DNA from: Cystobasidiopsis lactophilus
Taxonomy: Eukaryota > Basidiomycota > Agaricostilbomycetes > Agaricostilbales > Chionosphaeraceae
Direction: 5' to 3'
DNA length: 64,000 nucleotides
Assembly (NCBI GenBank): GCA_001599975.1
Contig: BCIO01000003.1
Span: 1,730,677 to 1,794,676 of the forward strand
Shown here one piece after another: positions 1 to 64,000 of the stretch. The notes under the pieces were generated by a model, which searched no databases, was not told the origin of the DNA, and saw nothing but the letters and a program-made list of their open reading frames with translations. The position numbers and the translations under genes are program-made. Every line of letters starts with the position of its first letter. Positions within the stretch are counted from its first letter, which is position 1.

Positions 1-306
1 TTGGAAGCACACGACGCCACCTTCCAGCATATTGCGGTGTGGACCATTGTCCAGCTGCTGGAATCCGGCGATGCCAAATTGGAGGCCGCCATTCGCACCT
101 CACCCGACCTCATTCCTCTGGTTTCCAAGCTCAGCAGCACCAATGGCGCTGGCAGTACCGCGGCCTCTTCTCAGGCGGGCGATGGACCCAAGCCAAGCGA
201 CTCGGTCAGCCAGCGAAGCGACGAAGACGACGAAGAGGCGGACGGGGAGATCGCCATTCTCTCACGCAAGATTTTGGAGCTGCTGGACGAGCACCCGGAG
301 GCCTGA
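1..306 (+). CDS. VAC8: VAC8-type armadillo-repeat vacuolar protein, C-terminal end
   Basis: This is the last coding exon, running in from the left edge and ending with TGA at 304-306. The motif TFQHIAVWTIVQLLESGD matches the conserved end of the Vac8 armadillo array, followed by an acidic, Ser-rich tail. Vac8 is a myristoylated vacuole-membrane adaptor in vacuole inheritance, nucleus-vacuole junctions and autophagy; the N-terminal lipidation site is outside the window. The identification rests on this short terminal segment. It converges on the homeodomain gene, whose stop lies about 215 bp away. Confidence 0.75.
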   Translation: MEAHDATFQHIAVWTIVQLLESGDAKLEAAIRTSPDLIPLVSKLSSTNGAGSTAASSQAGDGPKPSDSVSQRSDEDDEEADGEIAILSRKILELLDEHPEA

Positions 307-520
307 TGCTGTTATCCTTCGTGTCGGGGGCGCGCCTATCTTTCGGCTTCTGTACTCGAGGGGCTCAGCCTTCCCTCTCGCTCTCCTTCCTCTCTTTCTC
401 TCTTCCCATAGCGGACAGACCCTCCTTCTTCTACTCTAGTAATGGCCAGATGCGAGAGTACATGTATCTTTTTTGTGCACGACTTTTGGATGACACTCCC
501 TTGGCGCCCGCCGCCTTCCT

Positions 521-1450
521 TCATCGCCAAAAGGACGATGAGGACCGTCGCCCACTGGACCGGTTGAGCATCAGGCGGTCAACATCGCCAATGAGAGCCG
601 AGATTGGTGGCAGGGAGATACCGCTGGTGGGTGGGATGTGCGTTTTCGGAAACAGGGGGGACGGCGCCTCGAAGCAAGATGCAGGTGGTGAAAATAGTGG
701 CGATGCCAGGGAAGAGGTGAAGCTGTTGCTGCGGCTCCTGGAGTGGGATTTGGCATACGGGCTGGCATACGAGGTTTGCGGAAAAGCGGAGTATGCTGGG
801 ACGTCCATAACTGGCGTTGAAGGGGAGAGGGGGAGATCAGGGTACGGGTTGCGGTAATCGAAGTAAGAGGTAGTCGGTGGCGGCGGGAGCAGGAGGCCCG
901 AGTCGAAGGGAGGAGGAGTGGCGCCCCTTTTTGGCTGCTGGTATTGCGAGTATAGCGGTGGCGTCTTGTTGAAGAGTGATTCACTTGACGAGGAGCTGAC
1001 AGACTTCTCGCGGGCTTCCCTATTTTGGTCCAACTTGGCCATTTCGCGTTTTTGGCCCTGCCGACCTGTTTATCCATATCAAACAGGTCCAAATCGCTCC
1101 CAATCAACCACTGACGATTCTGAAACCAGCACTGAACCGCTCTGGGCGTCATGTCGAGTTGCGAGGCCAATTCTTCACGCTTGATGGTGGACGGAAACGG
1201 GGTCTGGGGAGATGACCGAGTCAGAACACCTCAAGGCATCATGCTGAGAGGAACTTGCTTCGCTGTAGGATTCGCTTAGCTTCTGGAGCTGGAACGGCGT
1301 AGTGAGCTTGCGCGTCCGCTTCTTTGGCGGCTCCAGCTGGGGCGGAGCAGGAAGACTGTAGTCAGGCATGCGCTGTGAGGAGGTGTTCAGTAGGAAAGAG
1401 AGGTCGGGGCGAGAGTAGGTGGGCTCGGTGAACCTTTGACGGCTGGACAT
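521..1450 (-). CDS. Homeodomain transcription factor
   Basis: Three exons on the minus strand: 1259-1450, 1116-1203 and 521-1065. Spliced, they give a complete homeodomain near the N-terminus: KKRTRKLTTPFQLQKL, then TIKREELASQLDMTPRAVQ, then CWFQNRRQ in recognition helix 3. The rest is a long Ser/Pro-rich tail, probably disordered. The first intron (1204-1258) starts with GCAAGT, not GT; only this GC-AG splice joins helix 1 to helix 2 in frame. The second intron is a normal GT-AG of 50 nt (1066-1115) that interrupts helix 3. The family is secure; the regulated genes are not deducible. It is a typical (non-TALE) fungal homeodomain without an obvious mating-type partner gene. Confidence 0.85.
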
Positions 1451-2008
1451 TTTTTGGATTGATTAACGGGCGGGCGAGAGGTAAGACGAGGCAGATGGTG
1501 AAAGATTAAGAATAAAAGTGAACTCGCGTGGCAGGCGCAAACGCTGCAAGGTCGTGGAATGCCCCCGAAGAGCTTCTTCTAACGCGCACCAGCGGCACAA
1601 AGGACAGCTCTTGCCTAACGCAAGAATGTTCCGGTGGGCAACAGAGGCAGACAGACGCAAACAGCTGCCTCCCTGCATCTTCAGGAAAACACATCTGGGA
1701 CGAAAGGTTGAGAGTGTTTGCGGTGTCAATGAAGGAGCCGAGCGGGCGGGGGAAGTTGCCACTGTGTGATGTCGCAATCATGCAGGCCCAAGGCAGAACG
1801 CCCTGTCCAATTGGTCCGCGTCGAGCAGTGTTCGGACTACCTTGCTTGCATGCAGTACAGTCCGACTGGCTAGTCAGGCAGAGCCAAAGCAGATTTGGGG
1901 GTTGGAAGGCGCAAGCCGTGGGGAGCCAGCCGCCAGTCAGCTCCCCCGGCCTCCATGCATACAAAGCTGGACTTCTGAAAAGCAGGTAAGGGACAAAAGC
2001 ATCAATTA
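1451..2008. other. Intergenic region between divergent homeodomain and TRF4 genes
   Basis: About 560 bp separates two divergently transcribed starts and presumably holds both promoters. I saw no coding signal with family resemblance, no repeat and no obvious TATA box or paired operator. Confidence 0.4.
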
Positions 2009-4057
2009 ATGGGAAGACCACCAGATACCAAGATACCAAGATCGAGCAAATCCCTTGTCAATGCGGGTGATGGCAGGGCAGAGCACACTTTAAGCAACGA
2101 CTTCCATGCGGCAATGGACGACTTTGTGCCTCTCATAAGCGGCAACGAAGAGGTTGAGCTCAGTAGAGGCAGGGCGAGCACATCGAAGCGGCCGTACGGG
2201 GCAGAGAAGAAACGCAAACGACTTGAAGAGCCAGCATCGCCGTCGCCTTGGGGGCAGCGGGTCGACTGGGATGCTTGCGACACAGGTGTGTCTTCTGTAT
2301 CCCTTCTAGAACAGCTGGAAGAGCAGGCGCTCAGCGGCTTGCCCTTCGAAGCCATCGATCAACTCAGCTCAGAGCTGACTGCGTTTTGCCAATACATCGC
2401 TCCGTCGGCGGCCGAGCACGCACTCAGAACCGGCTTAATCGCGAGCATCCGTCAGGCCATCAAGAGTCGGTGGCCCGATTCAGAGGTGGAGGCTTTTGGC
2501 TCATATCAAACTCGGCTCTACCTGCCCTCTGGGTGAGTTCGCTTTCAAGCTTTCGAAGACTGGCGGCCAATTGGTGATTGGCTGGGCACAGCGACATTGA
2601 TCTCGTCATCATTTCCCATCAGCTTGGCTTGCTCGCCTCGAGGAAGAGTTTACACCTCATTGCGGCCTTGCTGAAGAACAGGCGGATCGTCAGCGAGGCG
2701 ATTGTCATCTGGAAAGCCAGGGTGCCCAGTCAGTTGTATTACTCTGAAAGCCGTTGTATCGTCCTAGGACTAACAGGCCCTGCTCATGCAGTCGTCAAGC
2801 TCAAGTCCGCCAACGGCAACATCGCCGTTGACATTTCGATCAATCAGCACGGCGGCCTGGAAGCGACGCCTGTAGTGCTCAACTTGCTGAAAGACGTGGG
2901 CGACGAAACAGCCCGCAGCCTCATCCTTGTTGTCAAAACGCTGCTCGCCCAGCGCGGCCTGCACGAGGTCTTCTCGGGCGGCTTGAGCTCAACTTCCATC
3001 ACATACATGGTGGTCTCCTTTCTTCAGCTTCACCCAAAGCTCCAACGGCAAGAGATAGTGCCAGCAGCCAATTTGGGCCTCTTGCTGGTTGAGCTCCTCG
3101 AGCTCTACGGCAAGCATTTCAAGTGCGTCTGCTAGTGCTCCGCGCAATCGCCACCCATGCTGAAAATCATGCCCCCAGCTTTGATCGGACAGGCATCTGT
3201 GTTCGTCATTCAGGCAGCTACTTCCGAAAGCGGGAGAGAGGCTGGGCCCGAGACAACCAGCCTTTTCTGCTGAGCATCGAAGACCCCTGCAACCCGAGTG
3301 AGTAGCGGGTTACTGACTGATCAGTGAGACATATACTCAATGCTGGGTTGTGTTGGGCAGCCAACGATGTCTCAGGGGGCACGCACAACATCTTGACGGT
3401 GCGGTCTGCCCTTGGTGGAGCCTTCGACATGCTTTCGTCGGCGCTATGCCAGCGCAGTGGGCAGCTCAAGCTTCACCGGCCAGGGTCTCCAGCCAGGGCA
3501 GCGCTGTGCCACTCGAGCTTGCTGGGCGTCATTTTGCAGCCGACCGGCTCCATCTTGGACATCCCTCGCCTAGCCGATCCTACCACGTCTCCTGGCACAG
3601 GTCCCGCCGTGTCGTCTCAAGCGCCAGTCCAGAAGGCCTCTCGGCCCGCGAAACGCGCAAAACGCATTGCTGTGGACGACGCCTTGCCGGCGGCCCCGCC
3701 GCCAGCTCTGAAGAAGAAACCCGAGAAGCAAGCCTCAGGTATGTAACGAGGATAGCGTATACGGTGCAAGCTAAGTGGAAACCGGCAATGCAAGAGTACA
3801 TCACCATTGAAGACTCTGACGACAGCTCGATCTGCGCCGTCGACCCGCCCATGCGACCAGAAGCGTCGACTTCGCGCTATACCATCAAGGCACCTGTCAG
3901 GAAGGCGGCGCCAGCACCCGACGGCGCCGAGTCTGACAGTTCGATCGAAGTCCTTCAACCAGGCTCACGGACGCAAGATGGACCTTCCGCTTCAAGCGTG
4001 GCTCGGCGGCAGTATTGGTCTCAAAAGGCGCAGGGTGTAGCCCTCCCATCGGACTAG
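2009..4057 (+). CDS. TRF4: Non-canonical poly(A) polymerase, Trf4/5 (Cid14) type
   Basis: Five exons (2009-2532, 2592-3122, 3179-3297, 3361-3738, 3795-4057) give about 604 aa. The nucleotidyltransferase core has FGSYQTRLYLPSG followed across the first intron by DIDLVII, the catalytic GS and DxD motif, and a third acidic strand at IAVDISINQ. The PAP-associated domain follows (ARSLILVVKTLLAQRGL, FSGGLSSTSITYMVVSFLQ, then a region ending NDVSGGTHNI). Trf4 adds short poly(A) tails to nuclear RNAs in the TRAMP complex and marks them for exosome decay. The C-terminal 170 residues are disordered and acidic/basic, with YITIEDSDDSS-type clusters that resemble SUMO-interacting motifs (inference). The start is the first ATG of the open frame. 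Confidence 0.88.
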
Positions 4058-4186
4058 AGCGGCTTCTATCGTGTCTAGACTGGTTGCGATTTCAATGAGC
4101 TGGCCGAGCCCAGGGCAGCATCCCACGGAGCTTGGCGAGCCTGCCGATTGCGAGTTCAGTCGGAGCGGCATGGAGCCAAAGTCAAA

Positions 4187-6517
4187 TCACACATACCACT
4201 CTGCTATGAGCAAAGCAGTGCTCCAGCTCTGGTACGCGACGAACGTTTTGAGCAGATCGGGCAGGAGCCTCAGGCTAAAGCTGCCACTCCAATATTGCGC
4301 CTTCATGCGGGCAAAGTCGTCTTTCCATACCGCTCTGGCGCAGAAGCGAGCCACAATGAGCCAGACTGTAGGCCCGTGGGTCGTTTGAAGTGCCGAATCC
4401 AAAGAGCTGCGATGTTTGTTTCAATGGATGGACATGAGTGCCACCGAGAGCGACACTTACCGCGTCAAATCGCTAAAGGAAGTAAACTTAAACCTGGGAA
4501 CTTTGTGCGTAGAGACGGGAAGAGTGCAGGGACTCACTTGAGTTTGAGAACCATCAGCAACCTTTTAGGGATTCGTCGCAGCATGTCGAAAATAGACTGC
4601 ATGAAGCCTTCAGCAATCACTGCCTGCCTTATGCGGTGAAATTCCTTGGCGTCGGACGGCGCCAGGTCCATCATGGAGAATGTCCGTTCCACATTGCCCC
4701 CTTCAGCCAGAGATGCGCGCCCTGTGATGGCGCTCTGGAAAACGAGGTAGAGGTCGTCGTCGATGCCTGCCAGCTCTTTTGCATACAAGCGCCGTTGACG
4801 TTCCGTCTCCTTGGTGGCGGGTGCGATAAGCGACATCCAGAAGCGCGCGTACTTGAGGCTGCGCCAAGATGCCATCCAAGTTGGCCTTCAGCCTCTTTCA
4901 ACAGAGTCAAGAGGCAAATACGCACCGAAGATCATCGGGAAGATCAAAATAAAGCCCTGTGCCAAAAAGTTTGAATTCCAGCAATCAGGCTTGCGGAAGG
5001 GCAATCCCACTCACCGTGGTCCAGCAGAGCTATTTCAAAATTGAAGGGAGATCTAGACTGGCTTGCTCTCGGCCGGATCTGGAGCCATGCGAGATCTGAG
5101 AAACAACGAGCCCGAAGACTGCGAGTAGGGCTCGCACCAAAAGATTGCCCAGGTGTGGATCCGCGTGAAACCAGCCGTCTTGGTAGATCATGCGGGCAAA
5201 GATGCGCGCTAGCTCCTGGGATACCTGGTTGCGGTTGATCTTGTGCTTGGCCAGATACTCTAGGTTGTCCACTCGGCCGCCGTCAATGAACTCCATCACC
5301 AAGACCCGCTTGGACGCGAACAGCACTTCGGGGATGACCAGAGGGGTCTGTCGAAGGTTCGAAAAGTTAAAGCGGCAACGCTCAGCATTGCGCGCCTCGT
5401 GGCGGAAATCCATTTCCAGCGGCAGATTCTCCTGCATCTCTTCGCCCAGCCACTCGAACGCAAAAGCGGGAAATAGTGCCTTTATCACGCGAAGCATATA
5501 TACCGTGGTTTTGGTGTCAATTGCGGCAAAGTCTTCCAGCTCCGGGTGCATGACTTTGACCGCCACCCGGCGCTTTGTCGCCCTGTGCTCGGCAACGTGA
5601 ACTTGAGCCAACGAGGCGACGCCCAGCGGCTCGGAATCGAAATCTGTGAACGTTTCTTGGATCGTCTTTCCCGTCTCACTGAAAAACAGCTTTTGCACAT
5701 CTTCGAGCCTCGTCGGGCTGCATTGGTCCTGTAGCGGTCGCATCCTGGAATCCTTTGAGCCTCCCGGCCTTCGACGAGGGACAAGGAGCTCACGTTGATG
5801 TCCATCTGCCGAGAGGCGTGTTTTCAGAGTACATTCGAAGAACCCTGTGACTTGGGAACGTACTCCACCGGCAGCATCTGCACTGAGCTGATATGCTGGC
5901 CGACCTTGACATAAACCCCTCCAAGCCGCTTCAATACAGACAGAATGCGCTGCGCGCACCGTCTGTGGCAATTTGAAAACTGCAGACGAGACCGCTTCGT
6001 TGAGACCAACTGGCGGCCAACAAATTCGACTACTCACGTCCTCGTGCCTCCGTTGCCGGGCAAGTCTCCCCTTTTCGGTATCCTTTTCCTCCTCCCCTGG
6101 CCATTTCTTGCGGAATAGTAGCTTGTAATCGATTATGTTGAGGGCCACGGCGGCGCCGACAAGGGAAGAGCGCTCCACCGCAATAATGAAGTGTCGAAAC
6201 GGCTCAACGACCGCAAAGGCGATAGCCCCAACTGCCGAGACAATAACAAAGGTGTACAAAAACGAACGCCCGGGACGCCGCCTTGCCTTGGGGCGGTTGC
6301 TGGCCCGAGTAGCCTCGAATCGCTGCTGGCTCCCGGGTCCCCTGCCCGACGCCGCGGTGACTGCCGCCCGGTAGGTCGGAAAGGAAGACACAACAAAGTT
6401 TCTGCAGTGCCAGCGGCGCAGCAGGGTCTGGTGGGTCGGAACGGGCTTGGAAGCGACGCCTCGACGAACTCCGCCGACTGCCGCTAGACACCTCAAAGGG
6501 GGCAGGCGGAAAGCCAT
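4187..6517 (-). CDS. MCP2: UbiB/ABC1-family atypical kinase-like protein, ADCK1/Mcp2 type
   Basis: Nine exons: 6038-6517, 5852-5979, 5794-5805, 5138-5744, 5015-5057, 4926-4956, 4538-4858, 4461-4472 and 4187-4406; about 617 aa. The N-terminus is basic and presequence-like, followed by a hydrophobic segment (FVIVSAVGAIAFAVVEPF), consistent with a mitochondrial inner-membrane protein. UbiB hallmarks are KRLGGVYVKVGQHISS, PLGVASLAQVHVAEH, VAVKVMHPELE, FHADPHLGNLL and FEIALLDHG. Yeast Mcp2/Cqd2 affects mitochondrial lipid and coenzyme Q distribution. Two exons are only 12 nt: 5794-5805, joining VPK to TMRPLQDQ through WTS, and 4461-4472, giving NDLTR. Skipping either removes four residues without changing frame. 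Most junctions are unambiguous; the donor at 5851 (GTCACA) is weak. Confidence 0.85.
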
Positions 6518-6958
6518 TTGGACGCGGGCGGGGTGTCAAAGGGCGACCAAGACGAACGCTATGGTGGGAGATTGCCACCGCTTGCACAAGAGGCAGAAAG
6601 TTTCAACTTTGCGAGGCGGCAAATTTCCACTATGTATGTGCACAACTTGTGGCTATGGTTTGGTCTTCTGCGCCAGCACGAAAGGCCGAAAATTTGCTCC
6701 TTATTCTCGTTGATCATAGCCCAAAAGCTTGAAGGGAGCGAATTCGAATTGGAATTTCAGAAGCCATTCGCCACCCATGTTGGCGTTGCCACAGCCTTTC
6801 AAGCGGGAAGGAGTCGCGTGGAGTTACCACAGAGCTGAGCTTGGCTCTCTATGGCATGGCAATGCCACCTCTCACAGTCGAGTTCTTTCCAGCTGACTCT
6901 TTGGAAACCAGCCTCTGGCCTTCTTGCGAGTATCCTGTACAGTAACTGATGAGGGCCC
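6518..6958. other. Intergenic region, MCP2 start to VPS29 3' end
   Basis: About 440 bp upstream of MCP2 and downstream of VPS29. I see no protein-family signal, tRNA or repeat here. Confidence 0.35.
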
Positions 6959-8037
6959 CTAAGCTCCATTGGGCTTCTCAGGGCTCCCCAGCCGGATTTC
7001 GACTGCAGCAGTACTTGGCAACACGCTCGCAAAGCTTGAAACGCAGAAAGAGCTGGCGCACCTTTTTCAACCTTGACTTCTCCATCTACTAGCGTATAGA
7101 CGTATGAGACGATCACGTAGCCTTGGATGTCCAGTAACACAAAGGAAGGTGTCGGGGTGGGCGGTGCTATCCCCTTTTCGACGGCGGGAGGCACCGAAGA
7201 GAAAGACGAGGCGGTAACAAAGGCGCCCGTCGCAGAGCCTGTTGCAGCCGTTTCATCAGAGACCTGGAAGGCACAGATCTCCGCTCGTCCGGGCCTTCTC
7301 ACCTGGCGAGACAAAGTACCGGCCGTCGTGCTCGTACGCCTCGAATCTGAACTAGCAAGGTCAATGCGGCATCAAGGCGCAATGCAGAGGGTACTCACCT
7401 GTGGGTCCCACCACTAATGAGCACGTCCACGTCCATGGTCCGAGCGAGGGAGTTGAGAGCGGAAGGGTCGCCGAGGGGCACAGCTTGATGACCGTGTACC
7501 AACCCCAGTCGCAGAGGACCGTGTTGGACGATCAGTGAAGGTGGGAGGGCCAAGTTCTGGGTGGGATGCGCCGTTGAGCCCTCGGGGGACGGTCTGAGCG
7601 GTAGGAGCCTCACATCATCCCAATCCCCTCTAACGCCGCGCACATCGGGCGCGACGCTTCTCAGATAGTCGAAAGTTTCTCGGTCACTGTGTAGCTCGAC
7701 TTGAAGCAAGGCATGCCATAGAGGAGGCCTTCGGCTGGGCTCACCAAGTATTGCCTGTCACTTTCGGGCCGAGAACAGTCTGAGTAGCGGTTGGGGCAGC
7801 TTAGAAAGCAATAGCTGCACCCACACAGTATCTGCTGAATCTTGCCGGGTACGAGCAGCTTCTTAAACTTGGCGGGCAAGTCGTGGCATCTGTTTTCGCG
7901 CCTGTGAGCCTCCGTCCTCCCTCGCAAGCGCAGCACAGTGCCAACCTGTAAGGGATGTGCAGGTCGCCAATGACCAAGACGAGCACTAAGATGTGGCCTC
8001 AGCAGAGAAAGGGACGCGAAGCTAGCCAATTACCCAT
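6959..8037 (-). CDS. VPS29: Retromer subunit VPS29 (metallophosphoesterase fold)
   Basis: Eight exons: 8034-8037, 7946-7985, 7825-7889, 7745-7754, 7399-7686, 7303-7346, 7062-7238 and 6959-7002; about 223 aa. Motifs are [60 protein letters not shown] and [19 protein letters not shown]29 scaffolds the Vps26-Vps35-Vps29 retromer for endosome-to-Golgi recycling. The first exon is ATGG only; the intron follows the first base of codon 2. The 10-nt exon 7745-7754 carries the NT of the GN-type motif. The exon 3 donor has alternatives (7825 versus nearby), so one or two residues there are uncertain. In place of the usual GHTH metal-ligand motif this protein reads GGTHR. Compared with the human protein it has an insert after GSATGAF. 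Confidence 0.88.
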
Positions 8038-8166
8038 GGTATCTGCGATTGGCGATCGTCGTTCTCGAAGGGCAAGAGTCACCGTTGCCGTATCTTCTCA
8101 GCTAGCACGTGGCTCCTTTGAGCCTGTCGGAAGACGCTTGTGGCTCGTTGATACGCTACAGGGTAT

Positions 8167-9066
8167 TCACCGTTCTTCTATCTCGTCAATCTCCAGCTCT
8201 CTCCTCTCTCTGCTGGCGAAACCCGTCCCAGAGACAAAGTCGTCCTCGTCCTCGTCGCTGATGTCCATGTCGCCGTCCATATCTTGAAAGGCTTCTTCCT
8301 CTTCTTTACGTGCTTGCTCGTCCCGTTGCTCGGCGTGTCGAAGGTGGTCGTGCCAAATGCCTTGCGAGACCGACTCGGCGTCGCCCTCGCCCAAATATCG
8401 TTGAACCAGCGCCAACAGCTCCTCTCTCTCTTCCTCCGTCTTCAGCCTCGATTCCAGTTCTTCTACCACCTGTTGTAAAAGGCATGAGCACCGGCAGTAA
8501 AAGGGCAGGGTCTTTGCTCGCTTCGAGGTAGCGGCAACCAACGCACCACATAGACTTCGGGCAGCGTCCTGGGCACCGTATTGACCAATTGGAGCATTTC
8601 TTTTTTGGTCAGGCCAGCGTTGAGGTTGGCAAGAGCCCGCGTGAGGGCTGCCACTTGAGAGGAGGACTGCTTGCACGTTGCAAGCTCGGGTTCTGATAGC
8701 CACTCCAGCGTCTGAGTCAGGCAAAAAGTGCGCGGATGAGCACACACGAAAGCAAGCAGAGCGCACCAGACCTAACGTACGGCTTTCTGGACTGTAGCGA
8801 CATTCTCTGGAAAGATGAGGCGTTTGCTCTCTCTGGTCTCATCCCAATGCGGCACATTGCGATGAGCTTCTTCTGCTTTCTCGACAGCAGCTCTGCGCTT
8901 GACGAGAAGGGAGCGGATGGCCGTCTCCTGCTCGGACTTCTCCTCGAGTAAAAAGTCCAACACCTCGCGATTGCTGATCATGGCGCTCTGGGCCTCCAGC
9001 GTCTGGCCCAAACGATGAATTCAGTCTCTCGATGCAATGTCTTTGAGGAAGATCGCTGACCTCCAT
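8167..9066 (-). CDS. RPC17: RNA polymerase III subunit Rpc17/RPC9 (CRCP)
   Basis: Four exons (9061-9066, 8781-9002, 8547-8711, 8167-8469) give about 231 aa. The first exon is ATGGAG, only 6 nt. The N-terminal part reads METLEAQSAMISNREVLDFL, and the HRDC-like helical domain includes GLTKKEMLQLVNTVPRTLPE and VVEELESRLKTEEEREELL, as in Rpc17/CGRP-RCP. With Rpc25 this subunit forms the Pol III stalk, which contacts TFIIIB. An acidic C-terminal tail (DMDISDEDEDDF) is longer than in the yeast protein. The stop lies about 130 bp beyond the VPS29 start; both genes are on the minus strand. Confidence 0.8.
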
Positions 9067-9333
9067 TCTGTCCTGAGGGTTGCCCGCGAGCTGGGCTGGA
9101 GCTCGGCGACTTGAGAAACTTCTGAGGAAACAACACGCGAGGTGGGCAATGCTGCGCCCTTGTCGAGGTCTGTCGTGGCTCTGAGAGCACTAGTTCTCTT
9201 CTGAAAGCTCGAAACCAGCGACGTCGTCGTGCGACGAAAACGAACCCTCTCCTCATTGTCACACTTGATCGACGACCTTCAACGCCGAACGAGATTGCTG
9301 CTCCCTGGTAGTCCTGTGCTCTTGAGCTACACG

Positions 9334-10475
9334 ATGCCATACAGGTGAGTGCTGAGCCGTCTGTTGCCCTGCTCTGCCCAATGATTGAGCATTGCTTGTT
9401 GTTTGCAATCGTGAACAGAATCGAGTATGCCAGCTCGGGAAGGTAGTTTTCAGACCCTACGATGTTGCCAGCATCAGCTCATAGCTTGGCCTTCGCTGAC
9501 CTCAGGGCTGGCTGCAAAGGCCAATGCAAGGAGAAGATCCGTGAGAGTCCTTTCCCTCATGCCCGGGAGGCCAGTGTGTCGCAGGAGCTCAAAGTCGGCG
9601 CCCCAGTCAAAGGCCAGCTGCGTGTGGGCACCCTGGTCACCATGCCACCCCGCGGCGGCGGCGAAGGCGACGGCCACTCCAGCTTTCATTGGCGTCACTA
9701 CGGATGTGAGCGGCGAGCAGCCAATATGTGCCCTGACGCTTGCGCTCAATCATGACTTTGTCGACGTCAGGCCTGACGAAAAGTAAGCAGTCTCAAATAA
9801 GATGCTGTCCCCTGGCCGCCCCAGAACTGAACTGCCCCGGCCGCAGAGGTTGTTACCAACATCGCCAATGTAAGCCGGGCCTCAGTCCAGCTGATTGATG
9901 AAGCTGACCATTTTCATCTGCTTAGGAGGTCGGAGAACCGAGCGAACTCGATGGCTACGACGACTTGCGTGCGGAGGGTTAGTTCTTCCGGTAGCGGTCT
10001 TCCGTCGCTCAGCCTCATCCTTTGCGGCCCAGACCAAAGCAAAGTCGACAAGGCTTTTGAGGATCTCAAGATCGCCGAGGAAGACGGCAAGTCCAGCTGC
10101 GATTGCCTTCTTTGGCCGGGCTAATGATGTTGTCGCTTTAGAGACGCCCAAGAAGCCCAAGGAGGGCGAAGAAGAGGGCGAAGGATCGGTTAGCCTTGGT
10201 TCTGCCCTTAGGCGAGGCGAACCTTTGTGGATGATGTCGAACCCGCCCACAGCCCGCCAAGCCCAAGCCCAAAGGCAAGAAGAAGAAGAAGGCCGACGAC
10301 GAGAGCGCCGACGAAGAGTGCGTGGTTCTTTCGGCCTTTGCTTGGTCCTCGTCCCTTAAGTAGTCGAGACAGGGAGAAGCCCAAGAAGCGTGCCAAGAAG
10401 GCGCCCGCCAAGAAGAAGCCGGCCAAAAAAGAGCAGAGCGACGAAGAGTGGCCGGCTTCGGACGAGGAGCGCTAG
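9334..10475 (+). CDS. Stand-alone PARP-type zinc-finger protein with Lys-rich tail
   Basis: Ten small exons: 9334-9344, 9419-9442, 9506-9705, 9771-9782, 9847-9869, 9926-9977, 10033-10086, 10142-10188, 10253-10317 and 10373-10475; about 196 aa. MPYRIEYASSGRAGCKGQC, GQLRVGTLV and WRHYGC form a zf-PARP domain, followed by EVGEPSELDGYDDLRAEDQ. Fungal single-domain zf-PARP proteins share this layout; they lack the ADP-ribose transferase domain and are presumed DNA-nick binders. The C-terminus is an alternating Lys/Glu tail. Exon 4 is 12 nt (9771-9782). The intron 10087-10141 starts with GCAAGT. The 9543-9576 stretch could hold a 34-nt intron but is read through because that keeps the frame. Confidence 0.78.
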
Positions 10476-10641
10476 AACTGCAGCCTCGCACTGCAAAGGC
10501 CAGACTGCGTCTCGTTCAACCAGCATGGGCAACCCTGGGGTCTCGCTTGTACGGCGCCCATAACTCTGCTCTCGAAGAAGCACGCGGCAATTTGGGAGTC
10601 GGCACCCTTGCTCCCGTCCACCCATCCCCAATCGTGTGCAG

Positions 10642-11995
10642 ATGAGCTACGAGTTGAGCTTCTTTGTGCGATTTATCGCTTGAGACGCTGCTGACAGTAG
10701 TGCAGCAACCCCGACTCTGCGATCGGCGGAGCAGCCAACATTGTAAGTGCATCCATCAATCATGCATGCATCATAACTGCTCGACTCAGATATGCGCTCA
10801 GAGTTTTACTGTTCCACCGAGGCAGTGTGGCAACACGACTCTAACCTGGATTGGCGGACAGCAGCCTGTGGTGAATCATGCTCTAGCCGCCAGGACGCAA
10901 CATATTTGGCTCAGTTGTCTGCACGATTTTCCAGCGGATCGAGTTTTACCAGCAGAGCGCCGAGGACGACGATGATCCTTGGGACGTTGTCCCTCAAGGC
11001 ATGCAGAATGTTGTGCGGCTCCTCCCTGTCTTAGCCCTTTTGCCGATGGCTCATCGCGGTCTTGCATGGGGCGTCTTAGCGCGGCCAAAACTTGTCGTGG
11101 ATTGTCAACGTTCGATCAGACAAGCTGCTTTGGGTCAGCATTGTGGATCACAGCGGAAAGTACACCCAGAATCAGGTCGCTTTCGCGGTCGAAGAGAGTG
11201 AGGACACGGTTCGTTGATCATTTTGCTCGCAACCTCAAGGCCCGCCGCTCACCGGGCTACCTCGAACAGAGCTGCATCACCGAAGAGCGACATGTGGACG
11301 CGGACCATGCTCTGACGACCCCCGAGAAGGCGCTGCTGGGCATCGTTGCGCTCCTGCTGGCTGTTGTAGCGGGGCTCATTTTCACGTTGCTCCGTGGACG
11401 CAAGAGTCGCTCCCGCTATGGACGCGCCCGTACCAGGCCAGCCAACATCGACACCGACCTCCAAACCGCGTCGCCTGAAATGCCCTTCCAGCCTTTTGCC
11501 ATCCAGACTTCTCACCTGGCGCCCACCGCCCGGCAGGGCAGCGCCCTCTCCCCGCAGTCGGACACGCTCGTTCAAAGCTATTCCGACAATAGCAGCTCAA
11601 AACCGTACAATCCCTTTGCAGACAAGGCTGACTCGCCCACCACGGCGCAGACGTATAATTCGCGCCTGCCACTGCTGGATGACGGCCAAGGGCGGGAGAT
11701 GGCCGAGCTGGGTTTTGGGGCGCCCCTGGCGCAGGCGCAAAGCAACCGCTCGTGGTCAATTCGGTCCAGCGCGACGCCTTCCATCCAGTCCTCGCACGGC
11801 GAAACGATCGAGACGCTCGCCACTGCCCACACTTCTTCGCGTGGCTCCACCGGCGAGACCGCCTCGCAATGGTCGGAAACCGAACCGGCCTCTCAGAGCT
11901 CAACGCCGCAGTTCTTTCCCGTCCGCGTCCCCGTTTCGGCGGCCAGCTGGCGCTCTCACAACCCTTTTTCAGATGCTAACGCGGCATCACGGTGA
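10642..11995 (+). CDS. Single-pass membrane protein with two extracellular beta-domains (sensor-like)
   Basis: A likely model is 10642-10652, 10706-10742, 10790-10870, 10935-11012, 11080-11208 and 11270-11995; about 353 aa. The ectodomain has CGNTTLTWIGGQQP, typical of a fungal repeat seen in secreted and wall-sensor proteins, then LSWIVNVRSDKLLWVSIVDH. A single TM helix (ALLGIVALLLAVVAGLIFTLL) is followed by a basic stop-transfer segment and a cytoplasmic tail of about 200 residues, rich in Ser/Thr, with repeated NPF motifs (PYNPFADKAD, SHNPFSDAN) that could bind EH domains. I found no convincing signal peptide, so the true 5' exon may lie upstream. The function is not known; a role as a surface sensor or sorting-motif-bearing protein is inference. 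Confidence 0.6.
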
Positions 11996-12526
11996 CACGC
12001 TCAAGGGAGGGAGGGACCTGGTTCTTTATGTGGACATTTTACGCACGCTTGGGGTACAAGTGCCCAACGCATGACTTTGGGTGTATGGTCGATGTATTTC
12101 TTTGTTTCATCTCGCTTTTGCCCATTCTCAGACTCGGTTCATTGGGCTCTCCCGTACAAGCCCAGCTTTTGCCAACAGTACGCTCCTGCGCTATTCCACC
12201 GGTGATTGCGTGCGGGCTGCTGAAGTCACCCCAAACCCTCGTCGGCTCAAGGCCCTGGCCTCAACGCGCACACTTCCTACTGATATCAGTTGCCGTATTG
12301 ATATAGGGCCGTGACCGGGAGGAGCTGCTACTGCGGACGGCAAACGGGCAGAGCGTGCTCTTGCGCATGCCGAAACGTTGGCGTCGAAATCTTGTTGAAA
12401 GACCTCCAGAAAGCTATCGTTGAAGACAGCGGCGCACACCTCTTGTCCGAAACGAAATGGTGCCAAAAGCCGACGCGGACAGAGTCACGGCTGGGCGCCA
12501 AAGACGGTCAAGAGGGTCGTCGCCGG
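11996..12526. other. Intergenic region between convergent genes
   Basis: About 530 bp between the stop codons of the membrane protein and MDM35. I see no coding, RNA or repeat signal beyond presumed 3' UTRs. Confidence 0.4.
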
Positions 12527-12875
12527 TCAGGGAAAGTGTGAAGCGCTGGGGACGCTGAGAGGGTTCTCTCTGCGGGCTTCATCGAGTAGCTCGGTCACTC
12601 CTTTGTCGTCGAGGTCTCGCTGCGAGATTCACCAAGTGTTAGTGCCGGAACACCATTTTGCAAAGGCCGTAGGTCAACCGACTTGCCTGAATACAAGAGC
12701 GGTAGGTGCTAAACTGGCCGCCGCACATGGTGTTGAGATCCTTGCCCTTAGCCCGCACCGCATCGGTTGAAGCCTTGGCGTCGATGAGGGCGAGGTACTC
12801 TTGAAACCATCTGTTGAAGCAGGAGTCGTAGGTGTGCTTCAGCGGCGTGCATTCCGGTGCCAGCGAGTCGGCCAT
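12527..12875 (-). CDS. MDM35: Mdm35/TRIAP1 twin-CX9C intermembrane-space protein
   Basis: Two exons, 12687-12875 and 12527-12619, give 93 aa, the usual size. MADSLAPECTPLKHTYDSCF and MCGGQFSTYRSCIQ supply the two CX9C helices, followed by DDKGVTELLDEARREN. Mdm35 partners Ups1/Ups2 to shuttle phosphatidic acid or phosphatidylserine across the mitochondrial intermembrane space. The single intron (12620-12686) begins GCAAGT; only that GC-AG junction joins CIQ to RDLDDKG in frame. The gene lies between two sensor-like membrane proteins on the opposite strand. Confidence 0.88.
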
Positions 12876-12946
12876 GTCTGTGTTGATGCGTGCAGGACTG
12901 CGTCCAACGGTGGTCAGCTCGCCCGCAACTGCCTGCCAAGAGCAAG

Positions 12947-14306
12947 ATGGACGCCGGAGGGCAAAACGCAATCCTCCCTCTTGCACTCAAGCGGCCTCCT
13001 CATCTCAGCTTCGGCCCTCGTGGGAGAAGCAGCACTGGCTGTAATAAGCTGGTAGAATGTGAGGGATCTCTGCCGGCTGGCTCTAGGAGCCCGCTGACAG
13101 AGCCGTAGGTCCTCGACAAGTGCCACACGCTCGGATTCGACCACACCTTCGCTCTTTGGCACTAGCTCCTACAACTCTGGCTTGGCGTCCTCGCTGGCAT
13201 CCAGGGCTTCGGCATTGCCGTCTGGAACGGGCGGCTCGACACCCCCAACTAACGCGACGAGCCAAGAGCCGATCGTAACCTCCCAGACGCCCCTGTTCGC
13301 ATGCATCCCAGCGAGCTACAACATAACTTCGGGCACTTCTCCTTGTGCGCGACCAGCCATGGCTCATTTAGCCATTACTCGATCGGTGGATGTAGCGCTC
13401 AAGTGTTTAGCTGCCCACAGACTCCGATGTTTTCTTAATTGCGAGCGGCTCCGTCAATGCCACCATTTTAAAGACCTTGCCGCCTGAGAACGTGGGCGGT
13501 GTGTTCAGCTGGGGCGTGGACATCGAGCCGGTGAGCTTTTGTGCCGCGCGAAGCCAGCAGCAGCGGTTGTTTTGTCCATTTGACGCGGACCGGCAGGGCA
13601 CTTCCATAACTTTTGTCGTCAAAGACGCCTTAGGGCTGACGGGCTACTCGACACCTGTGGTCATCCAGACGAGCAACAACCTTTCATGCCTGTGCGTCCA
13701 ATGGCTGGGTTCTTTGCCCGGTCTCCTCTTGTTGAAACAGCTGTGGATGCCTCTACAGCGTGCGTGGGTTCATGCCTGTTGAGCTAGGTACTAAGAGGGC
13801 TTTTTCGACGACAGCCGGGTCACAAGAACCACACTGGCGCTATCGTGTGCGTAACCCTTGCCTACACTGTCGAAGCAATGCCCAATTTTTCAGGTGCATG
13901 TCAGAGGCGGCGTTGTAGGTGGCCTCGCCGGCCTGTCCCTTTTGGCCCTCGGCATTTGGCTCTTCTGTATCCGGCCCGCGAAGACCAAACAGCGCCCGAA
14001 AGACACGTATGGCGAGAACGAGGAGCTTTCCAACGTTCCAGTACAAGGTCTTTCGGCAGCCGGGACATACAACCTTGCATCGAGTGAGTGGCCTCCGCCT
14101 GCTCTGTGTAGCGCAGCCCTAACTCCGTACGAGCAGTGGATTTCCGACCTGAAAGTGAGCCCGCGTCAATGGCCGTCTGTGGATCGCCTGGGCATGCTGA
14201 CAACAATGTCGCAGGCATCGAACAGTTACAGAAGGCCCGTCAAGCTGACCTTCCAAGCTATCAGCTGTCGCAACAGGAGCGGATTGCGGCAGGACATGCG
14301 GAGTAG
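12947..14306 (+). CDS. Second single-pass sensor-like membrane protein
   Basis: A Ser/Thr-rich region (about 13090-13280) leads to CIPASYNITSGTSP, which joins across an intron (13345-13420) to YSDVFLIASGSVNATILKTL. FSWGVDIEP (exon 13421-13530) then joins GTSITFVVKDALGLTGY (exon from 13597). This has the same two-beta-domain pattern as the gene at 10.6-12 kb. The TM helix is GLAGLSLLALGIWLFCI near 13925-13975, and the cytoplasmic tail ends QERIAAGHAE with TAG at 14304-14306. The start, the exon before the TM segment and the last junction are uncertain. A signal-peptide-like stretch exists near 12990-13040 in one frame. It is a probable tandem paralogue of the first membrane protein, although the tails are unrelated. 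Confidence 0.5.
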
Positions 14307-14465
14307 ACCACCTTTTTCTTGTACTATTATAATTGGCACCTATTCCCCTATTGGTTCTGTTGCTTGAACGAAGCTTGAACTGGATGAAAGCCGAAGGAGA
14401 GCTAACGGGCGACAGAGCAGTTGCCCCTCATCGGCCGCCACCCGTGGCAATTGAACGCCATCAAC

Positions 14466-15962
14466 ATGCGGTCTTCTTGGGCGCAGATTCGCCGGGCGGC
14501 TACTGTGCCCTTTGTGACACCATACCAACGAGGCCGTCTGCTGTCTACTGTGGCACGCGAGGCCATGGCTCGTCCCATCGAGCCCGAGGAGTTCAGATGG
14601 ACCGCTCGCGACTCTGCCCTCTACAATCTCGGTGTCGGCGCTCGGGCGCACGAACTGAGCTTAGTGTTTGAACAAGACCCAGGCTTTCACGTTGGTTCCA
14701 ACCTTGCCGGCGCCCTCCTTGCTGGCACTTGACTTCCCGTCCTCCCCCACAGGTATTGCCAACCTACGGAGCCTGCGTCCAATTCACCCATTCTTTTGGC
14801 GTTCCAAGCAAGTCATACTGCATGTATCAGAATGACCGGGCAATCTAACCTTTCGCAGTGGATTGGCTACAGAACTTTGACTTCGTAAGTGCCTAATCAA
14901 TTTCCGGGCGACATCGCTGACTGCCGTGCGCCCGGACAGCTCAAAGTGCTGCATGCAGAGCAGTACCTGTCTCTCAAAAGGGCCCTACCAGCTGAGGGCG
15001 CTGTCATCAACCACACCCGTCTGGTTGAGGTCTTGGACAAAGGTTCGGCCTTTCTCCTACAGTACAGCTTAGAAAAGGCTCTCAGCCTGTCATTTGCTAT
15101 ACACCAGGGAAAGCCGCCGCTCTGACCTTTGCTGTCGAAACCAAGGACGCAAAAACTGGCGAGACCTTGTTGGAGGGGACCAGCACCTTGTTTGCGCGGG
15201 GAGCCGGCGGCTTTGGTGGACCTAGCAAGCCTGCAGGAAAGCTCGTTTCCTTGGCTCAAAGTCCTTTTCAAATGCGCTGACCTCGCCCAACAGACCGCGG
15301 GAAAGCGACGCAGCTCTACACTATCCCTAGCCGCGCACCGGACCACGTCGTTGAGACCCCCACCTTCCCGATTCAGGCGGCGTTGTACAGGTAAGTGGCT
15401 GCTTTGGGACTGGGCGCCAAGAGGATAATGCTCACCGCAAAAGCAGGCTCTCTGGCGACTTCAATCCGCTACACGTCGACCAAAAATCCTCGCAGTCCGT
15501 TGCATTGCGCTGTGCCGTTGAGCTCTCGTTGACCTAGGGTTTTCAGGGTTGGAGGTTTTGAGAAACCCATCCTCCACGGTTCAGAACCTTGTCCGTCGGT
15601 CGACGCCTCTATTTACTAAGAACATGTCCAGGTCTCTGCTTCTTCGGAATAGCTGGCAAAGCCATCCACGACAGCTTCCGAGCTGACATAAAGGACATCA
15701 AGACCCGCTTCTCTGGCCACCTTTACCCGGGTGAGACCGTGGTGACAAACATGGTGAGCCCTGCTGCCTTGGTTCGCTCACGCCCCCTTCATCCTGCTCA
15801 CTTGGTCCAGTGGCACGAAAACAACTCCGTTATCTTTGGTAGGCACGCTGCCTCGGTCGGTCGACTAACCCATGCTCAGTCGGCGGCCTTCGCCCTGCAG
15901 AGGCGCGGTGTAAAGAGCGTGGCACCGTCATCTTAAATCATTCTTGCGCTACTCTTGCATAA
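14466..15962 (+). CDS. MaoC-like enoyl-CoA hydratase 2 (hotdog fold)
   Basis: The first exons are 14466-14690, 14753-14807, 14859-14884 and 14940-15042, with further exons to TAA at 15960-15962. The N-terminal half (YNLGVGARAHEL, VLPTYGACVQFTHSFGVP, HAEQYLSLKRALPAEGAV) and the C-terminal half match peroxisomal hydratase-2. The C-terminal half carries the active-site motif RLSGDFNPLHVDP, then GGFEKPILHG and GIAGKAIHDSFR. The reaction is hydration of trans-2-enoyl-CoA to (R)-3-hydroxyacyl-CoA. The protein ends HSCATLA, with no PTS1, and starts MRSSWAQIRRAATVPFVTPY, a presequence-like stretch, so mitochondrial location is possible. Intron 14808-14858 begins GCAAGT. The junction near 15228-15293 has two possible donors. 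Confidence 0.8.
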
Positions 15963-16087
15963 GTCTAGATTAGAATGTTAGATACTGCACCAGAGTCCAT
16001 TGCAAACCATTGCAAACTTGTGTCGCAAGGGGCACACCGACTGTTGATTGCTAACAGCGAAGCAAACCTTCGCAGACTCTGAATCAA

Positions 16088-17043
16088 ATGGCTACAGTCG
16101 GCGATGATGGCAAGTTCAAACCTACTGGTGCCTTCGCGGTTGCTGGATCTAATGCATGCGGTGGTGAACAGCGATTTTCCGGGGTCGGATGTGAGCACAG
16201 GCTTCTCACGAGGATTTGGGATCCCAACGCTGAGCGCAAGGGCAACAACCGGGCCACAGTTTGATCGATGACAAGCAGCTGCGTCGCATGCTCAAGAAAT
16301 TTACCTCGCTGGCATCGCAGAAGAATGCCGACAGCTCTGATTTCACGGCGCAAGAACTGTGCGTTTCCACTCCTCGAGTGCCCTGTTGGCGCTCAAAGGT
16401 CTCGCATCTTCAAGCTCACTTTGTCAATGCTATAAACAGGGATGCTCTGCATGCCAGCTTCTTGGCAGAAGCCAACATGTTCTTCAACACCCTCTCGCAC
16501 CGGTCCGGCAAGCTGGCCACCACCTCGCAAGCGGACGCCCAAGCTTACACAGCCGCCCTGCATGCCATCTTTGCCCAGCAAGCTGCCGCCAAAGACCGGA
16601 TTGCCCAATTGTCTGTCCAGCTCGCCGCTGCCCAAAGAGAGCGCGCCAACAAGCTGGAGTACGATGCGCTGGCCACCCAAATCGGCGCCCTGCCTGGCCG
16701 CGTCGCTTCAACTGAAACCATAGCGAGATTGGGAAAGGAGATTGACGAGCTGGGTCTCGAGTCTGAAGCCTTTAAGCAGGTGTGGCTGCGGCGGCAGGAA
16801 GGCTTCGATGCGATTGTGCAGGCGCTGGAGAAGATCGGGCAGGACGTGCGGGACGAAAAGGCGGAGCAGGAACGGAAGCAGGCCATGGATGAGGATCAAG
16901 AGGGCGAGGCGGAGCCCGCCGCCGCCGGTGAAGGAGTAGGAGGGGAGGCAGAGCAGCCAGAAGAAGGGGCACCAACGGCCCAGCCTGCTGAGAGAGAAGA
17001 TGTGACCATGGAGGAACCTGAGGAGGGCGAGATGGACGTGTGA
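16088..17043 (+). CDS. THO complex subunit 7 (THOC7/Mft1 family)
   Basis: The main exon, 16440-17043, encodes a coiled coil (DALHASFLAEANMFFNTLSH, then AAAQRERANKLEYDALATQI) ending in an acidic tail. The preceding exon, ending at 16358, carries DDKQLRRMLKKFTSLAS, the conserved THOC7 start. THO couples transcription to mRNA export and limits R-loops. The first exon is not certain: ATG at 16088 is one candidate, but its junction to the DDKQLRR exon is not unique. Confidence 0.7.
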
Positions 17044-17187
17044 CCGGGCGTGGTACCATGGGCTTGCCGCTGTGCTTTGTGTTGAGACCCTCAGGGCCTT
17101 GTCCTAGCCTTGCGGCGACACCACCACGCTTTTGCCTGCGGAATACCCACTTGGCTCGGCATGAATAGCTTCAAGAGCTGCAGCTAG

Positions 17188-19783
17188 ATGGCCGACGACG
17201 ATGTGAGGACCACGCCGCTCGCCCGCCCGAAAATGGCGCTGTGGACGGCAGCATCCTGACAGAGCGCTCGCCAGATTTCTGGCCCGAGACGACAGATTCA
17301 ATTTGGCATCCTCTCCAGCGAGGACGTCAAGCGAGTGATGGACAGGGCGTCAGGCGGAACAAAGCAGCTGACGAACGGCGTAACGCTGCTTGGGCTAAAA
17401 GATGCCAGGCAGTCAATCCCGCAGAAGCATATCTTTGGTGTGTTAAAAGATCGGCTTGTCTTTCCACGCAGGCTAATCTGTGGCACCGAACCTACCGCAG
17501 GAAGCTTTCCGACAGTGCCAAACTACGCCGCCGTCAACACTGGCAGCTCAAAAGATCGCAAAGCGGTCGACAATTCTGCCATCGCCGCCGCAGCCCCCTC
17601 CTCCTCCAAGATTGCCCTCTCCCTGCCTTCTCAGAATGCATCGGCATCTCCTCCCGCCCGCTTGCCGCAGCTGAATGGCCTGGGTGCCTCATCGACCTCG
17701 CCGACCAAGACGTCACAAGCCGGACGCTCCCCTTCCATTTCGCGGACCCTGGCACTCCGGCCAGACCATGATCCGCTGACGACGAAGCGCACTCGCAAAA
17801 TTTCGTCCTCCAGCAAAAATGCGGCGGCCTCCACGCACCCCAATCTGCCCTTAATAGACTCTCCGCCGTTCAACCCTTCCCTGGCGCCTGGCGTGTCCTT
17901 TTCCAGCACGCTTAAACCTCCACTACATGCCGGCATTCCTGACATATCGCCCCACGCGCCGCCGCCGCCCCAGCAGCCGTCGACTTCCACCGCTGTGCCG
18001 ACGCCAGCCGCCACAGTAACCGCAACTGCGGCCCAGCCGGCCCATAGCCCAGACCAGCCGCCGCCACCACCTCCTCCTGCCAATCCAGCACGGATTGCCC
18101 TAACACCCACCAAATCAGCCATGAAGCCAAGATCTTGGGCCGATCTGCTTCGCGGGCCAACTTCGCCTACGACCCAAAAGCGAGTCTCCATCGCCTTGCC
18201 AGACGACGCCAAAGACTCGCAACCGCCCTCCGATGGCCCAGAACCCAAGACACTGCCCGCTCGGACGCCCGCACAGACTGCCTTGGTCAGCGCGCTGAAA
18301 GACGTGGAGTGGCAAACGACTGCGCCAGCTTTGCAGCCGCGCGGTATGATCAACCAAGGCAACCTCTGCTTCGAAAATTCGGTAAGCTCCCTTCTTCCCT
18401 AAAATGCTGGCTCTGTGGGGGCGCTGCGGCTGACCCGCAGTTGCTGGGCGCAGATTTTGCAAGTCCTCATCTTCTGCGCTCCGTTCTACAACTTGATGCG
18501 CCTGCTGCAACTGAACATGGCGCACGACTTTTCTGGAAAGAGTCGCCTACTAGAAGCTACGTGAGTGTCCATCGCCCCTTGCGGGCAGAGAGCAGGCTTT
18601 GACGCCCTCGCGTCCTGCCTGGCAGCATCTCGCTGTCGCAATGCTTCAAACAGATCACCGCCGCAGACCCTTCTGCAGCTACAGCATACAGCGAGTCTTT
18701 CGTGCCAGACATGATCTACGAAGCCCTCCGGCACGACAAGCGCTTTGACGCAATGCAGCAAGGCCAGCAAGAGGACGCGCAAGAGTTTTTGGGCTTCTTC
18801 TTGGACACCCTTCACGAGGAATTGCTCGCTTTGCTTCGCCCGCGAACCAACCAAGCGCTCGTAAACGGCACCGGCGAAAGCCAGCAGGCTGGCAAAGAAG
18901 ATGGCTGGCTCGAAGTTGGCACCAAAGGTCGGACTTCGACCACAAGAAAGGTAGCGGCCCCTTTCTCTTTCAAGCTCATTCCAGCGCGCCGATTCTGACC
19001 TGTCACAACCTCCAGGCTGAGATTACGACCTCGCCCATCAGCCGCATCTTTGGAGGGCTACAGCGTTCTAATCTCCGCGTGCCCGGCCAGAAAGACTCGG
19101 CGACTGTGGAACCGTTCCTAACTCTGCAGCTAGATGTACAGGTGCGTGTGCTGTCCCAGACCATGCGCCTTTTCCGACGATGACCTTTGGATTTGCTAGG
19201 CGCCAAATGTGGAAACGGTGGAGGACGCGCTGCGGAATCTGGCGACGCCAGAGACCGTCTCCGACTTTGTCATTAATGGTGGCCTCAAGGTGGAAGCCAC
19301 CAAGCAATTCTTTCTGGAGCAGCTGCCCCCAGTCCTCATCCTCCACCTGAAGCGGTTCTCGTACACCAATGTCGGGGGAACCATCAAGAACCACAAAGTG
19401 GTCGGCTATTCCACCGAGCTCGAAATCCCGCCTGCTTTGATGTCTCCAGGACAAAAGGTGTCTCAGCCTGTCCGGTATCGCCTCACCGCGGGTGAGTGGC
19501 AAACCCGCGCCAGGAGAGGGAAACGTGCTGACAGATTCCTCTCTCGACTGCAGTTGTATACCACCACGGCAAGTCGGCAACAGGCGGCCACTATACGGCC
19601 TCCATCTTGCAGCAGAGCGGGCAGTGGATGAACCTCGACGATACGGTCATCGCCCAGGTTGGGCCGGCCGACGTGGCGGTCGACCGGGTGAAGGAGGTGC
19701 TTCGACTGAGTTTGCCAAGCGCCGGGCAAACGGATGGCGTCCCGGACCGTTCAGCCTACCTTTTGTTCTATTCCAGGTGTTAA
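17188..19783 (+). CDS. UBP3: Ubiquitin-specific protease, Ubp3/USP10 type
   Basis: Exons 17188-17202, 17296-18381, 18454-18560, 18626-18950, 19016-19141, 19200-19491 and 19554-19783 give about 726 aa. The first 330 residues are disordered, Ser/Pro/Ala-rich and contain a Pro run. The catalytic domain begins PRGMINQGNLCFENS (Cys box), with GQQEDAQEFLGFFLDTL and the His box VVYHHGKSATGGHYTA, and ends AYLLFYSRC. This box spacing and GMINxGNLCF wording are typical of Ubp3/USP10, which with Bre5/G3BP deubiquitinates COPII and ribosome-linked substrates. An N-terminal QFGILSSEDVKR near 17299 loosely recalls the FGDF G3BP-binding motif of USP10 (inference). The first exon is the least certain. Confidence 0.85.
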
Positions 19784-20091
19784 TGAACGGGCGCAGTGGG
19801 TGCCTGAGTGGGCTGGAACGCCGCTGCGGCTGGAGCACCGAGGTCTATACAGTCTCTAGCATCAGAAATCCTTCGAGCTCGAAAACTTGGGGTCCTCTGA
19901 AATCAATGGCCCTCCTGTCTAGGCAGTCTTGGTGATAGGTTGAATTATCGTCGCTCGAAAATCCTCACAGAGCACCAGAGGTTTGCAGATCACCTTGTTT
20001 TGATTCTTCATCGCCGGTTCGCCGCCAACTGCCAAACGTGGTGGACTCCCATCTCTTTTAAGAGCGCACCAAACCTCCCAGAGCTCTGAGA
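19784..20091. other. Intergenic region upstream of CDK1
   Basis: About 310 bp between the deubiquitinase stop and the CDK1 start. I see no additional gene or repeat; it presumably carries the CDK1 promoter. Confidence 0.35.
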
Positions 20092-21644
20092 ATGGAGGCT
20101 TACGCGCGCTTGGTAAGCCCTGGCCGACGGCAGAGCGAGGCAGAGCTCACGTCGTGTTCGTCCAACAGGAAAAGGTCGGCGAAGGTGCGGTTTCACCCTC
20201 CCTGGGCAGCCTGTGTGGCAGCTAGCTCACTCGAGGGCGAACTAAAGGCACCTATGGAGTCGTGTACAAGGCCCGCGACGCGAAGACGGGCAACATTGTC
20301 GCGTAGGTTGCGGATTCTGGCCCGGATGCAGACCAGCACGGGGCGAAGGGCGCTGACATTTGCTGTCCAGCTTGAAGAAGATCCGGCTTGAAGCTGAAGA
20401 CGAGGGAGTGCCGTCAACGGCCATCCGCGAGATCAGTCTGCTCAAGGAAATGAAGGACCCAAATATCGTGCGGTGAGCGAACATTCCGTCGCCGCAAGCG
20501 TTTGCCCACCTTGGACTGGTGTTGACGGGTTGGATGTGACGCACAGCTTGTTGGACATCGTGCACCTCGACTCAAAGCTGTACCTCGTCTTCGAATTCCT
20601 CGACATGGACCTGAAGAAATACATGGACAAGGTGTCGGCGGAGTCGGACGGCATGGGCCCAGAGATTGTCAAGGTGCGCTATACCTCTGTTACTCGTCGA
20701 CTTCTTCCTCAACTAACACGGTCACCGGGATGCGCAGAAATTCACATTGTGAGCGCCCCTTCCCTTACCGCCCAACGCCAGCACTAGTTGACTTCGGCCG
20801 CCCACGTCTACTCAGCCAATTGATCAAGGGCGTGTACTATTTGCACGCTCATCGCATCCTCCACCGTGATCTCAAGCCGCAGAACCTCCTGATCGACCGC
20901 AACGGCGAACTGAAGTTGGCCGACTTTGGCCTGGCGCGGGCCTTTGGCATCCCGCTCCGCACATACACACACGAGGTGGGATCTTGTATGCCAAGCGGCT
21001 AGTAAGGCGGCTGAGCGAACGCAACGTGCCAGATTGTCACACTTTGGTATCGCGCGCCCGAAGTCTTGTTGGGCTCGAGACATTACAGGTGCGTCTACCA
21101 AACGCTCTGCCCGTACTTCTAAACCGAGCATCTCGAATGGCAGCACACCGGTCGATATGTGGTCTGTCGGCTGTATCTTTGCAGAAATGGTGGCAAGGGC
21201 GCCCTTGTGAGCCGGCTTTGCTTGCGTGCCGGTGCTGTTCCGCCTGGTTGACCTTGCGCGGCCCCACACAGGTTCCCAGGTGACTCTGAGATCGACGAAA
21301 TCTTCCGGATCTGCCGGTGCGTCTGCGTTTGCTAATGCCAAATCTCTGAGAAGGCTGAGGACGCCTGGCAGCCTGCTTGGCACCCCGAACGAAATCGTCT
21401 GGCCCGGTGTGACATCTTTGCCCGACTACAAGGCTATCTTCCCGCAATGGGCGCCCAAGGACCTGGAGACTAGCATCAACAATCTCGACGAGATCTCAGC
21501 AGATCTTTTGGCGGTGAGTTGCCCACTATCTTCGATCGGGCGAGCCTGCGACCTGACTTTGCTTCTTAGCAAATGCTTGTGTACGACCCATCCAAGCGAC
21601 TGAGCGCAAAGGCTGCACTTCAGCACGAATACTTTCGTCGGTGA
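20092..21644 (+). CDS. CDK1: Cyclin-dependent kinase 1 (Cdc28/Cdc2)
   Basis: Twelve exons: 20092-20112, 20169-20184, 20248-20302, 20371-20472, 20547-20673, 20738-20748, 20816-20975, 21033-21088, 21144-21206, 21272-21316, 21372-21513 and 21570-21644; 290 aa, a normal CDK1 length. It has [11 protein letters not shown] with inhibitory Thr/Tyr, LKKIRL, the PSTAIRE helix, [28 protein letters not shown]-loop [17 protein letters not shown] and SVGCIFAEM. It drives S-phase and mitosis entry with cyclins. Exon 2 (16 nt) splits the glycine loop. Exon 6 is only 11 nt and encodes KFT within [15 protein letters not shown]. All junctions are GT-AG. Confidence 0.95.
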
Positions 21645-21987
21645 TCTTTTGTTCTTGTGGCGTCTGGACCCTTTGACCGATTTTCCACAGACGGGCACCA
21701 AGAGCTGACGCAGTAGCCCTTCTACACACCTTTATCTTGTAGCTTTTCTGCATTGCATATACTTCGTTCTTAGGCGTCTTCTCTGCCAGCATTACGTCCG
21801 CTAAGAGAGGGGTCAGCTAGGCTCAGACTGAATCGGCCAGCAAGCCTTTGCGCCCTCTCCTCGGGCACCCACTGCTTCGCACTAGCGGCGACGTCGTCGC
21901 GGGTGCCTAGTGCGGCCACTTAGGTCTGGCAGAGGCTACGCCTGGCACTGCGCAGCGCGATCCACTCATTAAGCATTAAGCAAAAGC
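21645..21987. other. Intergenic region CDK1 to DUF3445 gene
   Basis: About 340 bp, with no supported coding signal and no repeat seen. Confidence 0.35.
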
Positions 21988-23419
21988 ATGGCCGCGCTAG
22001 ACCTTGCATTTGGGCCAGGGCTCCTATTTGATTTGGTTGCTCTGGCTGTTGCCTTTTGGCTGTGGCGGCAAATCGCAGCGCGCAAGGGGGCAAAGGCCAA
22101 GCCTGAGACCAGCCTGCCAGTCGACAGCGGCTTGCCTCCCGCCGTGCGCCCAGACTTTGATCTCGCCCAAGTAGAACCCCTTCAGATCAGGCCATTCAAG
22201 CCAGTTTACCACATGAGCATGGGTGAGAGACTTTCTTACCGGCTGTTCTTTGGCTCAGGTGTGGATCGAGAGCAGGGATCATGGCATGTAGCTCGACCGA
22301 CGAGTTCTTGATCGACCGACTCTATGGCGAGCGCATCGAAGAACGCAAGCGGGTGCTAGCAGATCATCCCATTGTGGCCCGCGGGTCGCTGAAAGGCTCA
22401 AGGAGCGCGCTCGAAGAGCTCTACAGCTACGCACAACAGCGCATGGCCGCACGATATCCGCGCTACTTCACGATGGGCAGCAACCATTTCTGCAACCGGG
22501 TGTCGGGCGACGTCTTCCCTGTGTCAGCCCAACAGTTGACTCCCGAACAAATCCTGGAGAACCTCGGCTCCATCGTGGAGGATGACCTCCTCCTTCTGTC
22601 CGAGGAGAGGGACCCCAGCTCGCCATGTTATGGAGAGTACCGCCTGATGGCTTTTGTGGTGTGTGCTCCGGCCGGCTTCCGAACGGATCACAAGCTGGGG
22701 CTGGCCTTGAAAGACGTGTGGCCATTCCGCCGCTTCTATGCACTGCGCAGCTCATTCAGCCTCTTTGCCTTCTCTGCTCAGATCCATGGCCCTGTTCCCA
22801 TGTACAAAGAAAAGCTGCAGGTCGGCATGGACCGGTTCTTCGCCCGGCTGCCTGCCGGCAAGATTGTAAAGCGGCACAAGTGACGCGGTTTCTGCTGTGT
22901 TTGGAGCCCCCACACTCAAAACAGATAACGCAGCTGGTCGATCGCTACCCGACCTGATTTGTTCACGCCCGCTGGAAACCACCTCTACGACACCACCGAG
23001 GCCGTGGACCAGGTGTCGCCTGAGGTCGCGGCTGAATCGTTCATGCGCGTCGAACGGCAGGTGCTCCGCCGCCTCCCTGACTCGGGCGCCATTGTCTTCA
23101 GGCAAGTCTCGGGCACGCGAGGAGACGATCACTTGCTTACGGAAAGCACAGGTGCCGCTCTCTCGTTGATTCAGCCACGGGCTTGAGCTTATTCCGAACT
23201 GGCCAAAAGCGTCAAGACCTACCTTTATGAGCTCAGGGTGCTCAGAGACGAGGGCGTCGGCTCCGACTTGGCACTTGCGATCGGTGAGTGCCCGCGAGTG
23301 GCCAGCGGATGATTTGTTTTGAAGAACCGTCGAAAGCAGAGGGCTTGCCGCAAAAGCTTGCCCATTACAAAGCCCGCCCGCGTTGGGGTGAAGCGGTCAA
23401 GGATTACCTTCGGTCATGA
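21988..23419 (+). CDS. DUF3445 protein (heme-dependent oxidative N-demethylase-like)
   Basis: Exons 21988-22222, 22276-22879, 22934-23101, 23210-23283 and 23340-23419 give 386 aa. It starts with a membrane anchor (LLFDLVALAVAFWLWRQIA), then a DUF3445 core: RPFKPVYHMSMG, DEFLIDRLYGERIEERKRVL, VCAPAGFRTDHKLGLALKDV, FFARLPAGKIVKRHNWSI, DLFTPAGNHLYDTTE and SVKTYLYELRVL. Bacterial relatives are heme enzymes that demethylate dimethylamine; fungal members are uncharacterised, so the substrate is unknown. The third intron, 23102-23209, begins GCAAGT and is needed to join IVF to SVKTYL. Confidence 0.78.
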
Positions 23420-23777
23420 TCCCTAGAGATACGAAAGAAGTGGGACGGACGCCACCACTCAAGCCAACTGCGTCGAGTCCTTTGTCGCAGGGGCGTCTCT
23501 CCACAGGCCCCGCTCCTATGCCATGCAACTGAAAAAGCCATCGCGTGGCCTTATATCTGTATTAAATGTAGAAAGAGGTTTGAGAACTCAGATCAGCGCC
23601 TAGGGACGAAGGGGGGCAAGAGTCGAGAGTGAGAGTGGCAAGTCAGACCTTGCTCCTGTTCCGTCACCCGCAGCTGCAAAGTGCAAGGCTCCCACCACTA
23701 CGACTGGATGTGCCTGCTTCATACTTTAACGCTCGCCATGTTGTAGACAACAGAACGTTGCGACCCCCGGCTCCAGA
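23420..23777. other. Intergenic region upstream of TSC1
   Basis: About 360 bp, with no coding, RNA or repeat signal recognised. Confidence 0.35.
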
Positions 23778-26603
23778 ATGACAAGCGCAAGAGAATTCTC
23801 AAAGGCGCTGCGGTCCGCCTTTGCACACGACAGCTTCTATCCCGACCTGCAGCCCACACCAACTCTGATCGAGACTGTGGACCAGTATCTGACAGCGCCA
23901 GGCAAAGAGGACGACTTGAGCAGGGTGCTGGACGCTGTCGAAGAGGTGTCCACCGAAGTTGGCGGCCAGCACTCGGGTGCGGACAATGGCAAGCTGTCGG
24001 CTTGGATCATCACCGCAGCTCGCATCTGCACCGGTCTAACTCAGCTGAAGCCCACCTCAAGCCTCACGGATGCGCTGTGGACTGGTTTGGTGGCACCGGC
24101 TTTGTTGCAAGGCCCATCGCCTGGCTTCGCTTTAGGCAGAGAGGCCGCCAAAGCTGCGCGGACGTTGTGTGTTTGGTGCCTGACGTCTGCCCCGGATGCA
24201 AGCCCAACCGAGCTTACGGCTGCTGAACGGGCGCTGTTCGAGGCCCACCTACAAGCGGCCTCCGGGTCTGCCGCGGGGCCACAGCGAGGCAGCAATGCCA
24301 CCCAGAACTTGGAGGAAGTCATGGGCGCTATCGCCAAGGTCAAATCGAAGGTGCGCTGAGCTATCGCCCGCCGCAAATTGCCTGTTGAGACCAGTCCTTC
24401 TCCTCCCCCTGTTTCAGGCTTTCTTCGGCCAGTGTGCAGCAACAATTGCCTCTAGCTCGCAGCATCGCCTTGCCACTTTACATCTGGTGTCGTCCATCCT
24501 GGCCACTCAGAGGGCCAACTTTGGGCCGGCTATCGTGGCGTCCGGCCTTGCCAATCACCTCATCTTGGGCCTGCTGGTCGAGCTCGACTTTGATGTCCTG
24601 CATGCAGCTTTATCGCTCCTGCTCGCAGTCATCAGCCGCATCGCGTTAAGCGTGCCCGATTTGCTCCCCCAGCTGTTAGCCGCTTACTCGAGGCTGTTGG
24701 CTGTGGCAATCGACCACCGGACGGGGGCGGCCAATGGCGACGATTCCGAGCCCCTGACACTTCCAGAGCTGGTACAGGGCGTGCGCTGGGCGCAAGCAGC
24801 GCTTCCAGGCGCTGCTGGTGCATCGCCTGTTCGCTCTGCATCCACCCTCAACCTCCGCGAGCTCTTCAGCCACCTGTACGGCCTAGTGCCCTGCAACTTT
24901 TGCGAATTTTTGAAGTCGCCTGTGCCTTACCTCCAAAACTCCGCCTGGTCATCGCCGTTCAAGTCTGGCATCGACGAACCCGTTTTAGGCCTCCATAGCG
25001 TAGCGCTTCAGTCCAACGTAGGTCTACCGCCTCAAAGGTCGCGCAGATTCTTTCAAGCTCATACCATTCCCATTTGCCGCCAAGGTCTTTTTAACGCTGC
25101 ATGGGGTCCAGCCGTCTCTGATCACCTCGAACGCCACCGATGAGCTGGCCAACTTTGCCCAAAACTGGGCGCATGTCGATCCGGCTACAATCGTTGATCG
25201 CTGCGAGGCGCTTTACCTAGGCCATGCCGGCTCGCCGACCGATGCCCTCAACCGGACCTACTCGCTGTCCAGCAGAGGGACCGGCCGCCCACTCGAGACT
25301 ACAACGACGTCGCGCTCGCCTTCTCTCGCGGGAAAGGTCAGTGTGAGGGTCAGAGCGCGTCAGTGAAGATCGCTGAACATCCTTTCTGTTAAACTTGACC
25401 AGATATCGGATCCACGCTCTGTGGGCAGCAGTCCCCAGCGGTCCAATTCGAACAGCGCCCGTGCATTCCTGCCTCTTCTCCCAAGCTCCACGTTACCGCA
25501 AGAGCCCCAGGTCGGACTGGAACAGCAATTGGTGCGCGAGATCCAGCGCCTAAACGTGGAACTCCAAATCGAATCGTACTTCAAAACCTTACACCACCAA
25601 AGCATGGGCGTTGTGCACCGTCAGATCGTGCGGGACACGGGCCACGAAGCGGAACGCCAGAATCTGGTGGGCTCCTGCACTGGCATGCCTTCTGCCCGGG
25701 TTGTTCTGACGGCTCGCGATTTGCATCGTCATGCAGTACCAGACTGTCAAGTATTTGCGCAATCAAACTTCGGAGCGCCAGCAGCAACTGGACCGCCAAC
25801 GGGCTGAAGCTAGTGCCACCCGTTCGTCGCACATGCAGTGGGAAAACGAGTTGCGAGGCAGGGCTAAGCTGCTCAAGGAAGAGAAGAGGATACTGCGCTC
25901 TGAGAAAGAGACATTGGAAAGACAGCTTTCAGAGGCAAGGCACCAGCTTGGGGCGCAGTCGCAGCAGCTGGAAGAGCTTGGATCAAGGCAGGCACTCTTT
26001 CGCTCCACTTGGACGTTTGATGATAGACTGACGCGTGCGTGCCTTCAGGGTCTTTGATCTGGCCTCTCAAGCGGAGATGGACAAGGCCAGTCTGGCGCGG
26101 CTTACTGAGTTGGACGCCACCGTCAGCCGCCTAAGCCAAGCCTTGTTGATTTGGCAAGTTGTTGCCTCTATCTATAAGCGTTGAGCTCACCCTTGATCGC
26201 GCGCAGGTCGCAAGACATGGCCGCCTACCGCTGCGCCACCATTGACATTGAGCACGAGCGCAGCGAGTCCCAAAAAGCTGCCCAAATCAGCGCAGCTCTG
26301 CGCGAAGAACTGCACAGAGCCCATCAGCTGCTGAAAGACAAGGCGGACGAAGCGGCTACAATTGGGCAGCAACTGGCGGCTGCCAAACGTCGCCTCCAAA
26401 AGGTGGACGCCGCCGCAGTCTTCCCGCGCACCCTGCCAGAAGTGTCTTACGAGCAACTTCGGCAGGAGCTCTTTGCTCTACAGAGTCGTTACAAGGCACT
26501 GCTCGAGCAGGCTTTGCCACAGAGGGTGCAGCAGCAACTGCCGACCGACGAGCTTCAAGCTGGGAGCAGTGCGACCGAGGAAGGGCCTGCTTTGCACGAC
26601 TAG
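23778..26603 (+). CDS. TSC1: Hamartin (TSC1) homologue
   Basis: Exons 23778-24350, 24418-24981, 25022-25336, 25403-25666, 25737-25987, 26049-26153 and 26207-26603 give about 822 aa. The N-terminal half is a helical-repeat domain containing QHRLATLHLVSSILATQR and the hamartin signature LFSHLYGLVPCNFCEFLKSP. The C-terminal third is a long coiled coil (REIQRLNVELQIESYFKTLH onward). Tsc1 stabilises the Tsc2 GAP that switches off Rheb and TORC1; here it indicates a metazoan/fission-yeast-style nutrient brake. Two consecutive introns have GC donors: 25988-26048 (GCAGGC) and 26154-26206 (GCAAGT). The short intron 24982-25021 has a weak donor but restores the frame to VYRLKGRADSF. Confidence 0.82.
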
Positions 26604-26715
26604 GTCTTATACCTACTAATAATAAACACCGCTCGTGACCCAGGAGCTTTGCAAGGCTCCGAGCGGTAGCCAACCCGGCTTCCTTCCCTGGACTCATACA
26701 ACCATAAAAATTTCT

Positions 26716-28186
26716 ATGTCTACTCCTTCGGAACAAGCAGAGGCGTCCACGTCGACGTTTGCGGCGCTGGGTATCAATGAGCCTCTCTGTGAAGCGTGCG
26801 CCAAGCTCGGGTTCACCAAACCAACGCCCATTCAGCAAGAGGCCATCCCATTTGCGTTGCAGGACCGAGATATCATCGGCTTGGCTCAAACCGGTTCGGG
26901 CAAGACGGCCGCATTTGCCCTGCCAATCTTGCAGTCACTTTGGGAAAAGCCCCAGCCGTTCTTTGCATGCGTTTTGGCGCCGACGAGGTTGGTCTTGGGA
27001 CCTGACTTGCTACCTGCTTTTTTTTCTGAATCATCTCGACGGCACTCGACAGGGAATTGGCCTACCAGATATCTGAACAGTTCACAGCGCTGGGTTCGAC
27101 CATTGGGGTACGGTGTGCGGTCTTGGTGGGCGGAATGGATATGATGGCGCAGTCGATTGCTTTGTCGAAGCGGCCTCACATTGTGGTGGCCACCCCTGGC
27201 CGCTTGGAAGATCATTTGGCCAACACCAAGGGCTTTTCGTTGCGCAGCTTGTGCTATTTGGTGGGCTGCCGTGCTCATTGGCCAGCCCGGAGTCGCCGAA
27301 CTGACGTTGGGCCTGGCCTGTACAGGTGCTCGACGAAGCCGATCGGCTGCTGGACATGGACTTTGGCCCGGTGATCGACAAGATTCTGAAGGTTATCCCG
27401 CGGGAAAGGCGGACCTTCCTGTTCTCGGCGACCATGACCACCAAAGTGGCCAAGCTGCAGCGGGCCTCTCTTTCCAACCCCATCAAGGTCGAGGTGTCGA
27501 GCAAATACTCCACTGTGGACGCTTTGTTGCAGCACTACCTATTCATGCCATTCGCCCAAAAGGACGCCTTCTTCGTCTACCTCATCAACGAGCTATCGGG
27601 CCACACCTGCATTGTCTTTGTCCGCACCGTCAATGATGCGCAACGCTTGTCCATCATGCTTCGCCTCCTCGGCTTCCAGGCTATTCCGCTGCATGGCCAG
27701 CTCAGCCAGTCGCACCGGCTGGGCGCGCTCAACAAGTTCAAGTCGGGCGGGCGGTCGATCTTGGTTGCCACAGATGTCGCCTCGCGCGGCCTTGACATCC
27801 CCGCCGTCGACTACGTCGTCAACTACGACATCCCGTCAAACTCCAAGGACTACATCCACCGAGTGGGGCGCACTGCCCGGGCCGGGCGCGCTGGCAAGAG
27901 CGTTACTCTTGTTTCGCAGTACGATGTCGAGCTGCTGCAGCGCATCGAGGCTGTCATAGGCAAGAAAATGGCCGAATTTCCCCATGACAAGGACGCCATT
28001 TCCTTGTTGCTCGAGCGGGTGGGCGAAGCACAGAGAGAGGCGGCGAAGGAGATGCGCGACTCCATGCAGGAGAAAGGCGGCGCACGGCGCAAGAAGCATG
28101 GCCGGGCTAACGATCAGGACGACCAAGACGGCGAGGAGGAGGCTGCAGCTCCTGCGCACAAGAAGAAGCGCCACAGCAAGCGTTAG
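26716..28186 (+). CDS. RRP3: DEAD-box RNA helicase Rrp3/DDX47
   Basis: Three exons (26716-26987, 27053-27260, 27326-28186) give 446 aa. The motif set is complete: [11 protein letters not shown] (Q), AQTGSGKT (I), PTRELAYQ (Ia), TPGRLEDHL (Ib), [12 protein letters not shown] (II), FSATMTTKV (III), [20 protein letters not shown] and [14 protein letters not shown] (VI). LDMDF after DEAD and the AEFPHDKD tail region are typical of Rrp3, which acts in 18S rRNA maturation. The C-terminus is a Lys/Glu-rich nucleolar tail. Confidence 0.92.
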
Positions 28187-28309
28187 AGGTCCGAACGTGA
28201 AGCCGTCTGCTTGTATCCATAGCATCCTCTTGCATCCCAGGCGTCGTGGGCCACGGGAGGCATCTTAAAAGTCGTGGGCCATAGCAGTCACCGTGGGCTT
28301 ACCTTCATA

Positions 28310-28386
28310 TTGCTTGACCTGCAGCGGCCACAACGGGCAAAGCAGGTGTCCAATTTATTTTTTGGACAGACTGTCCAATCGTATGG
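28310..28386 (+). repeat. Left copy of a 77-bp inverted repeat
   Basis: Aligned without gaps to the reverse complement of 29402-29478, about three quarters of the positions match. It contains a perfect 17-bp odd palindrome, TTGGACAGACTGTCCAA, at 28362-28378. It lies downstream of RRP3. Confidence 0.7.
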
Positions 28387-28499
28387 TGACTTCTGGGACT
28401 TCCGTCTAACATTGTGGCAAAAGTATGAGCATGAATAAGCATGACTATCCCCAGCGGCACCCAGCGACCCAGGGCCATATGCTGGTACGGCGAGCTTCA

Positions 28500-29330
28500 A
28501 AAGCGCCACTTCTTGAGAATCTCGTTTTCCCTTCCGATAGGAAGGCACCCTCTCTTCAATTGATCGGACGTTAATAAACTGATACTGAGCGTAGATTGGG
28601 CGCCTCCTGAAGTCGCGTTCATGGAAAGAAGGCCCATCCAGTCAGCAAGATCGAACGAACCAGTCTGCGACGGTTTACTCACAATCGCTCTGCTACCGGG
28701 CAAGACGACACTTGAGTAGTCCTCAGCTCTTGTGCCTGCTAGTAATGAGGTCATTGGGGGCGACGCCTGCTGCTGGGGCGGACTCTTCAGCCACACCCAA
28801 CGTCTCTTCAGCCACCTGTTCGTCAGCGTACAGATCTGGGTTCGGCACGTCTTTGAATCGGGAAGGTGGCTAGATCTTGTCTGCTGCTTGGGAGCGAAGG
28901 TAGTCCTGCAAGCCGCGCCCAGGTAGCTGGTGGCGTTGAGTGAAGAGAATATTGAGGGGCGCAGAGCCAGAGCAATCATAAATCGGCCAAGTTGTGTTGT
29001 CATTTCGTTCAAGTAGGTGCCAGAACAAGCTCAAGGCACAAGGAACAGCAAATTGGGCCTCTGTAGATGTACAGACGCCGTACCTCAATCAGGAAGGCCG
29101 AGCATTTCAGCTTTTGGATGAAGACCAGCAACGCGGACTTGACGGGAATCATTCTCGACACCGTGAGGTAGATTATTCATTACGCAGAGCTCAATCAAAA
29201 GGAAATTGCGTTCTATAGACCGAAGGCTGCAGGGCAAGTTGTCACGTCTAATACTAGCAGGTTGGACGGCGTGGTGGACCAAAACGACGCCAGCAGACAC
29301 CGGAGAACTTCAGGAGCTGCGAGTGATGAG
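28500..29330 (-). other. Unresolved minus-strand coding candidate between the inverted repeats
   Basis: Several minus-strand stretches look coding but I could not join them with confidence. One (about 29080-29160) reads SRMIPVKSALLVFIQKLKCS. One (about 28880-29000) starts MTTQLGRFMIALALRPSIF and could be a mitochondrial presequence. One (about 28750-28860) is acidic: DVPNPDLYADEQVAEETL. One (about 28500-28620) reads RRPIYAQYQFINVRSIEER. Plausible GT and AG sites separate them. I do not recognise a family. It could be a small multi-exon mitochondrial protein gene, or passenger sequence of whatever created the flanking repeats. Confidence 0.3.
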
Positions 29331-29401
29331 TTCGTGCCAGGAAGTGTTAAGCTAGAGCACGGGTCAGGTGCAAAAGATTTTGGGCATTGGACAGCTGGGC
29401 T

Positions 29402-29478
29402 GCACGTGATTGGACAGCCTGTCCAAAACTTTTTTTGGACATGTGGTTTGCCCCTTGTGGGCGATGCAGCATGAGCAA
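29402..29478 (-). repeat. Right copy of the 77-bp inverted repeat, overlapping the RAD1 start
   Basis: This is the inverted partner of 28310-28386. It includes the 17-bp palindrome TTGGACAGCCTGTCCAA at 29410-29426 and covers the RAD1 start codon at 29464. I see no target-site duplication outside the pair. Confidence 0.7.
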
Positions 29479-30834
29479 CTGGTTTTCGCGCAGGCATCTG
29501 ACGCGCGCAACATTACTCTTTTGCTTAGAGCCGTCCACTTCTCCAAGGTTCGCATTGCAGCTGGCGCCACAGAACTTTCGAACGCTGATGTTCGAGTGGA
29601 TCCCAGAGGGCTCTGTTCACCTTCACCGAAGCTGGGCTCCAGGTCTTTACCATCTCTGGGCCTTCTGTTCAAGGTCAGGCACATCAGCTGTCTCGGGACC
29701 TCCGTCGTTTGCCAACGCTGGCTCCCTACAGCGATCGCCTATGTCCCTGCCTCCATCTTCTCCACTTACAACATCAAGGAAATGACCCCTGCTCTCCACC
29801 AGAGCTTCTCCCAGTCAGGATCTAGCCAAGATGCAACGTCCAGCTGCAGCATCGAGGTCCATTTTGACATGCTCATGCAATGCCTGGACATATTCAGTGG
29901 CGATGTCCCCAGGAAGTACAAAGCTTCGATGGATTTTGACGATCTGGAGGAAGATCGGACTACGGCCTTGGACCGCGCATCCAAGAAATCGACGACAACC
30001 ACGTTGCGGCTTACGCTGGCGGCGATGGGCGAGCCCTTGGTGGTTCTGTAGGTCCCTCGGCTTTGTATGGTGGGTCCTTCAGAGCTGACGGCGTTGAGAA
30101 TGCTAGCCTTGAAGAAGGAGGCGTCGTCACCCGCTGCGAGCTCACGACCTATGAACCCGACGTGCCGGAAAGTCTGCCGTTCGATGAAGGGGCCGGCTTC
30201 CAAAAGCTCATCATGAAGTCGGAACTGCTGCACGACACCTTCAAAGAGTTTGACAAAGGCTGCGGGTCCATCACGATGGCCTTTCACCCCGCCACCGATG
30301 GCGCACTTGGGCTGTTCAGGGTCAAGGCCAATGCCCCTTCGGGCGATTCCGAAGTGCGTTCGACTCGGTAGAACTCCTGAAGTATGCACGGCGAGTCGTT
30401 GATGCCATGCTGCAGATGGAGATTCCGTCGGAGCGAGAGCAAGTCGAGCTGTTTGAGTGCACTGACGCTGTTTCGAATGTGTATGTTTGTTTCCCATCGC
30501 GTCGTCTAGCATTCGAAAATATCAGTCACTGCAGCTATGGCTTCGGAAGTCTCAAACACTGTTTTGCGGCCTTGCAAGCTAGCTCCAAGACGGTGAGATC
30601 GACTGTCCCAGCTATGGTACACCTCGAATACTGGCTGAACGATGCGCGCAGAGCATTCGCATAGACAGCAGCGGCATACTTTCGATGCAGTTCATGCTCC
30701 CTTTGGCCAAGGAACGCGGCAAAACGCATCCGGACCCTGGCTTCGTCGAGTTTCTGGTGAGCCCCTCCTCTCGAAGGCTCACGCTCTCTTTTAGGTTTTC
30801 AACACTACAGCTGTTGCCAAGGAGCGAAGTCTGA
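29464..30834 (+). CDS. RAD1: 9-1-1 checkpoint clamp subunit Rad1
   Basis: Eight exons (29464-29547, 29607-29673, 29732-30047, 30107-30353, 30416-30480, 30535-30592, 30652-30756, 30811-30834) give about 321 aa. Family landmarks are RNITLLLRAVHFSK, FTEAGLQVFT, AYVPASIFSTYN, LLEEGGVVTRCELTTYEP, KLIMKSELLHDTFKEFD, KTSIRIDSSGILSMQF and a VEFL ending. Rad1 joins Rad9 and Hus1 in the PCNA-like clamp that activates ATR/Mec1 after DNA damage. The last exon could instead begin at 30795 and end TAA about 18 bp later; the 30811 acceptor gives the more typical ending. The start codon sits inside the right copy of the inverted repeat. Confidence 0.82.
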
Positions 30835-31004
30835 CGCATTTTGGGCCATAACCTTTAGACGGACGCTGGAAGAATGCGGGAGGGAGATTTTCGGAAATGC
30901 ATAGAGGCTGCTCCTCGACTGTAGTCCCTGTGCAGAGAGCAGCACGAATCCCACGAGTCCGCAGCCCAATTTTTGAGGTTGTCGCATTCTGGCAGTGCCA
31001 ACAT

Positions 31005-31907
<903 letters not shown>

Positions 31908-32099
31908 GCTGGTGCTTGGTCGAGTCGCTGATGCGGAGCAAGGATACGAGCACTTGACCCTTCACCTCAGACAGCCACGAGACCTGCGGCGACCCTGGCT
32001 CGCCGTTGTCCTTCGACGCTGCACATCACACCACAAATATAAGAACCCGCAGCGGGCCAGTTTGTACCTTCGCCGCTTCTCACGGCCGCCACTGCAAGC

Positions 32100-34223
32100 A
32101 TGGCTTCGCAAAATTCGGATGCCGCCGCCACAACGCTGAAAACGTCCCAGCGGTCCAAAGGGCAATTGAAGAAGCTCAAGAAGAAGGCGAAGAAGCAGGG
32201 CGTCTTGACCGATAGCGAGGTATCGACCGACAGCGAGATGACAGACCATAGTAGCTCCCGCCAGGTGCGCTTCTCGTCCGTGTCCTGGCCCAATCCACCT
32301 TTTCTGACGCGCGCCCCACCGCAGGCCAGCGTCCAGCCCTCGCTGGTGGACGAGATCCTGTCTGAGGTCGGCGACAACGAATCGGCCCTAGATGGCGCCG
32401 GGTACGCTGCTTTCAAGGACGTCTTCGACAAGTTTAAGACCGATCTCGCCGAGGCCGAGGTGAGCGCTTGCATTGGCCCGCAAAGCCCCTGTACTGGAAG
32501 CGACGCTCACTCCGTCCCGTCAGACCGCTACGGAAGCCAAAGACGAACCTCAAAAGGGCGAAATCATCTACTCAGACGAGGACGCTTCGTCCGAAGGCTC
32601 AGATCAAGAGGCGGCGCCTGTTTCAAAGCGCAAACAACGCAAGCTCAACAGGCTTTCCGTCGCTGAATTGAAGCGCATCGTCAAGCGCCCGGAGCTGGTG
32701 GAGTGGGTCGACGTGACGGCGCAAGACCCCCGCCTGCTGGTCTGCCTGAAAGCCTACCGCAATGCCGTTCCGATTCCTCAGCACTGGGCCGCCAAGCGTG
32801 ACTACCTCCAGAGCAAGCGCGGGCTGGAAAAGCCTCCTTTTCAGCTGCCCTCGTACATCGCCGACACGGGGATCGCCACCCAGCGCGACGCCATCAAGGA
32901 GAAAGAAGCTGAGCAGTCGCTCAAGCAGAAGACCCGCGAGCGCGTCCAACCGAAAATGGGCAAGATGGACATCGACTACCAAAAACTGCACGACGCCTTT
33001 TTTAAGTACCAGACGGCGCCCAAGATGACTGCCTTCGGCGAGATGTACTACGAGGGCAAAGAGTTTGAGACGGACCTGCGCAACAAGCGGCCCGGCGAGC
33101 TGTCCAAAGACCTCATCGAGGCCCTTTCCATCCCCCCGTTGGCGCCGCCGCCTTGGCTGATCGCCATGCAGCGCTACGGCCCTCCGCCGTCGTACCCGCA
33201 CTTGAAGATTGCTGGGCTCAACGCGCCAATTCCCGATGGTGCGCAATGGGGCTATCATCCAGGAGGCTGGGGCAAGCCGCCGGTGGACGAGTTCATGCGT
33301 CCTCTATACGGTGATGTCTTCGGGTCCAACGCTGCTGATGAAGCTACAGATGGGCAGGTGAGCGAGCTGCCGGGCTGTGTCTGACCGGGACAGAAGCTCA
33401 GTGTCTATGCCTTCCCTCGCACACAGAATGGCGAACCTATTGAGCGCAACACTTGGGGCGAACTTGAATATGGTGGGCTCTTGTTTCTGATGTGCCGTCT
33501 ACATGGCTTAGCTCATTGAACACTGCTTGCAGACGAGGAGGAGGAGGAGGAAGAGGAAGAGGAGGAAGACGAGGAGGAGGAAGAGTCGCGCGACGTGGAC
33601 ATGGCCGGCGCCCAGACACCATCTGGCTTGGCCACGCCTTCTGGACTGGCTTCGGTTGCCTCGACCGTGCCCAGTGGCATGGAGACGCCAGATTTTATGG
33701 ACTTGCGTAAGCGGCGTGAAGGCATTGAGTCGGTCGACCCCAACGAACGCAGGGAGCTCTACAAGGTCGTCCAAGAGCGGAAAACCGACCAACGTGGCTT
33801 CCTTGGCTCGGAGCGGGCCTACGAGCTGGATGGACTTACGCAAAAAGCGCCATTGCTTGGCCCCGAGGAGTCGCGGGGCCGCAGTAAGGTGCGCCATTTG
33901 CGGCGGCAGTAACGCCGGACGCATGCTGACAGGGGTTCGCAGAGGAAGCAACAGGGCGATGTCGACGTCGCGCTGGATGCGTCCGAGCTGGAGGGCCTTT
34001 CCCAAAGCGAGATCAAGCGCCGCTATGAGCAGTCGCGCAAAGGGGCAGCGGGCTCTGCAGGGGTCGCAGGCAGAGAAGATTTGAGCGACGTCGTGGCGCA
34101 AGAGTCGGCTAAGCGTAAGTGCTCTCTTCGCGAGCGACGCCGATTGCAGACAGGCAAACTGAGTCTTTGCTTGCAGGAGCCAAACGGGCCCAGGGCAAAG
34201 AGCGAGACTCGTTCAAGTTTTGA
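32100..34223 (+). CDS. CUS1: Splicing factor 3b subunit 2 (SAP145/Cus1)
   Basis: Seven exons (32100-32264, 32325-32459, 32524-33357, 33427-33472, 33533-33888, 33943-34114, 34177-34223) give about 584 aa. The DUF382 region has LVEWVDVTAQDPRLLVCLKA and PIPQHWAAKRDYLQSKRGLE; the PSP domain has PPWLIAMQRYGPPPSYPHLK and WGYHPGGWGKPPVDEF. The protein tethers U2 snRNP at the branch site. A pure Glu/Asp run of about 17 residues begins at exon 5 (33533). Exon 4 may start about 33 bp earlier (acceptor at 33393), adding 11 residues. It is shorter at the N-terminus than the human protein. Confidence 0.9.
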
Positions 34224-34599
34224 GCCCCTTCACAGGATTGTCGGAAGGAGGAAAACGACGTGTTCAAGACAAGAGGAGTGCTGGAAGGACGAAAACGATC
34301 TGTTCAAGATGCTGTGGCCAACCTCGAAATCAAGAAGAGGAGCGGTCACAGTCGGCTTGTTGTCGGGTACCTGTGTTGTGGAATAGCAGATGAATGATAT
34401 GGAGTCGAGTACCACGAAGAGCGCCATCACCGCAAGTGGTTATTGCGAGAAATGCCTGTGTGCACAGCCAAAGGAGCAATCTCTTTCTCGCCATTCGACC
34501 AATTCATCTCGGAGCGGCTTCTGGCACGCTGTTGTAGTGGCCTGCGCTCTATACTTTCGCCGCACCAGTGACAAGATCCACAGTCTTGACATTCGAACA
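34224..34599. other. Intergenic region upstream of gamma-tubulin
   Basis: About 375 bp, with no recognised feature. Confidence 0.35.
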
Positions 34600-36551
34600 A
34601 TGCCTCGTTCGTTTCAGGCCCCAACTACGCGCAGAGACCGGTCTGATGATCTCCAACAGGAGAACTGTGTACAATAAGCGTTGGCCAGGCAGGCAACTCG
34701 AGTACGTTAGGCTTTGCCTGCGAGAAGAGCGCGCCCGAGCACCAGGCTCATTGTTATTTGCGTCTCGGCGCAGTTGCGTCGGAGTTCTGGCAACGTTTGT
34801 GCAAGGAGCACGGCATCTCGGGCAATGGCACGCGCGAAGAATGGGCTCAGGACGGCGGCGACATCACAGAGCGCTTCTTCTACAACGCAGACGACGATGC
34901 AAGTTGGCTGCATTTCCCTTGCCTTCGAGCACGCATTATTGATGCCTTTGGCCCTCAGCGGTACATCCCCAGGAGCGTCATGATAGACCTGGAGCCAAGG
35001 GTGCGCTGGCTGCAGCTTCTAAAGCTTTTTAGGCTCGACTTGATTCGGAGTAAACAGGTCATTAATGGCATCTTGACCAGCAGCCACGGAGCGCTCTACA
35101 ACGCGGAGAACGTGTTTACCTCTAAGGACGGCGGGGGAGCAGGCAACAACTTTGCCATGGGCCATGCGGCAGGAGAACGGCTGTATGATGATCTGCTGGA
35201 GATCATCGACCGCGAGGTCGATGGCAGCGATTCCCTCGAGGTGCGCCTCCCTGCGTCAGCCCATAGCTTCAGAGACTAATTCACCAGGTCCAAAGGGGTT
35301 CATGCTCATGCACTCCATCGCCGGTGGGACGGGCTCCGGGCTCGGCTCCTTCCTGCTGGAGCGCCTGAACGACCGCTACCCCAAGAAGCTGATTCAGACC
35401 TATTCCGTGTTTCCCAACTCGCAAGAAGGCGATGTCGTTGTTCAGCCGTACAACTCGTTGCTCACGATGAAGCGCTTGATTCAGCACGCGGATTCCACCG
35501 TCGTCCTCGACAACAGCGCACTCGCGCGGATAGCGGCTGACCGCCTGCATGTCCAGAACGCCAGCTTCAGCCAGACCAACCAGCTAGCGTCCACTGTGAT
35601 GGCCGCTTCGACGCAGACGTTGCGCTACCCGGGCTACATGAACAACGATCTGCTCAGCATCACGGCCTCACTGGTGCCAACCCCGGCCTGCCATTTCCTC
35701 ATGACCTCATACACCCCTTTCACGTCGGACGTGATTGAAAGCGTGCGTAGTTGCCACACGCTGAGATTTGGCCTTGGGGACGCTCAGTTTTCTTCCATTT
35801 CGCAGGCGAAGTCTGTTCGCAAAACAACAGTCCTCGACGTCATGCGACGCCTGCTTCAGCCCAAGAACCGACTTGTCTCGTCGGGGCCTGGCAGTTCGCC
35901 CTTTATCTCCATCCTCAATATCATCCAAGGGGAGGTAGACCCAACCGACGCGAGTGTCTATTTGGAGCCCTGGCAATCTCGTCCGTGCTGAATTGCTTGT
36001 CTGTCTCCAGGTCCACAAAAGCTTGCTGCGCATCCGAGAGCGGCAACTGGCCAATTTTATCCCCTGGGGCCCGGCCAGCATCCAAGTGGCCCTGACCAAG
36101 CGCAGCCCTTATGTGCCCTCTTCGCATCGCGTGTCTGGCGTGATGCTGGCGAACAATACCGGAATCTCGCATGTGCGTTTTGAGCTCCCTTGGGGCGCCA
36201 CCCCAAAGTGCTGGCTGACTGCTGGTGTGCTTGGCCCATAGCTTTTTCGGCGGATGCTCGACCAATATGACCGCTTGCGCAAGCGAAACGCTTTCCTGGA
36301 GCAATACAAGAAGGAGAGCATGTTTGAGAACGGCCTGGACGAATTTGATGACTCGAGGTGAGCTTCACGCTACTCGTCCCTGCAGTCCTTGACCGTGCTG
36401 GCTTCGAAACAGAGCTGCTGTTCAGCAGCTGATGGAGGAGTACAAGGCTTGTGAAAAGGCTGATTACCTCGTGCGTGACAAGTCGGTCTTGGCCTCTCGC
36501 TGCCTTTCTTTTGGTCTCATAGAGGTTCACGAACAGGACTACCACCCGTGA
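34600..36551 (+). CDS. TUB4: Gamma-tubulin
   Basis: Exons 34600-34606, 34660-34701, 34774-35000, 35058-35240, 35296-35742, 35806-35949, 36011-36172, 36242-36357 and 36413-36551 give about 488 aa. The first exon is 7 nt (ATGCCTC); it joins to give [20 protein letters not shown], the expected gamma-tubulin start. The tubulin signature is [17 protein letters not shown], with gamma-type [16 protein letters not shown] and [15 protein letters not shown] near the end. It nucleates microtubules at spindle pole bodies. Intron 35950-36010 has a GC donor (GCGAGT), required to join DPTD to VHKSLL. The C-terminus is uncertain: a GT-AG intron 36471-36522 is possible and would change the last residues. Confidence 0.92.
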
Positions 36552-36637
36552 TCTGGCCTCATCGAGGTGCTGGCGAGATACTGGACGGCTGCGGCCCTTC
36601 TAATTGGATGTCGGTGACAGCATATGCGGATCATCTA

Positions 36638-37471
36638 CTACTTCGTCTCCTCCTTCTTGCCCCTGGTCAAAGGCGTTCCGATGTCTTTGCCTCTCAGCTG
36701 TTTCGGCGTCCTGGTCACCAAGGTTGGGCACCTGGGAAGCGTGGATCCAACGCACCTTGACAGCCAGCTTCGGAGTGGCTTGAGTATGACTGCTGTGGCC
36801 TGTGCAGCACCTCGAGAGGACTCACCACACGCTCCAGCTTGCCCAAGACCTGTGGTGAAGGGACGGCCTTGCCGTCTGGTGGCAAGTGAGTCAGGGTTGG
36901 GAGCAAATCGAATTGTTGGGCAAGGGTGGCTTACTCTCGTAGGACTGCACAACGGTGGCTGTCTCGTTGATCTTCTGTGCCAAATCCTTCTGCGTCTGTG
37001 GATCGCGAGTTTCAATCTCACGGCGGGAATGTGCAATTGCTAGCATCACGGCGAACGTACCAAGGACTTGTCCTGGCGGGCCTTGGAGATAGCTCGACCG
37101 ACGCTCATGTCGATCTTTTCCGGGGGCGCCACCTCACTGTAACCAACCCAGCCAACCCATTGAGTTCGGCACAAGGAAAAGATGACAAGGGGCCAACGCA
37201 CTTCTCCCGATCCAACTTGGCGATGCGGGCGTGGTCAGGGCCTTTCATGGACGCCGCGTTCTTTCCACCGGTCGCTAAAGTAAGCCAGGGTGAGCTTGGG
37301 CACCTGGCAGTACATGCGAGGGAAGGGAGAAGGTGGCGAACTCTTCTTCTCGGTGTCGACAGCGGCGCCGCTGCGCTTCGCTTTGGCAGCATCCTCGGCC
37401 GTCACAGTGCGAGTCGTGCCCTTGGCCCGAAAGCCAATGACGGTTTTGCTGTCCCAATCGGTGTCGGCCAT
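36638..37471 (-). CDS. MBF1: Multiprotein-bridging factor 1 (MBF1)
   Basis: Seven exons: 37342-37471, 37202-37274, 37061-37136, 36935-36995, 36826-36875, 36756-36767 and 36638-36697; 153 aa. MADTDWDSKTVIGFRAKG, RSGAAVDTEKK and KGPDHARIAKLDRE form the MBF1 N-terminal domain. The helix-turn-helix domain reads SVGRAISKARQDKSL, TQKDLAQKINETATVVQSYE, PSPQVLGKLERV-LAVK-LRGKDIG. MBF1 bridges TBP and bZIP activators and counters ribosomal frameshifting. The LAVK of helix 5 is encoded by a 12-nt microexon (36756-36767) with clean AG and GTGCG flanks. Confidence 0.92.
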
Positions 37472-37496
37472 GGAAAGAAGTGCGATGACGATTGGC

Positions 37497-37678
37497 TGGC
37501 CGGGGAAGAGTTCGCAGTTTCCTCTCCTTGGTGTCGGGCGACGACACGCTTCGGTTCGGCTGGAAATTTGTGGTCACCTTCGAGCATCTGGATGTCAGGC
37601 CGGCATTTGTCGGGGCTCTAAGTGACGCTGCTTCAAGCTCTTGAGGACTTTGCCTCCCTGCCAGTGCCTGCCGCCTTT
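37497..37678 (+). repeat. Copy 1 of a 182-bp inverted duplication
   Basis: Identical to the reverse complement of 44565-44746 except for one base (C versus T in GTGACG[C/T]TGC). It contains the acceptor site and all of exon 3 of the small gene at 44599-44939, plus downstream sequence, and lies immediately 5' of the GPI2 fragment. Confidence 0.95.
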
Positions 37679-37687
37679 TCGAAGCCA

Positions 37688-38234
37688 ATGGCAACTCGCC
37701 TGCTATGCTTAGGAATTGCGAACCCGCTCCTTGTTTTACTGTGCTATTGGCATTGGTGGCCAAAGGTCCTCGTCACAACGCTCGGTGTGCTCGTTTGCGT
37801 CCGTGCGTAGTCCCCCCTTGCATGCGAGTGCCCACCAAAATACTTTCGAACTCACAATCAATTTGCAGACCAGCTTCAGACTGGCGTCTCCCTCGCTATG
37901 CTGGTCAGCGTGCTCTACCTCCTGGCGCCGGTATTTCGAACTCTTAGCCAATCCACCTCAGACGACTCAGCCAAAGCACTGGTGGCCGCTCTCCTGGGCT
38001 TCAGCGTCCTGTGTGCCTTCCTTTGTACGCTATTTCTCGGGTGGTTCTTGAAAGAGAAACCTTTAAGGTTGTCGAGCAGCTGGTGACAAGTCGGGTTTGG
38101 TGCCTGCGCTGGCGCGAAATGCGGCCTTGTCCGCCTCGGTTGTGCTAGCATCGAGGCTTTCGAGCAACACTGCAGCATTTTCGCTTTTATGCGCCTCTGT
38201 CGTGGCCGTGATGGCCACCCCGGAGCTATTCTAG
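37688..38234 (+). pseudogene. GPI2: GPI2/PIG-C fragment (GPI-GlcNAc transferase subunit), lacking its start
   Basis: Frames 37688-37802, 37869-38024 and 38080-38234 splice to a membrane protein segment with MLVSVLYLLAPVFRTLSQST followed by SGLVPALARNAALSASVVLA, the conserved middle of PIG-C. PIG-C is part of the complex that makes GlcNAc-PI at the ER. The conserved N-terminal QPYPDNY-type region is absent: only copy 1 of the duplication lies upstream, followed by MBF1 on the other strand. The frame also stops (TAG at 38232) about 80 residues before the usual end, in a stretch that stays hydrophobic afterwards. It is called a likely truncated or rearranged copy; an assembly artefact is possible. 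Confidence 0.55.
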
Positions 38235-39100
38235 GCTATTTTGGTCACCTTCTTCCTCGCTGGCTGGCAACCTCAGGCTATCCACCTCAGACTTTCTAGC
38301 TTTTCACTTCACCAGGCATGGAACCGACTGACCCGACTGCCAGACCACACGACAGCAAGCGCGGCATCGGCTTGCCAATATTCCGCCCGCTCAGCCCAAT
38401 AAGGGGGCCCTCTGCTGGCATCTCCCGGGAAACTCCACTGCACAGGCGGCGGGCACTGTCAAAAGCGGCCTCGAAGCGGAAGAATGTGCACCTTTGAACA
38501 GAAGCACGCCGCGAACCAAGCGAATACTTGGAACGCAGCCCCCCTCCGCTCACAAAACCAAGAGACAGAGAGAGGGCACAGGATTCTCCTTTGAAAAAGG
38601 AGTGGGAAGCGGGCCAAATGCTGGGGATGGAGACTGGATGTTGCAAGTGGCGACTGTGCCTTTGCGAGAGGCTCGGTCCGAGTGGCAATCGCGCCATCGT
38701 TTTCACTGGGCCACGCTGGCACTCGAAAGCAATGTTGTAAAACCCTCTCAAGCCTAGATTATGCATTTATGTAGTGGAAGGCGTTCGGTCTCGGTCACTT
38801 AAACTGCCTTTCCCCAGCGCTCGGTTTTGAAGTGGTCACTTAGCACAATCAGGGCAACTTTCAATTCAATCCAAGGGCAGCAACAGATTGTGAGAGGAGC
38901 GCCCTTCAAGACTGGTGGCCCCTAGCAACGAAGGGGGGGCGAAAACCGACCGCGGGCGATGGGGTGAGGGATGCAAAAACACCGAACTTGGCTCAGATCG
39001 TTTGACCAAAGCCGGGCTAGAGAGCAGCCACCCAGATCTCTCGGCTGAAAAGCAGCGTTATCGAGTGTATAAAGACAACGGCGAACAAAAGGTGTTCAAA
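38235..39100. other. Non-coding stretch downstream of GPI2 fragment
   Basis: About 870 bp without a supported gene. Open frames here (for example 38296-38766 minus) show no family resemblance. Confidence 0.4.
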
Positions 39101-39101
39101 C

Positions 39102-39293
39102 AGTCTCCATTTCAGTCTGTTCGAGGTACAATAATATTCGAGGTACAATAATAATAATATANCCCCCCATGTAGGCCTACGCATTTTTGAGTGCCCGCCC
39201 CGCCGCTGGTTGATTAATTGATTGATTCCCATTTCAGTCTGTTCGGGGTACAATATAACCCCCCATGTAGACCTACGCATTTTTGAGTGCCCG
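39102..39293 (+). repeat. Tandem pair of a roughly 65-bp repeat
   Basis: Two direct copies, about 39102-39202 and 39226-39293, share CATTTCAGTCTGTTCG, GGTACAAT, CCCCCCATGTAG and CCTACGCATTTTTGAGTGCC. The first has an AT-rich insertion (AATAATAATA) and an ambiguous base at 39162. A third, more diverged inverted copy is at about 45594-45655. Confidence 0.7.
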
Positions 39294-39590
39294 CCGCTTG
39301 AGGAAGCTGGTGGTGTTGAAGAAGAAGAAGAAAGAAAAGAAGGACGAACCACAAGCCNTGACTGGCGGGTCGTTTACTAATAGAGTGACCGCCCCCGAGG
39401 GGGCATTGTGTGAAGAGTCAGTAGAGAACAAGGGCATAGAGGAAGAATCAGTTGGCGATAGCTACCGGTGGAGTGGGCCCAGGGTATATGCGCCTTAAGG
39501 TGGCTTAGAAGAAATTTTGAAGTCAGAGGGTCATAAGTCGTCGAAAAAAGGTCACGTGATGGGAAGAGATTTGGCAGGGGAACTGCCGAG
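39288..39590 (+). repeat. Dispersed repeat, copy A
   Basis: About 300 bp clearly related to the reverse complement of 45808-46092, for example ATAGAGGAAGAATCAGTTGG, AGCTACCGGT and GGTCACGTGATG are shared. Copy A has about 30 extra bases after the shared CGCCTTAAGGTG. It looks like a decayed mobile-element fragment; the family is not assigned. Confidence 0.75.
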
Positions 39591-40080
39591 GGAACTTCGG
39601 GAAGCACGTAAAAATGTTTCCGGAGGCTGGGGGATCGCTCCCGGTTGAGATAGGGCGAACTTTCGCGAAGTTGGGTCGCACCACAAGTCCTGGAGTGTGC
39701 CAGGCGACCTGGGGGAGGCGGCCGAGGCCTGTGGAGCGAGTTTGGGCAAGCAGCGAGAGCAGAGCCTTCAGAGGCTCAAGTTGCGTCGTTGGCGGCTTGT
39801 TGGGTCGGCATCGAGATGAGCAGGATACCACCACCGCTTTCGTTGTGGTGGCCCGTGCGTTGGTGCTGCAGGGGAGGAGAGATTTGGTCCTGAAGACCAC
39901 TCGTCTCGTCCTGTCATTCTGCCAGCCACTGCTATTCTACAAAGGTGATACAGTTATCTACAGAGCTTTGGGCTAGACCGCTGAGGCATTGTGATCCAGA
40001 TGCACCGAGGCAGAGGAGGAGGTGGCTTCCAGAAAAAGAGGGGCGGTGACGGCAGCAAGCAGGCCTCGAGCGTGCAGCAG

Positions 40081-40130
40081 NNNNNNNNNNNNNNNNNNNN
40101 NNNNNNNNNNNNNNNNNNNNNNNNNNNNNN
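40081..40130. other. Assembly gap (50 Ns)
   Basis: A run of 50 unknown bases. Isolated Ns also occur nearby (for example 39162, 39358, 40626, 40672, 41511), so this island is a low-quality or collapsed part of the assembly. Confidence 1.
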
Positions 40131-40410
40131 CACCACTCCCGATGGCGCCCTTCTCTTTCAGGCCTTCGGTGACCGTCAAAATTGGCCCGCTTCCATGGTC
40201 GCCGTCAACGAGTTTGGCGCCAACACGGTGAAGCAGAAGAACGAGCTCGAGCAGGAGAAGAACGCCTTGGAAGCGTCCCTTACGGATCTGCGTGAACAGC
40301 TGGCTGCGTGGAACAAGAGGGTGGCGTATTTCCGCCAAGTGCTGGAGCGAGATGGGCTGTTGACTGTGGCGGTCACGTCGTGGGAGGATGAGCTGGCTGG
40401 TCTGAAACTG
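40131..40410 (+). CDS. Coiled-coil coding fragment interrupted by gap and LINE
   Basis: Immediately after the gap an open + frame reads DGALLFQAFGDRQNWPAS and a coiled coil (KQKNELEQEKNALEASLTDL, then EDELAGLKL). It ends at a good donor, GTGCG at 40411. A glycine/arginine-rich stretch left of the gap may be its upstream part. I do not recognise the family. The LINE 3' end begins within six bases of the donor, so the insertion probably sits in an intron of this gene. Confidence 0.4.
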
Positions 40411-40415
40411 GTGCG

Positions 40416-43400
40416 TTTTTTGTAGTCCTTCATTCATCTGCATTGGCGGAGGGCCTAACCCAATATTCAGGGAAGCGCCTAGTGGCAATAGCAAAGTTGA
40501 GGGTGATTGGGATGGTCTTGGGGTCGCCCAGAAGGCTTGCAATGTTACCAGCACGTCGCCCGCCGACTTGCTCTTTGAGCTCTTTCCTTTGGGCCTGGAA
40601 GCGTGGGCAGTGGAGTAAGAAGTGTNCCCTTGTCTCTCGACGACCACACAGGCACCTGTCAGATTCAGCCANCTTCATCTGGAACAAAGGCGCCGACAGC
40701 CGTGACCGCCCTGTGCGAAGTTGGGTGAGAAGCGAAGACTGGGCCTTCTGGAGGCCAGCGTGGAGTCGTGCCATGGCTGGTCCTGGGTTGGACCCATCGA
40801 CAAGTCGGAGTGCTTTGCCCGTAGCGTGGTGGCGCCAAGCGATGGTCCACTCGTCTGCGACCTGTTGCTTCAGGAGCTGGCTGACCGCTGATACAGACTT
40901 TGGCAGGTGCTTGGCCCATTCGTCTGTCTTGGCAATCGGTTCGATCTCCTCCAGCCAGCTGGCGGCGATGCAAGAGCCCGTGGTAACTTGGACTTCGTTG
41001 GCCAGCCGGGCAGGGGCCATCGGTGGGTAGAGGGAGCGCTGGACTGCCAGCTTGGCGTGCTCGTCTGCTTCCTCATTGCCAGGTACGTCGCAATGGCCAG
41101 GGCACCAGAAGAGCACGACCCTCACGTTCTTGCGCTTGAACATCTTCAGGAGTCGGTGGCACTCGAGCTGCAAGTGCTGGCCGGACTGTTTGGTGGGCGA
41201 GCCGGCCGTCCTGAGCGCTGCTTGATTGTCAGCCATGATGACCACCCGTGTGACTTTGTCTCTCGCGACAGGCCGTCGAGCCCGGTGCAGAGAGCGCAAG
41301 ATTCCCACCAGTTCACTGCAAAAAACGGTCTGCAGTGGGCCGGCCCATCGGGTAGCTCTTGCTCACGTACGTTGACGATGACTCACTCTGCAAAAGCCTG
41401 GCGGACGAGGCTCCACAGGCTCCTTCCATCAGCGATCCGTCCGAGTACAGGAAGAGCGTGTTGGCGTGGCTGGAGTTCAGCAGGGTGTTGTGAGCGAGGA
41501 TTGCTGCTTCNTTGTCCTCCGCGATGTGCAAGCTGACGTTTGGGAGCGAGTCCCANGGGGCGAGGGGGCAGCCATAGATGGTTTCCACCGCCGGCAGTTC
41601 TCGCATGCCCTCGAGGAGGAAGTGGAGGGGGCTTTTGTGGGCCTTGGGNGTGCGTCGGAGGGCGCGCAGGATGCTTGGTGAGAGCGGGTGAGGCTGGCCC
41701 ATGTCGAGGTCGGCCTGTTCGGGGTCAACGCCCGGGAGGGTCAAAAGGTTGGCGGCAAACAGCAAGGATTTGCGCTCTAGCCGCAGCTCGGTTGGCAGAA
41801 GGTACGCATCTTTCTCCATTGCTGCCAGGCCAGCGTTGCGAAAACCGCCTGTGATGAGCTTGCAGGCCAGTCGTTGAGCAGGAACCATCAGCTGGGCCAC
41901 CGCTTTGTGCCAATCTTTCCCTCCTTGAACCAGACCGACGAGCCGTAGTCTAGTCTGGGTAAGATGACCGACGTGTAAAGGCGCCTGGTGTACTTGTGAG
42001 CGAGCTTTCCCGTCGTCTTGGTCAAGCGTGCGATGGCTGAGAGCGCGTTACTGGCCTTAGCGACTCGGGCCTGGACGTGCGGCTCAAAAGAGAGGGTAGA
42101 GGTGAGCTTGATCCCAAGCAAAGTTGTCGAGTCCACTCTTGGAATGACTTGCCCTTTCAGTTGAATGTCGGTGGGATCCATTGTGAGCTTCTTGGCAGCA
42201 GAGTGGAAGACCATGCTAAAGCCCTTGGATGCCTCGTAGATGGCTGCGTTCTCGTAGCGCCATTTTTCTGCTCGCGCCACCATGTCGTTTGCCAGCTGGA
42301 CCGCTCCTTCGTAGGTTTTATCCCAAGTCAAGACGGTGGTGTCATCGATCCAGCCCGCTGACCGCGACTTTTTGGACCGCCAGGCTTCCAGGAGGCCCGC
42401 GTTGTAGTAAAGGAAGAGTTGGCAGGACAGGGGGCTGCCTGTTGGGACGGCAAACCCAGGCGTGGTGTCGATTGCGTTCGTCAACTCTCCATCGACTCTC
42501 AGAACGGTCGTGCGGTCACTGAGGAAGCTGGCCAAATAGCTTACTGCCACCTCAGGGATTCCTCGCTGGCGGAGCGAGCGAAGGAGGCTGACGTGTCAAG
42601 CGTTGGGGAAGGCGCCTTCGAAGTCCAACCCGACCGCCACCACCACGTCTCCTTGGCGCCATCGGTGCTTGACTAGGTCGGTGAGCTCAAGAATTGCCTG
42701 CTCGCATGATCTCTTAGGCCTCCCTCCATAGTGCTCTTCAGGTAGCGCACCGTGCTCTCCCCAGTAGGTTAATCGGGCAGCCATCACCTTCTCGAGCCCC
42801 TTGCTTAGAACATTGAGCAGCGACACCACGCGGTAGGCTTTGGGCAGGTGGTAGTCTGGCTTCTTGGGTTTGGCTAGCACCACGCCTAGGGCTACCTTCA
42901 GTGGGCGAGGGTGGTAGGCGCATCGCACGCATGCTCGGTAGAAGTCGCAGACGAGGGCACCCAGCGCCGGCCAAGCTTTCTGGAGGGCTAGGAATGTGAT
43001 GGGCTTGGTGCCGGGGGCCTTGCGTGGAGCTGAAGCCATGATGGCCTTGTGTATCTCCTCGTCTGTGAGCTCGTTCCATTCAAAAGGTATCCTGGAGGCT
43101 TCTTCCTCACCACCGTCGCAGTGGTCTTCAGGTGGCGTAGGGGGCGTAGCGGTTGGCAAGAATGTGTCTTGGAAGATTTGGAGCTTCTCCGCCGTCGACG
43201 ATGTTAGGCGGCCGTCTTTGCCTCTGATTGGGGGGAGGGAGCGCTTGGTCCGCCCGCCAGTAGCGTACTTGGCGGCTACGAAGACTGTCTTCTCGTCAGC
43301 CGGTTCCAAGAATGCTTCACAGTGAGTGGCCTTCCGGTGCTTCATGGCCTGATGGTAATGCTTGACCGCCATCTGACTCTCCCATGCCAATTATTTGTTG

Positions 43401-44564
43401 TTAGGGTGTCGCTGGGCGTGTCGACGAGTTCGCTCCATGTTCTTCCTCAGCTAGCTCAGTGAGCTCAGGCGTCCACCAGCGTTTGGTGTGCTTAGTGAGG
43501 CGCAGCTTGGGAACGTTGCTTTCGATCGCCTTTACCAAGATGTCCTCCAGAGCGGTTGAGCGGCTGTCAAGCTCGGCTTCACTTGGGTTGGGCGGCAAAG
43601 GCTGGACTTGGGGCGACTCCGCCACGCAGACCTGTTCAAACTTCTTCCAGTCGGCCTTGGTCCAATTCCACCGGGACTCGTCGGGTGCATCCTCCATTTG
43701 CAACTGGTACGTTGAGCTCAAGGCGACGTGGTCCGATCCGTGGTCGTGCTCATGGACTTGGTTGGTCAATATCCTCCCTTCCAACTCCAGGTTGACTAGC
43801 ACGAGGTCAATGGTACTCCCCTGGTGGTTGGAGTTGCCTAGGTACGTTGTCGTGCCATGCTCCAGTGCGAACGTCAATCCCAACTCAGCAAAGATTTCGG
43901 CAGCCTCTTGAGCGGCTTCTTCCCTAGCGGCGGACTGGTGCCTGCCCTCGCAGTTCATCCATAGGGGGTGCCACAGGTTTGCGTCGCCCGATGCATGCAC
44001 AAAATCTGCGAATGGTCGATGTTGTTCCGTTCGTCTCAGAGCGTAAAATGTCCAATTCTCTTCTCCGGGGTTATAGAAGTTGTAGGTTCGCAGCAGCTGT
44101 CCTCCTGTGAGCTTGGTTTCGAGCGCCAATAGGTCCGCACAGTCCTCAATGGGTACTTGGGTTGAACGGGCACATGATCCTCTCTTGTTAACGTAGGTGG
44201 TGACCCGTGCCCTTTCTGTGGACAAGGGCTCATAGGAATCCCACCCCAGGTACTGGTGGGCCGCCCCGTCGCGGTAAGCCGGTGGTTCTTGGATGTGTAC
44301 AACGTCGTAGTCCTGTGTTTTCACATCGTTCATTACAGATTCGAGGACACTTAGGGATCTTCTGCAGTTTTGGGTCAGGATTCCAAGTTCTCCTTTCATG
44401 GAGATGGATCCCAAGTTGATGAGTTGTTCCTGATCCGCGTAAACGAGCGCTCTGAGTAGTCATCCCAGGCGTCCAGTGTGTCGCGCGACGTCTCGGGGCT
44501 GCTGTCCAGGTTCAAAGATATGTGCCGCTCGTCCCGCTCTTGTCGGCTCAATGGGGGCTTGTGG
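40416..44564 (-). mobile_element. Decayed non-LTR retrotransposon (LINE) with EN, RT and RNase H
   Basis: In minus-strand order: the end of an ORF1 (44396-44564, ending RIRNNSSTWDPSP), overlapping by about 18 nt the start of ORF2 at 44414. An AP-type endonuclease follows (GILTQNCRRSLSVLESVMND; DLVLVNLE; HDHGSDHVAL). The reverse transcriptase has KAYRVVSLLNVLSKGLEKVM, LDFEGAFPN, GFAVPTGSPLSCQLFLYYN and WIDDTTVL. RNase H has FLYSDGSLMEGACG, ADNQAAL and WCPGHCDVPGNEEADEH, then a C-terminal CLCG...HFLLHCPRF zinc motif. This order fits the Tad1-type fungal LINEs. ORF2 is broken: a frameshift near 43395, an in-frame TGA at about 42594-42596, and frameshifts near 41895 and 41320. The short A-run (T on the plus strand, 40416-40421) marks the 3' end. 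ORF1 is 5'-truncated at the junction with the inverted duplication. Confidence 0.88.
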
Positions 44565-44746
44565 AAAGGCGGCAGGCACTGGCAGGGAGGCAAAGTCCTC
44601 AAGAGCTTGAAGCAACGTCACTTAGAGCCCCGACAAATGCCGGCCTGACATCCAGATGCTCGAAGGTGACCACAAATTTCCAGCCGAACCGAAGCGTGTC
44701 GTCGCCCGACACCAAGGAGAGGAAACTGCGAACTCTTCCCCGGCCA
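44565..44746 (-). repeat. Copy 2 of the 182-bp inverted duplication
   Basis: Inverted partner of 37497-37678, one mismatch. Its left edge coincides with the 5' end of the LINE sequence. Exon 3 of the small gene at 44599-44939 lies inside it, so this is probably the source copy. Confidence 0.95.
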
Positions 44747-44939
44747 TCGGCGGCAAACACCTGGCCCATGAACTCAAGTTGAAGGTCTCTTTGGGGTCGT
44801 GACGCTTGGGGGTCCTGCGCGGATCTCAAAAATGAGTTAGGCGATCGCCCAAGCAGACGTAAGCGCCACGCGAGCTCGCCGGCACGCACCTCAGGCGACC
44901 GGAGTCGCTGCCGTTTTTGCTGAAGGAAGAGCTGCCCAT
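44599..44939 (-). CDS. Small orphan protein (about 76 aa)
   Basis: Three exons (44890-44939, 44761-44814, 44599-44725) splice cleanly to a 76-aa product starting MGSSSFSKNGSDSGRLRTPK, with a C-terminal block FGWKFVVTFEHLDVRPAFVG. I recognise no family. Splice sites are standard GT-AG and the frame closes, which favours a real gene, but the region is repeat-rich. Exon 3 exists in a second, inverted copy 7 kb away. Confidence 0.4.
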
Positions 44940-45209
44940 GTTCCACAGCTGAGGGATTGGTGTTCAGACTGGATTTTGATCGTCGTCTTTGTCCCAAAAT
45001 GGCAGCGCCGAACAAAGAATCGAACTTTATCGTTTTCTGCTCTTTCCACAGAAAACGATAGACGGGTCGACCGTCCCTTGGATTCTGTCAAATTTACAAA
45101 ACTGTCCAAGTCGTTTGCCTCGCCTTAGAGGCCAACAGAGCTGTTCGGCGACCCATTTCTCTTTGCTTTCTAGTTATTTGAGTTGTTTGGAGGCTGTAGC
45201 TAGGCACTA

Positions 45210-45389
45210 AGGGTGTTCAGAGTGAGCAAAAACCAAAAACTTCGAAAACCTGAAACGCCCAACAGACAAAGAATCGAAGCGCTTTTCCCTTTCGTAGAAA
45301 AAGCACCTCCAAAACCGGCTTTTTCTACCAGCCAAATTTTTGGGATTTCCCAAAATTTCGCCGCCCAAAAAAATCACTCTGAACACCCT
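45210..45389. mobile_element. MITE with 16-bp perfect TIRs and TA target duplication
   Basis: The ends AGGGTGTTCAGAGTGA (45210-45225) and TCACTCTGAACACCCT (45374-45389) are exact inverted repeats. TA flanks both sides (45208-45209 and 45390-45391), as for Tc1/mariner-type insertions. The 180-bp interior is non-coding and A/C-rich. Perfect TIRs suggest a fairly recent insertion. Confidence 0.85.
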
Positions 45390-45593
45390 TACTAAAGAGC
45401 TCCAGCGAGCCATTAGCATCAAGAAGCAAAAGTCGCACTTTGCGCATTCAAACAAAAACGAGCTTATCGCCCGGTTAACTGCGCGAACTTTTTCTGGCCC
45501 AGGGGAGCGGCCCAAACTAGTCTGAGCACCCCTACTCTCGCCCGCGCCAACGCCCTCACGTGAGCGAAGGTAGCGCGAAGGTACGAGGGAATT

Positions 45594-45654
45594 TTACAAC
45601 ATGCGGAGGTCTACATGCGGGGTACATTGTCCGCCAAAGGACTTGAAATGGGAT

Positions 45655-45655
<1 letters not shown>
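45594..45655 (-). repeat. Diverged third copy of the 65-bp repeat
   Basis: The reverse complement shares AATCCCATTTCA, ATGTAGACCTCCGCAT and nearby bases with the tandem pair at 39102-39293. Confidence 0.5.
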
Positions 45656-45699
<44 letters not shown>

Positions 45700-45725
45700 G
45701 TCGTCGTCGTCGTCATCATCATCTT
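45656..45725 (+). repeat. ATC/GTC trinucleotide microsatellite
   Basis: A run of ATC units broken by a GTC block. It reads as poly-His, poly-Ile or (minus) poly-Asp in shadow frames and is not coding. Confidence 0.9.
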
Positions 45726-45807
45726 GTCGACATCGCGCTTGCGCTTCTGGAGAACTCCAGGCGACGACCGAAACGAGCCTTTTCTCGATTGATGCCGCAG
45801 TCACCGG

Positions 45808-46092
45808 CTCGGCAGTTCCCCTGCGCACCCCTGCCAAATCTCTTTCCATCACGTGACCTTTTTTTCGACACTTATGACACCTTAAGGCGCATATACCCTG
45901 GGCCCACTTCACCGGTAGCTATTGCCAACTGATTCTTCCTCTATGCCCTTTGTTCTCTACTGCTCTTCTCACAACACACCCTTGGGGCCGGTCATTCTGT
46001 TAGTACACGACCCGCCCTTCATGGCTTGTCGTTCGTCCTCTTTTCGCTTCGTTTCTCCACCACCACCACCAGCTCCCTCAAGCGGCGGGCAC
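45808..46092 (-). repeat. Dispersed repeat, copy B, with zinc-knuckle-like remnant
   Basis: Inverted relative of 39288-39590. One minus frame contains CHKCRKKGH, reminiscent of a CCHC zinc knuckle, so the repeat may derive from the first ORF of a retroelement (LINE ORF1 or similar). It is a decayed fragment. Confidence 0.6.
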
Positions 46093-46391
46093 CGCCGGGT
46101 CGTGTTTACCCTCACGAGAAAGCTCAATGGGCTGTGCAGGACGCCAGTGAGCGAGCTAAGATGATTGGATGAGGCAAAGAAGGAACTGCGAGCTCACATC
46201 AAGAGGCGATGGGGCCTGGCCACTGTATGCCCCTCGCGCAAACGGATCCGACTGTCAACGAATGACCACACATCTCTTGGCGTTTGGGATGTCCTTCTCG
46301 TGGCCTGGAAGACGCGGCAAGTTGCTTCGCAAGATAGCTTGCGCCCAGCTGGCAACGCATATGCGACTCCAGTCCACGCTGAGCTGGCGCA

Positions 46392-47874
46392 CTATTGGAA
46401 GCCATCCGGCACGAGCTGTTGAAGCGCATTGACAAACGCAGGTGCGGATTGCTTGCGAGTTGCCGCAGGGTAACCTTGGTCCCAGACGAGAGCCGGCAAG
46501 TCGAGTGGCGGTTGAGCGATCGGTGCCCAAGGCCGTAAATCCAAGCTATCCCGGCCAGCGTCTTCGAGCAAAGCCTTCACCGGCGCTAAGCGTTCATCCT
46601 CGAAGACGACAAGGACTTGACGCTGGCGTTGGGAGCGCTCCGAAAACGAGGTAAGGACCCCCACGAGCGAGAGACCACGCTCGGTCATCAAACGTTTGAA
46701 AGCAGCTTCCATCTCTTGCCACGTCTCTCTCTCGCTCCAGGCCTGTAGCGACAGCGGGACACTCGACAGGCTGAAACGGAACCTGGCGCCGATTTCGTAC
46801 TGCTTGTAATCGCGGCGCAGCAGAGCATAGGAGTCCAGCCTCGAGACATCTTCTTTGAGCGCTTTCAAAGTGTCGTACTGCGCCTTCTCGGCAACCACCG
46901 CGGCCTGCAGAGGTTGGTTTGCCGCCATGGCGGATTGCAAGATTGCGCGGGCCTTGAAGTCGGGCTCTTGCGCTTTGCCCGCAGAGGCTTTGAAATTGGC
47001 CGTATCGATCATGATTGCGCTGCACAGATTTTGATCGGTGTGAGTCTTGGCCTGCGCGACGAGCGCGTAGGGTCAACGTACGACAGGAGAAGAAGCGCCA
47101 AGCCCGCTGGCGCTGTCGGCAGCTGATCCGCGAAGTAGCCGGTCACCAGCGAAGAGCACGAACCAACGGGAACCTGCACCAGCCTGGGCTGTGCCCCGAG
47201 GTGGGCACCCTCGTCGACATGGTGGTCGATGATTGAAACCACTTCGAGGCCGTCGAACAAGGGTGCGCGTTTGTTGTGGTCAACGAGGGCGAGTTTGGCC
47301 CCGCTGTCTCGCAGTATTGAAGGGCTAATGTCATCTTGGAGCACCATGTGGTCGCTGATGGAGAGGGACGCGCTTTCGAAAGCGAAAGTGTTTTCGAGCC
47401 GGAGATTGAGGTCCGTCTTTGCTTGCTGGAAGAAGGGCACGTAGTTCCATTGTTTTGTGCCAGAGCTGTGAGCGAGATACGCAAAGGATAACGCAGAGGC
47501 CGCGGAGTCCAGGTCTGCATTCATTCAGGTCGACTGCACTCACACCCTGAGAAGAATGGCCAACTCACCGCCGCTCTCGTTACCAGTGACGATGACCCAG
47601 CCTTGGGCGTTCCCTGCCCTTGCAGCATCGAGAAAGGCAGCCTTGGCAGCCTTGAGCGAGTCTTGCATTTCCAAGCCTTGCCCTGAGCAGATTGAGGCCG
47701 GGTCCAGCGAGGGGGAGGGGAATAGCCCGCACCTGGGTTTTTGCTAAGGTCAAATGATGCTGGCTTGAAAGACGTCTGTTGTTGGCTCCAGTTCAAAGGC
47801 CAGATTATGCTCAAAAACGCAAACGCGATAAGGATCGCCGCAACGAAGCTGTATCGTGAATCTACCAAGAGCAT
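46392..47874 (-). CDS. PPX1: Exopolyphosphatase, Ppx1-type DHH phosphoesterase, with N-terminal membrane anchor
   Basis: Four exons (47733-47874, 47569-47682, 47085-47514, 46392-47019) give about 437 aa. DHH-family motifs are GWVIVTGNESGDLDSAASA, ALVDHNKRAP and SIIDHHVDEGAH (the DHH motif), followed by a DHHA2-like C-terminal domain. Ppx1 cleaves terminal phosphate from inorganic polyphosphate. The protein begins MLLVDSRYSFVAAILIAFAF, then LSIIWPLNW, a clear signal-anchor absent from the soluble yeast enzyme, so this form may face the ER/vacuole lumen or sit on a membrane. The start is the only ATG in that exon that gives this N-terminus. Confidence 0.82.
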
Positions 47875-48095
47875 GCACTTTGGAGAGAGTTGTTGCGAAG
47901 AATGCTCTGAGCACCAGAGCCCAAGATCGTGGTGGTTCGGGAACTAGGAACACTCGAGTCGGGCAAGAGGCTCGCTCACATTCATCTCTTACCACACCCT
48001 CCACCTACTTGCACCAATGCGTGCCTAAGCTCTGCTCTAGGCTGCGTACAGCATCGTCAGCAGCCGCAACAATCTGCGCTCGTCTCGATCTTATA

Positions 48096-50877
48096 ATGGC
48101 AACGCCTTGGGGTGATCTGCCAGCGCCAATACTCGAGGAACGATTCCTATACGCAAAAGCAGAGCTGCTGGACGATATCCATGCCGCCCCTGGGACTAAG
48201 CTACCCGCGCAATGGCGAGCCTTCACCGACAAGGAGAACCAAAGGCTGCTCGATGCGTGGAGCGATTTGAATGTCGAAGCTCGCAACGCAGCCATTCAAG
48301 CCCGCCTGCGCGGCCTCACCACAGCAGAGCCAACTAGAGAGAAAGAGCGGGAGAAGAACGAGGAGTCGTTTGGCGACCCAGACGCTGTCCTTGCTCCTCA
48401 TCAAGTCCCCGTTGGCCTCGACTCACTCTTCGTGGTGTGCGTTATTTGGCACATGCGTCTGATTGTTCCTATTTTGCTCATCACGCGGAGTGACTCAGCG
48501 ATCTGTTGACCCTGGAGTGCCTTCCGAGTTTCTGGACGGCGTCACACATCCCAATCCTGCCAGGTACTTGGTTCTTTGCCCCTACGACGATCGGTCGCTA
48601 CTCCGCTGTCGATTTCGACCTTGCCAAACGCATAGAATCGTCCTACAAGCAGATTGGAAGCTGGCACCCGAGCTATGGTGACGAACTGGCGGCTGCGGTT
48701 TCGCTTGGGTCGGATGCCGAGCAAAAGTTGAAGGTCGAGCTCGAGGATGTCGCTGTCGATGTCATCTTCCAAGGCCCGGACTCCGCACGCATCTACACCC
48801 GGGGGGTTGCAGGACGACTCTCGAAATCAGTCTTGACCACCTTCTTGTCGTCTGGCCGGATGCATGCAGGGGGGACTTTGGTGCTCCGCGGCTTTGATGC
48901 TGTGAGAAACTATGAACACGTCCAACTTGTAGCAAAGCCGCCTTCTTCCGCTGGTACAACCTCGCCGTCCAAAGTCTCACGGCCAGCCAGCCCGTCCCGC
49001 CCGCCACCCTATGCTCCGTCCGACGACGCTTCCTCTAAAGTAGCATCTGCGGCAGAGAGGCTAGCCAGCATTCTCAAATACAAGTCATCCTCGACGTCGC
49101 TCAAAGAGGCCGCTTCTCGCGTCGATGGACCGTTCCCTACTCTTGCAGAGGCTACCCAGGCGACTGCCTCAAAGCCCGATGGGTTTCGAGTCAATCCCGC
49201 GCAAGAAACCGCAAAGATTGCCTTCGATGATTCTCCGAAAGTCATGGACGACACCTCAAACGTTATGGAGTCGGCTGGGCCGGATCAAGCGCCAAACCAG
49301 GACCATGCTCCATTGACGGACCTGGTTCTCGTAATCCACGGCATCGGGCAGAAGCTGGCGTCGAAGTACGAGTCATTCTCATTCGTCCATGCCGTCAACA
49401 CCTTCCGAGCCAACGTCAACAAGCATTGCTCGGACCCCCAGTTCGAAGAGGTCGTCCGGGGACGCCGCGTCCAGGTGGGTTCTTGTCTTGCCCGAGTTGC
49501 TTTCTCAAAAGTTGATGAGTGAGCGTCGCAGATGCTGCCGATTCGTTGGAGGATCAACCTGAATTTGGACGAGATCGCGCTAGATTCGGACGAAGATTCG
49601 GCCGCCGATGGCCTCGATAATCACTTCACAATGCAGGACATCGAGCCGGCGGGTGCGCTCCAGTTCCCATACGTGAACTTCGCTCACCTCTTGTGATAGG
49701 GATCCCTTTTGTGCGCGAAATGATCTCAAACGTTCTCATTGACATCCCGCACGTAGGTCCGCCCTCTGAGTCTGCAAATGCTGCCATGTTGATGCATCGC
49801 GAGGCAGTACATGTCTCACCACCGGGAGAAGCTGATTGCGGCCGTTGTAAAAGATTCAAACCGCGTATACCGCCTTTTTTGTGCTCGGAATCCGGGCTTC
49901 GACGGCACTGGTAAAGTCCACCTGATCGCGCATTCACTGGGCTCGCCGCTCGGTTGGTACATTTGTTCTCACCTCTAAAGAATTAGAACCTCAATTTTGC
50001 GGTGTAGCCGTTGATATCCTGTCTTACCAGCCGACGAGAGTGCCGCTTCTCAAAGACCTTCCTCTGAAAGCGCTTCGGTCAGAAAAGACCTTTTGCTTCA
50101 ACACGTCCTATTGCTTCTTCTTTGGCTCGCCTGCGGCGTTTTTCTACCTCCTCAATGGCGCCCAACTGATCGCTCGCAAAGGCCGAGCTCGCACTCAAGA
50201 TTCGGCCCCAGACATTGCCCTGGACCGCCCCCGCTACGGTTGTCTATCGATTGACTCGCTATACAACCTGTACAACGTGACTGACCCCGTTGCGTGTAAG
50301 CACTGTCGTGTTTCTAAGGGCGCCTCTCAAAGGGCCACCAGATGCGCTCAACCCGGTCGTGGACAAAGCCTACTCCAAGAAGGTGAAGCCGCAGTCGATC
50401 CAAGCGTCGACCTCCACCATGCTGCACACTGTTAGCTCCAGAATGTCCAAGCTCTTCGAGAATGTCAGCTTTCCGACGTTTTGGACGAGCTCGGGGGACG
50501 CTAAAGCGGCCAGCGAAGCGGAAGAGGCTCCAGGGGAGCCCGAGCCTGCTAGTGCCTCGGCTCCTGCCGAAGAAACATCCGAATCGAAAGCGGACATCCG
50601 AGCCAAGAAACGGTTGGTTCCTGTCGTTACACGCGGACGAGCACACGCTGAAAGGGCGCGAGGTAGGCTGCTGGCTCTAAACCCACTCGGAAATATCGAC
50701 TTCTGGCTTCCCGACGAATCCACTTTCGGAGCCTACTACTCCCTCTTCCTTTCTCACGCATCGTATTGGGCGGATCCCCGCGTCTCCGCCTTTGTAGTGA
50801 CACAGTTGTTCGCCTCGCCCGAGCAGCTCGAAAAGACAAAACACAAGATTGACTTGGACAACCAGGCAAGACAGTAA
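48096..50877 (+). CDS. DDHD-domain phospholipase (phosphatidic-acid-preferring PLA1 type)
   Basis: Exons 48096-48436, 48499-49474, 49532-49652, 49700-49752, 49808-49952, 50008-50295 and 50342-50877 give 819 aa. The N-terminal WWE-like part contains FWTASHIPILPGTWFF; then DLVLVIHGIGQKLASKYESF, LIDIPHYMSHHREKL and the lipase serine motif HLIAHSLGSPLAVDIL; then CFFFGSPAAFF, NVTDPVAYALNPVVDK and a DDHD end IDFWLPDES...SHASYW. The expected nucleophile motif is GHSLG; here the first residue is Ala. Such enzymes hydrolyse phosphatidic acid and act in membrane traffic and mitochondrial lipid turnover. The stop lies 25 bp from the stop of the opposing GT25 gene. Confidence 0.85.
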
Positions 50878-50902
50878 AGCAGTAAAGCCCTGTTTGACGC
50901 TG

Positions 50903-52389
50903 TCAATCGGCTGCCTGCTTCTCCAGCAATCCAAGCGCCTGCAGCGCGCTCCTTTCCAATCGGTCGCGCCACTTGCTGCCGGTGCCCCTGAAAATGTCCG
51001 ATTGGGTGTCCTTGGTCTGGCGGTGCATGCGAGCATAAGCGTCTACGTTTTTGGCATAGTCATGGTCTGGTGCCGCACCTGTACGATTACACTGGGGAAG
51101 ATGGAATACGACTTGAGGCGATTAGTGGCGATCAGGTGTACTGCAAGAGCCATTGAGCTCAACTTGTACACACCCCACTGACTGTCAGCTCTCACCTATC
51201 GCCTGGTCGAATGGTCTAGAGTAAGCAAATGCCGGCGATCGCAAATGACGAAGCTGAAATGGGCAGATCAGTTCGGCCTACCGGTCAGCAAGTACCCCGA
51301 ACAGCCTAGCCCACCATTCGAAGGGCGCCCTGTCTCGAAACAGCGTATGCATGGTTGCATTTGGGGGCATAGGATGGCCTCAGGGCAGGTTCTTCGACTG
51401 ATACGGGCGGGAAGAAATCTTCTTTGGACCAACAGTGTCCTTGCAGCGTCGTGTTCAGCTTAGATGTACCGCGCGGAGCATGAAAGGACGCGAACCCAGC
51501 ATGACAAGATCCCAATCTTGCGGCAGCACCTTCCACACCTTTTCTAAGCGTTCGGCGATGTCAACCTTCAACCAAGCGGATGAGGCTGGGTTGCAAGCGG
51601 AGAGCCAGCAAGTGCGCCTACCTCAAAGTCGATATCGTCTTCTAGTATCAGAGCGCTTGCGTCACCGGACGCGGTAAAGGTCCGGAGCGCCAGGACGTGG
51701 GAATGCCAGCAGGCCACGGCCGCTCTTGAAAGAACGCGCCACCAATGCTTCGACCCATGCTGGCTGTCGGTGTCAATGGCCGGCCGCAAGTGATGAGGAT
51801 GCGAGGAGGGGTTCTTGCCCAGCGCCAGGTCCCTGCGCGAGCCGTTGACGACAGGAATGGGCAGGGAGTCAACGACAGCGACAGCAGCTTCCCTCTTGCC
51901 AAGCTCCCAGTAGTCGGCTCCGGCAAGACGAAGGTCTGCTGCTTCGGGGTCGTCCTGGTACTGGTACACATCGGGGAGGTACAGGTCGTTCAAGCGGTGG
52001 TTGGATAGGGCTCGCGACGACTTTGGTACGCGCTCTGGGCAACCTCGGGGCCTTCCACACCAGCCTTCTGCCTCCCTTTGTGCTTTTACGTTCGACATGA
52101 TGCGAGAGACCACAGAGTGCGTGGCGGCCATAGCGGGCGAGAGGGTAAACTCGAGGTGAAAGCCCTTCGCCAATGCCTGAAGCCGCTTTCTTCGGTCCCG
52201 CCGCGATGGAAGGCTTATTGTATAGATGGTATCGAATTGAAGCGTGTGCGTCCTTGCTACTGCAGAGTGCTTGCGCTTGTGGATTGCGACCATTGTAGCC
52301 AATCTTGGACCTCTCCCTCGACGCCAGAACGCCCCTAGGAGCGCGCACAGGCATAGGGTCAAAGCACACAAGAAATGTCTTGTCTTCAT
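50903..52389 (-). CDS. Glycosyltransferase family 25, type II membrane protein
   Basis: Six exons (51622-52389, 51496-51565, 51315-51439, 51196-51253, 51079-51140, 50903-51016) give about 398 aa. The chosen start, MKTRHFLCALTLCLCALLG, gives a short cytoplasmic tail and signal anchor as in Golgi glycosyltransferases; an in-frame ATG 108 bp upstream is possible. GT25 motifs are IYTISLPSRRDRRKRLQAL, ACWHSHVLAL, ALILEDDIDFEV (DxD-type), DWDLVMLG, AYAVSRQGALRM and PFDQAIVHLIATNRLKSYSI. The sugar and acceptor are unknown. Fungal members are sporadic and related to bacterial LPS and animal collagen galactosyltransferases. Confidence 0.8.
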
Positions 52390-52684
52390 GGTCGTGCACA
52401 AGCTGGCTGTAGGCAGGTGTTCTGAATGGCAGGTATGAAGATTCAGACCGGAATGCCGGCTGGCGGGCAGACTCCTCTCCTGAACACTGGGCATCATGCA
52501 GGCAGCAACCTAGCAGAGCACTAAGCATTCTATTCATTGCTGGAAGATCAGATACGGTCGCTGTCCTGAAGCTTGAATGCTCGTCTCTGGGGCGGCAGAT
52601 GTCACACGGGCATCTTGTCATCTTCTGGTAGAGCGGTGTCTATGAAAAGGGCATTGTACTAGTAAACAGGCAAGGACACGTAGA

Positions 52685-55600
52685 TCACTGCTTGCCCTTG
52701 ATGTCTTTAGCGTTCTCGAAGGCATAGCTGCGAATAAGGCCTGCCCCTCGCAGCCACCCAAGAAAGCTCTTCCAAACGTCTTGACCCTCTCGCTTCTCCC
52801 CTTCTAGAGTTCTCTGATTGCCCTGGTAAGAAGGTCGCAAGGTTAGTGGGCATGACAGCCAGCCGCCGGGTCCAGTCTTACCACGATGAAGAGTGCCTTC
52901 TTGGCCCGGGTCAGCGCAACATTGAGGCGCCGGTGGTTCTCCAAACTGATATGATTTGCGTGAGTCATGAAGTAGGCACGGTGAGTCAACATACAAGCCG
53001 ATGTCTTGGTTCCGGTTGGACCTTACGGTCGACAAAATGATGACCTCCTTCTCCCGGCCCTGGAATGAATCCACAGTGTTGACCTCGAGCTGACCTTCAT
53101 GGAACAGGTTCACTAAAGGTTTCAACTCCTGCTCGAGCCCGGCGTAGAGCTGGAAGCGCAAGTCGGAGAGCAGCGTTGTCTGCGCTGTGTAGGGCGTCAC
53201 CACTCCAATGTCATCAAGCTCCAGATGCTGGTTGCTGCGCAAAAGATCAAGAATCATAGAAGTGATGATTTCGACCTCTCCAAGGTTTTGGCGGCTCTTC
53301 GCGGCCTGGTGCTCTGGCACACTCTGGTCGAGGAAGACGACCTGGCGGCCGTCTGGCAGGAAAGAAGACCTGATTGGATCCTTGGCGACTTCATTGATGG
53401 GTTGAGAGGCCGTGACAAGCTGGGAGTTGTAGAACGCCTGGTTCGAGAAGGCGATAATATCAGGTGCCATGCGGTACTGCTCTTGAAGCATAATCTGATG
53501 ATTCGCTTTATCAGCACACGCAGAAATCGGCTTGGCGTTAAGCGTACCGAGGGGACGTCTGCGCTCCGTCTCGATTGAGCTACATAGAGGGGAGACTACA
53601 ACGGAAGAACGGCGCACCCGAGTTGCTCTTTAAGCTCTCAAACAGGCTGACATTGAAGCCCATCTTGTCGGCTTCCAAGTTCTGTTGAACGGAGGCATTG
53701 GACAGATGCATTCTGGGTCGAGGTATAAGACGCACCGAACAAGTACTTTGGAGCTGTTGGTGGTCTCCAATGAGGACAGCGTGCTCGCATCCTCGGCTGA
53801 GGGGAATCAAAGAAGTTGACTGGTTGCATTGGGCCGCTTCATCCAAAAGAACAAGAGGGAAGTCCAGTTCCTGCGCGAGACCTTGTTATAGCCCTGTCTG
53901 TTAAGCACCGCGGGCATCTCACATCGAGATTTTTGGTGGCTGCACCAGAAGCCGTGGACAGGACGCAGTCACTGCTCGCAAAGACGTCGCGGCGGATGTC
54001 GAGGAAGATGGCTTGACTTCGCTTCCTGGCGCTCTGATGCCGTTTCATGAGTTCGACTGCGGATTACACGTTAAAATCGACGGGATGCAAAACGCCACAG
54101 AAATAACGCACTGATGTACGCCGAATTGGGCGTGCCAGGAGGCAGCGGCTTGTCATCAAGTTTCTCAACCTCTATGCCAAGGATGGAAAGTTCTTTTCGC
54201 GCGGAGGACGCTTCCGAGCGCGCTTCAAATAGGGCACCAAAGCTCGGGTGCTCCTCGACTTTGGTTTCGAAGGAGTATTCCATGCAGTCGTCCGCAACAC
54301 GTTCGGCGGCTCCCATGCGCAAGGGCTTCAAGCCTTGTCTAGCGGCGGCACGCGTCATGTTGTCGACGGCGGCATGCGTCGGTGCACACGCCAAGATGGG
54401 CACTGGGCTTTGAAAGAAATGCTTGAGCAGCAAGAGAATGTGTACGATGGTTTGGGTTTTGCCAGTCTGTGAACGCCATTACTTAGCTTAGACCTGGGTG
54501 TTTGATGCGGTGATCGCTTACCCCGGGCGGCTGTTGGAAATACCCAAAAGTCAGAACCTAAAGCAAGCACGAGGCAAGGTTCGGTGACTGACGCCTTGTA
54601 TCAACGTCAGCCGGTGGTGCAACGCCATTGCGATTGCTTGGATCTGGATGTCGTTCAATGCAGGCTTCAGTTCGGGGTCGCCAGGCATTGTTTGAGCTGG
54701 CAGATGGAGATGCCGTCGAATCCAGCTGTTGACGCGCTGGTCTTGCCTGAAGAGCGCTGACTCGATTTGCAAGGGATCTCTGGTGAGGAGCGAGTGGAGG
54801 CCTGGGACGATGAAGTCTCGTAGGTCGGTGCCTTGCTGGATCAGGGACACCCGGTCGTCGCCGCTCTCAGGACTGAACTTGCTGTCCAAAGTAAATTGCT
54901 CGCGTCGCTGAGCATTGCGGTCGAGGCGGAGCAACTCGACCGCGTTTTTCTGCCGAAGGTAGATGGTGTCGTCGAAGTCGCTGTCGATTCGGACATGGTC
55001 CACAGGGAAGGCCTTGGGCAGTGGCGCTTTGAGCCACAATTGAATCTCGCTGCGGCCGATGAAGGAAATCCGGCCAGTGATCGCTGGACCATCGTCTCTG
55101 GTTGGCCAAGGTCTCAAGACTACAGGGGAGCCAATCCTGGGGCGGGTCTCAGCCAATTCGCTTTGAAGGAGGACGAGGAGTTGCTACAGACTGACCGCAA
55201 GCGATGGCGAGGCAACGGCAGTGGAACCCCGGTGGTGTCCGATACAGCTTGCCCTGCGGCATTGACTTTGACAGAGTTGGCTAAGAGCTGGTAGACTTGA
55301 AGACCGCCATGCGTGAAGTGATGTTCCTTCGGTCGCAAGCGCAAGTCGAAAAGGGTGAGCCTCTCGTCCGGTGAAGGATTCTTGACACTCATGCGGCGCT
55401 CGACTTCGGCTTCGGCCTCTTTCATTTCCAGGTCCTGCGCAGGCGAACCACCGTTGATTAGCGCCTGTGTCTTGGAGCCTGGATGCACGCTCACGATCAT
55501 CCTCGACTGCTTCACAGCGAATTCTCTGACGAGCGCAATAGCGCCAAGGCTTTCGTCGGCCACGAGGATCTTGTCGGCGCCGCTTTTCCGCCTAACATGG

Positions 55601-56028
55601 AACGGAGGGCGAGCCGCCGTCTGGGAGGGCGCTCGAAGCCGCCAGTCGTCGAGGCGAAACAACTCGGCCCCAACTACTCCGGATCGAAGCTTGTAAGCCG
55701 TATCCTCCTCCGTCTCCGCATCAACGGCTTGCTTGGCCAGCTTAGCCAGCTCCGCGACCGAGGGGTTCACATCGTCGATGTCACTCATCTTCCCGCCTTC
55801 TAAGCCCGCCGGTGCAACAGTGCTGTTGGGGTCGTTGTATATCGGTCCGTCGTATAGATGCGACGCGGGGCGGGGCACAGACGCATGAAAGGGGGCCTTG
55901 GCCAAGCCGCTGCCGCCGCGAGCTGCGACCGCTGTTCGCCACGAGCGGTTTGAAGTGGCTGGTGCTCGCACCGGGAAGTTGATCATTGCTCTGGTGGACA
56001 CCAGAAAAGGAACAGGGGGGACAGCCAT
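52685..56028 (-). CDS. UPF1-like superfamily 1 DNA/RNA helicase
   Basis: A multi-exon gene; the first exon runs from 56028 to about 55187 and starts MAVPPVPFLVSTRAMINFPV, Arg/Ser-rich and presequence-like. The helicase core has LIQ-GPPG-TGKTQTIVHIL (Walker A), ACAPTHAAVDNM (Ia), LVLLDEAAQCNQ (II, DEAA), VLIGDHQQLQ (III), QYRMAPDIIAFSNQAFYN, GVVTPYTAQ, NTVDSFQGREKEVIILS (V) and RRLNVALTRAKKALFIVG (VI). This is the Upf1-like SF1B group that includes Hcs1/IGHMBP2 and Dna2. I cannot place it more exactly; the presequence hints at mitochondria. A 9-nt exon at 54522-54530 encodes only PPG of Walker A. Not all junctions were resolved. Confidence 0.78.
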
Positions 56029-56305
56029 TCGGTGCGAGGGCCTGAGCGGCGAACCCTGCGGGCAGAAAGTTCCTAGCGCGCCAAAAGAAGACGTCTTCTG
56101 GCGTCCGTGCGAAGCCCCGAGGGCAAGGCTGACGCGAGGTTGACGCGCTTCACCTCGAAAGCACGGTCAAAACCATCCAGGAGTCATCGAGTCTTCGCCG
56201 GCTGTGTCCAAAAGCGAGCCCTCGCATTTTCGTAGGCTCGTTCTCGTTCGACGGCGACCCTTAGAATCAAGTTGAAGAACTTGTCGCCTCCATTCACAAC
56301 ACTAA

Positions 56306-57327
56306 ATGTCTTCTACAAAACGAGCAATGGAGACGGACTCCACCGACCAGGAGATGGTCGATGTCGACTTTGATTTTTTCGACCTCAAAGAGGTGGATTT
56401 TCACGGGCTGTCGACGCTGTTGAAGCAACTCTTCTCGCACGACGCCAAGGACCTCGACATCTCTGGGCTCAGCAACTTCATCATTGAGCAAAAGATGGGC
56501 AGCACCGTCAAGTGCGACGGCGAGGACGAGGATCCCTATGCCTTTTGCTCCGTGTTGAACCCAGCGGCCAGCTCGTCGGTGAGCTCACTTTCACCGCTGG
56601 TTCCTCGTCTTTGAAGCTCATCGCCTCCTACTTTGCTCGAAAGACCCAGCCGGCTGTGTCTCAATTGGCCACCTACCTCTTAGAACGAGCCAAAAGCGTG
56701 CCCGCTGCAAAGCTTTCTGCAGACCTGCTCGAGAGGTCGATTGCGCAAGGGCCAGAGAGCCTCAATCTTGTTGGTATATTGCTGAACGAGCGCTTGATCA
56801 ACATGCCGCCTCAAATCACCTCTCCCTTCCTCCGACTACTGAACGAGGAGATGGAGGCTGCTGCTAAGGAGGCAAGTGGATGTTTCGTGCTTTGCACTTG
56901 AATTCAGCGCTCAAACAAAGGCGCAGGGCTTGCCGTTCGGCCTTCAACACCTTCTGGTCGTCTCCCGCGTGTTTGTGCCGGCGGCCGCCGAATCCGACGG
57001 CGAGGTGCACCAAGCGGCGGGTGGCAACAAAAAGCAAAAGAAGAACAAGCGCAAAACTCAGCAATCACAAGAAGAGGAGTTCTATGCGTATCATATCGAG
57101 GATGAGATCATCTCCCAAGTTGGTGCCAGTTTTTTCGTAGCAGAGGAGCATCGCCTGATTCTGGAGACCGCCAGTTTGCCACGGAAACAGCCGACTTCAA
57201 GTTCGTCAATGCTCCGGCGCGGGACGAGGACTCCTTTGGGGTGGACACCAAAGGGCGGATTATGTTGCTAGAGGTGGCAAAGTTGCCCGCACTCATCGAA
57301 AAGCTGGACCAAGAGGGCGACCTATGA
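56306..57327 (+). CDS. BCP1: BCCIP/Bcp1 nuclear export and ribosome-biogenesis chaperone
   Basis: Four exons (56306-56578, 56650-56871, 56921-57118, 57175-57327) give 281 aa. Motifs are MVDVDFDFFDLKEVDFHGL, MGSTVKCDGEDEDPYAFCSV, AVSQLATYLLERAKS, NLVGILLNERLINMPPQI and EEEFYAYHIEDEII. Bcp1 chaperones Rpl23 and helps export Mss4. The second intron (56872-56920) begins GCAAGT; a normal GT donor nearby would break the frame. A Lys/Gln-rich insert (NKKQKKNKRKTQQ) precedes the EEEFYAYH motif. Confidence 0.85.
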
Positions 57328-57424
57328 GGGTGAGATACACTGTCGGGAGTTTCGTTTACATCTACTAGTAATACAGGACGGGTGCCCCAAGATAGACCAC
57401 GGCGACGACGATAGCTTGGGGAAT

Positions 57425-58927
57425 TCACGCCGAAAGTTCGTCTGCCTTGCGCTTGCTTCGCTTGCCCGGCTTGCGGCCCGTGCTCGTGGGGTTGGCAGCG
57501 CGCCAGACTGGGTCGATCATGGTCTCTGGCGTGTCCTCAGGGGGCTCGGCGCCCGCCCTGGGCTCGCCCACGTGACGGGTGTAGGCGCGCTCGGGAGGCT
57601 TGAGCTGGTCGAGGCGGCCAAAGAACTGGGTGACGGGTTTGGCACGCCAGGCAGGGGGGCGGACGCGGAACGACTTGGCGCCAGAGGCCGGCTTCTTGTC
57701 TTCGGCGCCCACGAGGCTGGGATCCATCGTGGAGTCGTCGACCTCCGACTCTTCGCTCGACATGTACTTGATGTCCAAAGCCACATCCACCAAGCTGGGG
57801 TCGTTGATTCCCACGTTTTGCAACTCGGCCACCACCAAGGGGCCGGTCTGGAGGGTGGTGAAGGCGCCCTTGCGACGCTTGAGCTTTTCCTCCTTCAGGC
57901 CTCGACGTCGGTTGCGCCTGCGGGTTTCTTCCTTCTTCCTCATCTTGTCAGCATCCGAGCGGCTCTGGAACTCGCGGCGCAGGTTGATGTAAGCGGTCTC
58001 AACAGCCTTCTTGAGCTCGGACCAGTCTTCCTCGGGCACGTCGGTGAACCTGGGCTCGACGCCGGGAGTGCCGGGGAAGCGGGCCGCCAGGACGCTGGTC
58101 TCGATGCCGTCCGCAAACTTCGTGTTGAAAGTCGAGCCGTGGATGGTCTTGGCCCACTCCCAGCGCCAAATCTCCTTGCCCGTCTCGTCCAGCTTGGGGT
58201 ATGCCTCGTCAAACTGGGGCAGCTCCTCGGACGACGAGTGCAGGCCCATCATATCCAGCATCGTGGCGCGCACGGCTTTGGACAGCTGCACCCTGCGGTT
58301 CTTGGAGCGGGCGGCCGAGTATTTGTCCTCGCTCGGGCCGGGGGCAGGCGTGTCTTTGCGGGAGGGCGGCAGCGAAGGCTGGGGGATCTGCTCGGGGATG
58401 TCGAGATAGGCGTCGTTGTGGACGGTGGTGCCGGCCGAGAGCGAAGTGGCAGGAAGGGCTTGAGGGCCCTTCCGCAAAAAGGCAGCAACGGACTCGTTGC
58501 TGGCGGCTTGAACTCGGTCTCTACTTTCGTAGGCATCTTGGCGATCGGATAGGCGCTTCAGCTGCTCTCCCGGGAGGCACACATTAGCCCATGCACATAA
58601 ATCAAAACAAAGCGACCGAGAATGGCAAACGGACGTGAGCGAAGATGGCCAGCTGGACGGGATCCAATTGGGCTTCGTCAACCTTGCCATTGGCCAGGAT
58701 CTGGGCCAGCTCGGTGGTCTGGCTGGACTGCTCCAGTCCCAGGGCGGGATCGACGGCAAAGCTGGCAAGCAGGTCTGCCGCCCAACGCCGAGTCAGCTTG
58801 CCAGCTTCGATCAGGGTCGCGGCAGCGACGAGGGCTCACGATGGTCAGCCTGGCCGGTACTGGGGCCCTGCTCCTGGTCGTAGAAATCCGCCAGAGAAGG
58901 CGGCAGCGAGGTCATATCACCAGTCAT
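57425..58927 (-). CDS. Uncharacterised basic nuclear-type protein
   Basis: Exons 58840-58927, 58635-58804 and 57425-58564 give 465 aa. It starts MTGDMTSLPPSLADFYDQEQ; an N-terminal helical region (RWAADLLASFAVDPALGLEQ, ELAQILANGKVDEAQLDP) is followed by SKAVRATMLDMMGL, WRWEWAKTIHGSTFNTKFAD, a basic stretch (KKEETRRRNRRRGLKEEKLK) and YMSSEESEVDD, then a C-terminal NLS-like KRSKRKADELSA. I recall similar unnamed proteins in basidiomycetes, with an Arg/Lys-rich segment followed by an MSSEES/MSSDES motif, but no assigned function. The first intron is only 35 nt (58805-58839). Confidence 0.55.
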
Positions 58928-59189
58928 GACAGACGAACCAACACACGGACGATGGAGAGTGAAAAAAATTCGGGATTTGGGCCAGGCACCATCTCACCTG
59001 TGAGACTCCTGTGAGAGTTGATGCGTTGATGGCTGTAAAGCGTAAAGTCCTAACAAACGAGGGCTGCTTCTTTGTTATTGCATAAGTGACAGCAGCTGGC
59101 TACTCGCCCTCCCGCTGTGGCCATTTCAGCGTGGTCGCGGGACCGCTTAAAGCCCTCTGGAAGCCTTGGACACAAAGCTAGCGGGAGAT

Positions 59190-60131
59190 CTTACGAAGCA
59201 GTGCGCCTACAGAAGGGGTGCCCAGAGGGCGGCAGCCAGAGGTCGTGCTCATCGGTTGGGAGGTATTGTAGTAGGCAGCGTTGGCCCAAAACCAAAAACC
59301 ATCGCCTTTGACTACCCCGCTGCTCCTTCTGCGACACGTATATCAGTATAACAAGCCCAGCTGTCCGGTAAAGTAAAGAAACACCTTTCGTCTGAACAAT
59401 GAGCTCGATGAGGTTGACGAGGTTCTCCTCCAGCTCGGTATCGGGGCCCAGCACGTTTGACATAACCGAGTTCGGGGGCAAGCTTTGAAGAGCTTCAGTC
59501 AATTTCTTTGGTGGTGGTGGTGGTCTGGCTCAGTCCAAGCTACAGCTCGTGGCGCGGGGACAGGAAGCGCTCACGGCATAATGCGCCTTTTGCTCTCGCA
59601 ACCGGTTCTGCTGGTTCTCGAGCTGGCGCAGGTTTTGCATGCCCGTATCGTACTTGTGGGCCTCTTTGGAGCTGGTGCGGTTGGGCCATTCGCTTGGGAG
59701 ATGCTGCATCCACTGCCTGCGGGGTTCGGCAACACGCGTTGAGGGCGAGGCCTCTCCCTTTGAGCTTGGACAGGGAGGCCTACGGGTTGGAGGTGTCCAC
59801 AGTCAGTGCGTCATCTCTAGCAGCTCGGTCTTCAAGGCGCCTCCTCTTGACGGCGTGGTCGAGGGCGAGCGCTTCGAGCTGCTCCACTAAGTGACCCGCC
59901 GCCCTGCGTGCTCAAGCCCATAAGATCTCGGTCGTGTCTCCAAGCAAAAAATGGTGAAATGCACTTGAATTTGGCCTTCTTGGACGCGATCTGGGCGGAC
60001 TGCAGCGACTTCCAAGCAGCAACAGCATCGGCCGGCACTTTGTCGACTCCAGCCGCTTGGGCAACGCTAGCGAGGTCGACGGGCTGGTTCAATAGGTCGG
60101 CCTGCTCCTTGACAAAGGCTGCTGTGGACAT
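59190..60131 (-). CDS. Coiled-coil protein of unknown function
   Basis: Minus-strand exons include an N-terminal segment (MSTAAFVKEQADLLNQPVDL, near 59950-60131), EQLEALALDHAVKRRRLEDR (near 59820-59890), KYDTGMQNLRQLENQQNRL (near 59590-59720) and a terminal segment SVMSNVLGPDTELEENLVNL (near 59400-59490). The length, helix content and RRR basic patch resemble small kinetochore, Mediator or chromatin subunits, but I cannot name it. Exon junctions were not resolved, and an upstream in-frame ATG at 60179 exists. Confidence 0.45.
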
Positions 60132-60235
60132 TTGGCTAGGTTTGAAAATGGGACCAACCACAGGAGCAAACCAAGACACAATTCAGGTGCGAACGCCGGG
60201 CGTTTGTTTTCGTCCACCCACCAATCCCCCCAAAA

Positions 60236-61631
60236 ATGCAGAAACGGCCATCTCCCAAGATTTATACCCTCGAGGATGTGAAGGCGCACAACAGCGCGAC
60301 CAACTGCTGGGTCGTGGTCAACCGCAAGGTGTACGATGTCACGGCGTGAGCAATTCTTCTCCAAAGCGGGCGGACGTGGCAAAAGCTCACCGAGGCCCCC
60401 TTCGATCCCCCAGCTTTGCGGGCGACCACCCTGGTGGCGACGAATTGATCTTAAACCGAGCGGGCGAGGACATCACCGAAGCGATGGACGACCCAGACGA
60501 GCACTCGCACTCGGACTCGGCCTACGCCTTGCTGAGCGACTACCTCGTCGGCGTGATCGGCAACACGGAGGCGACCACCTGCTCCGAGGCCAACGACGTC
60601 GACGAGTTCTTCTCGCCGGAGGAGACGGCCCTGGACGCCGACTTTGAGCGCAACCAGTTCTTGGACCTCAAGCGGCCCTTGGTCATGCAGCTCTGGCGCT
60701 CCAACTTCTCCAAGTCGTTCTACCTCCACCAGGTGCACCAGCCCCGCTACCTGCCTGGGCCGGCCCGCTTCTTTGGGCCGACGTGGATGGAGATGCTCAC
60801 CCGCACCCAGTGGTGGGTCGTGCCCATGGTCTGGGGCCCCATCACCGCCTTCCTCGTCTACAAGAGCTTGATCCAGCAGGGCGCCGTCAACGCGGCCGGC
60901 TCGATCGACATCCCCTCGCACGCCTACCCCGTCACGTTCGCCTGCTTCCTGCTCGGCAACCTCATCTGGACCGTGCTCGAGTACATCTTCCACCGCTTCC
61001 TCTTCCACGTCGACGAGTACCTTCCCGACCACCCGGCGTTCCTCACCCTGCACTTCTTGATGCACGGCGTCCACCACTACCTTCCGTGAGTGGTGCTCTT
61101 TTGTTTTGGGTGGGGGCCGGGCTCAAGCCTTTGGCGCGTTCTCAGTTGCGACCGGTTGCGCTTGGTCATGCCTCCCCTCCTTTTCACTCTCCTTTCCTTC
61201 CCCATGACCCGCTTGGCCTACCTCCTGTTCCCCTTGCCATACGCCAATGGCATCATCTCCGGCTCCTTCGCTTTTTACATCCTTTACGAGTAAGCGGCCC
61301 TTTCTCCCGCTTTTTGTTTCGTTTCTCCTCGGCTTTTGCTCAGACGTTGATCGACAGCTGCATGCACTATGCCCTCCACCACACCCAGCTGCCAAAGTAC
61401 TTGAAGGACATGAAGGTCTACCATATGGCGCACCACTTTAAAAATGCCGAGTGCGCTCTTTCTCTTTTTCCTTCTCTCGTTTCTGTCTGGTTTTTACTAG
61501 GCCACTGCAGACTGGGCTTCGGTGTCACTTCGAAGCTGTGGGACTTGGTCTTCAAGACGGAGCGTGAGCTAACCCGCGAAGTGATTGCCGCGCCATCTGA
61601 CGTTTCCTCCTTTCTCCCAGTGCGCGTGTAG
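60236..61631 (+). CDS. SCS7: Sphingolipid fatty acid 2-hydroxylase (Scs7/FAH1), cytochrome b5 fusion
   Basis: Exons 60236-60345, 60414-61085, 61146-61289, 61358-61450 and 61511-61631 give about 379 aa. The N-terminal cytochrome b5 domain has YTLEDVKAHNSATNCWVVVN and the heme motif DHPGGDELI. The membrane di-iron hydroxylase domain has histidine boxes in EYIFHRFLFHVDEYLPDHPA, FLMHGVHHYLP, MHYALHHTQLP and MKVYHMAHHFKN. It adds the alpha-hydroxyl group to very-long-chain fatty acids of ceramides in the ER. The last 57 bp before TAG may be an intron (61564-61620), which would shorten the tail to LRV. Confidence 0.9.
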
Positions 61632-62205
61632 ATCCTGTCTTACACACACAATAATGCAAGAGCTGGCCCTCCTCCGTCTCTCCTTCTGTGTCGCTTGCTG
61701 TCGGGACGCAACCGGTCGCATCCTTCTTCGCATTTTTCAGGGATTCCTTTCTGCCATACATTCCTTTCTAGATTGCTTACCACCTAATGCAATACCCAGC
61801 ATCTCATTTCTTGTTAATCCCAAGAGTCGCGGGCCGAGCGAGTCGACGACAAATTAGACTCGCGCTGCTCGTCTTCTCTTCTCTTTCTCCATCTGCCCCG
61901 CCCGTGATTCTGGGCTCCCATTGGCTCTTTGCGGATGAATAATGCGCCAGGGGTGAACCCAGAGGCAGAAAGGCCGATGCACTGCCACACCCGGCCTTCC
62001 TTCCTCGGGCGACTCTTCTTGCCTCGCGCGCGCGCTCTCTCTCTCTCTCTCTGTCTCCATACCCGAGCATTGACTGCTGCTTCATTCTCGTAGGGCTGGT
62101 CGCCTACGCTAAGCTCCAACCAAGCTGGCCTTGCTTTTGAATTGACTCGGTTCGCCACCGAGAGGCCTGCCTCTAATTTGTTCCTGCCCCTCTTTTGCTC
62201 TCCTT
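61632..62205. other. Intergenic region with CT microsatellite
   Basis: About 570 bp. It contains a CT/GC dinucleotide run at about 62029-62052 and pyrimidine-rich tracts typical of fungal promoters. No gene is seen. Confidence 0.45.
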
Positions 62206-64000
62206 ATGGATGCCGCGACCAGCGCCCTCAACAAAGCCAAGGACCAGGTCGCTTCCAAGGTCGCTTCGGCCACCGCTTCTGCGAATCATGTCCAAATTAC
62301 GGCGCTTCTTAACAACTATGACAATGCGACTTCGCAGGCAACTGGGCCACTGGCTTCGCTCTTCAAAAGCCAGGGCGGCGTTTCTTTGATGGTACAGGTT
62401 CTGGCGCTCTGGATCCTCTGTGTTAGCTAAGTTCCATATGGAATGATGCTGCTCAAACGCTGAAGAATGGGCGGCTAACAGGGGCTGGTGTACATTATCG
62501 TCAAGCTACTCTGGCTTTCGCCCTTCCCATTGCTCAAGAAAGCTGTTCGTCCGCGAGACGCGGAGAAAAAGAGGGAGGAGCGGGCTCTTGGACCGAAGGA
62601 GCGCTCGCAGACGGTCGGGTCGTGCACGGCCTTCGTTGCATCCTTGATGCTACACCAGCCCCTCTTTCGCGTTGGGAAACTGGAAACCAACCCCTGGGTT
62701 GACGTAAAGGCGCGACAGATCAAGGAACTAGTAAGGGCAGCTCCTCTCTTTCCATCGTTTGCCACTGCTGACCTGGCCCTTCGTACTCTCCAGAGCCTCG
62801 ACTCCATCGTTTACATGCTCTTTCTGCGGTGCTGCGTCCAAATGTACTGTTCTGATCCTTGCTTTACTGGCAGGCAGGTGAACTGACCCAATGATTGCTG
62901 GCAGCATGTTCTTTTGGTCCGCGGCTGCCATTTTCTTGATTCTCCTGGACCTCAACTACAACTTCCAAGTCAACCCAGATCTGGTCAATAAGTCGGTCTG
63001 GGCGGCCTCCTACGGCAATATGACAGTGCCCTCTAGTTCCAACGTCACGAGTACTTCGTCCAATTCCACCTCCTCTGCCAATGACACAGCAAATGCCACA
63101 AACTCTGGAGACGGCATTTTACCGTATGCTACAATTGAGTTTGTGCAGGGACCAACTCTCCTCTGGCATATAGGCAGGTCTCAGCTGCCAGTGGCCGCCA
63201 CCGTAACGCTAACCTGTCGTCCTATGTCGTAGGAGTCGCTTACTTCAATGTCCTGGTGGTGATTTTTGTCCTAATTCGGTACTGGCCTGTCGTCATCTAC
63301 CTGCGGACCTTGTTTCTGCAGGGCAACCGTGATGATGCCAACGACTACCCTGGCGATGACCGTCGCTGGTTGATCGTAGGTCCATTTATTGACCAGATTT
63401 AAAGGGCCAAAGCCAAGTGAAGTCCACACGCAAGGTCGTTGGGAAAAACGAGTCCGCTCTCGGCGAGGTCGGCGAGTCGACCACGGTCTTTAGCGGCAAA
63501 CCAGCAGAAGACATCCTGAAAGAGAACGCCAAATTCGTGAAACAGGCGGAAGAGAAGCTGATCGAGTTTAGCGAGCTGTGCTCCAACTCCCAAGCCACCG
63601 CAACTTCTTTGATCAACAAGTCCAAAGAGGCTCACCGTGCGTGCTGTTCCAGGAACGGAGCTCCCTGCTTCAGACTGAGAACTCCACTAGGCAAAATTTC
63701 GGCCCATCTCGGGATGCGAACAGAATGGCAGGACCGAGACGGCAACTCGATGTTTCGGAAAGGGGGAGACTACCGAGTTGTGACTTTCAACAACAACATC
63801 GAGGCCCAAGAGTGCTATTTCCAGCTGCGTACAAAGATCGGGAAAAGCCAATTGATGCTGGCCCCAAAATCAGAGGACATCATCTGGCCCAATCTCGCTC
63901 ATCGCATCTCGAACGATGCCGCTCGAAACACACACTACTTTGCTTGTTCTTCCATTCTGGTCGGGCTTTGCGTTTCGTATTGCGTGTTTATCGTTGCGTT
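62206..64000 (+). CDS. Multi-pass membrane protein, CSC1/OSCA-like (DUF221), 5' part
   Basis: The start is ATG at 62206 (MDAATSALNKAKDQVASKVA). Putative TM segments are GVSLMVQVLALWILCVS, FFWSAAAIFLILLDL and WHIGVAYFNVLVVIFVLIRY. Between the second and third is a loop crowded with N-glycosylation sequons (NKS, NMT, NVT, NST, NDT, NAT; 62985-63110). A cytosolic region follows, with ESTTVFSGKPAEDILKENAK, ISAHLGMRTEWQDRDG and a final APKSEDIIWPNLAHR leading into another TM helix at the edge. That last motif and the helix after it recall the DxxWxNL junction of CSC1/OSCA/TMEM63 stress-gated channels. The gene continues past the window, and intron junctions are only partly fixed. Confidence 0.5.

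Follow-up and report, generated by a model that had tools for sequence, protein, structure and literature searches.

As predicted from the genome sequence, exons of 9–16 nt in several genes of this intron-rich fungus are real gene structure. The best explanation, to which a probability of about 0.8 is assigned, is that these microexons are genuine and probably constitutive, each lying between two ordinary short introns 9–16 nt apart in an intron-dense gene, with splicing by intron definition. Ordinary short-intron splicing, and not special switches, most likely accounts for them.

Small exons in conserved genes of the window

The window, i.e., the whole analysed stretch of 64,000 nucleotides, contains eight sites listed in the initial annotation as exons of 9–12 nt, at all of which an internal coding exon of no more than 30 nt bounded by canonical splice sites was found. 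Each of the eight segments sits where it was listed, is preceded on the coding strand by AG and followed by GT, and can be read through in frame; the ends of seven were retained, while the end of the 10-nt exon of VPS29 was probably misplaced. The small exons considered are as follows, with the lengths of the two flanking introns or the model margin where relevant.

54522–54530, minus strand: UPF1-like SF1 helicase, 9-nt microexon, PPG in Walker A (IQG-PPG-TGKT; motif GPPGTGKT); introns 62 and 55 nt
53548–53558, minus strand: same helicase gene, second microexon, 11 nt, not on the initial list; introns 59 and 53 nt
20738–20748, plus strand: CDK1, 11-nt microexon, KFT(F), sole candidate; introns 64 and 67 nt
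20169–20184, plus strand: CDK1, 16-nt exon near the gene start, not on the initial list, ab initio only, margin 8.6 bits; introns 56 and 63 nt
36756–36767, minus strand: MBF1, 12-nt microexon, LAVK; introns 58 and 58 nt
31074–31085, minus strand: EGD2 (NAC alpha), 12-nt microexon, (I)NAI; introns 77 and 52 nt; last exon 31005–31021
9771–9782, plus strand: zf-PARP gene, 12-nt microexon, (C)LTK(K), completing a cysteine codon; introns 65 and 64 nt
9847–9869, plus strand: zf-PARP gene, adjoining 23-nt exon, not on the initial list, both models, margin 4.6 bits
7745–7760, minus strand: VPS29, microexon in its probable 16-nt form, LTGNT(C); introns 64 and 58 nt
4461–4472, minus strand: ABC1-family (MCP2-like) gene, 12-nt microexon MCP2a, (N)DLT(R), weakest ab initio margin, 1.6 bits; introns 65 and 54 nt
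5794–5805, minus strand: same ABC1-family (MCP2-like) gene, 12-nt microexon MCP2b, model margin 7.4 bits

Two homology-free gene models were used. The first was seeded with 24 window introns, eight of them beside listed microexons and with VPS29 in its 16-nt form; since these seeds included introns of listed microexons, a second model was built, seeded with 14 window introns flanking no listed site, its training then being done on a further 200 kb from this 22-Mb genome. All eight listed sites were recovered by this second model, trained outside the window. The margin over the best exon-less path was 1.6 bits for MCP2a, 2.6 bits for VPS29 and 6.0–14.5 bits for the other six. Four sites, namely, CDK1, VPS29 (16 nt), MBF1 and the UPF1-like helicase, were recovered by spliced alignment with solved proteins. 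Six gaps were examined, those of the helicase, CDK1, MBF1, EGD2, zf-PARP and VPS29; each contains just one to three frame-compatible AG..GT candidates of 1–40 nt, and the claimed candidate is either the only one or more than 12 bits ahead in five of them, VPS29 being a near tie. Given so few competing candidates per gap, these sites represent more than chance.

Restoration of family residues, claimed for every site, was borne out by comparison with Pfam and PDB for six of them (PPG, LAVK, INAI, CLTK and TGN among the residues), while the two MCP2 sites lie outside the Pfam match. Pfam scores were higher with the exon than without it for five of the eight listed exons, by 1.1–20.2 bits. Where the comparison is with a path of the model without the microexon, intron sequence is often retained, and part of the Pfam gain is junk removed; clean or nearly clean skips are represented by the listed sites and by isocitrate dehydrogenase (70.3 bits with the exon, 51.4 without). 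Small secondary Pfam matches shift slightly in the opposite direction in places, e.g., MFS_1_like, 15.4 versus 15.7 bits.

For the 9-nt exon of the UPF1-like helicase, the sole AG..GT candidate in its gap, the AAA_11 score is 76.6 bits with the exon and 56.4 bits without it, and omission leaves a 3-residue gap at the site in phmmer comparison with PDB. The second microexon of this gene was found by both models, 17.0 bits over the best exon-less path (AAA_12, 82.4 versus 73.0 bits). Omission of the 11-nt exon of CDK1 opens a 4-residue gap against PDB, with a gain for Pkinase of just 1.1 bits (250.1 with, 249.0 without); the spliced alignment of this gene started inside the 16-nt exon 20169–20184. 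These last two exons, 53548–53558 in the helicase gene and 20169–20184 in CDK1, are examples of microexons absent from the initial list. A 4-residue gap was likewise found for MBF1 without its exon (HTH_3, 47.5 bits with versus 44.9 without).

The UBA_HYPK score of EGD2 is 46.0 bits with the exon and 39.7 bits without it, and phmmer against PDB showed no gap at the site, the matches stopping short of it. The zf-PARP domain scores 79.1 bits with its exon and 62.3 bits without; no gap was opened at the site in the same PDB comparison when the exon was omitted, the human chains simply aligning across it.

The exon of VPS29 is more likely to be of 16 nt (7745–7760) than of 10 nt (7745–7754). The acceptor of the longer form lies 6 nt further upstream, and the splice signals nearly tie (12.4 for the 10-nt form, 11.6 for the 16-nt form). 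TGN, present in the solved chains of VPS29, is supplied by the 16-nt form only, Metallophos_2 scores 54.3 bits with 16 nt and 44.8 bits with 10 nt, a difference of 9.5, and omission of the exon opens a 5-residue gap against PDB. The 16-nt form was chosen by both models, of which the first was seeded with it and the second was not.

Neither MCP2 exon falls within the stretch that Pfam matches, so that its scores have no bearing on inclusion. The coordinates of MCP2b were kept, probably with flanking junctions other than those first read. It encodes (E)WTS(T) with an upstream exon end at 5864 and a downstream exon start at 5744 (introns of 58 and 49 nt), and MDIN with the model's own flanks (54 and 65 nt). 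The 5864/5744 reading, VEWTSTMRPLQDQC, has some family support (ABC1, 208.4 versus 205.5 bits), and its path is 2.3 bits lower ab initio (117.2 versus 119.5).

Introns and the frequency of small exons

Introns of this genome are narrow in length, with a median of 59 nt and 642 of 682 predicted introns between 40 and 79 nt; their density is 3.8–4.7 per kb of coding sequence, about seven per predicted gene. The gene content is fungal, an example being Rot1, a fungal protein according to Pfam, and the density of introns suggests a basidiomycete. Introns flanking small exons (n = 61, margin at least 5 bits) do not stand apart from the other 613 either in length (58 versus 59 nt, p = 0.81) or in signal (14.4 versus 13.7 bits, p = 0.15). 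Some predicted genes are likely fusions, such as MaoC with THOC7 around 16172 and CDK1 with its neighbours.

The supposition that this lineage splices such exons routinely was upheld in an unselected 200-kb stretch of another contig, in which 24 internal exons of no more than 24 nt, 13 of them of no more than 15 nt, were predicted. All 14 small exons located inside Pfam domains scored higher than the model's best exon-less path, by 3.1–31.7 bits; a small exon of Mnd1 at the domain edge brought no gain (74.0 with, 73.9 without). The prominence given to a 12-nt class did not extend beyond the window: exons of exactly 12 nt account for 6 of the 21 small exons there, whereas the 24 of the other stretch include none. 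Internal exons of no more than 15 nt are more frequent in the window (14/156 versus 13/421, p = 0.006), a richer count to be read with the choice of the window for its small exons in mind. Eight kinase loci of about 3.5–4 kb each, with 28 internal exons, contain none of 24 nt or less. In two GH1 genes (12 and 11 predicted exons) no exon shorter than 39 nt was predicted, and a link to the bglA microexons failed.

Over both stretches together, 22 exons of 7–15 nt were seen versus 21.8 expected from introns placed at random and the sensitivity for planted exons, an agreement that is partly averaging, because the unselected 200 kb runs low (10 versus 15.3, P = 0.10) and the window high (12 versus 6.3, P = 0.03). 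Exons of 1–6 nt are depleted, with 5 seen versus 13.5 expected after sensitivity (P = 0.0075) and 3 versus 9.5 in the unselected 200 kb. It may be, with the odds somewhat against it, that exon length has no lower limit down to about 7 nt, lengths following random placement with no compensating intron signals and no frame preference, and that a real floor exists only at 1–6 nt. If true, this genome would give a measure of the smallest exon that steric constraints allow to a spliceosome working purely by intron definition. Comparison with random placement makes minimum exon size testable by RNA-seq in a genome with introns of nearly uniform length.

Alternative readings of the gaps

The initial annotation had suggested that the small exons could act as silent splicing switches, i.e., as regulated cassette exons whose in-frame skipping removes 3–4 residues and switches the protein, like neural microexons or Xlr2 of Trichoderma. 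Six of the eight exons first listed keep the frame (five of 12 nt, one of 9 nt), and a regulated microexon is known in Trichoderma virens (PMC11121469). This reading is nevertheless unlikely. Selection for frame-preserving skips should raise the share of multiples of three, and no such rise is seen: among 45 internal exons of no more than 24 nt in 264 kb, division by three leaves remainder 0 in 14, 1 in 21 and 2 in 10, which is the chance level (binomial p = 0.87). The listed segments carry PPG of Walker A, TGN of VPS29 and a cysteine of zf-PARP, key residues whose loss should inactivate the protein, and the introns on either side are short and unremarkable, in contrast to the long ones tied to exon skipping in PMC6142364. 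SRRM_C (PF15230), of the eMIC-type activator, gave no match in the genome, but neither did it in any control genome.

It is very unlikely that no microexons exist and that each gap is filled by a single long intron or by shifted ends of the flanking exons. The model does leave 18 gaps of 105–165 nt as single introns, and spliced alignment of MBF1, which finds the microexon with a yeast-type template, prefers with the human template a longer upstream exon and a 113-nt intron. Against this stand most of the testable Pfam and PDB comparisons, the few competing candidates and the tight intron lengths, as well as a control with planted single introns of 105–165 nt, of which 15 in 500 were falsely split by a microexon, while real gaps of this size were resolved into microexons in 38 of 56. 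Hidden exons of 1–6 nt were considered as a general account of the 18 long single introns and rejected, few good two-intron decompositions being found.

For exons of 1–4 nt in the model, compensation for indel errors of the assembly or for true frameshifts is just as improbable. Such exons carry almost no coding information (1 nt at window position 13759 and at positions 1269 and 20016 of the other stretch; 4 nt at 1116–1119), but the 1-nt exon of a Rho-like gene fits Ras spacing (95.3 versus 75.6 bits, the compared path also differing upstream), and this reading is inapplicable to exons of 9–16 nt, which encode family residues.

Least probable of all is that some double-length gaps are stwintrons, one intron nested in another with no exon between: among 19 gaps of 100–140 nt kept single, two nested decompositions (12.3 and 17.1 bits) exceed the 99th percentile of 188 control spans (11.6), but 2/19 is few, too few for a general account of long single introns, the scan was post hoc, and at six listed sites, those outside the MCP2-like gene, the segment adds family residues and an exon is needed.

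Mode of splicing and known microexons

In the preferred reading of constitutive microexons, each would consist of the coding sequence between two short introns of about 50–77 nt lying 9–16 nt apart, and such exons would arise because introns are dense and nearly random in coding sequence. Each intron may be recognised across its own length, with Prp40-type bridging joining U1 at the 5' splice site to the branch-point factors some 60 nt away, as published work suggests. An apparent Prp40 is encoded in the genome (region C6 786,009–786,836, L029; WW 45.0 bits, FF 114.0 bits, FF_PRPF40A 25.3 bits with a cut-off of 27), with two WW and two FF stretches above threshold. Under intron definition, proposed for microexons in PMC8378409 and PMC4674806, recognition of the exon as a whole is not required. 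Since 9–12 nt cannot hold two spliceosomes at once, the introns are most likely removed sequentially; once one of them is gone, the other would border an exon of normal size, an order taken from published work.

Conserved genes, including those of a cyclin-dependent kinase, a helicase, MBF1 and NAC alpha, need exons of 9–16 nt for intact proteins, and annotation pipelines that drop them therefore damage key motifs. The narrow length of introns offers a homology-free sign of hidden microexons, namely, gaps roughly double the usual intron in size.

Microexons have already been reported in Cryptococcus and other basidiomycetes. In Cryptococcus neoformans var. grubii, likewise an intron-dense basidiomycete (3.35 introns per kb of coding sequence, 5.7 per gene), exons down to 1 bp are described from RNA-seq (PMC3990503), while small exons here derive from gene structure alone; the passages of that paper drawn upon contain no comparison with random placement, which was made here. 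The bglA genes of basidiomycetous yeasts have cDNA-backed microexons of less than 30 bp and introns of 60 ± 4 nt, with 10 of 22 exons below 30 bp and the smallest of 6 bp in Rhodotorula minuta (PMC9142197); that system is one gene family, and GH1 genes of the present genome lack exons below 39 nt. One family is also concerned in Phanerochaete chrysosporium, where about a third of P450 genes have microexons of 2–10 residues and short introns (PMC1184071); alternative splicing was proposed there, and exon lengths here give no sign of it. Xlr2 of Trichoderma virens also contains a fungal microexon, but a glucose-regulated one (PMC11121469).

Single-nucleotide exons are described for APC11 in Arabidopsis, for which the authors favour intron definition and sequential removal (PMC4674806), and for CYP621A in Fusarium, also argued from an intron of double length (PMC12940212). 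They are constitutive ultra-small exons between short introns, as the present ones probably are, of 1 nt with transcript support there and of 9–16 nt from gene structure here. In C. elegans and mouse cells, microexons that depend on PRP-40 are too short to be spliced by exon definition, and intron definition is proposed for them (PMC8378409); they differ in their long flanking introns and cell-type regulation, whereas the introns here are of about 60 nt, a size at which intron definition is the default according to that work.

Splice sites and residues of the eight exons

The initial annotation listed eight internal microexons of 9-12 nt in the window (C3:1730677-1794676), in MCP2 and six other genes, as required for intact conserved proteins. 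Each was said to follow an AG and precede a GT, and on the coding strand 8/8 do. The genome comprises 22.1 Mb in 8 contigs; its gene content, for example the fungal family Rot1, marks it as fungal, and it is probably that of a basidiomycete.

Listed exons, with in-frame residues and Pfam scores with/without the exon
MCP2a: window 4461-4472 (-), 12 nt, ABC1-family (MCP2-like) gene; outside the ABC1 Pfam match
MCP2b: window 5794-5805 (-), 12 nt, ABC1-family (MCP2-like) gene; outside the ABC1 Pfam match
VPS29: window 7745-7760 (-), preferred form of 16 nt
zf-PARP gene: CLTK; zf-PARP, 79.1/62.3
CDK1: KFTF; Pkinase, 250.1/249.0
EGD2: INAI; UBA_HYPK, 46.0/39.7
MBF1: LAVK; HTH_3, 47.5/44.9
UPF1-like helicase: PPG, flanked by IQG and TGKT; AAA_11, 76.6/56.4

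On the claim that the exons restore residues of the respective families, phmmer against PDB showed, without the exon, gaps at the site of 4, 4, 3 and 5 residues for CDK1, MBF1, the helicase and VPS29, respectively; no gap at the site was found by this search for zf-PARP, and the PDB match of EGD2 ends before it. Spliced alignment, which assumed no exon size, scored splice sites flatly and took its templates from PDB alignments, yielded exons of 11 nt in CDK1, 9 nt in the helicase and, with a yeast-type template, 12 nt in MBF1; the solution preferred with the human template of MBF1 was a longer exon plus an intron of 113 nt. The NAC alpha template stops before the EGD2 microexon.

The VPS29 exon, initially annotated as 10 nt long (7745-7754), more likely has the 16-nt form, which scores 54.3 bits in Pfam versus 44.8 and was obtained by spliced alignment and by both gene models described below. 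It has two usable acceptors, AAAG and ACAG, 6 nt apart, alternative use of which would turn LTGN into CN. At the MCP2b site the PDB ABC1 chains show a gap of 8, not 4; extension of the downstream exon by MRPLQ adds 2.9 bits (Pfam), and the microexon frame is then WTS. The sequence VEWTSTMRPLQDQC presumably resembles the MCP2 family.

Homology-free gene models and chance controls

A two-strand Viterbi gene finder, which drew on codon usage, intron lengths and matrices for splice sites and branch points and left exon size unpenalised apart from the intron cost, was trained iteratively on the window and an unselected 200 kb of contig C1. This first model predicted 114 genes and 682 introns in both stretches (median intron length 59 nt; 40-79 nt in 642/682) and found 8/8 listed sites, VPS29 at 16 nt. 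As introns flanking four of the listed exons were among the seeds of this model, a second model was trained on the C1 stretch only, with 14 window introns adjoining none of the listed exons as seeds; it also found 8/8, VPS29 being 16 nt, not 10 nt. Margins over the best exon-free path were 1.6 bits for MCP2a, 2.6 bits for VPS29 and 6.0-14.5 bits for the six other exons.

When long single introns with Markov or intergenic filler were planted into real genes (250 trials each), a microexon was called in 9/250 and 6/250, respectively, versus 38/56 real gaps of 105-165 nt (Fisher p about 7e-33). Six listed gaps contain just 1-3 frame-compatible candidates each. A Pfam scan of 20 segments of the C1 stretch, together holding all its 24 small exons (internal, <=24 nt), placed 14 within a Pfam match, in families including isocitrate dehydrogenase, 6-phosphofructo-2-kinase, ammonium transporter and Rot1; 14/14 beat the model's best exon-free path, by 3.1-31.7 bits, and one small exon at a domain edge left the score unchanged.

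In the C1 stretch, one carbon-nitrogen hydrolase gene (positions 22862-23592) contains three small exons, of 4, 21 and 10 nt. A candidate 1-nt exon, flanked by introns of 56 and 64 nt, lies at C1:1001269 (position 1269 of the stretch, minus strand) in the gene of a Rho/Ras-like GTPase; the resulting spacing GMFSYVYEPTVF agrees with the family, but the path it was compared with differs upstream too. On contig C5, a tandem pair of GH1 (beta-glucosidase type) genes at C5:285297-290008 (L032 and L033) has 12 and 11 predicted exons, and the downstream locus L035 has a predicted 13-nt exon.

Frequency and length of small exons

Planted exons (n=110 per length class) were recovered exactly in 71 (1-3 nt), 86 (4-6 nt), 84 (7-9 nt), 91 (10-12 nt), 89 (13-15 nt), 84 (16-20 nt) and 92 (21-24 nt) cases. 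For the null, the 665 introns of 88 genes were scattered at random within each gene's predicted coding sequence in 1000 simulations, and the expected counts were corrected for this sensitivity.

Small exons seen/expected under random intron placement
7-15 nt: both stretches 22/21.8; C1 stretch alone 10/15.3 (P = 0.10)
16-24 nt: both stretches 18/20.8; C1 stretch alone 11/14.7
1-6 nt: both stretches 5/13.5 (P = 0.0075); C1 stretch alone 3/9.5 (P = 0.0145)

Therefore, very short exons are no commoner than dense, randomly placed introns give, and only below 7 nt are they rarer. Exons of <=15 nt make up 14/156 internal exons in the window, more than in the C1 stretch (13/421). The recurrence of exactly 12 nt, pointed out initially, is confined to the window (6/21 small exons versus 0/24 in the C1 stretch), and the suggested role as silent, frame-preserving switches finds no counterpart in exon lengths, multiples of three not being favoured (14/45).

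Introns adjoining small exons equal other introns in length and signal strength. Among single introns predicted in both stretches, a small second group has about twice the usual length (110-139 nt in 17/682, versus 11 of 80-109 nt). Few of these split into two introns and an exon; nested introns fit two, in C1-stretch genes 62 (134 nt) and 49 (116 nt).

Mechanism and known cases

Where an exon is too short to be spliced by exon definition, PMC8378409 proposes intron definition, with PRP-40 helping if introns are long; PMC4674806 argues for intron definition around a 1-nt exon, with introns removed one after another. Intron definition agrees with the short, uniform introns and clear branch points found here. 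Two proteins with WW and FF domains were found in the genome, namely, an apparent Prp40 at C6:786009-786836 (L029) and a second at C2:1611407-1612150 (L031), the TCERG1 WW match of which is partial (32.8 bits versus a cut-off of 70).

Among fungi, published work describes RNA-seq-confirmed exons as short as 1 bp in Cryptococcus neoformans (PMC3990503), 10 microexons in one gene of Rhodotorula minuta, established by cDNA (PMC9142197), and microexons in P450 genes of Phanerochaete (PMC1184071). The listed microexons are well supported as a further case of a known phenomenon, now with a quantitative null.
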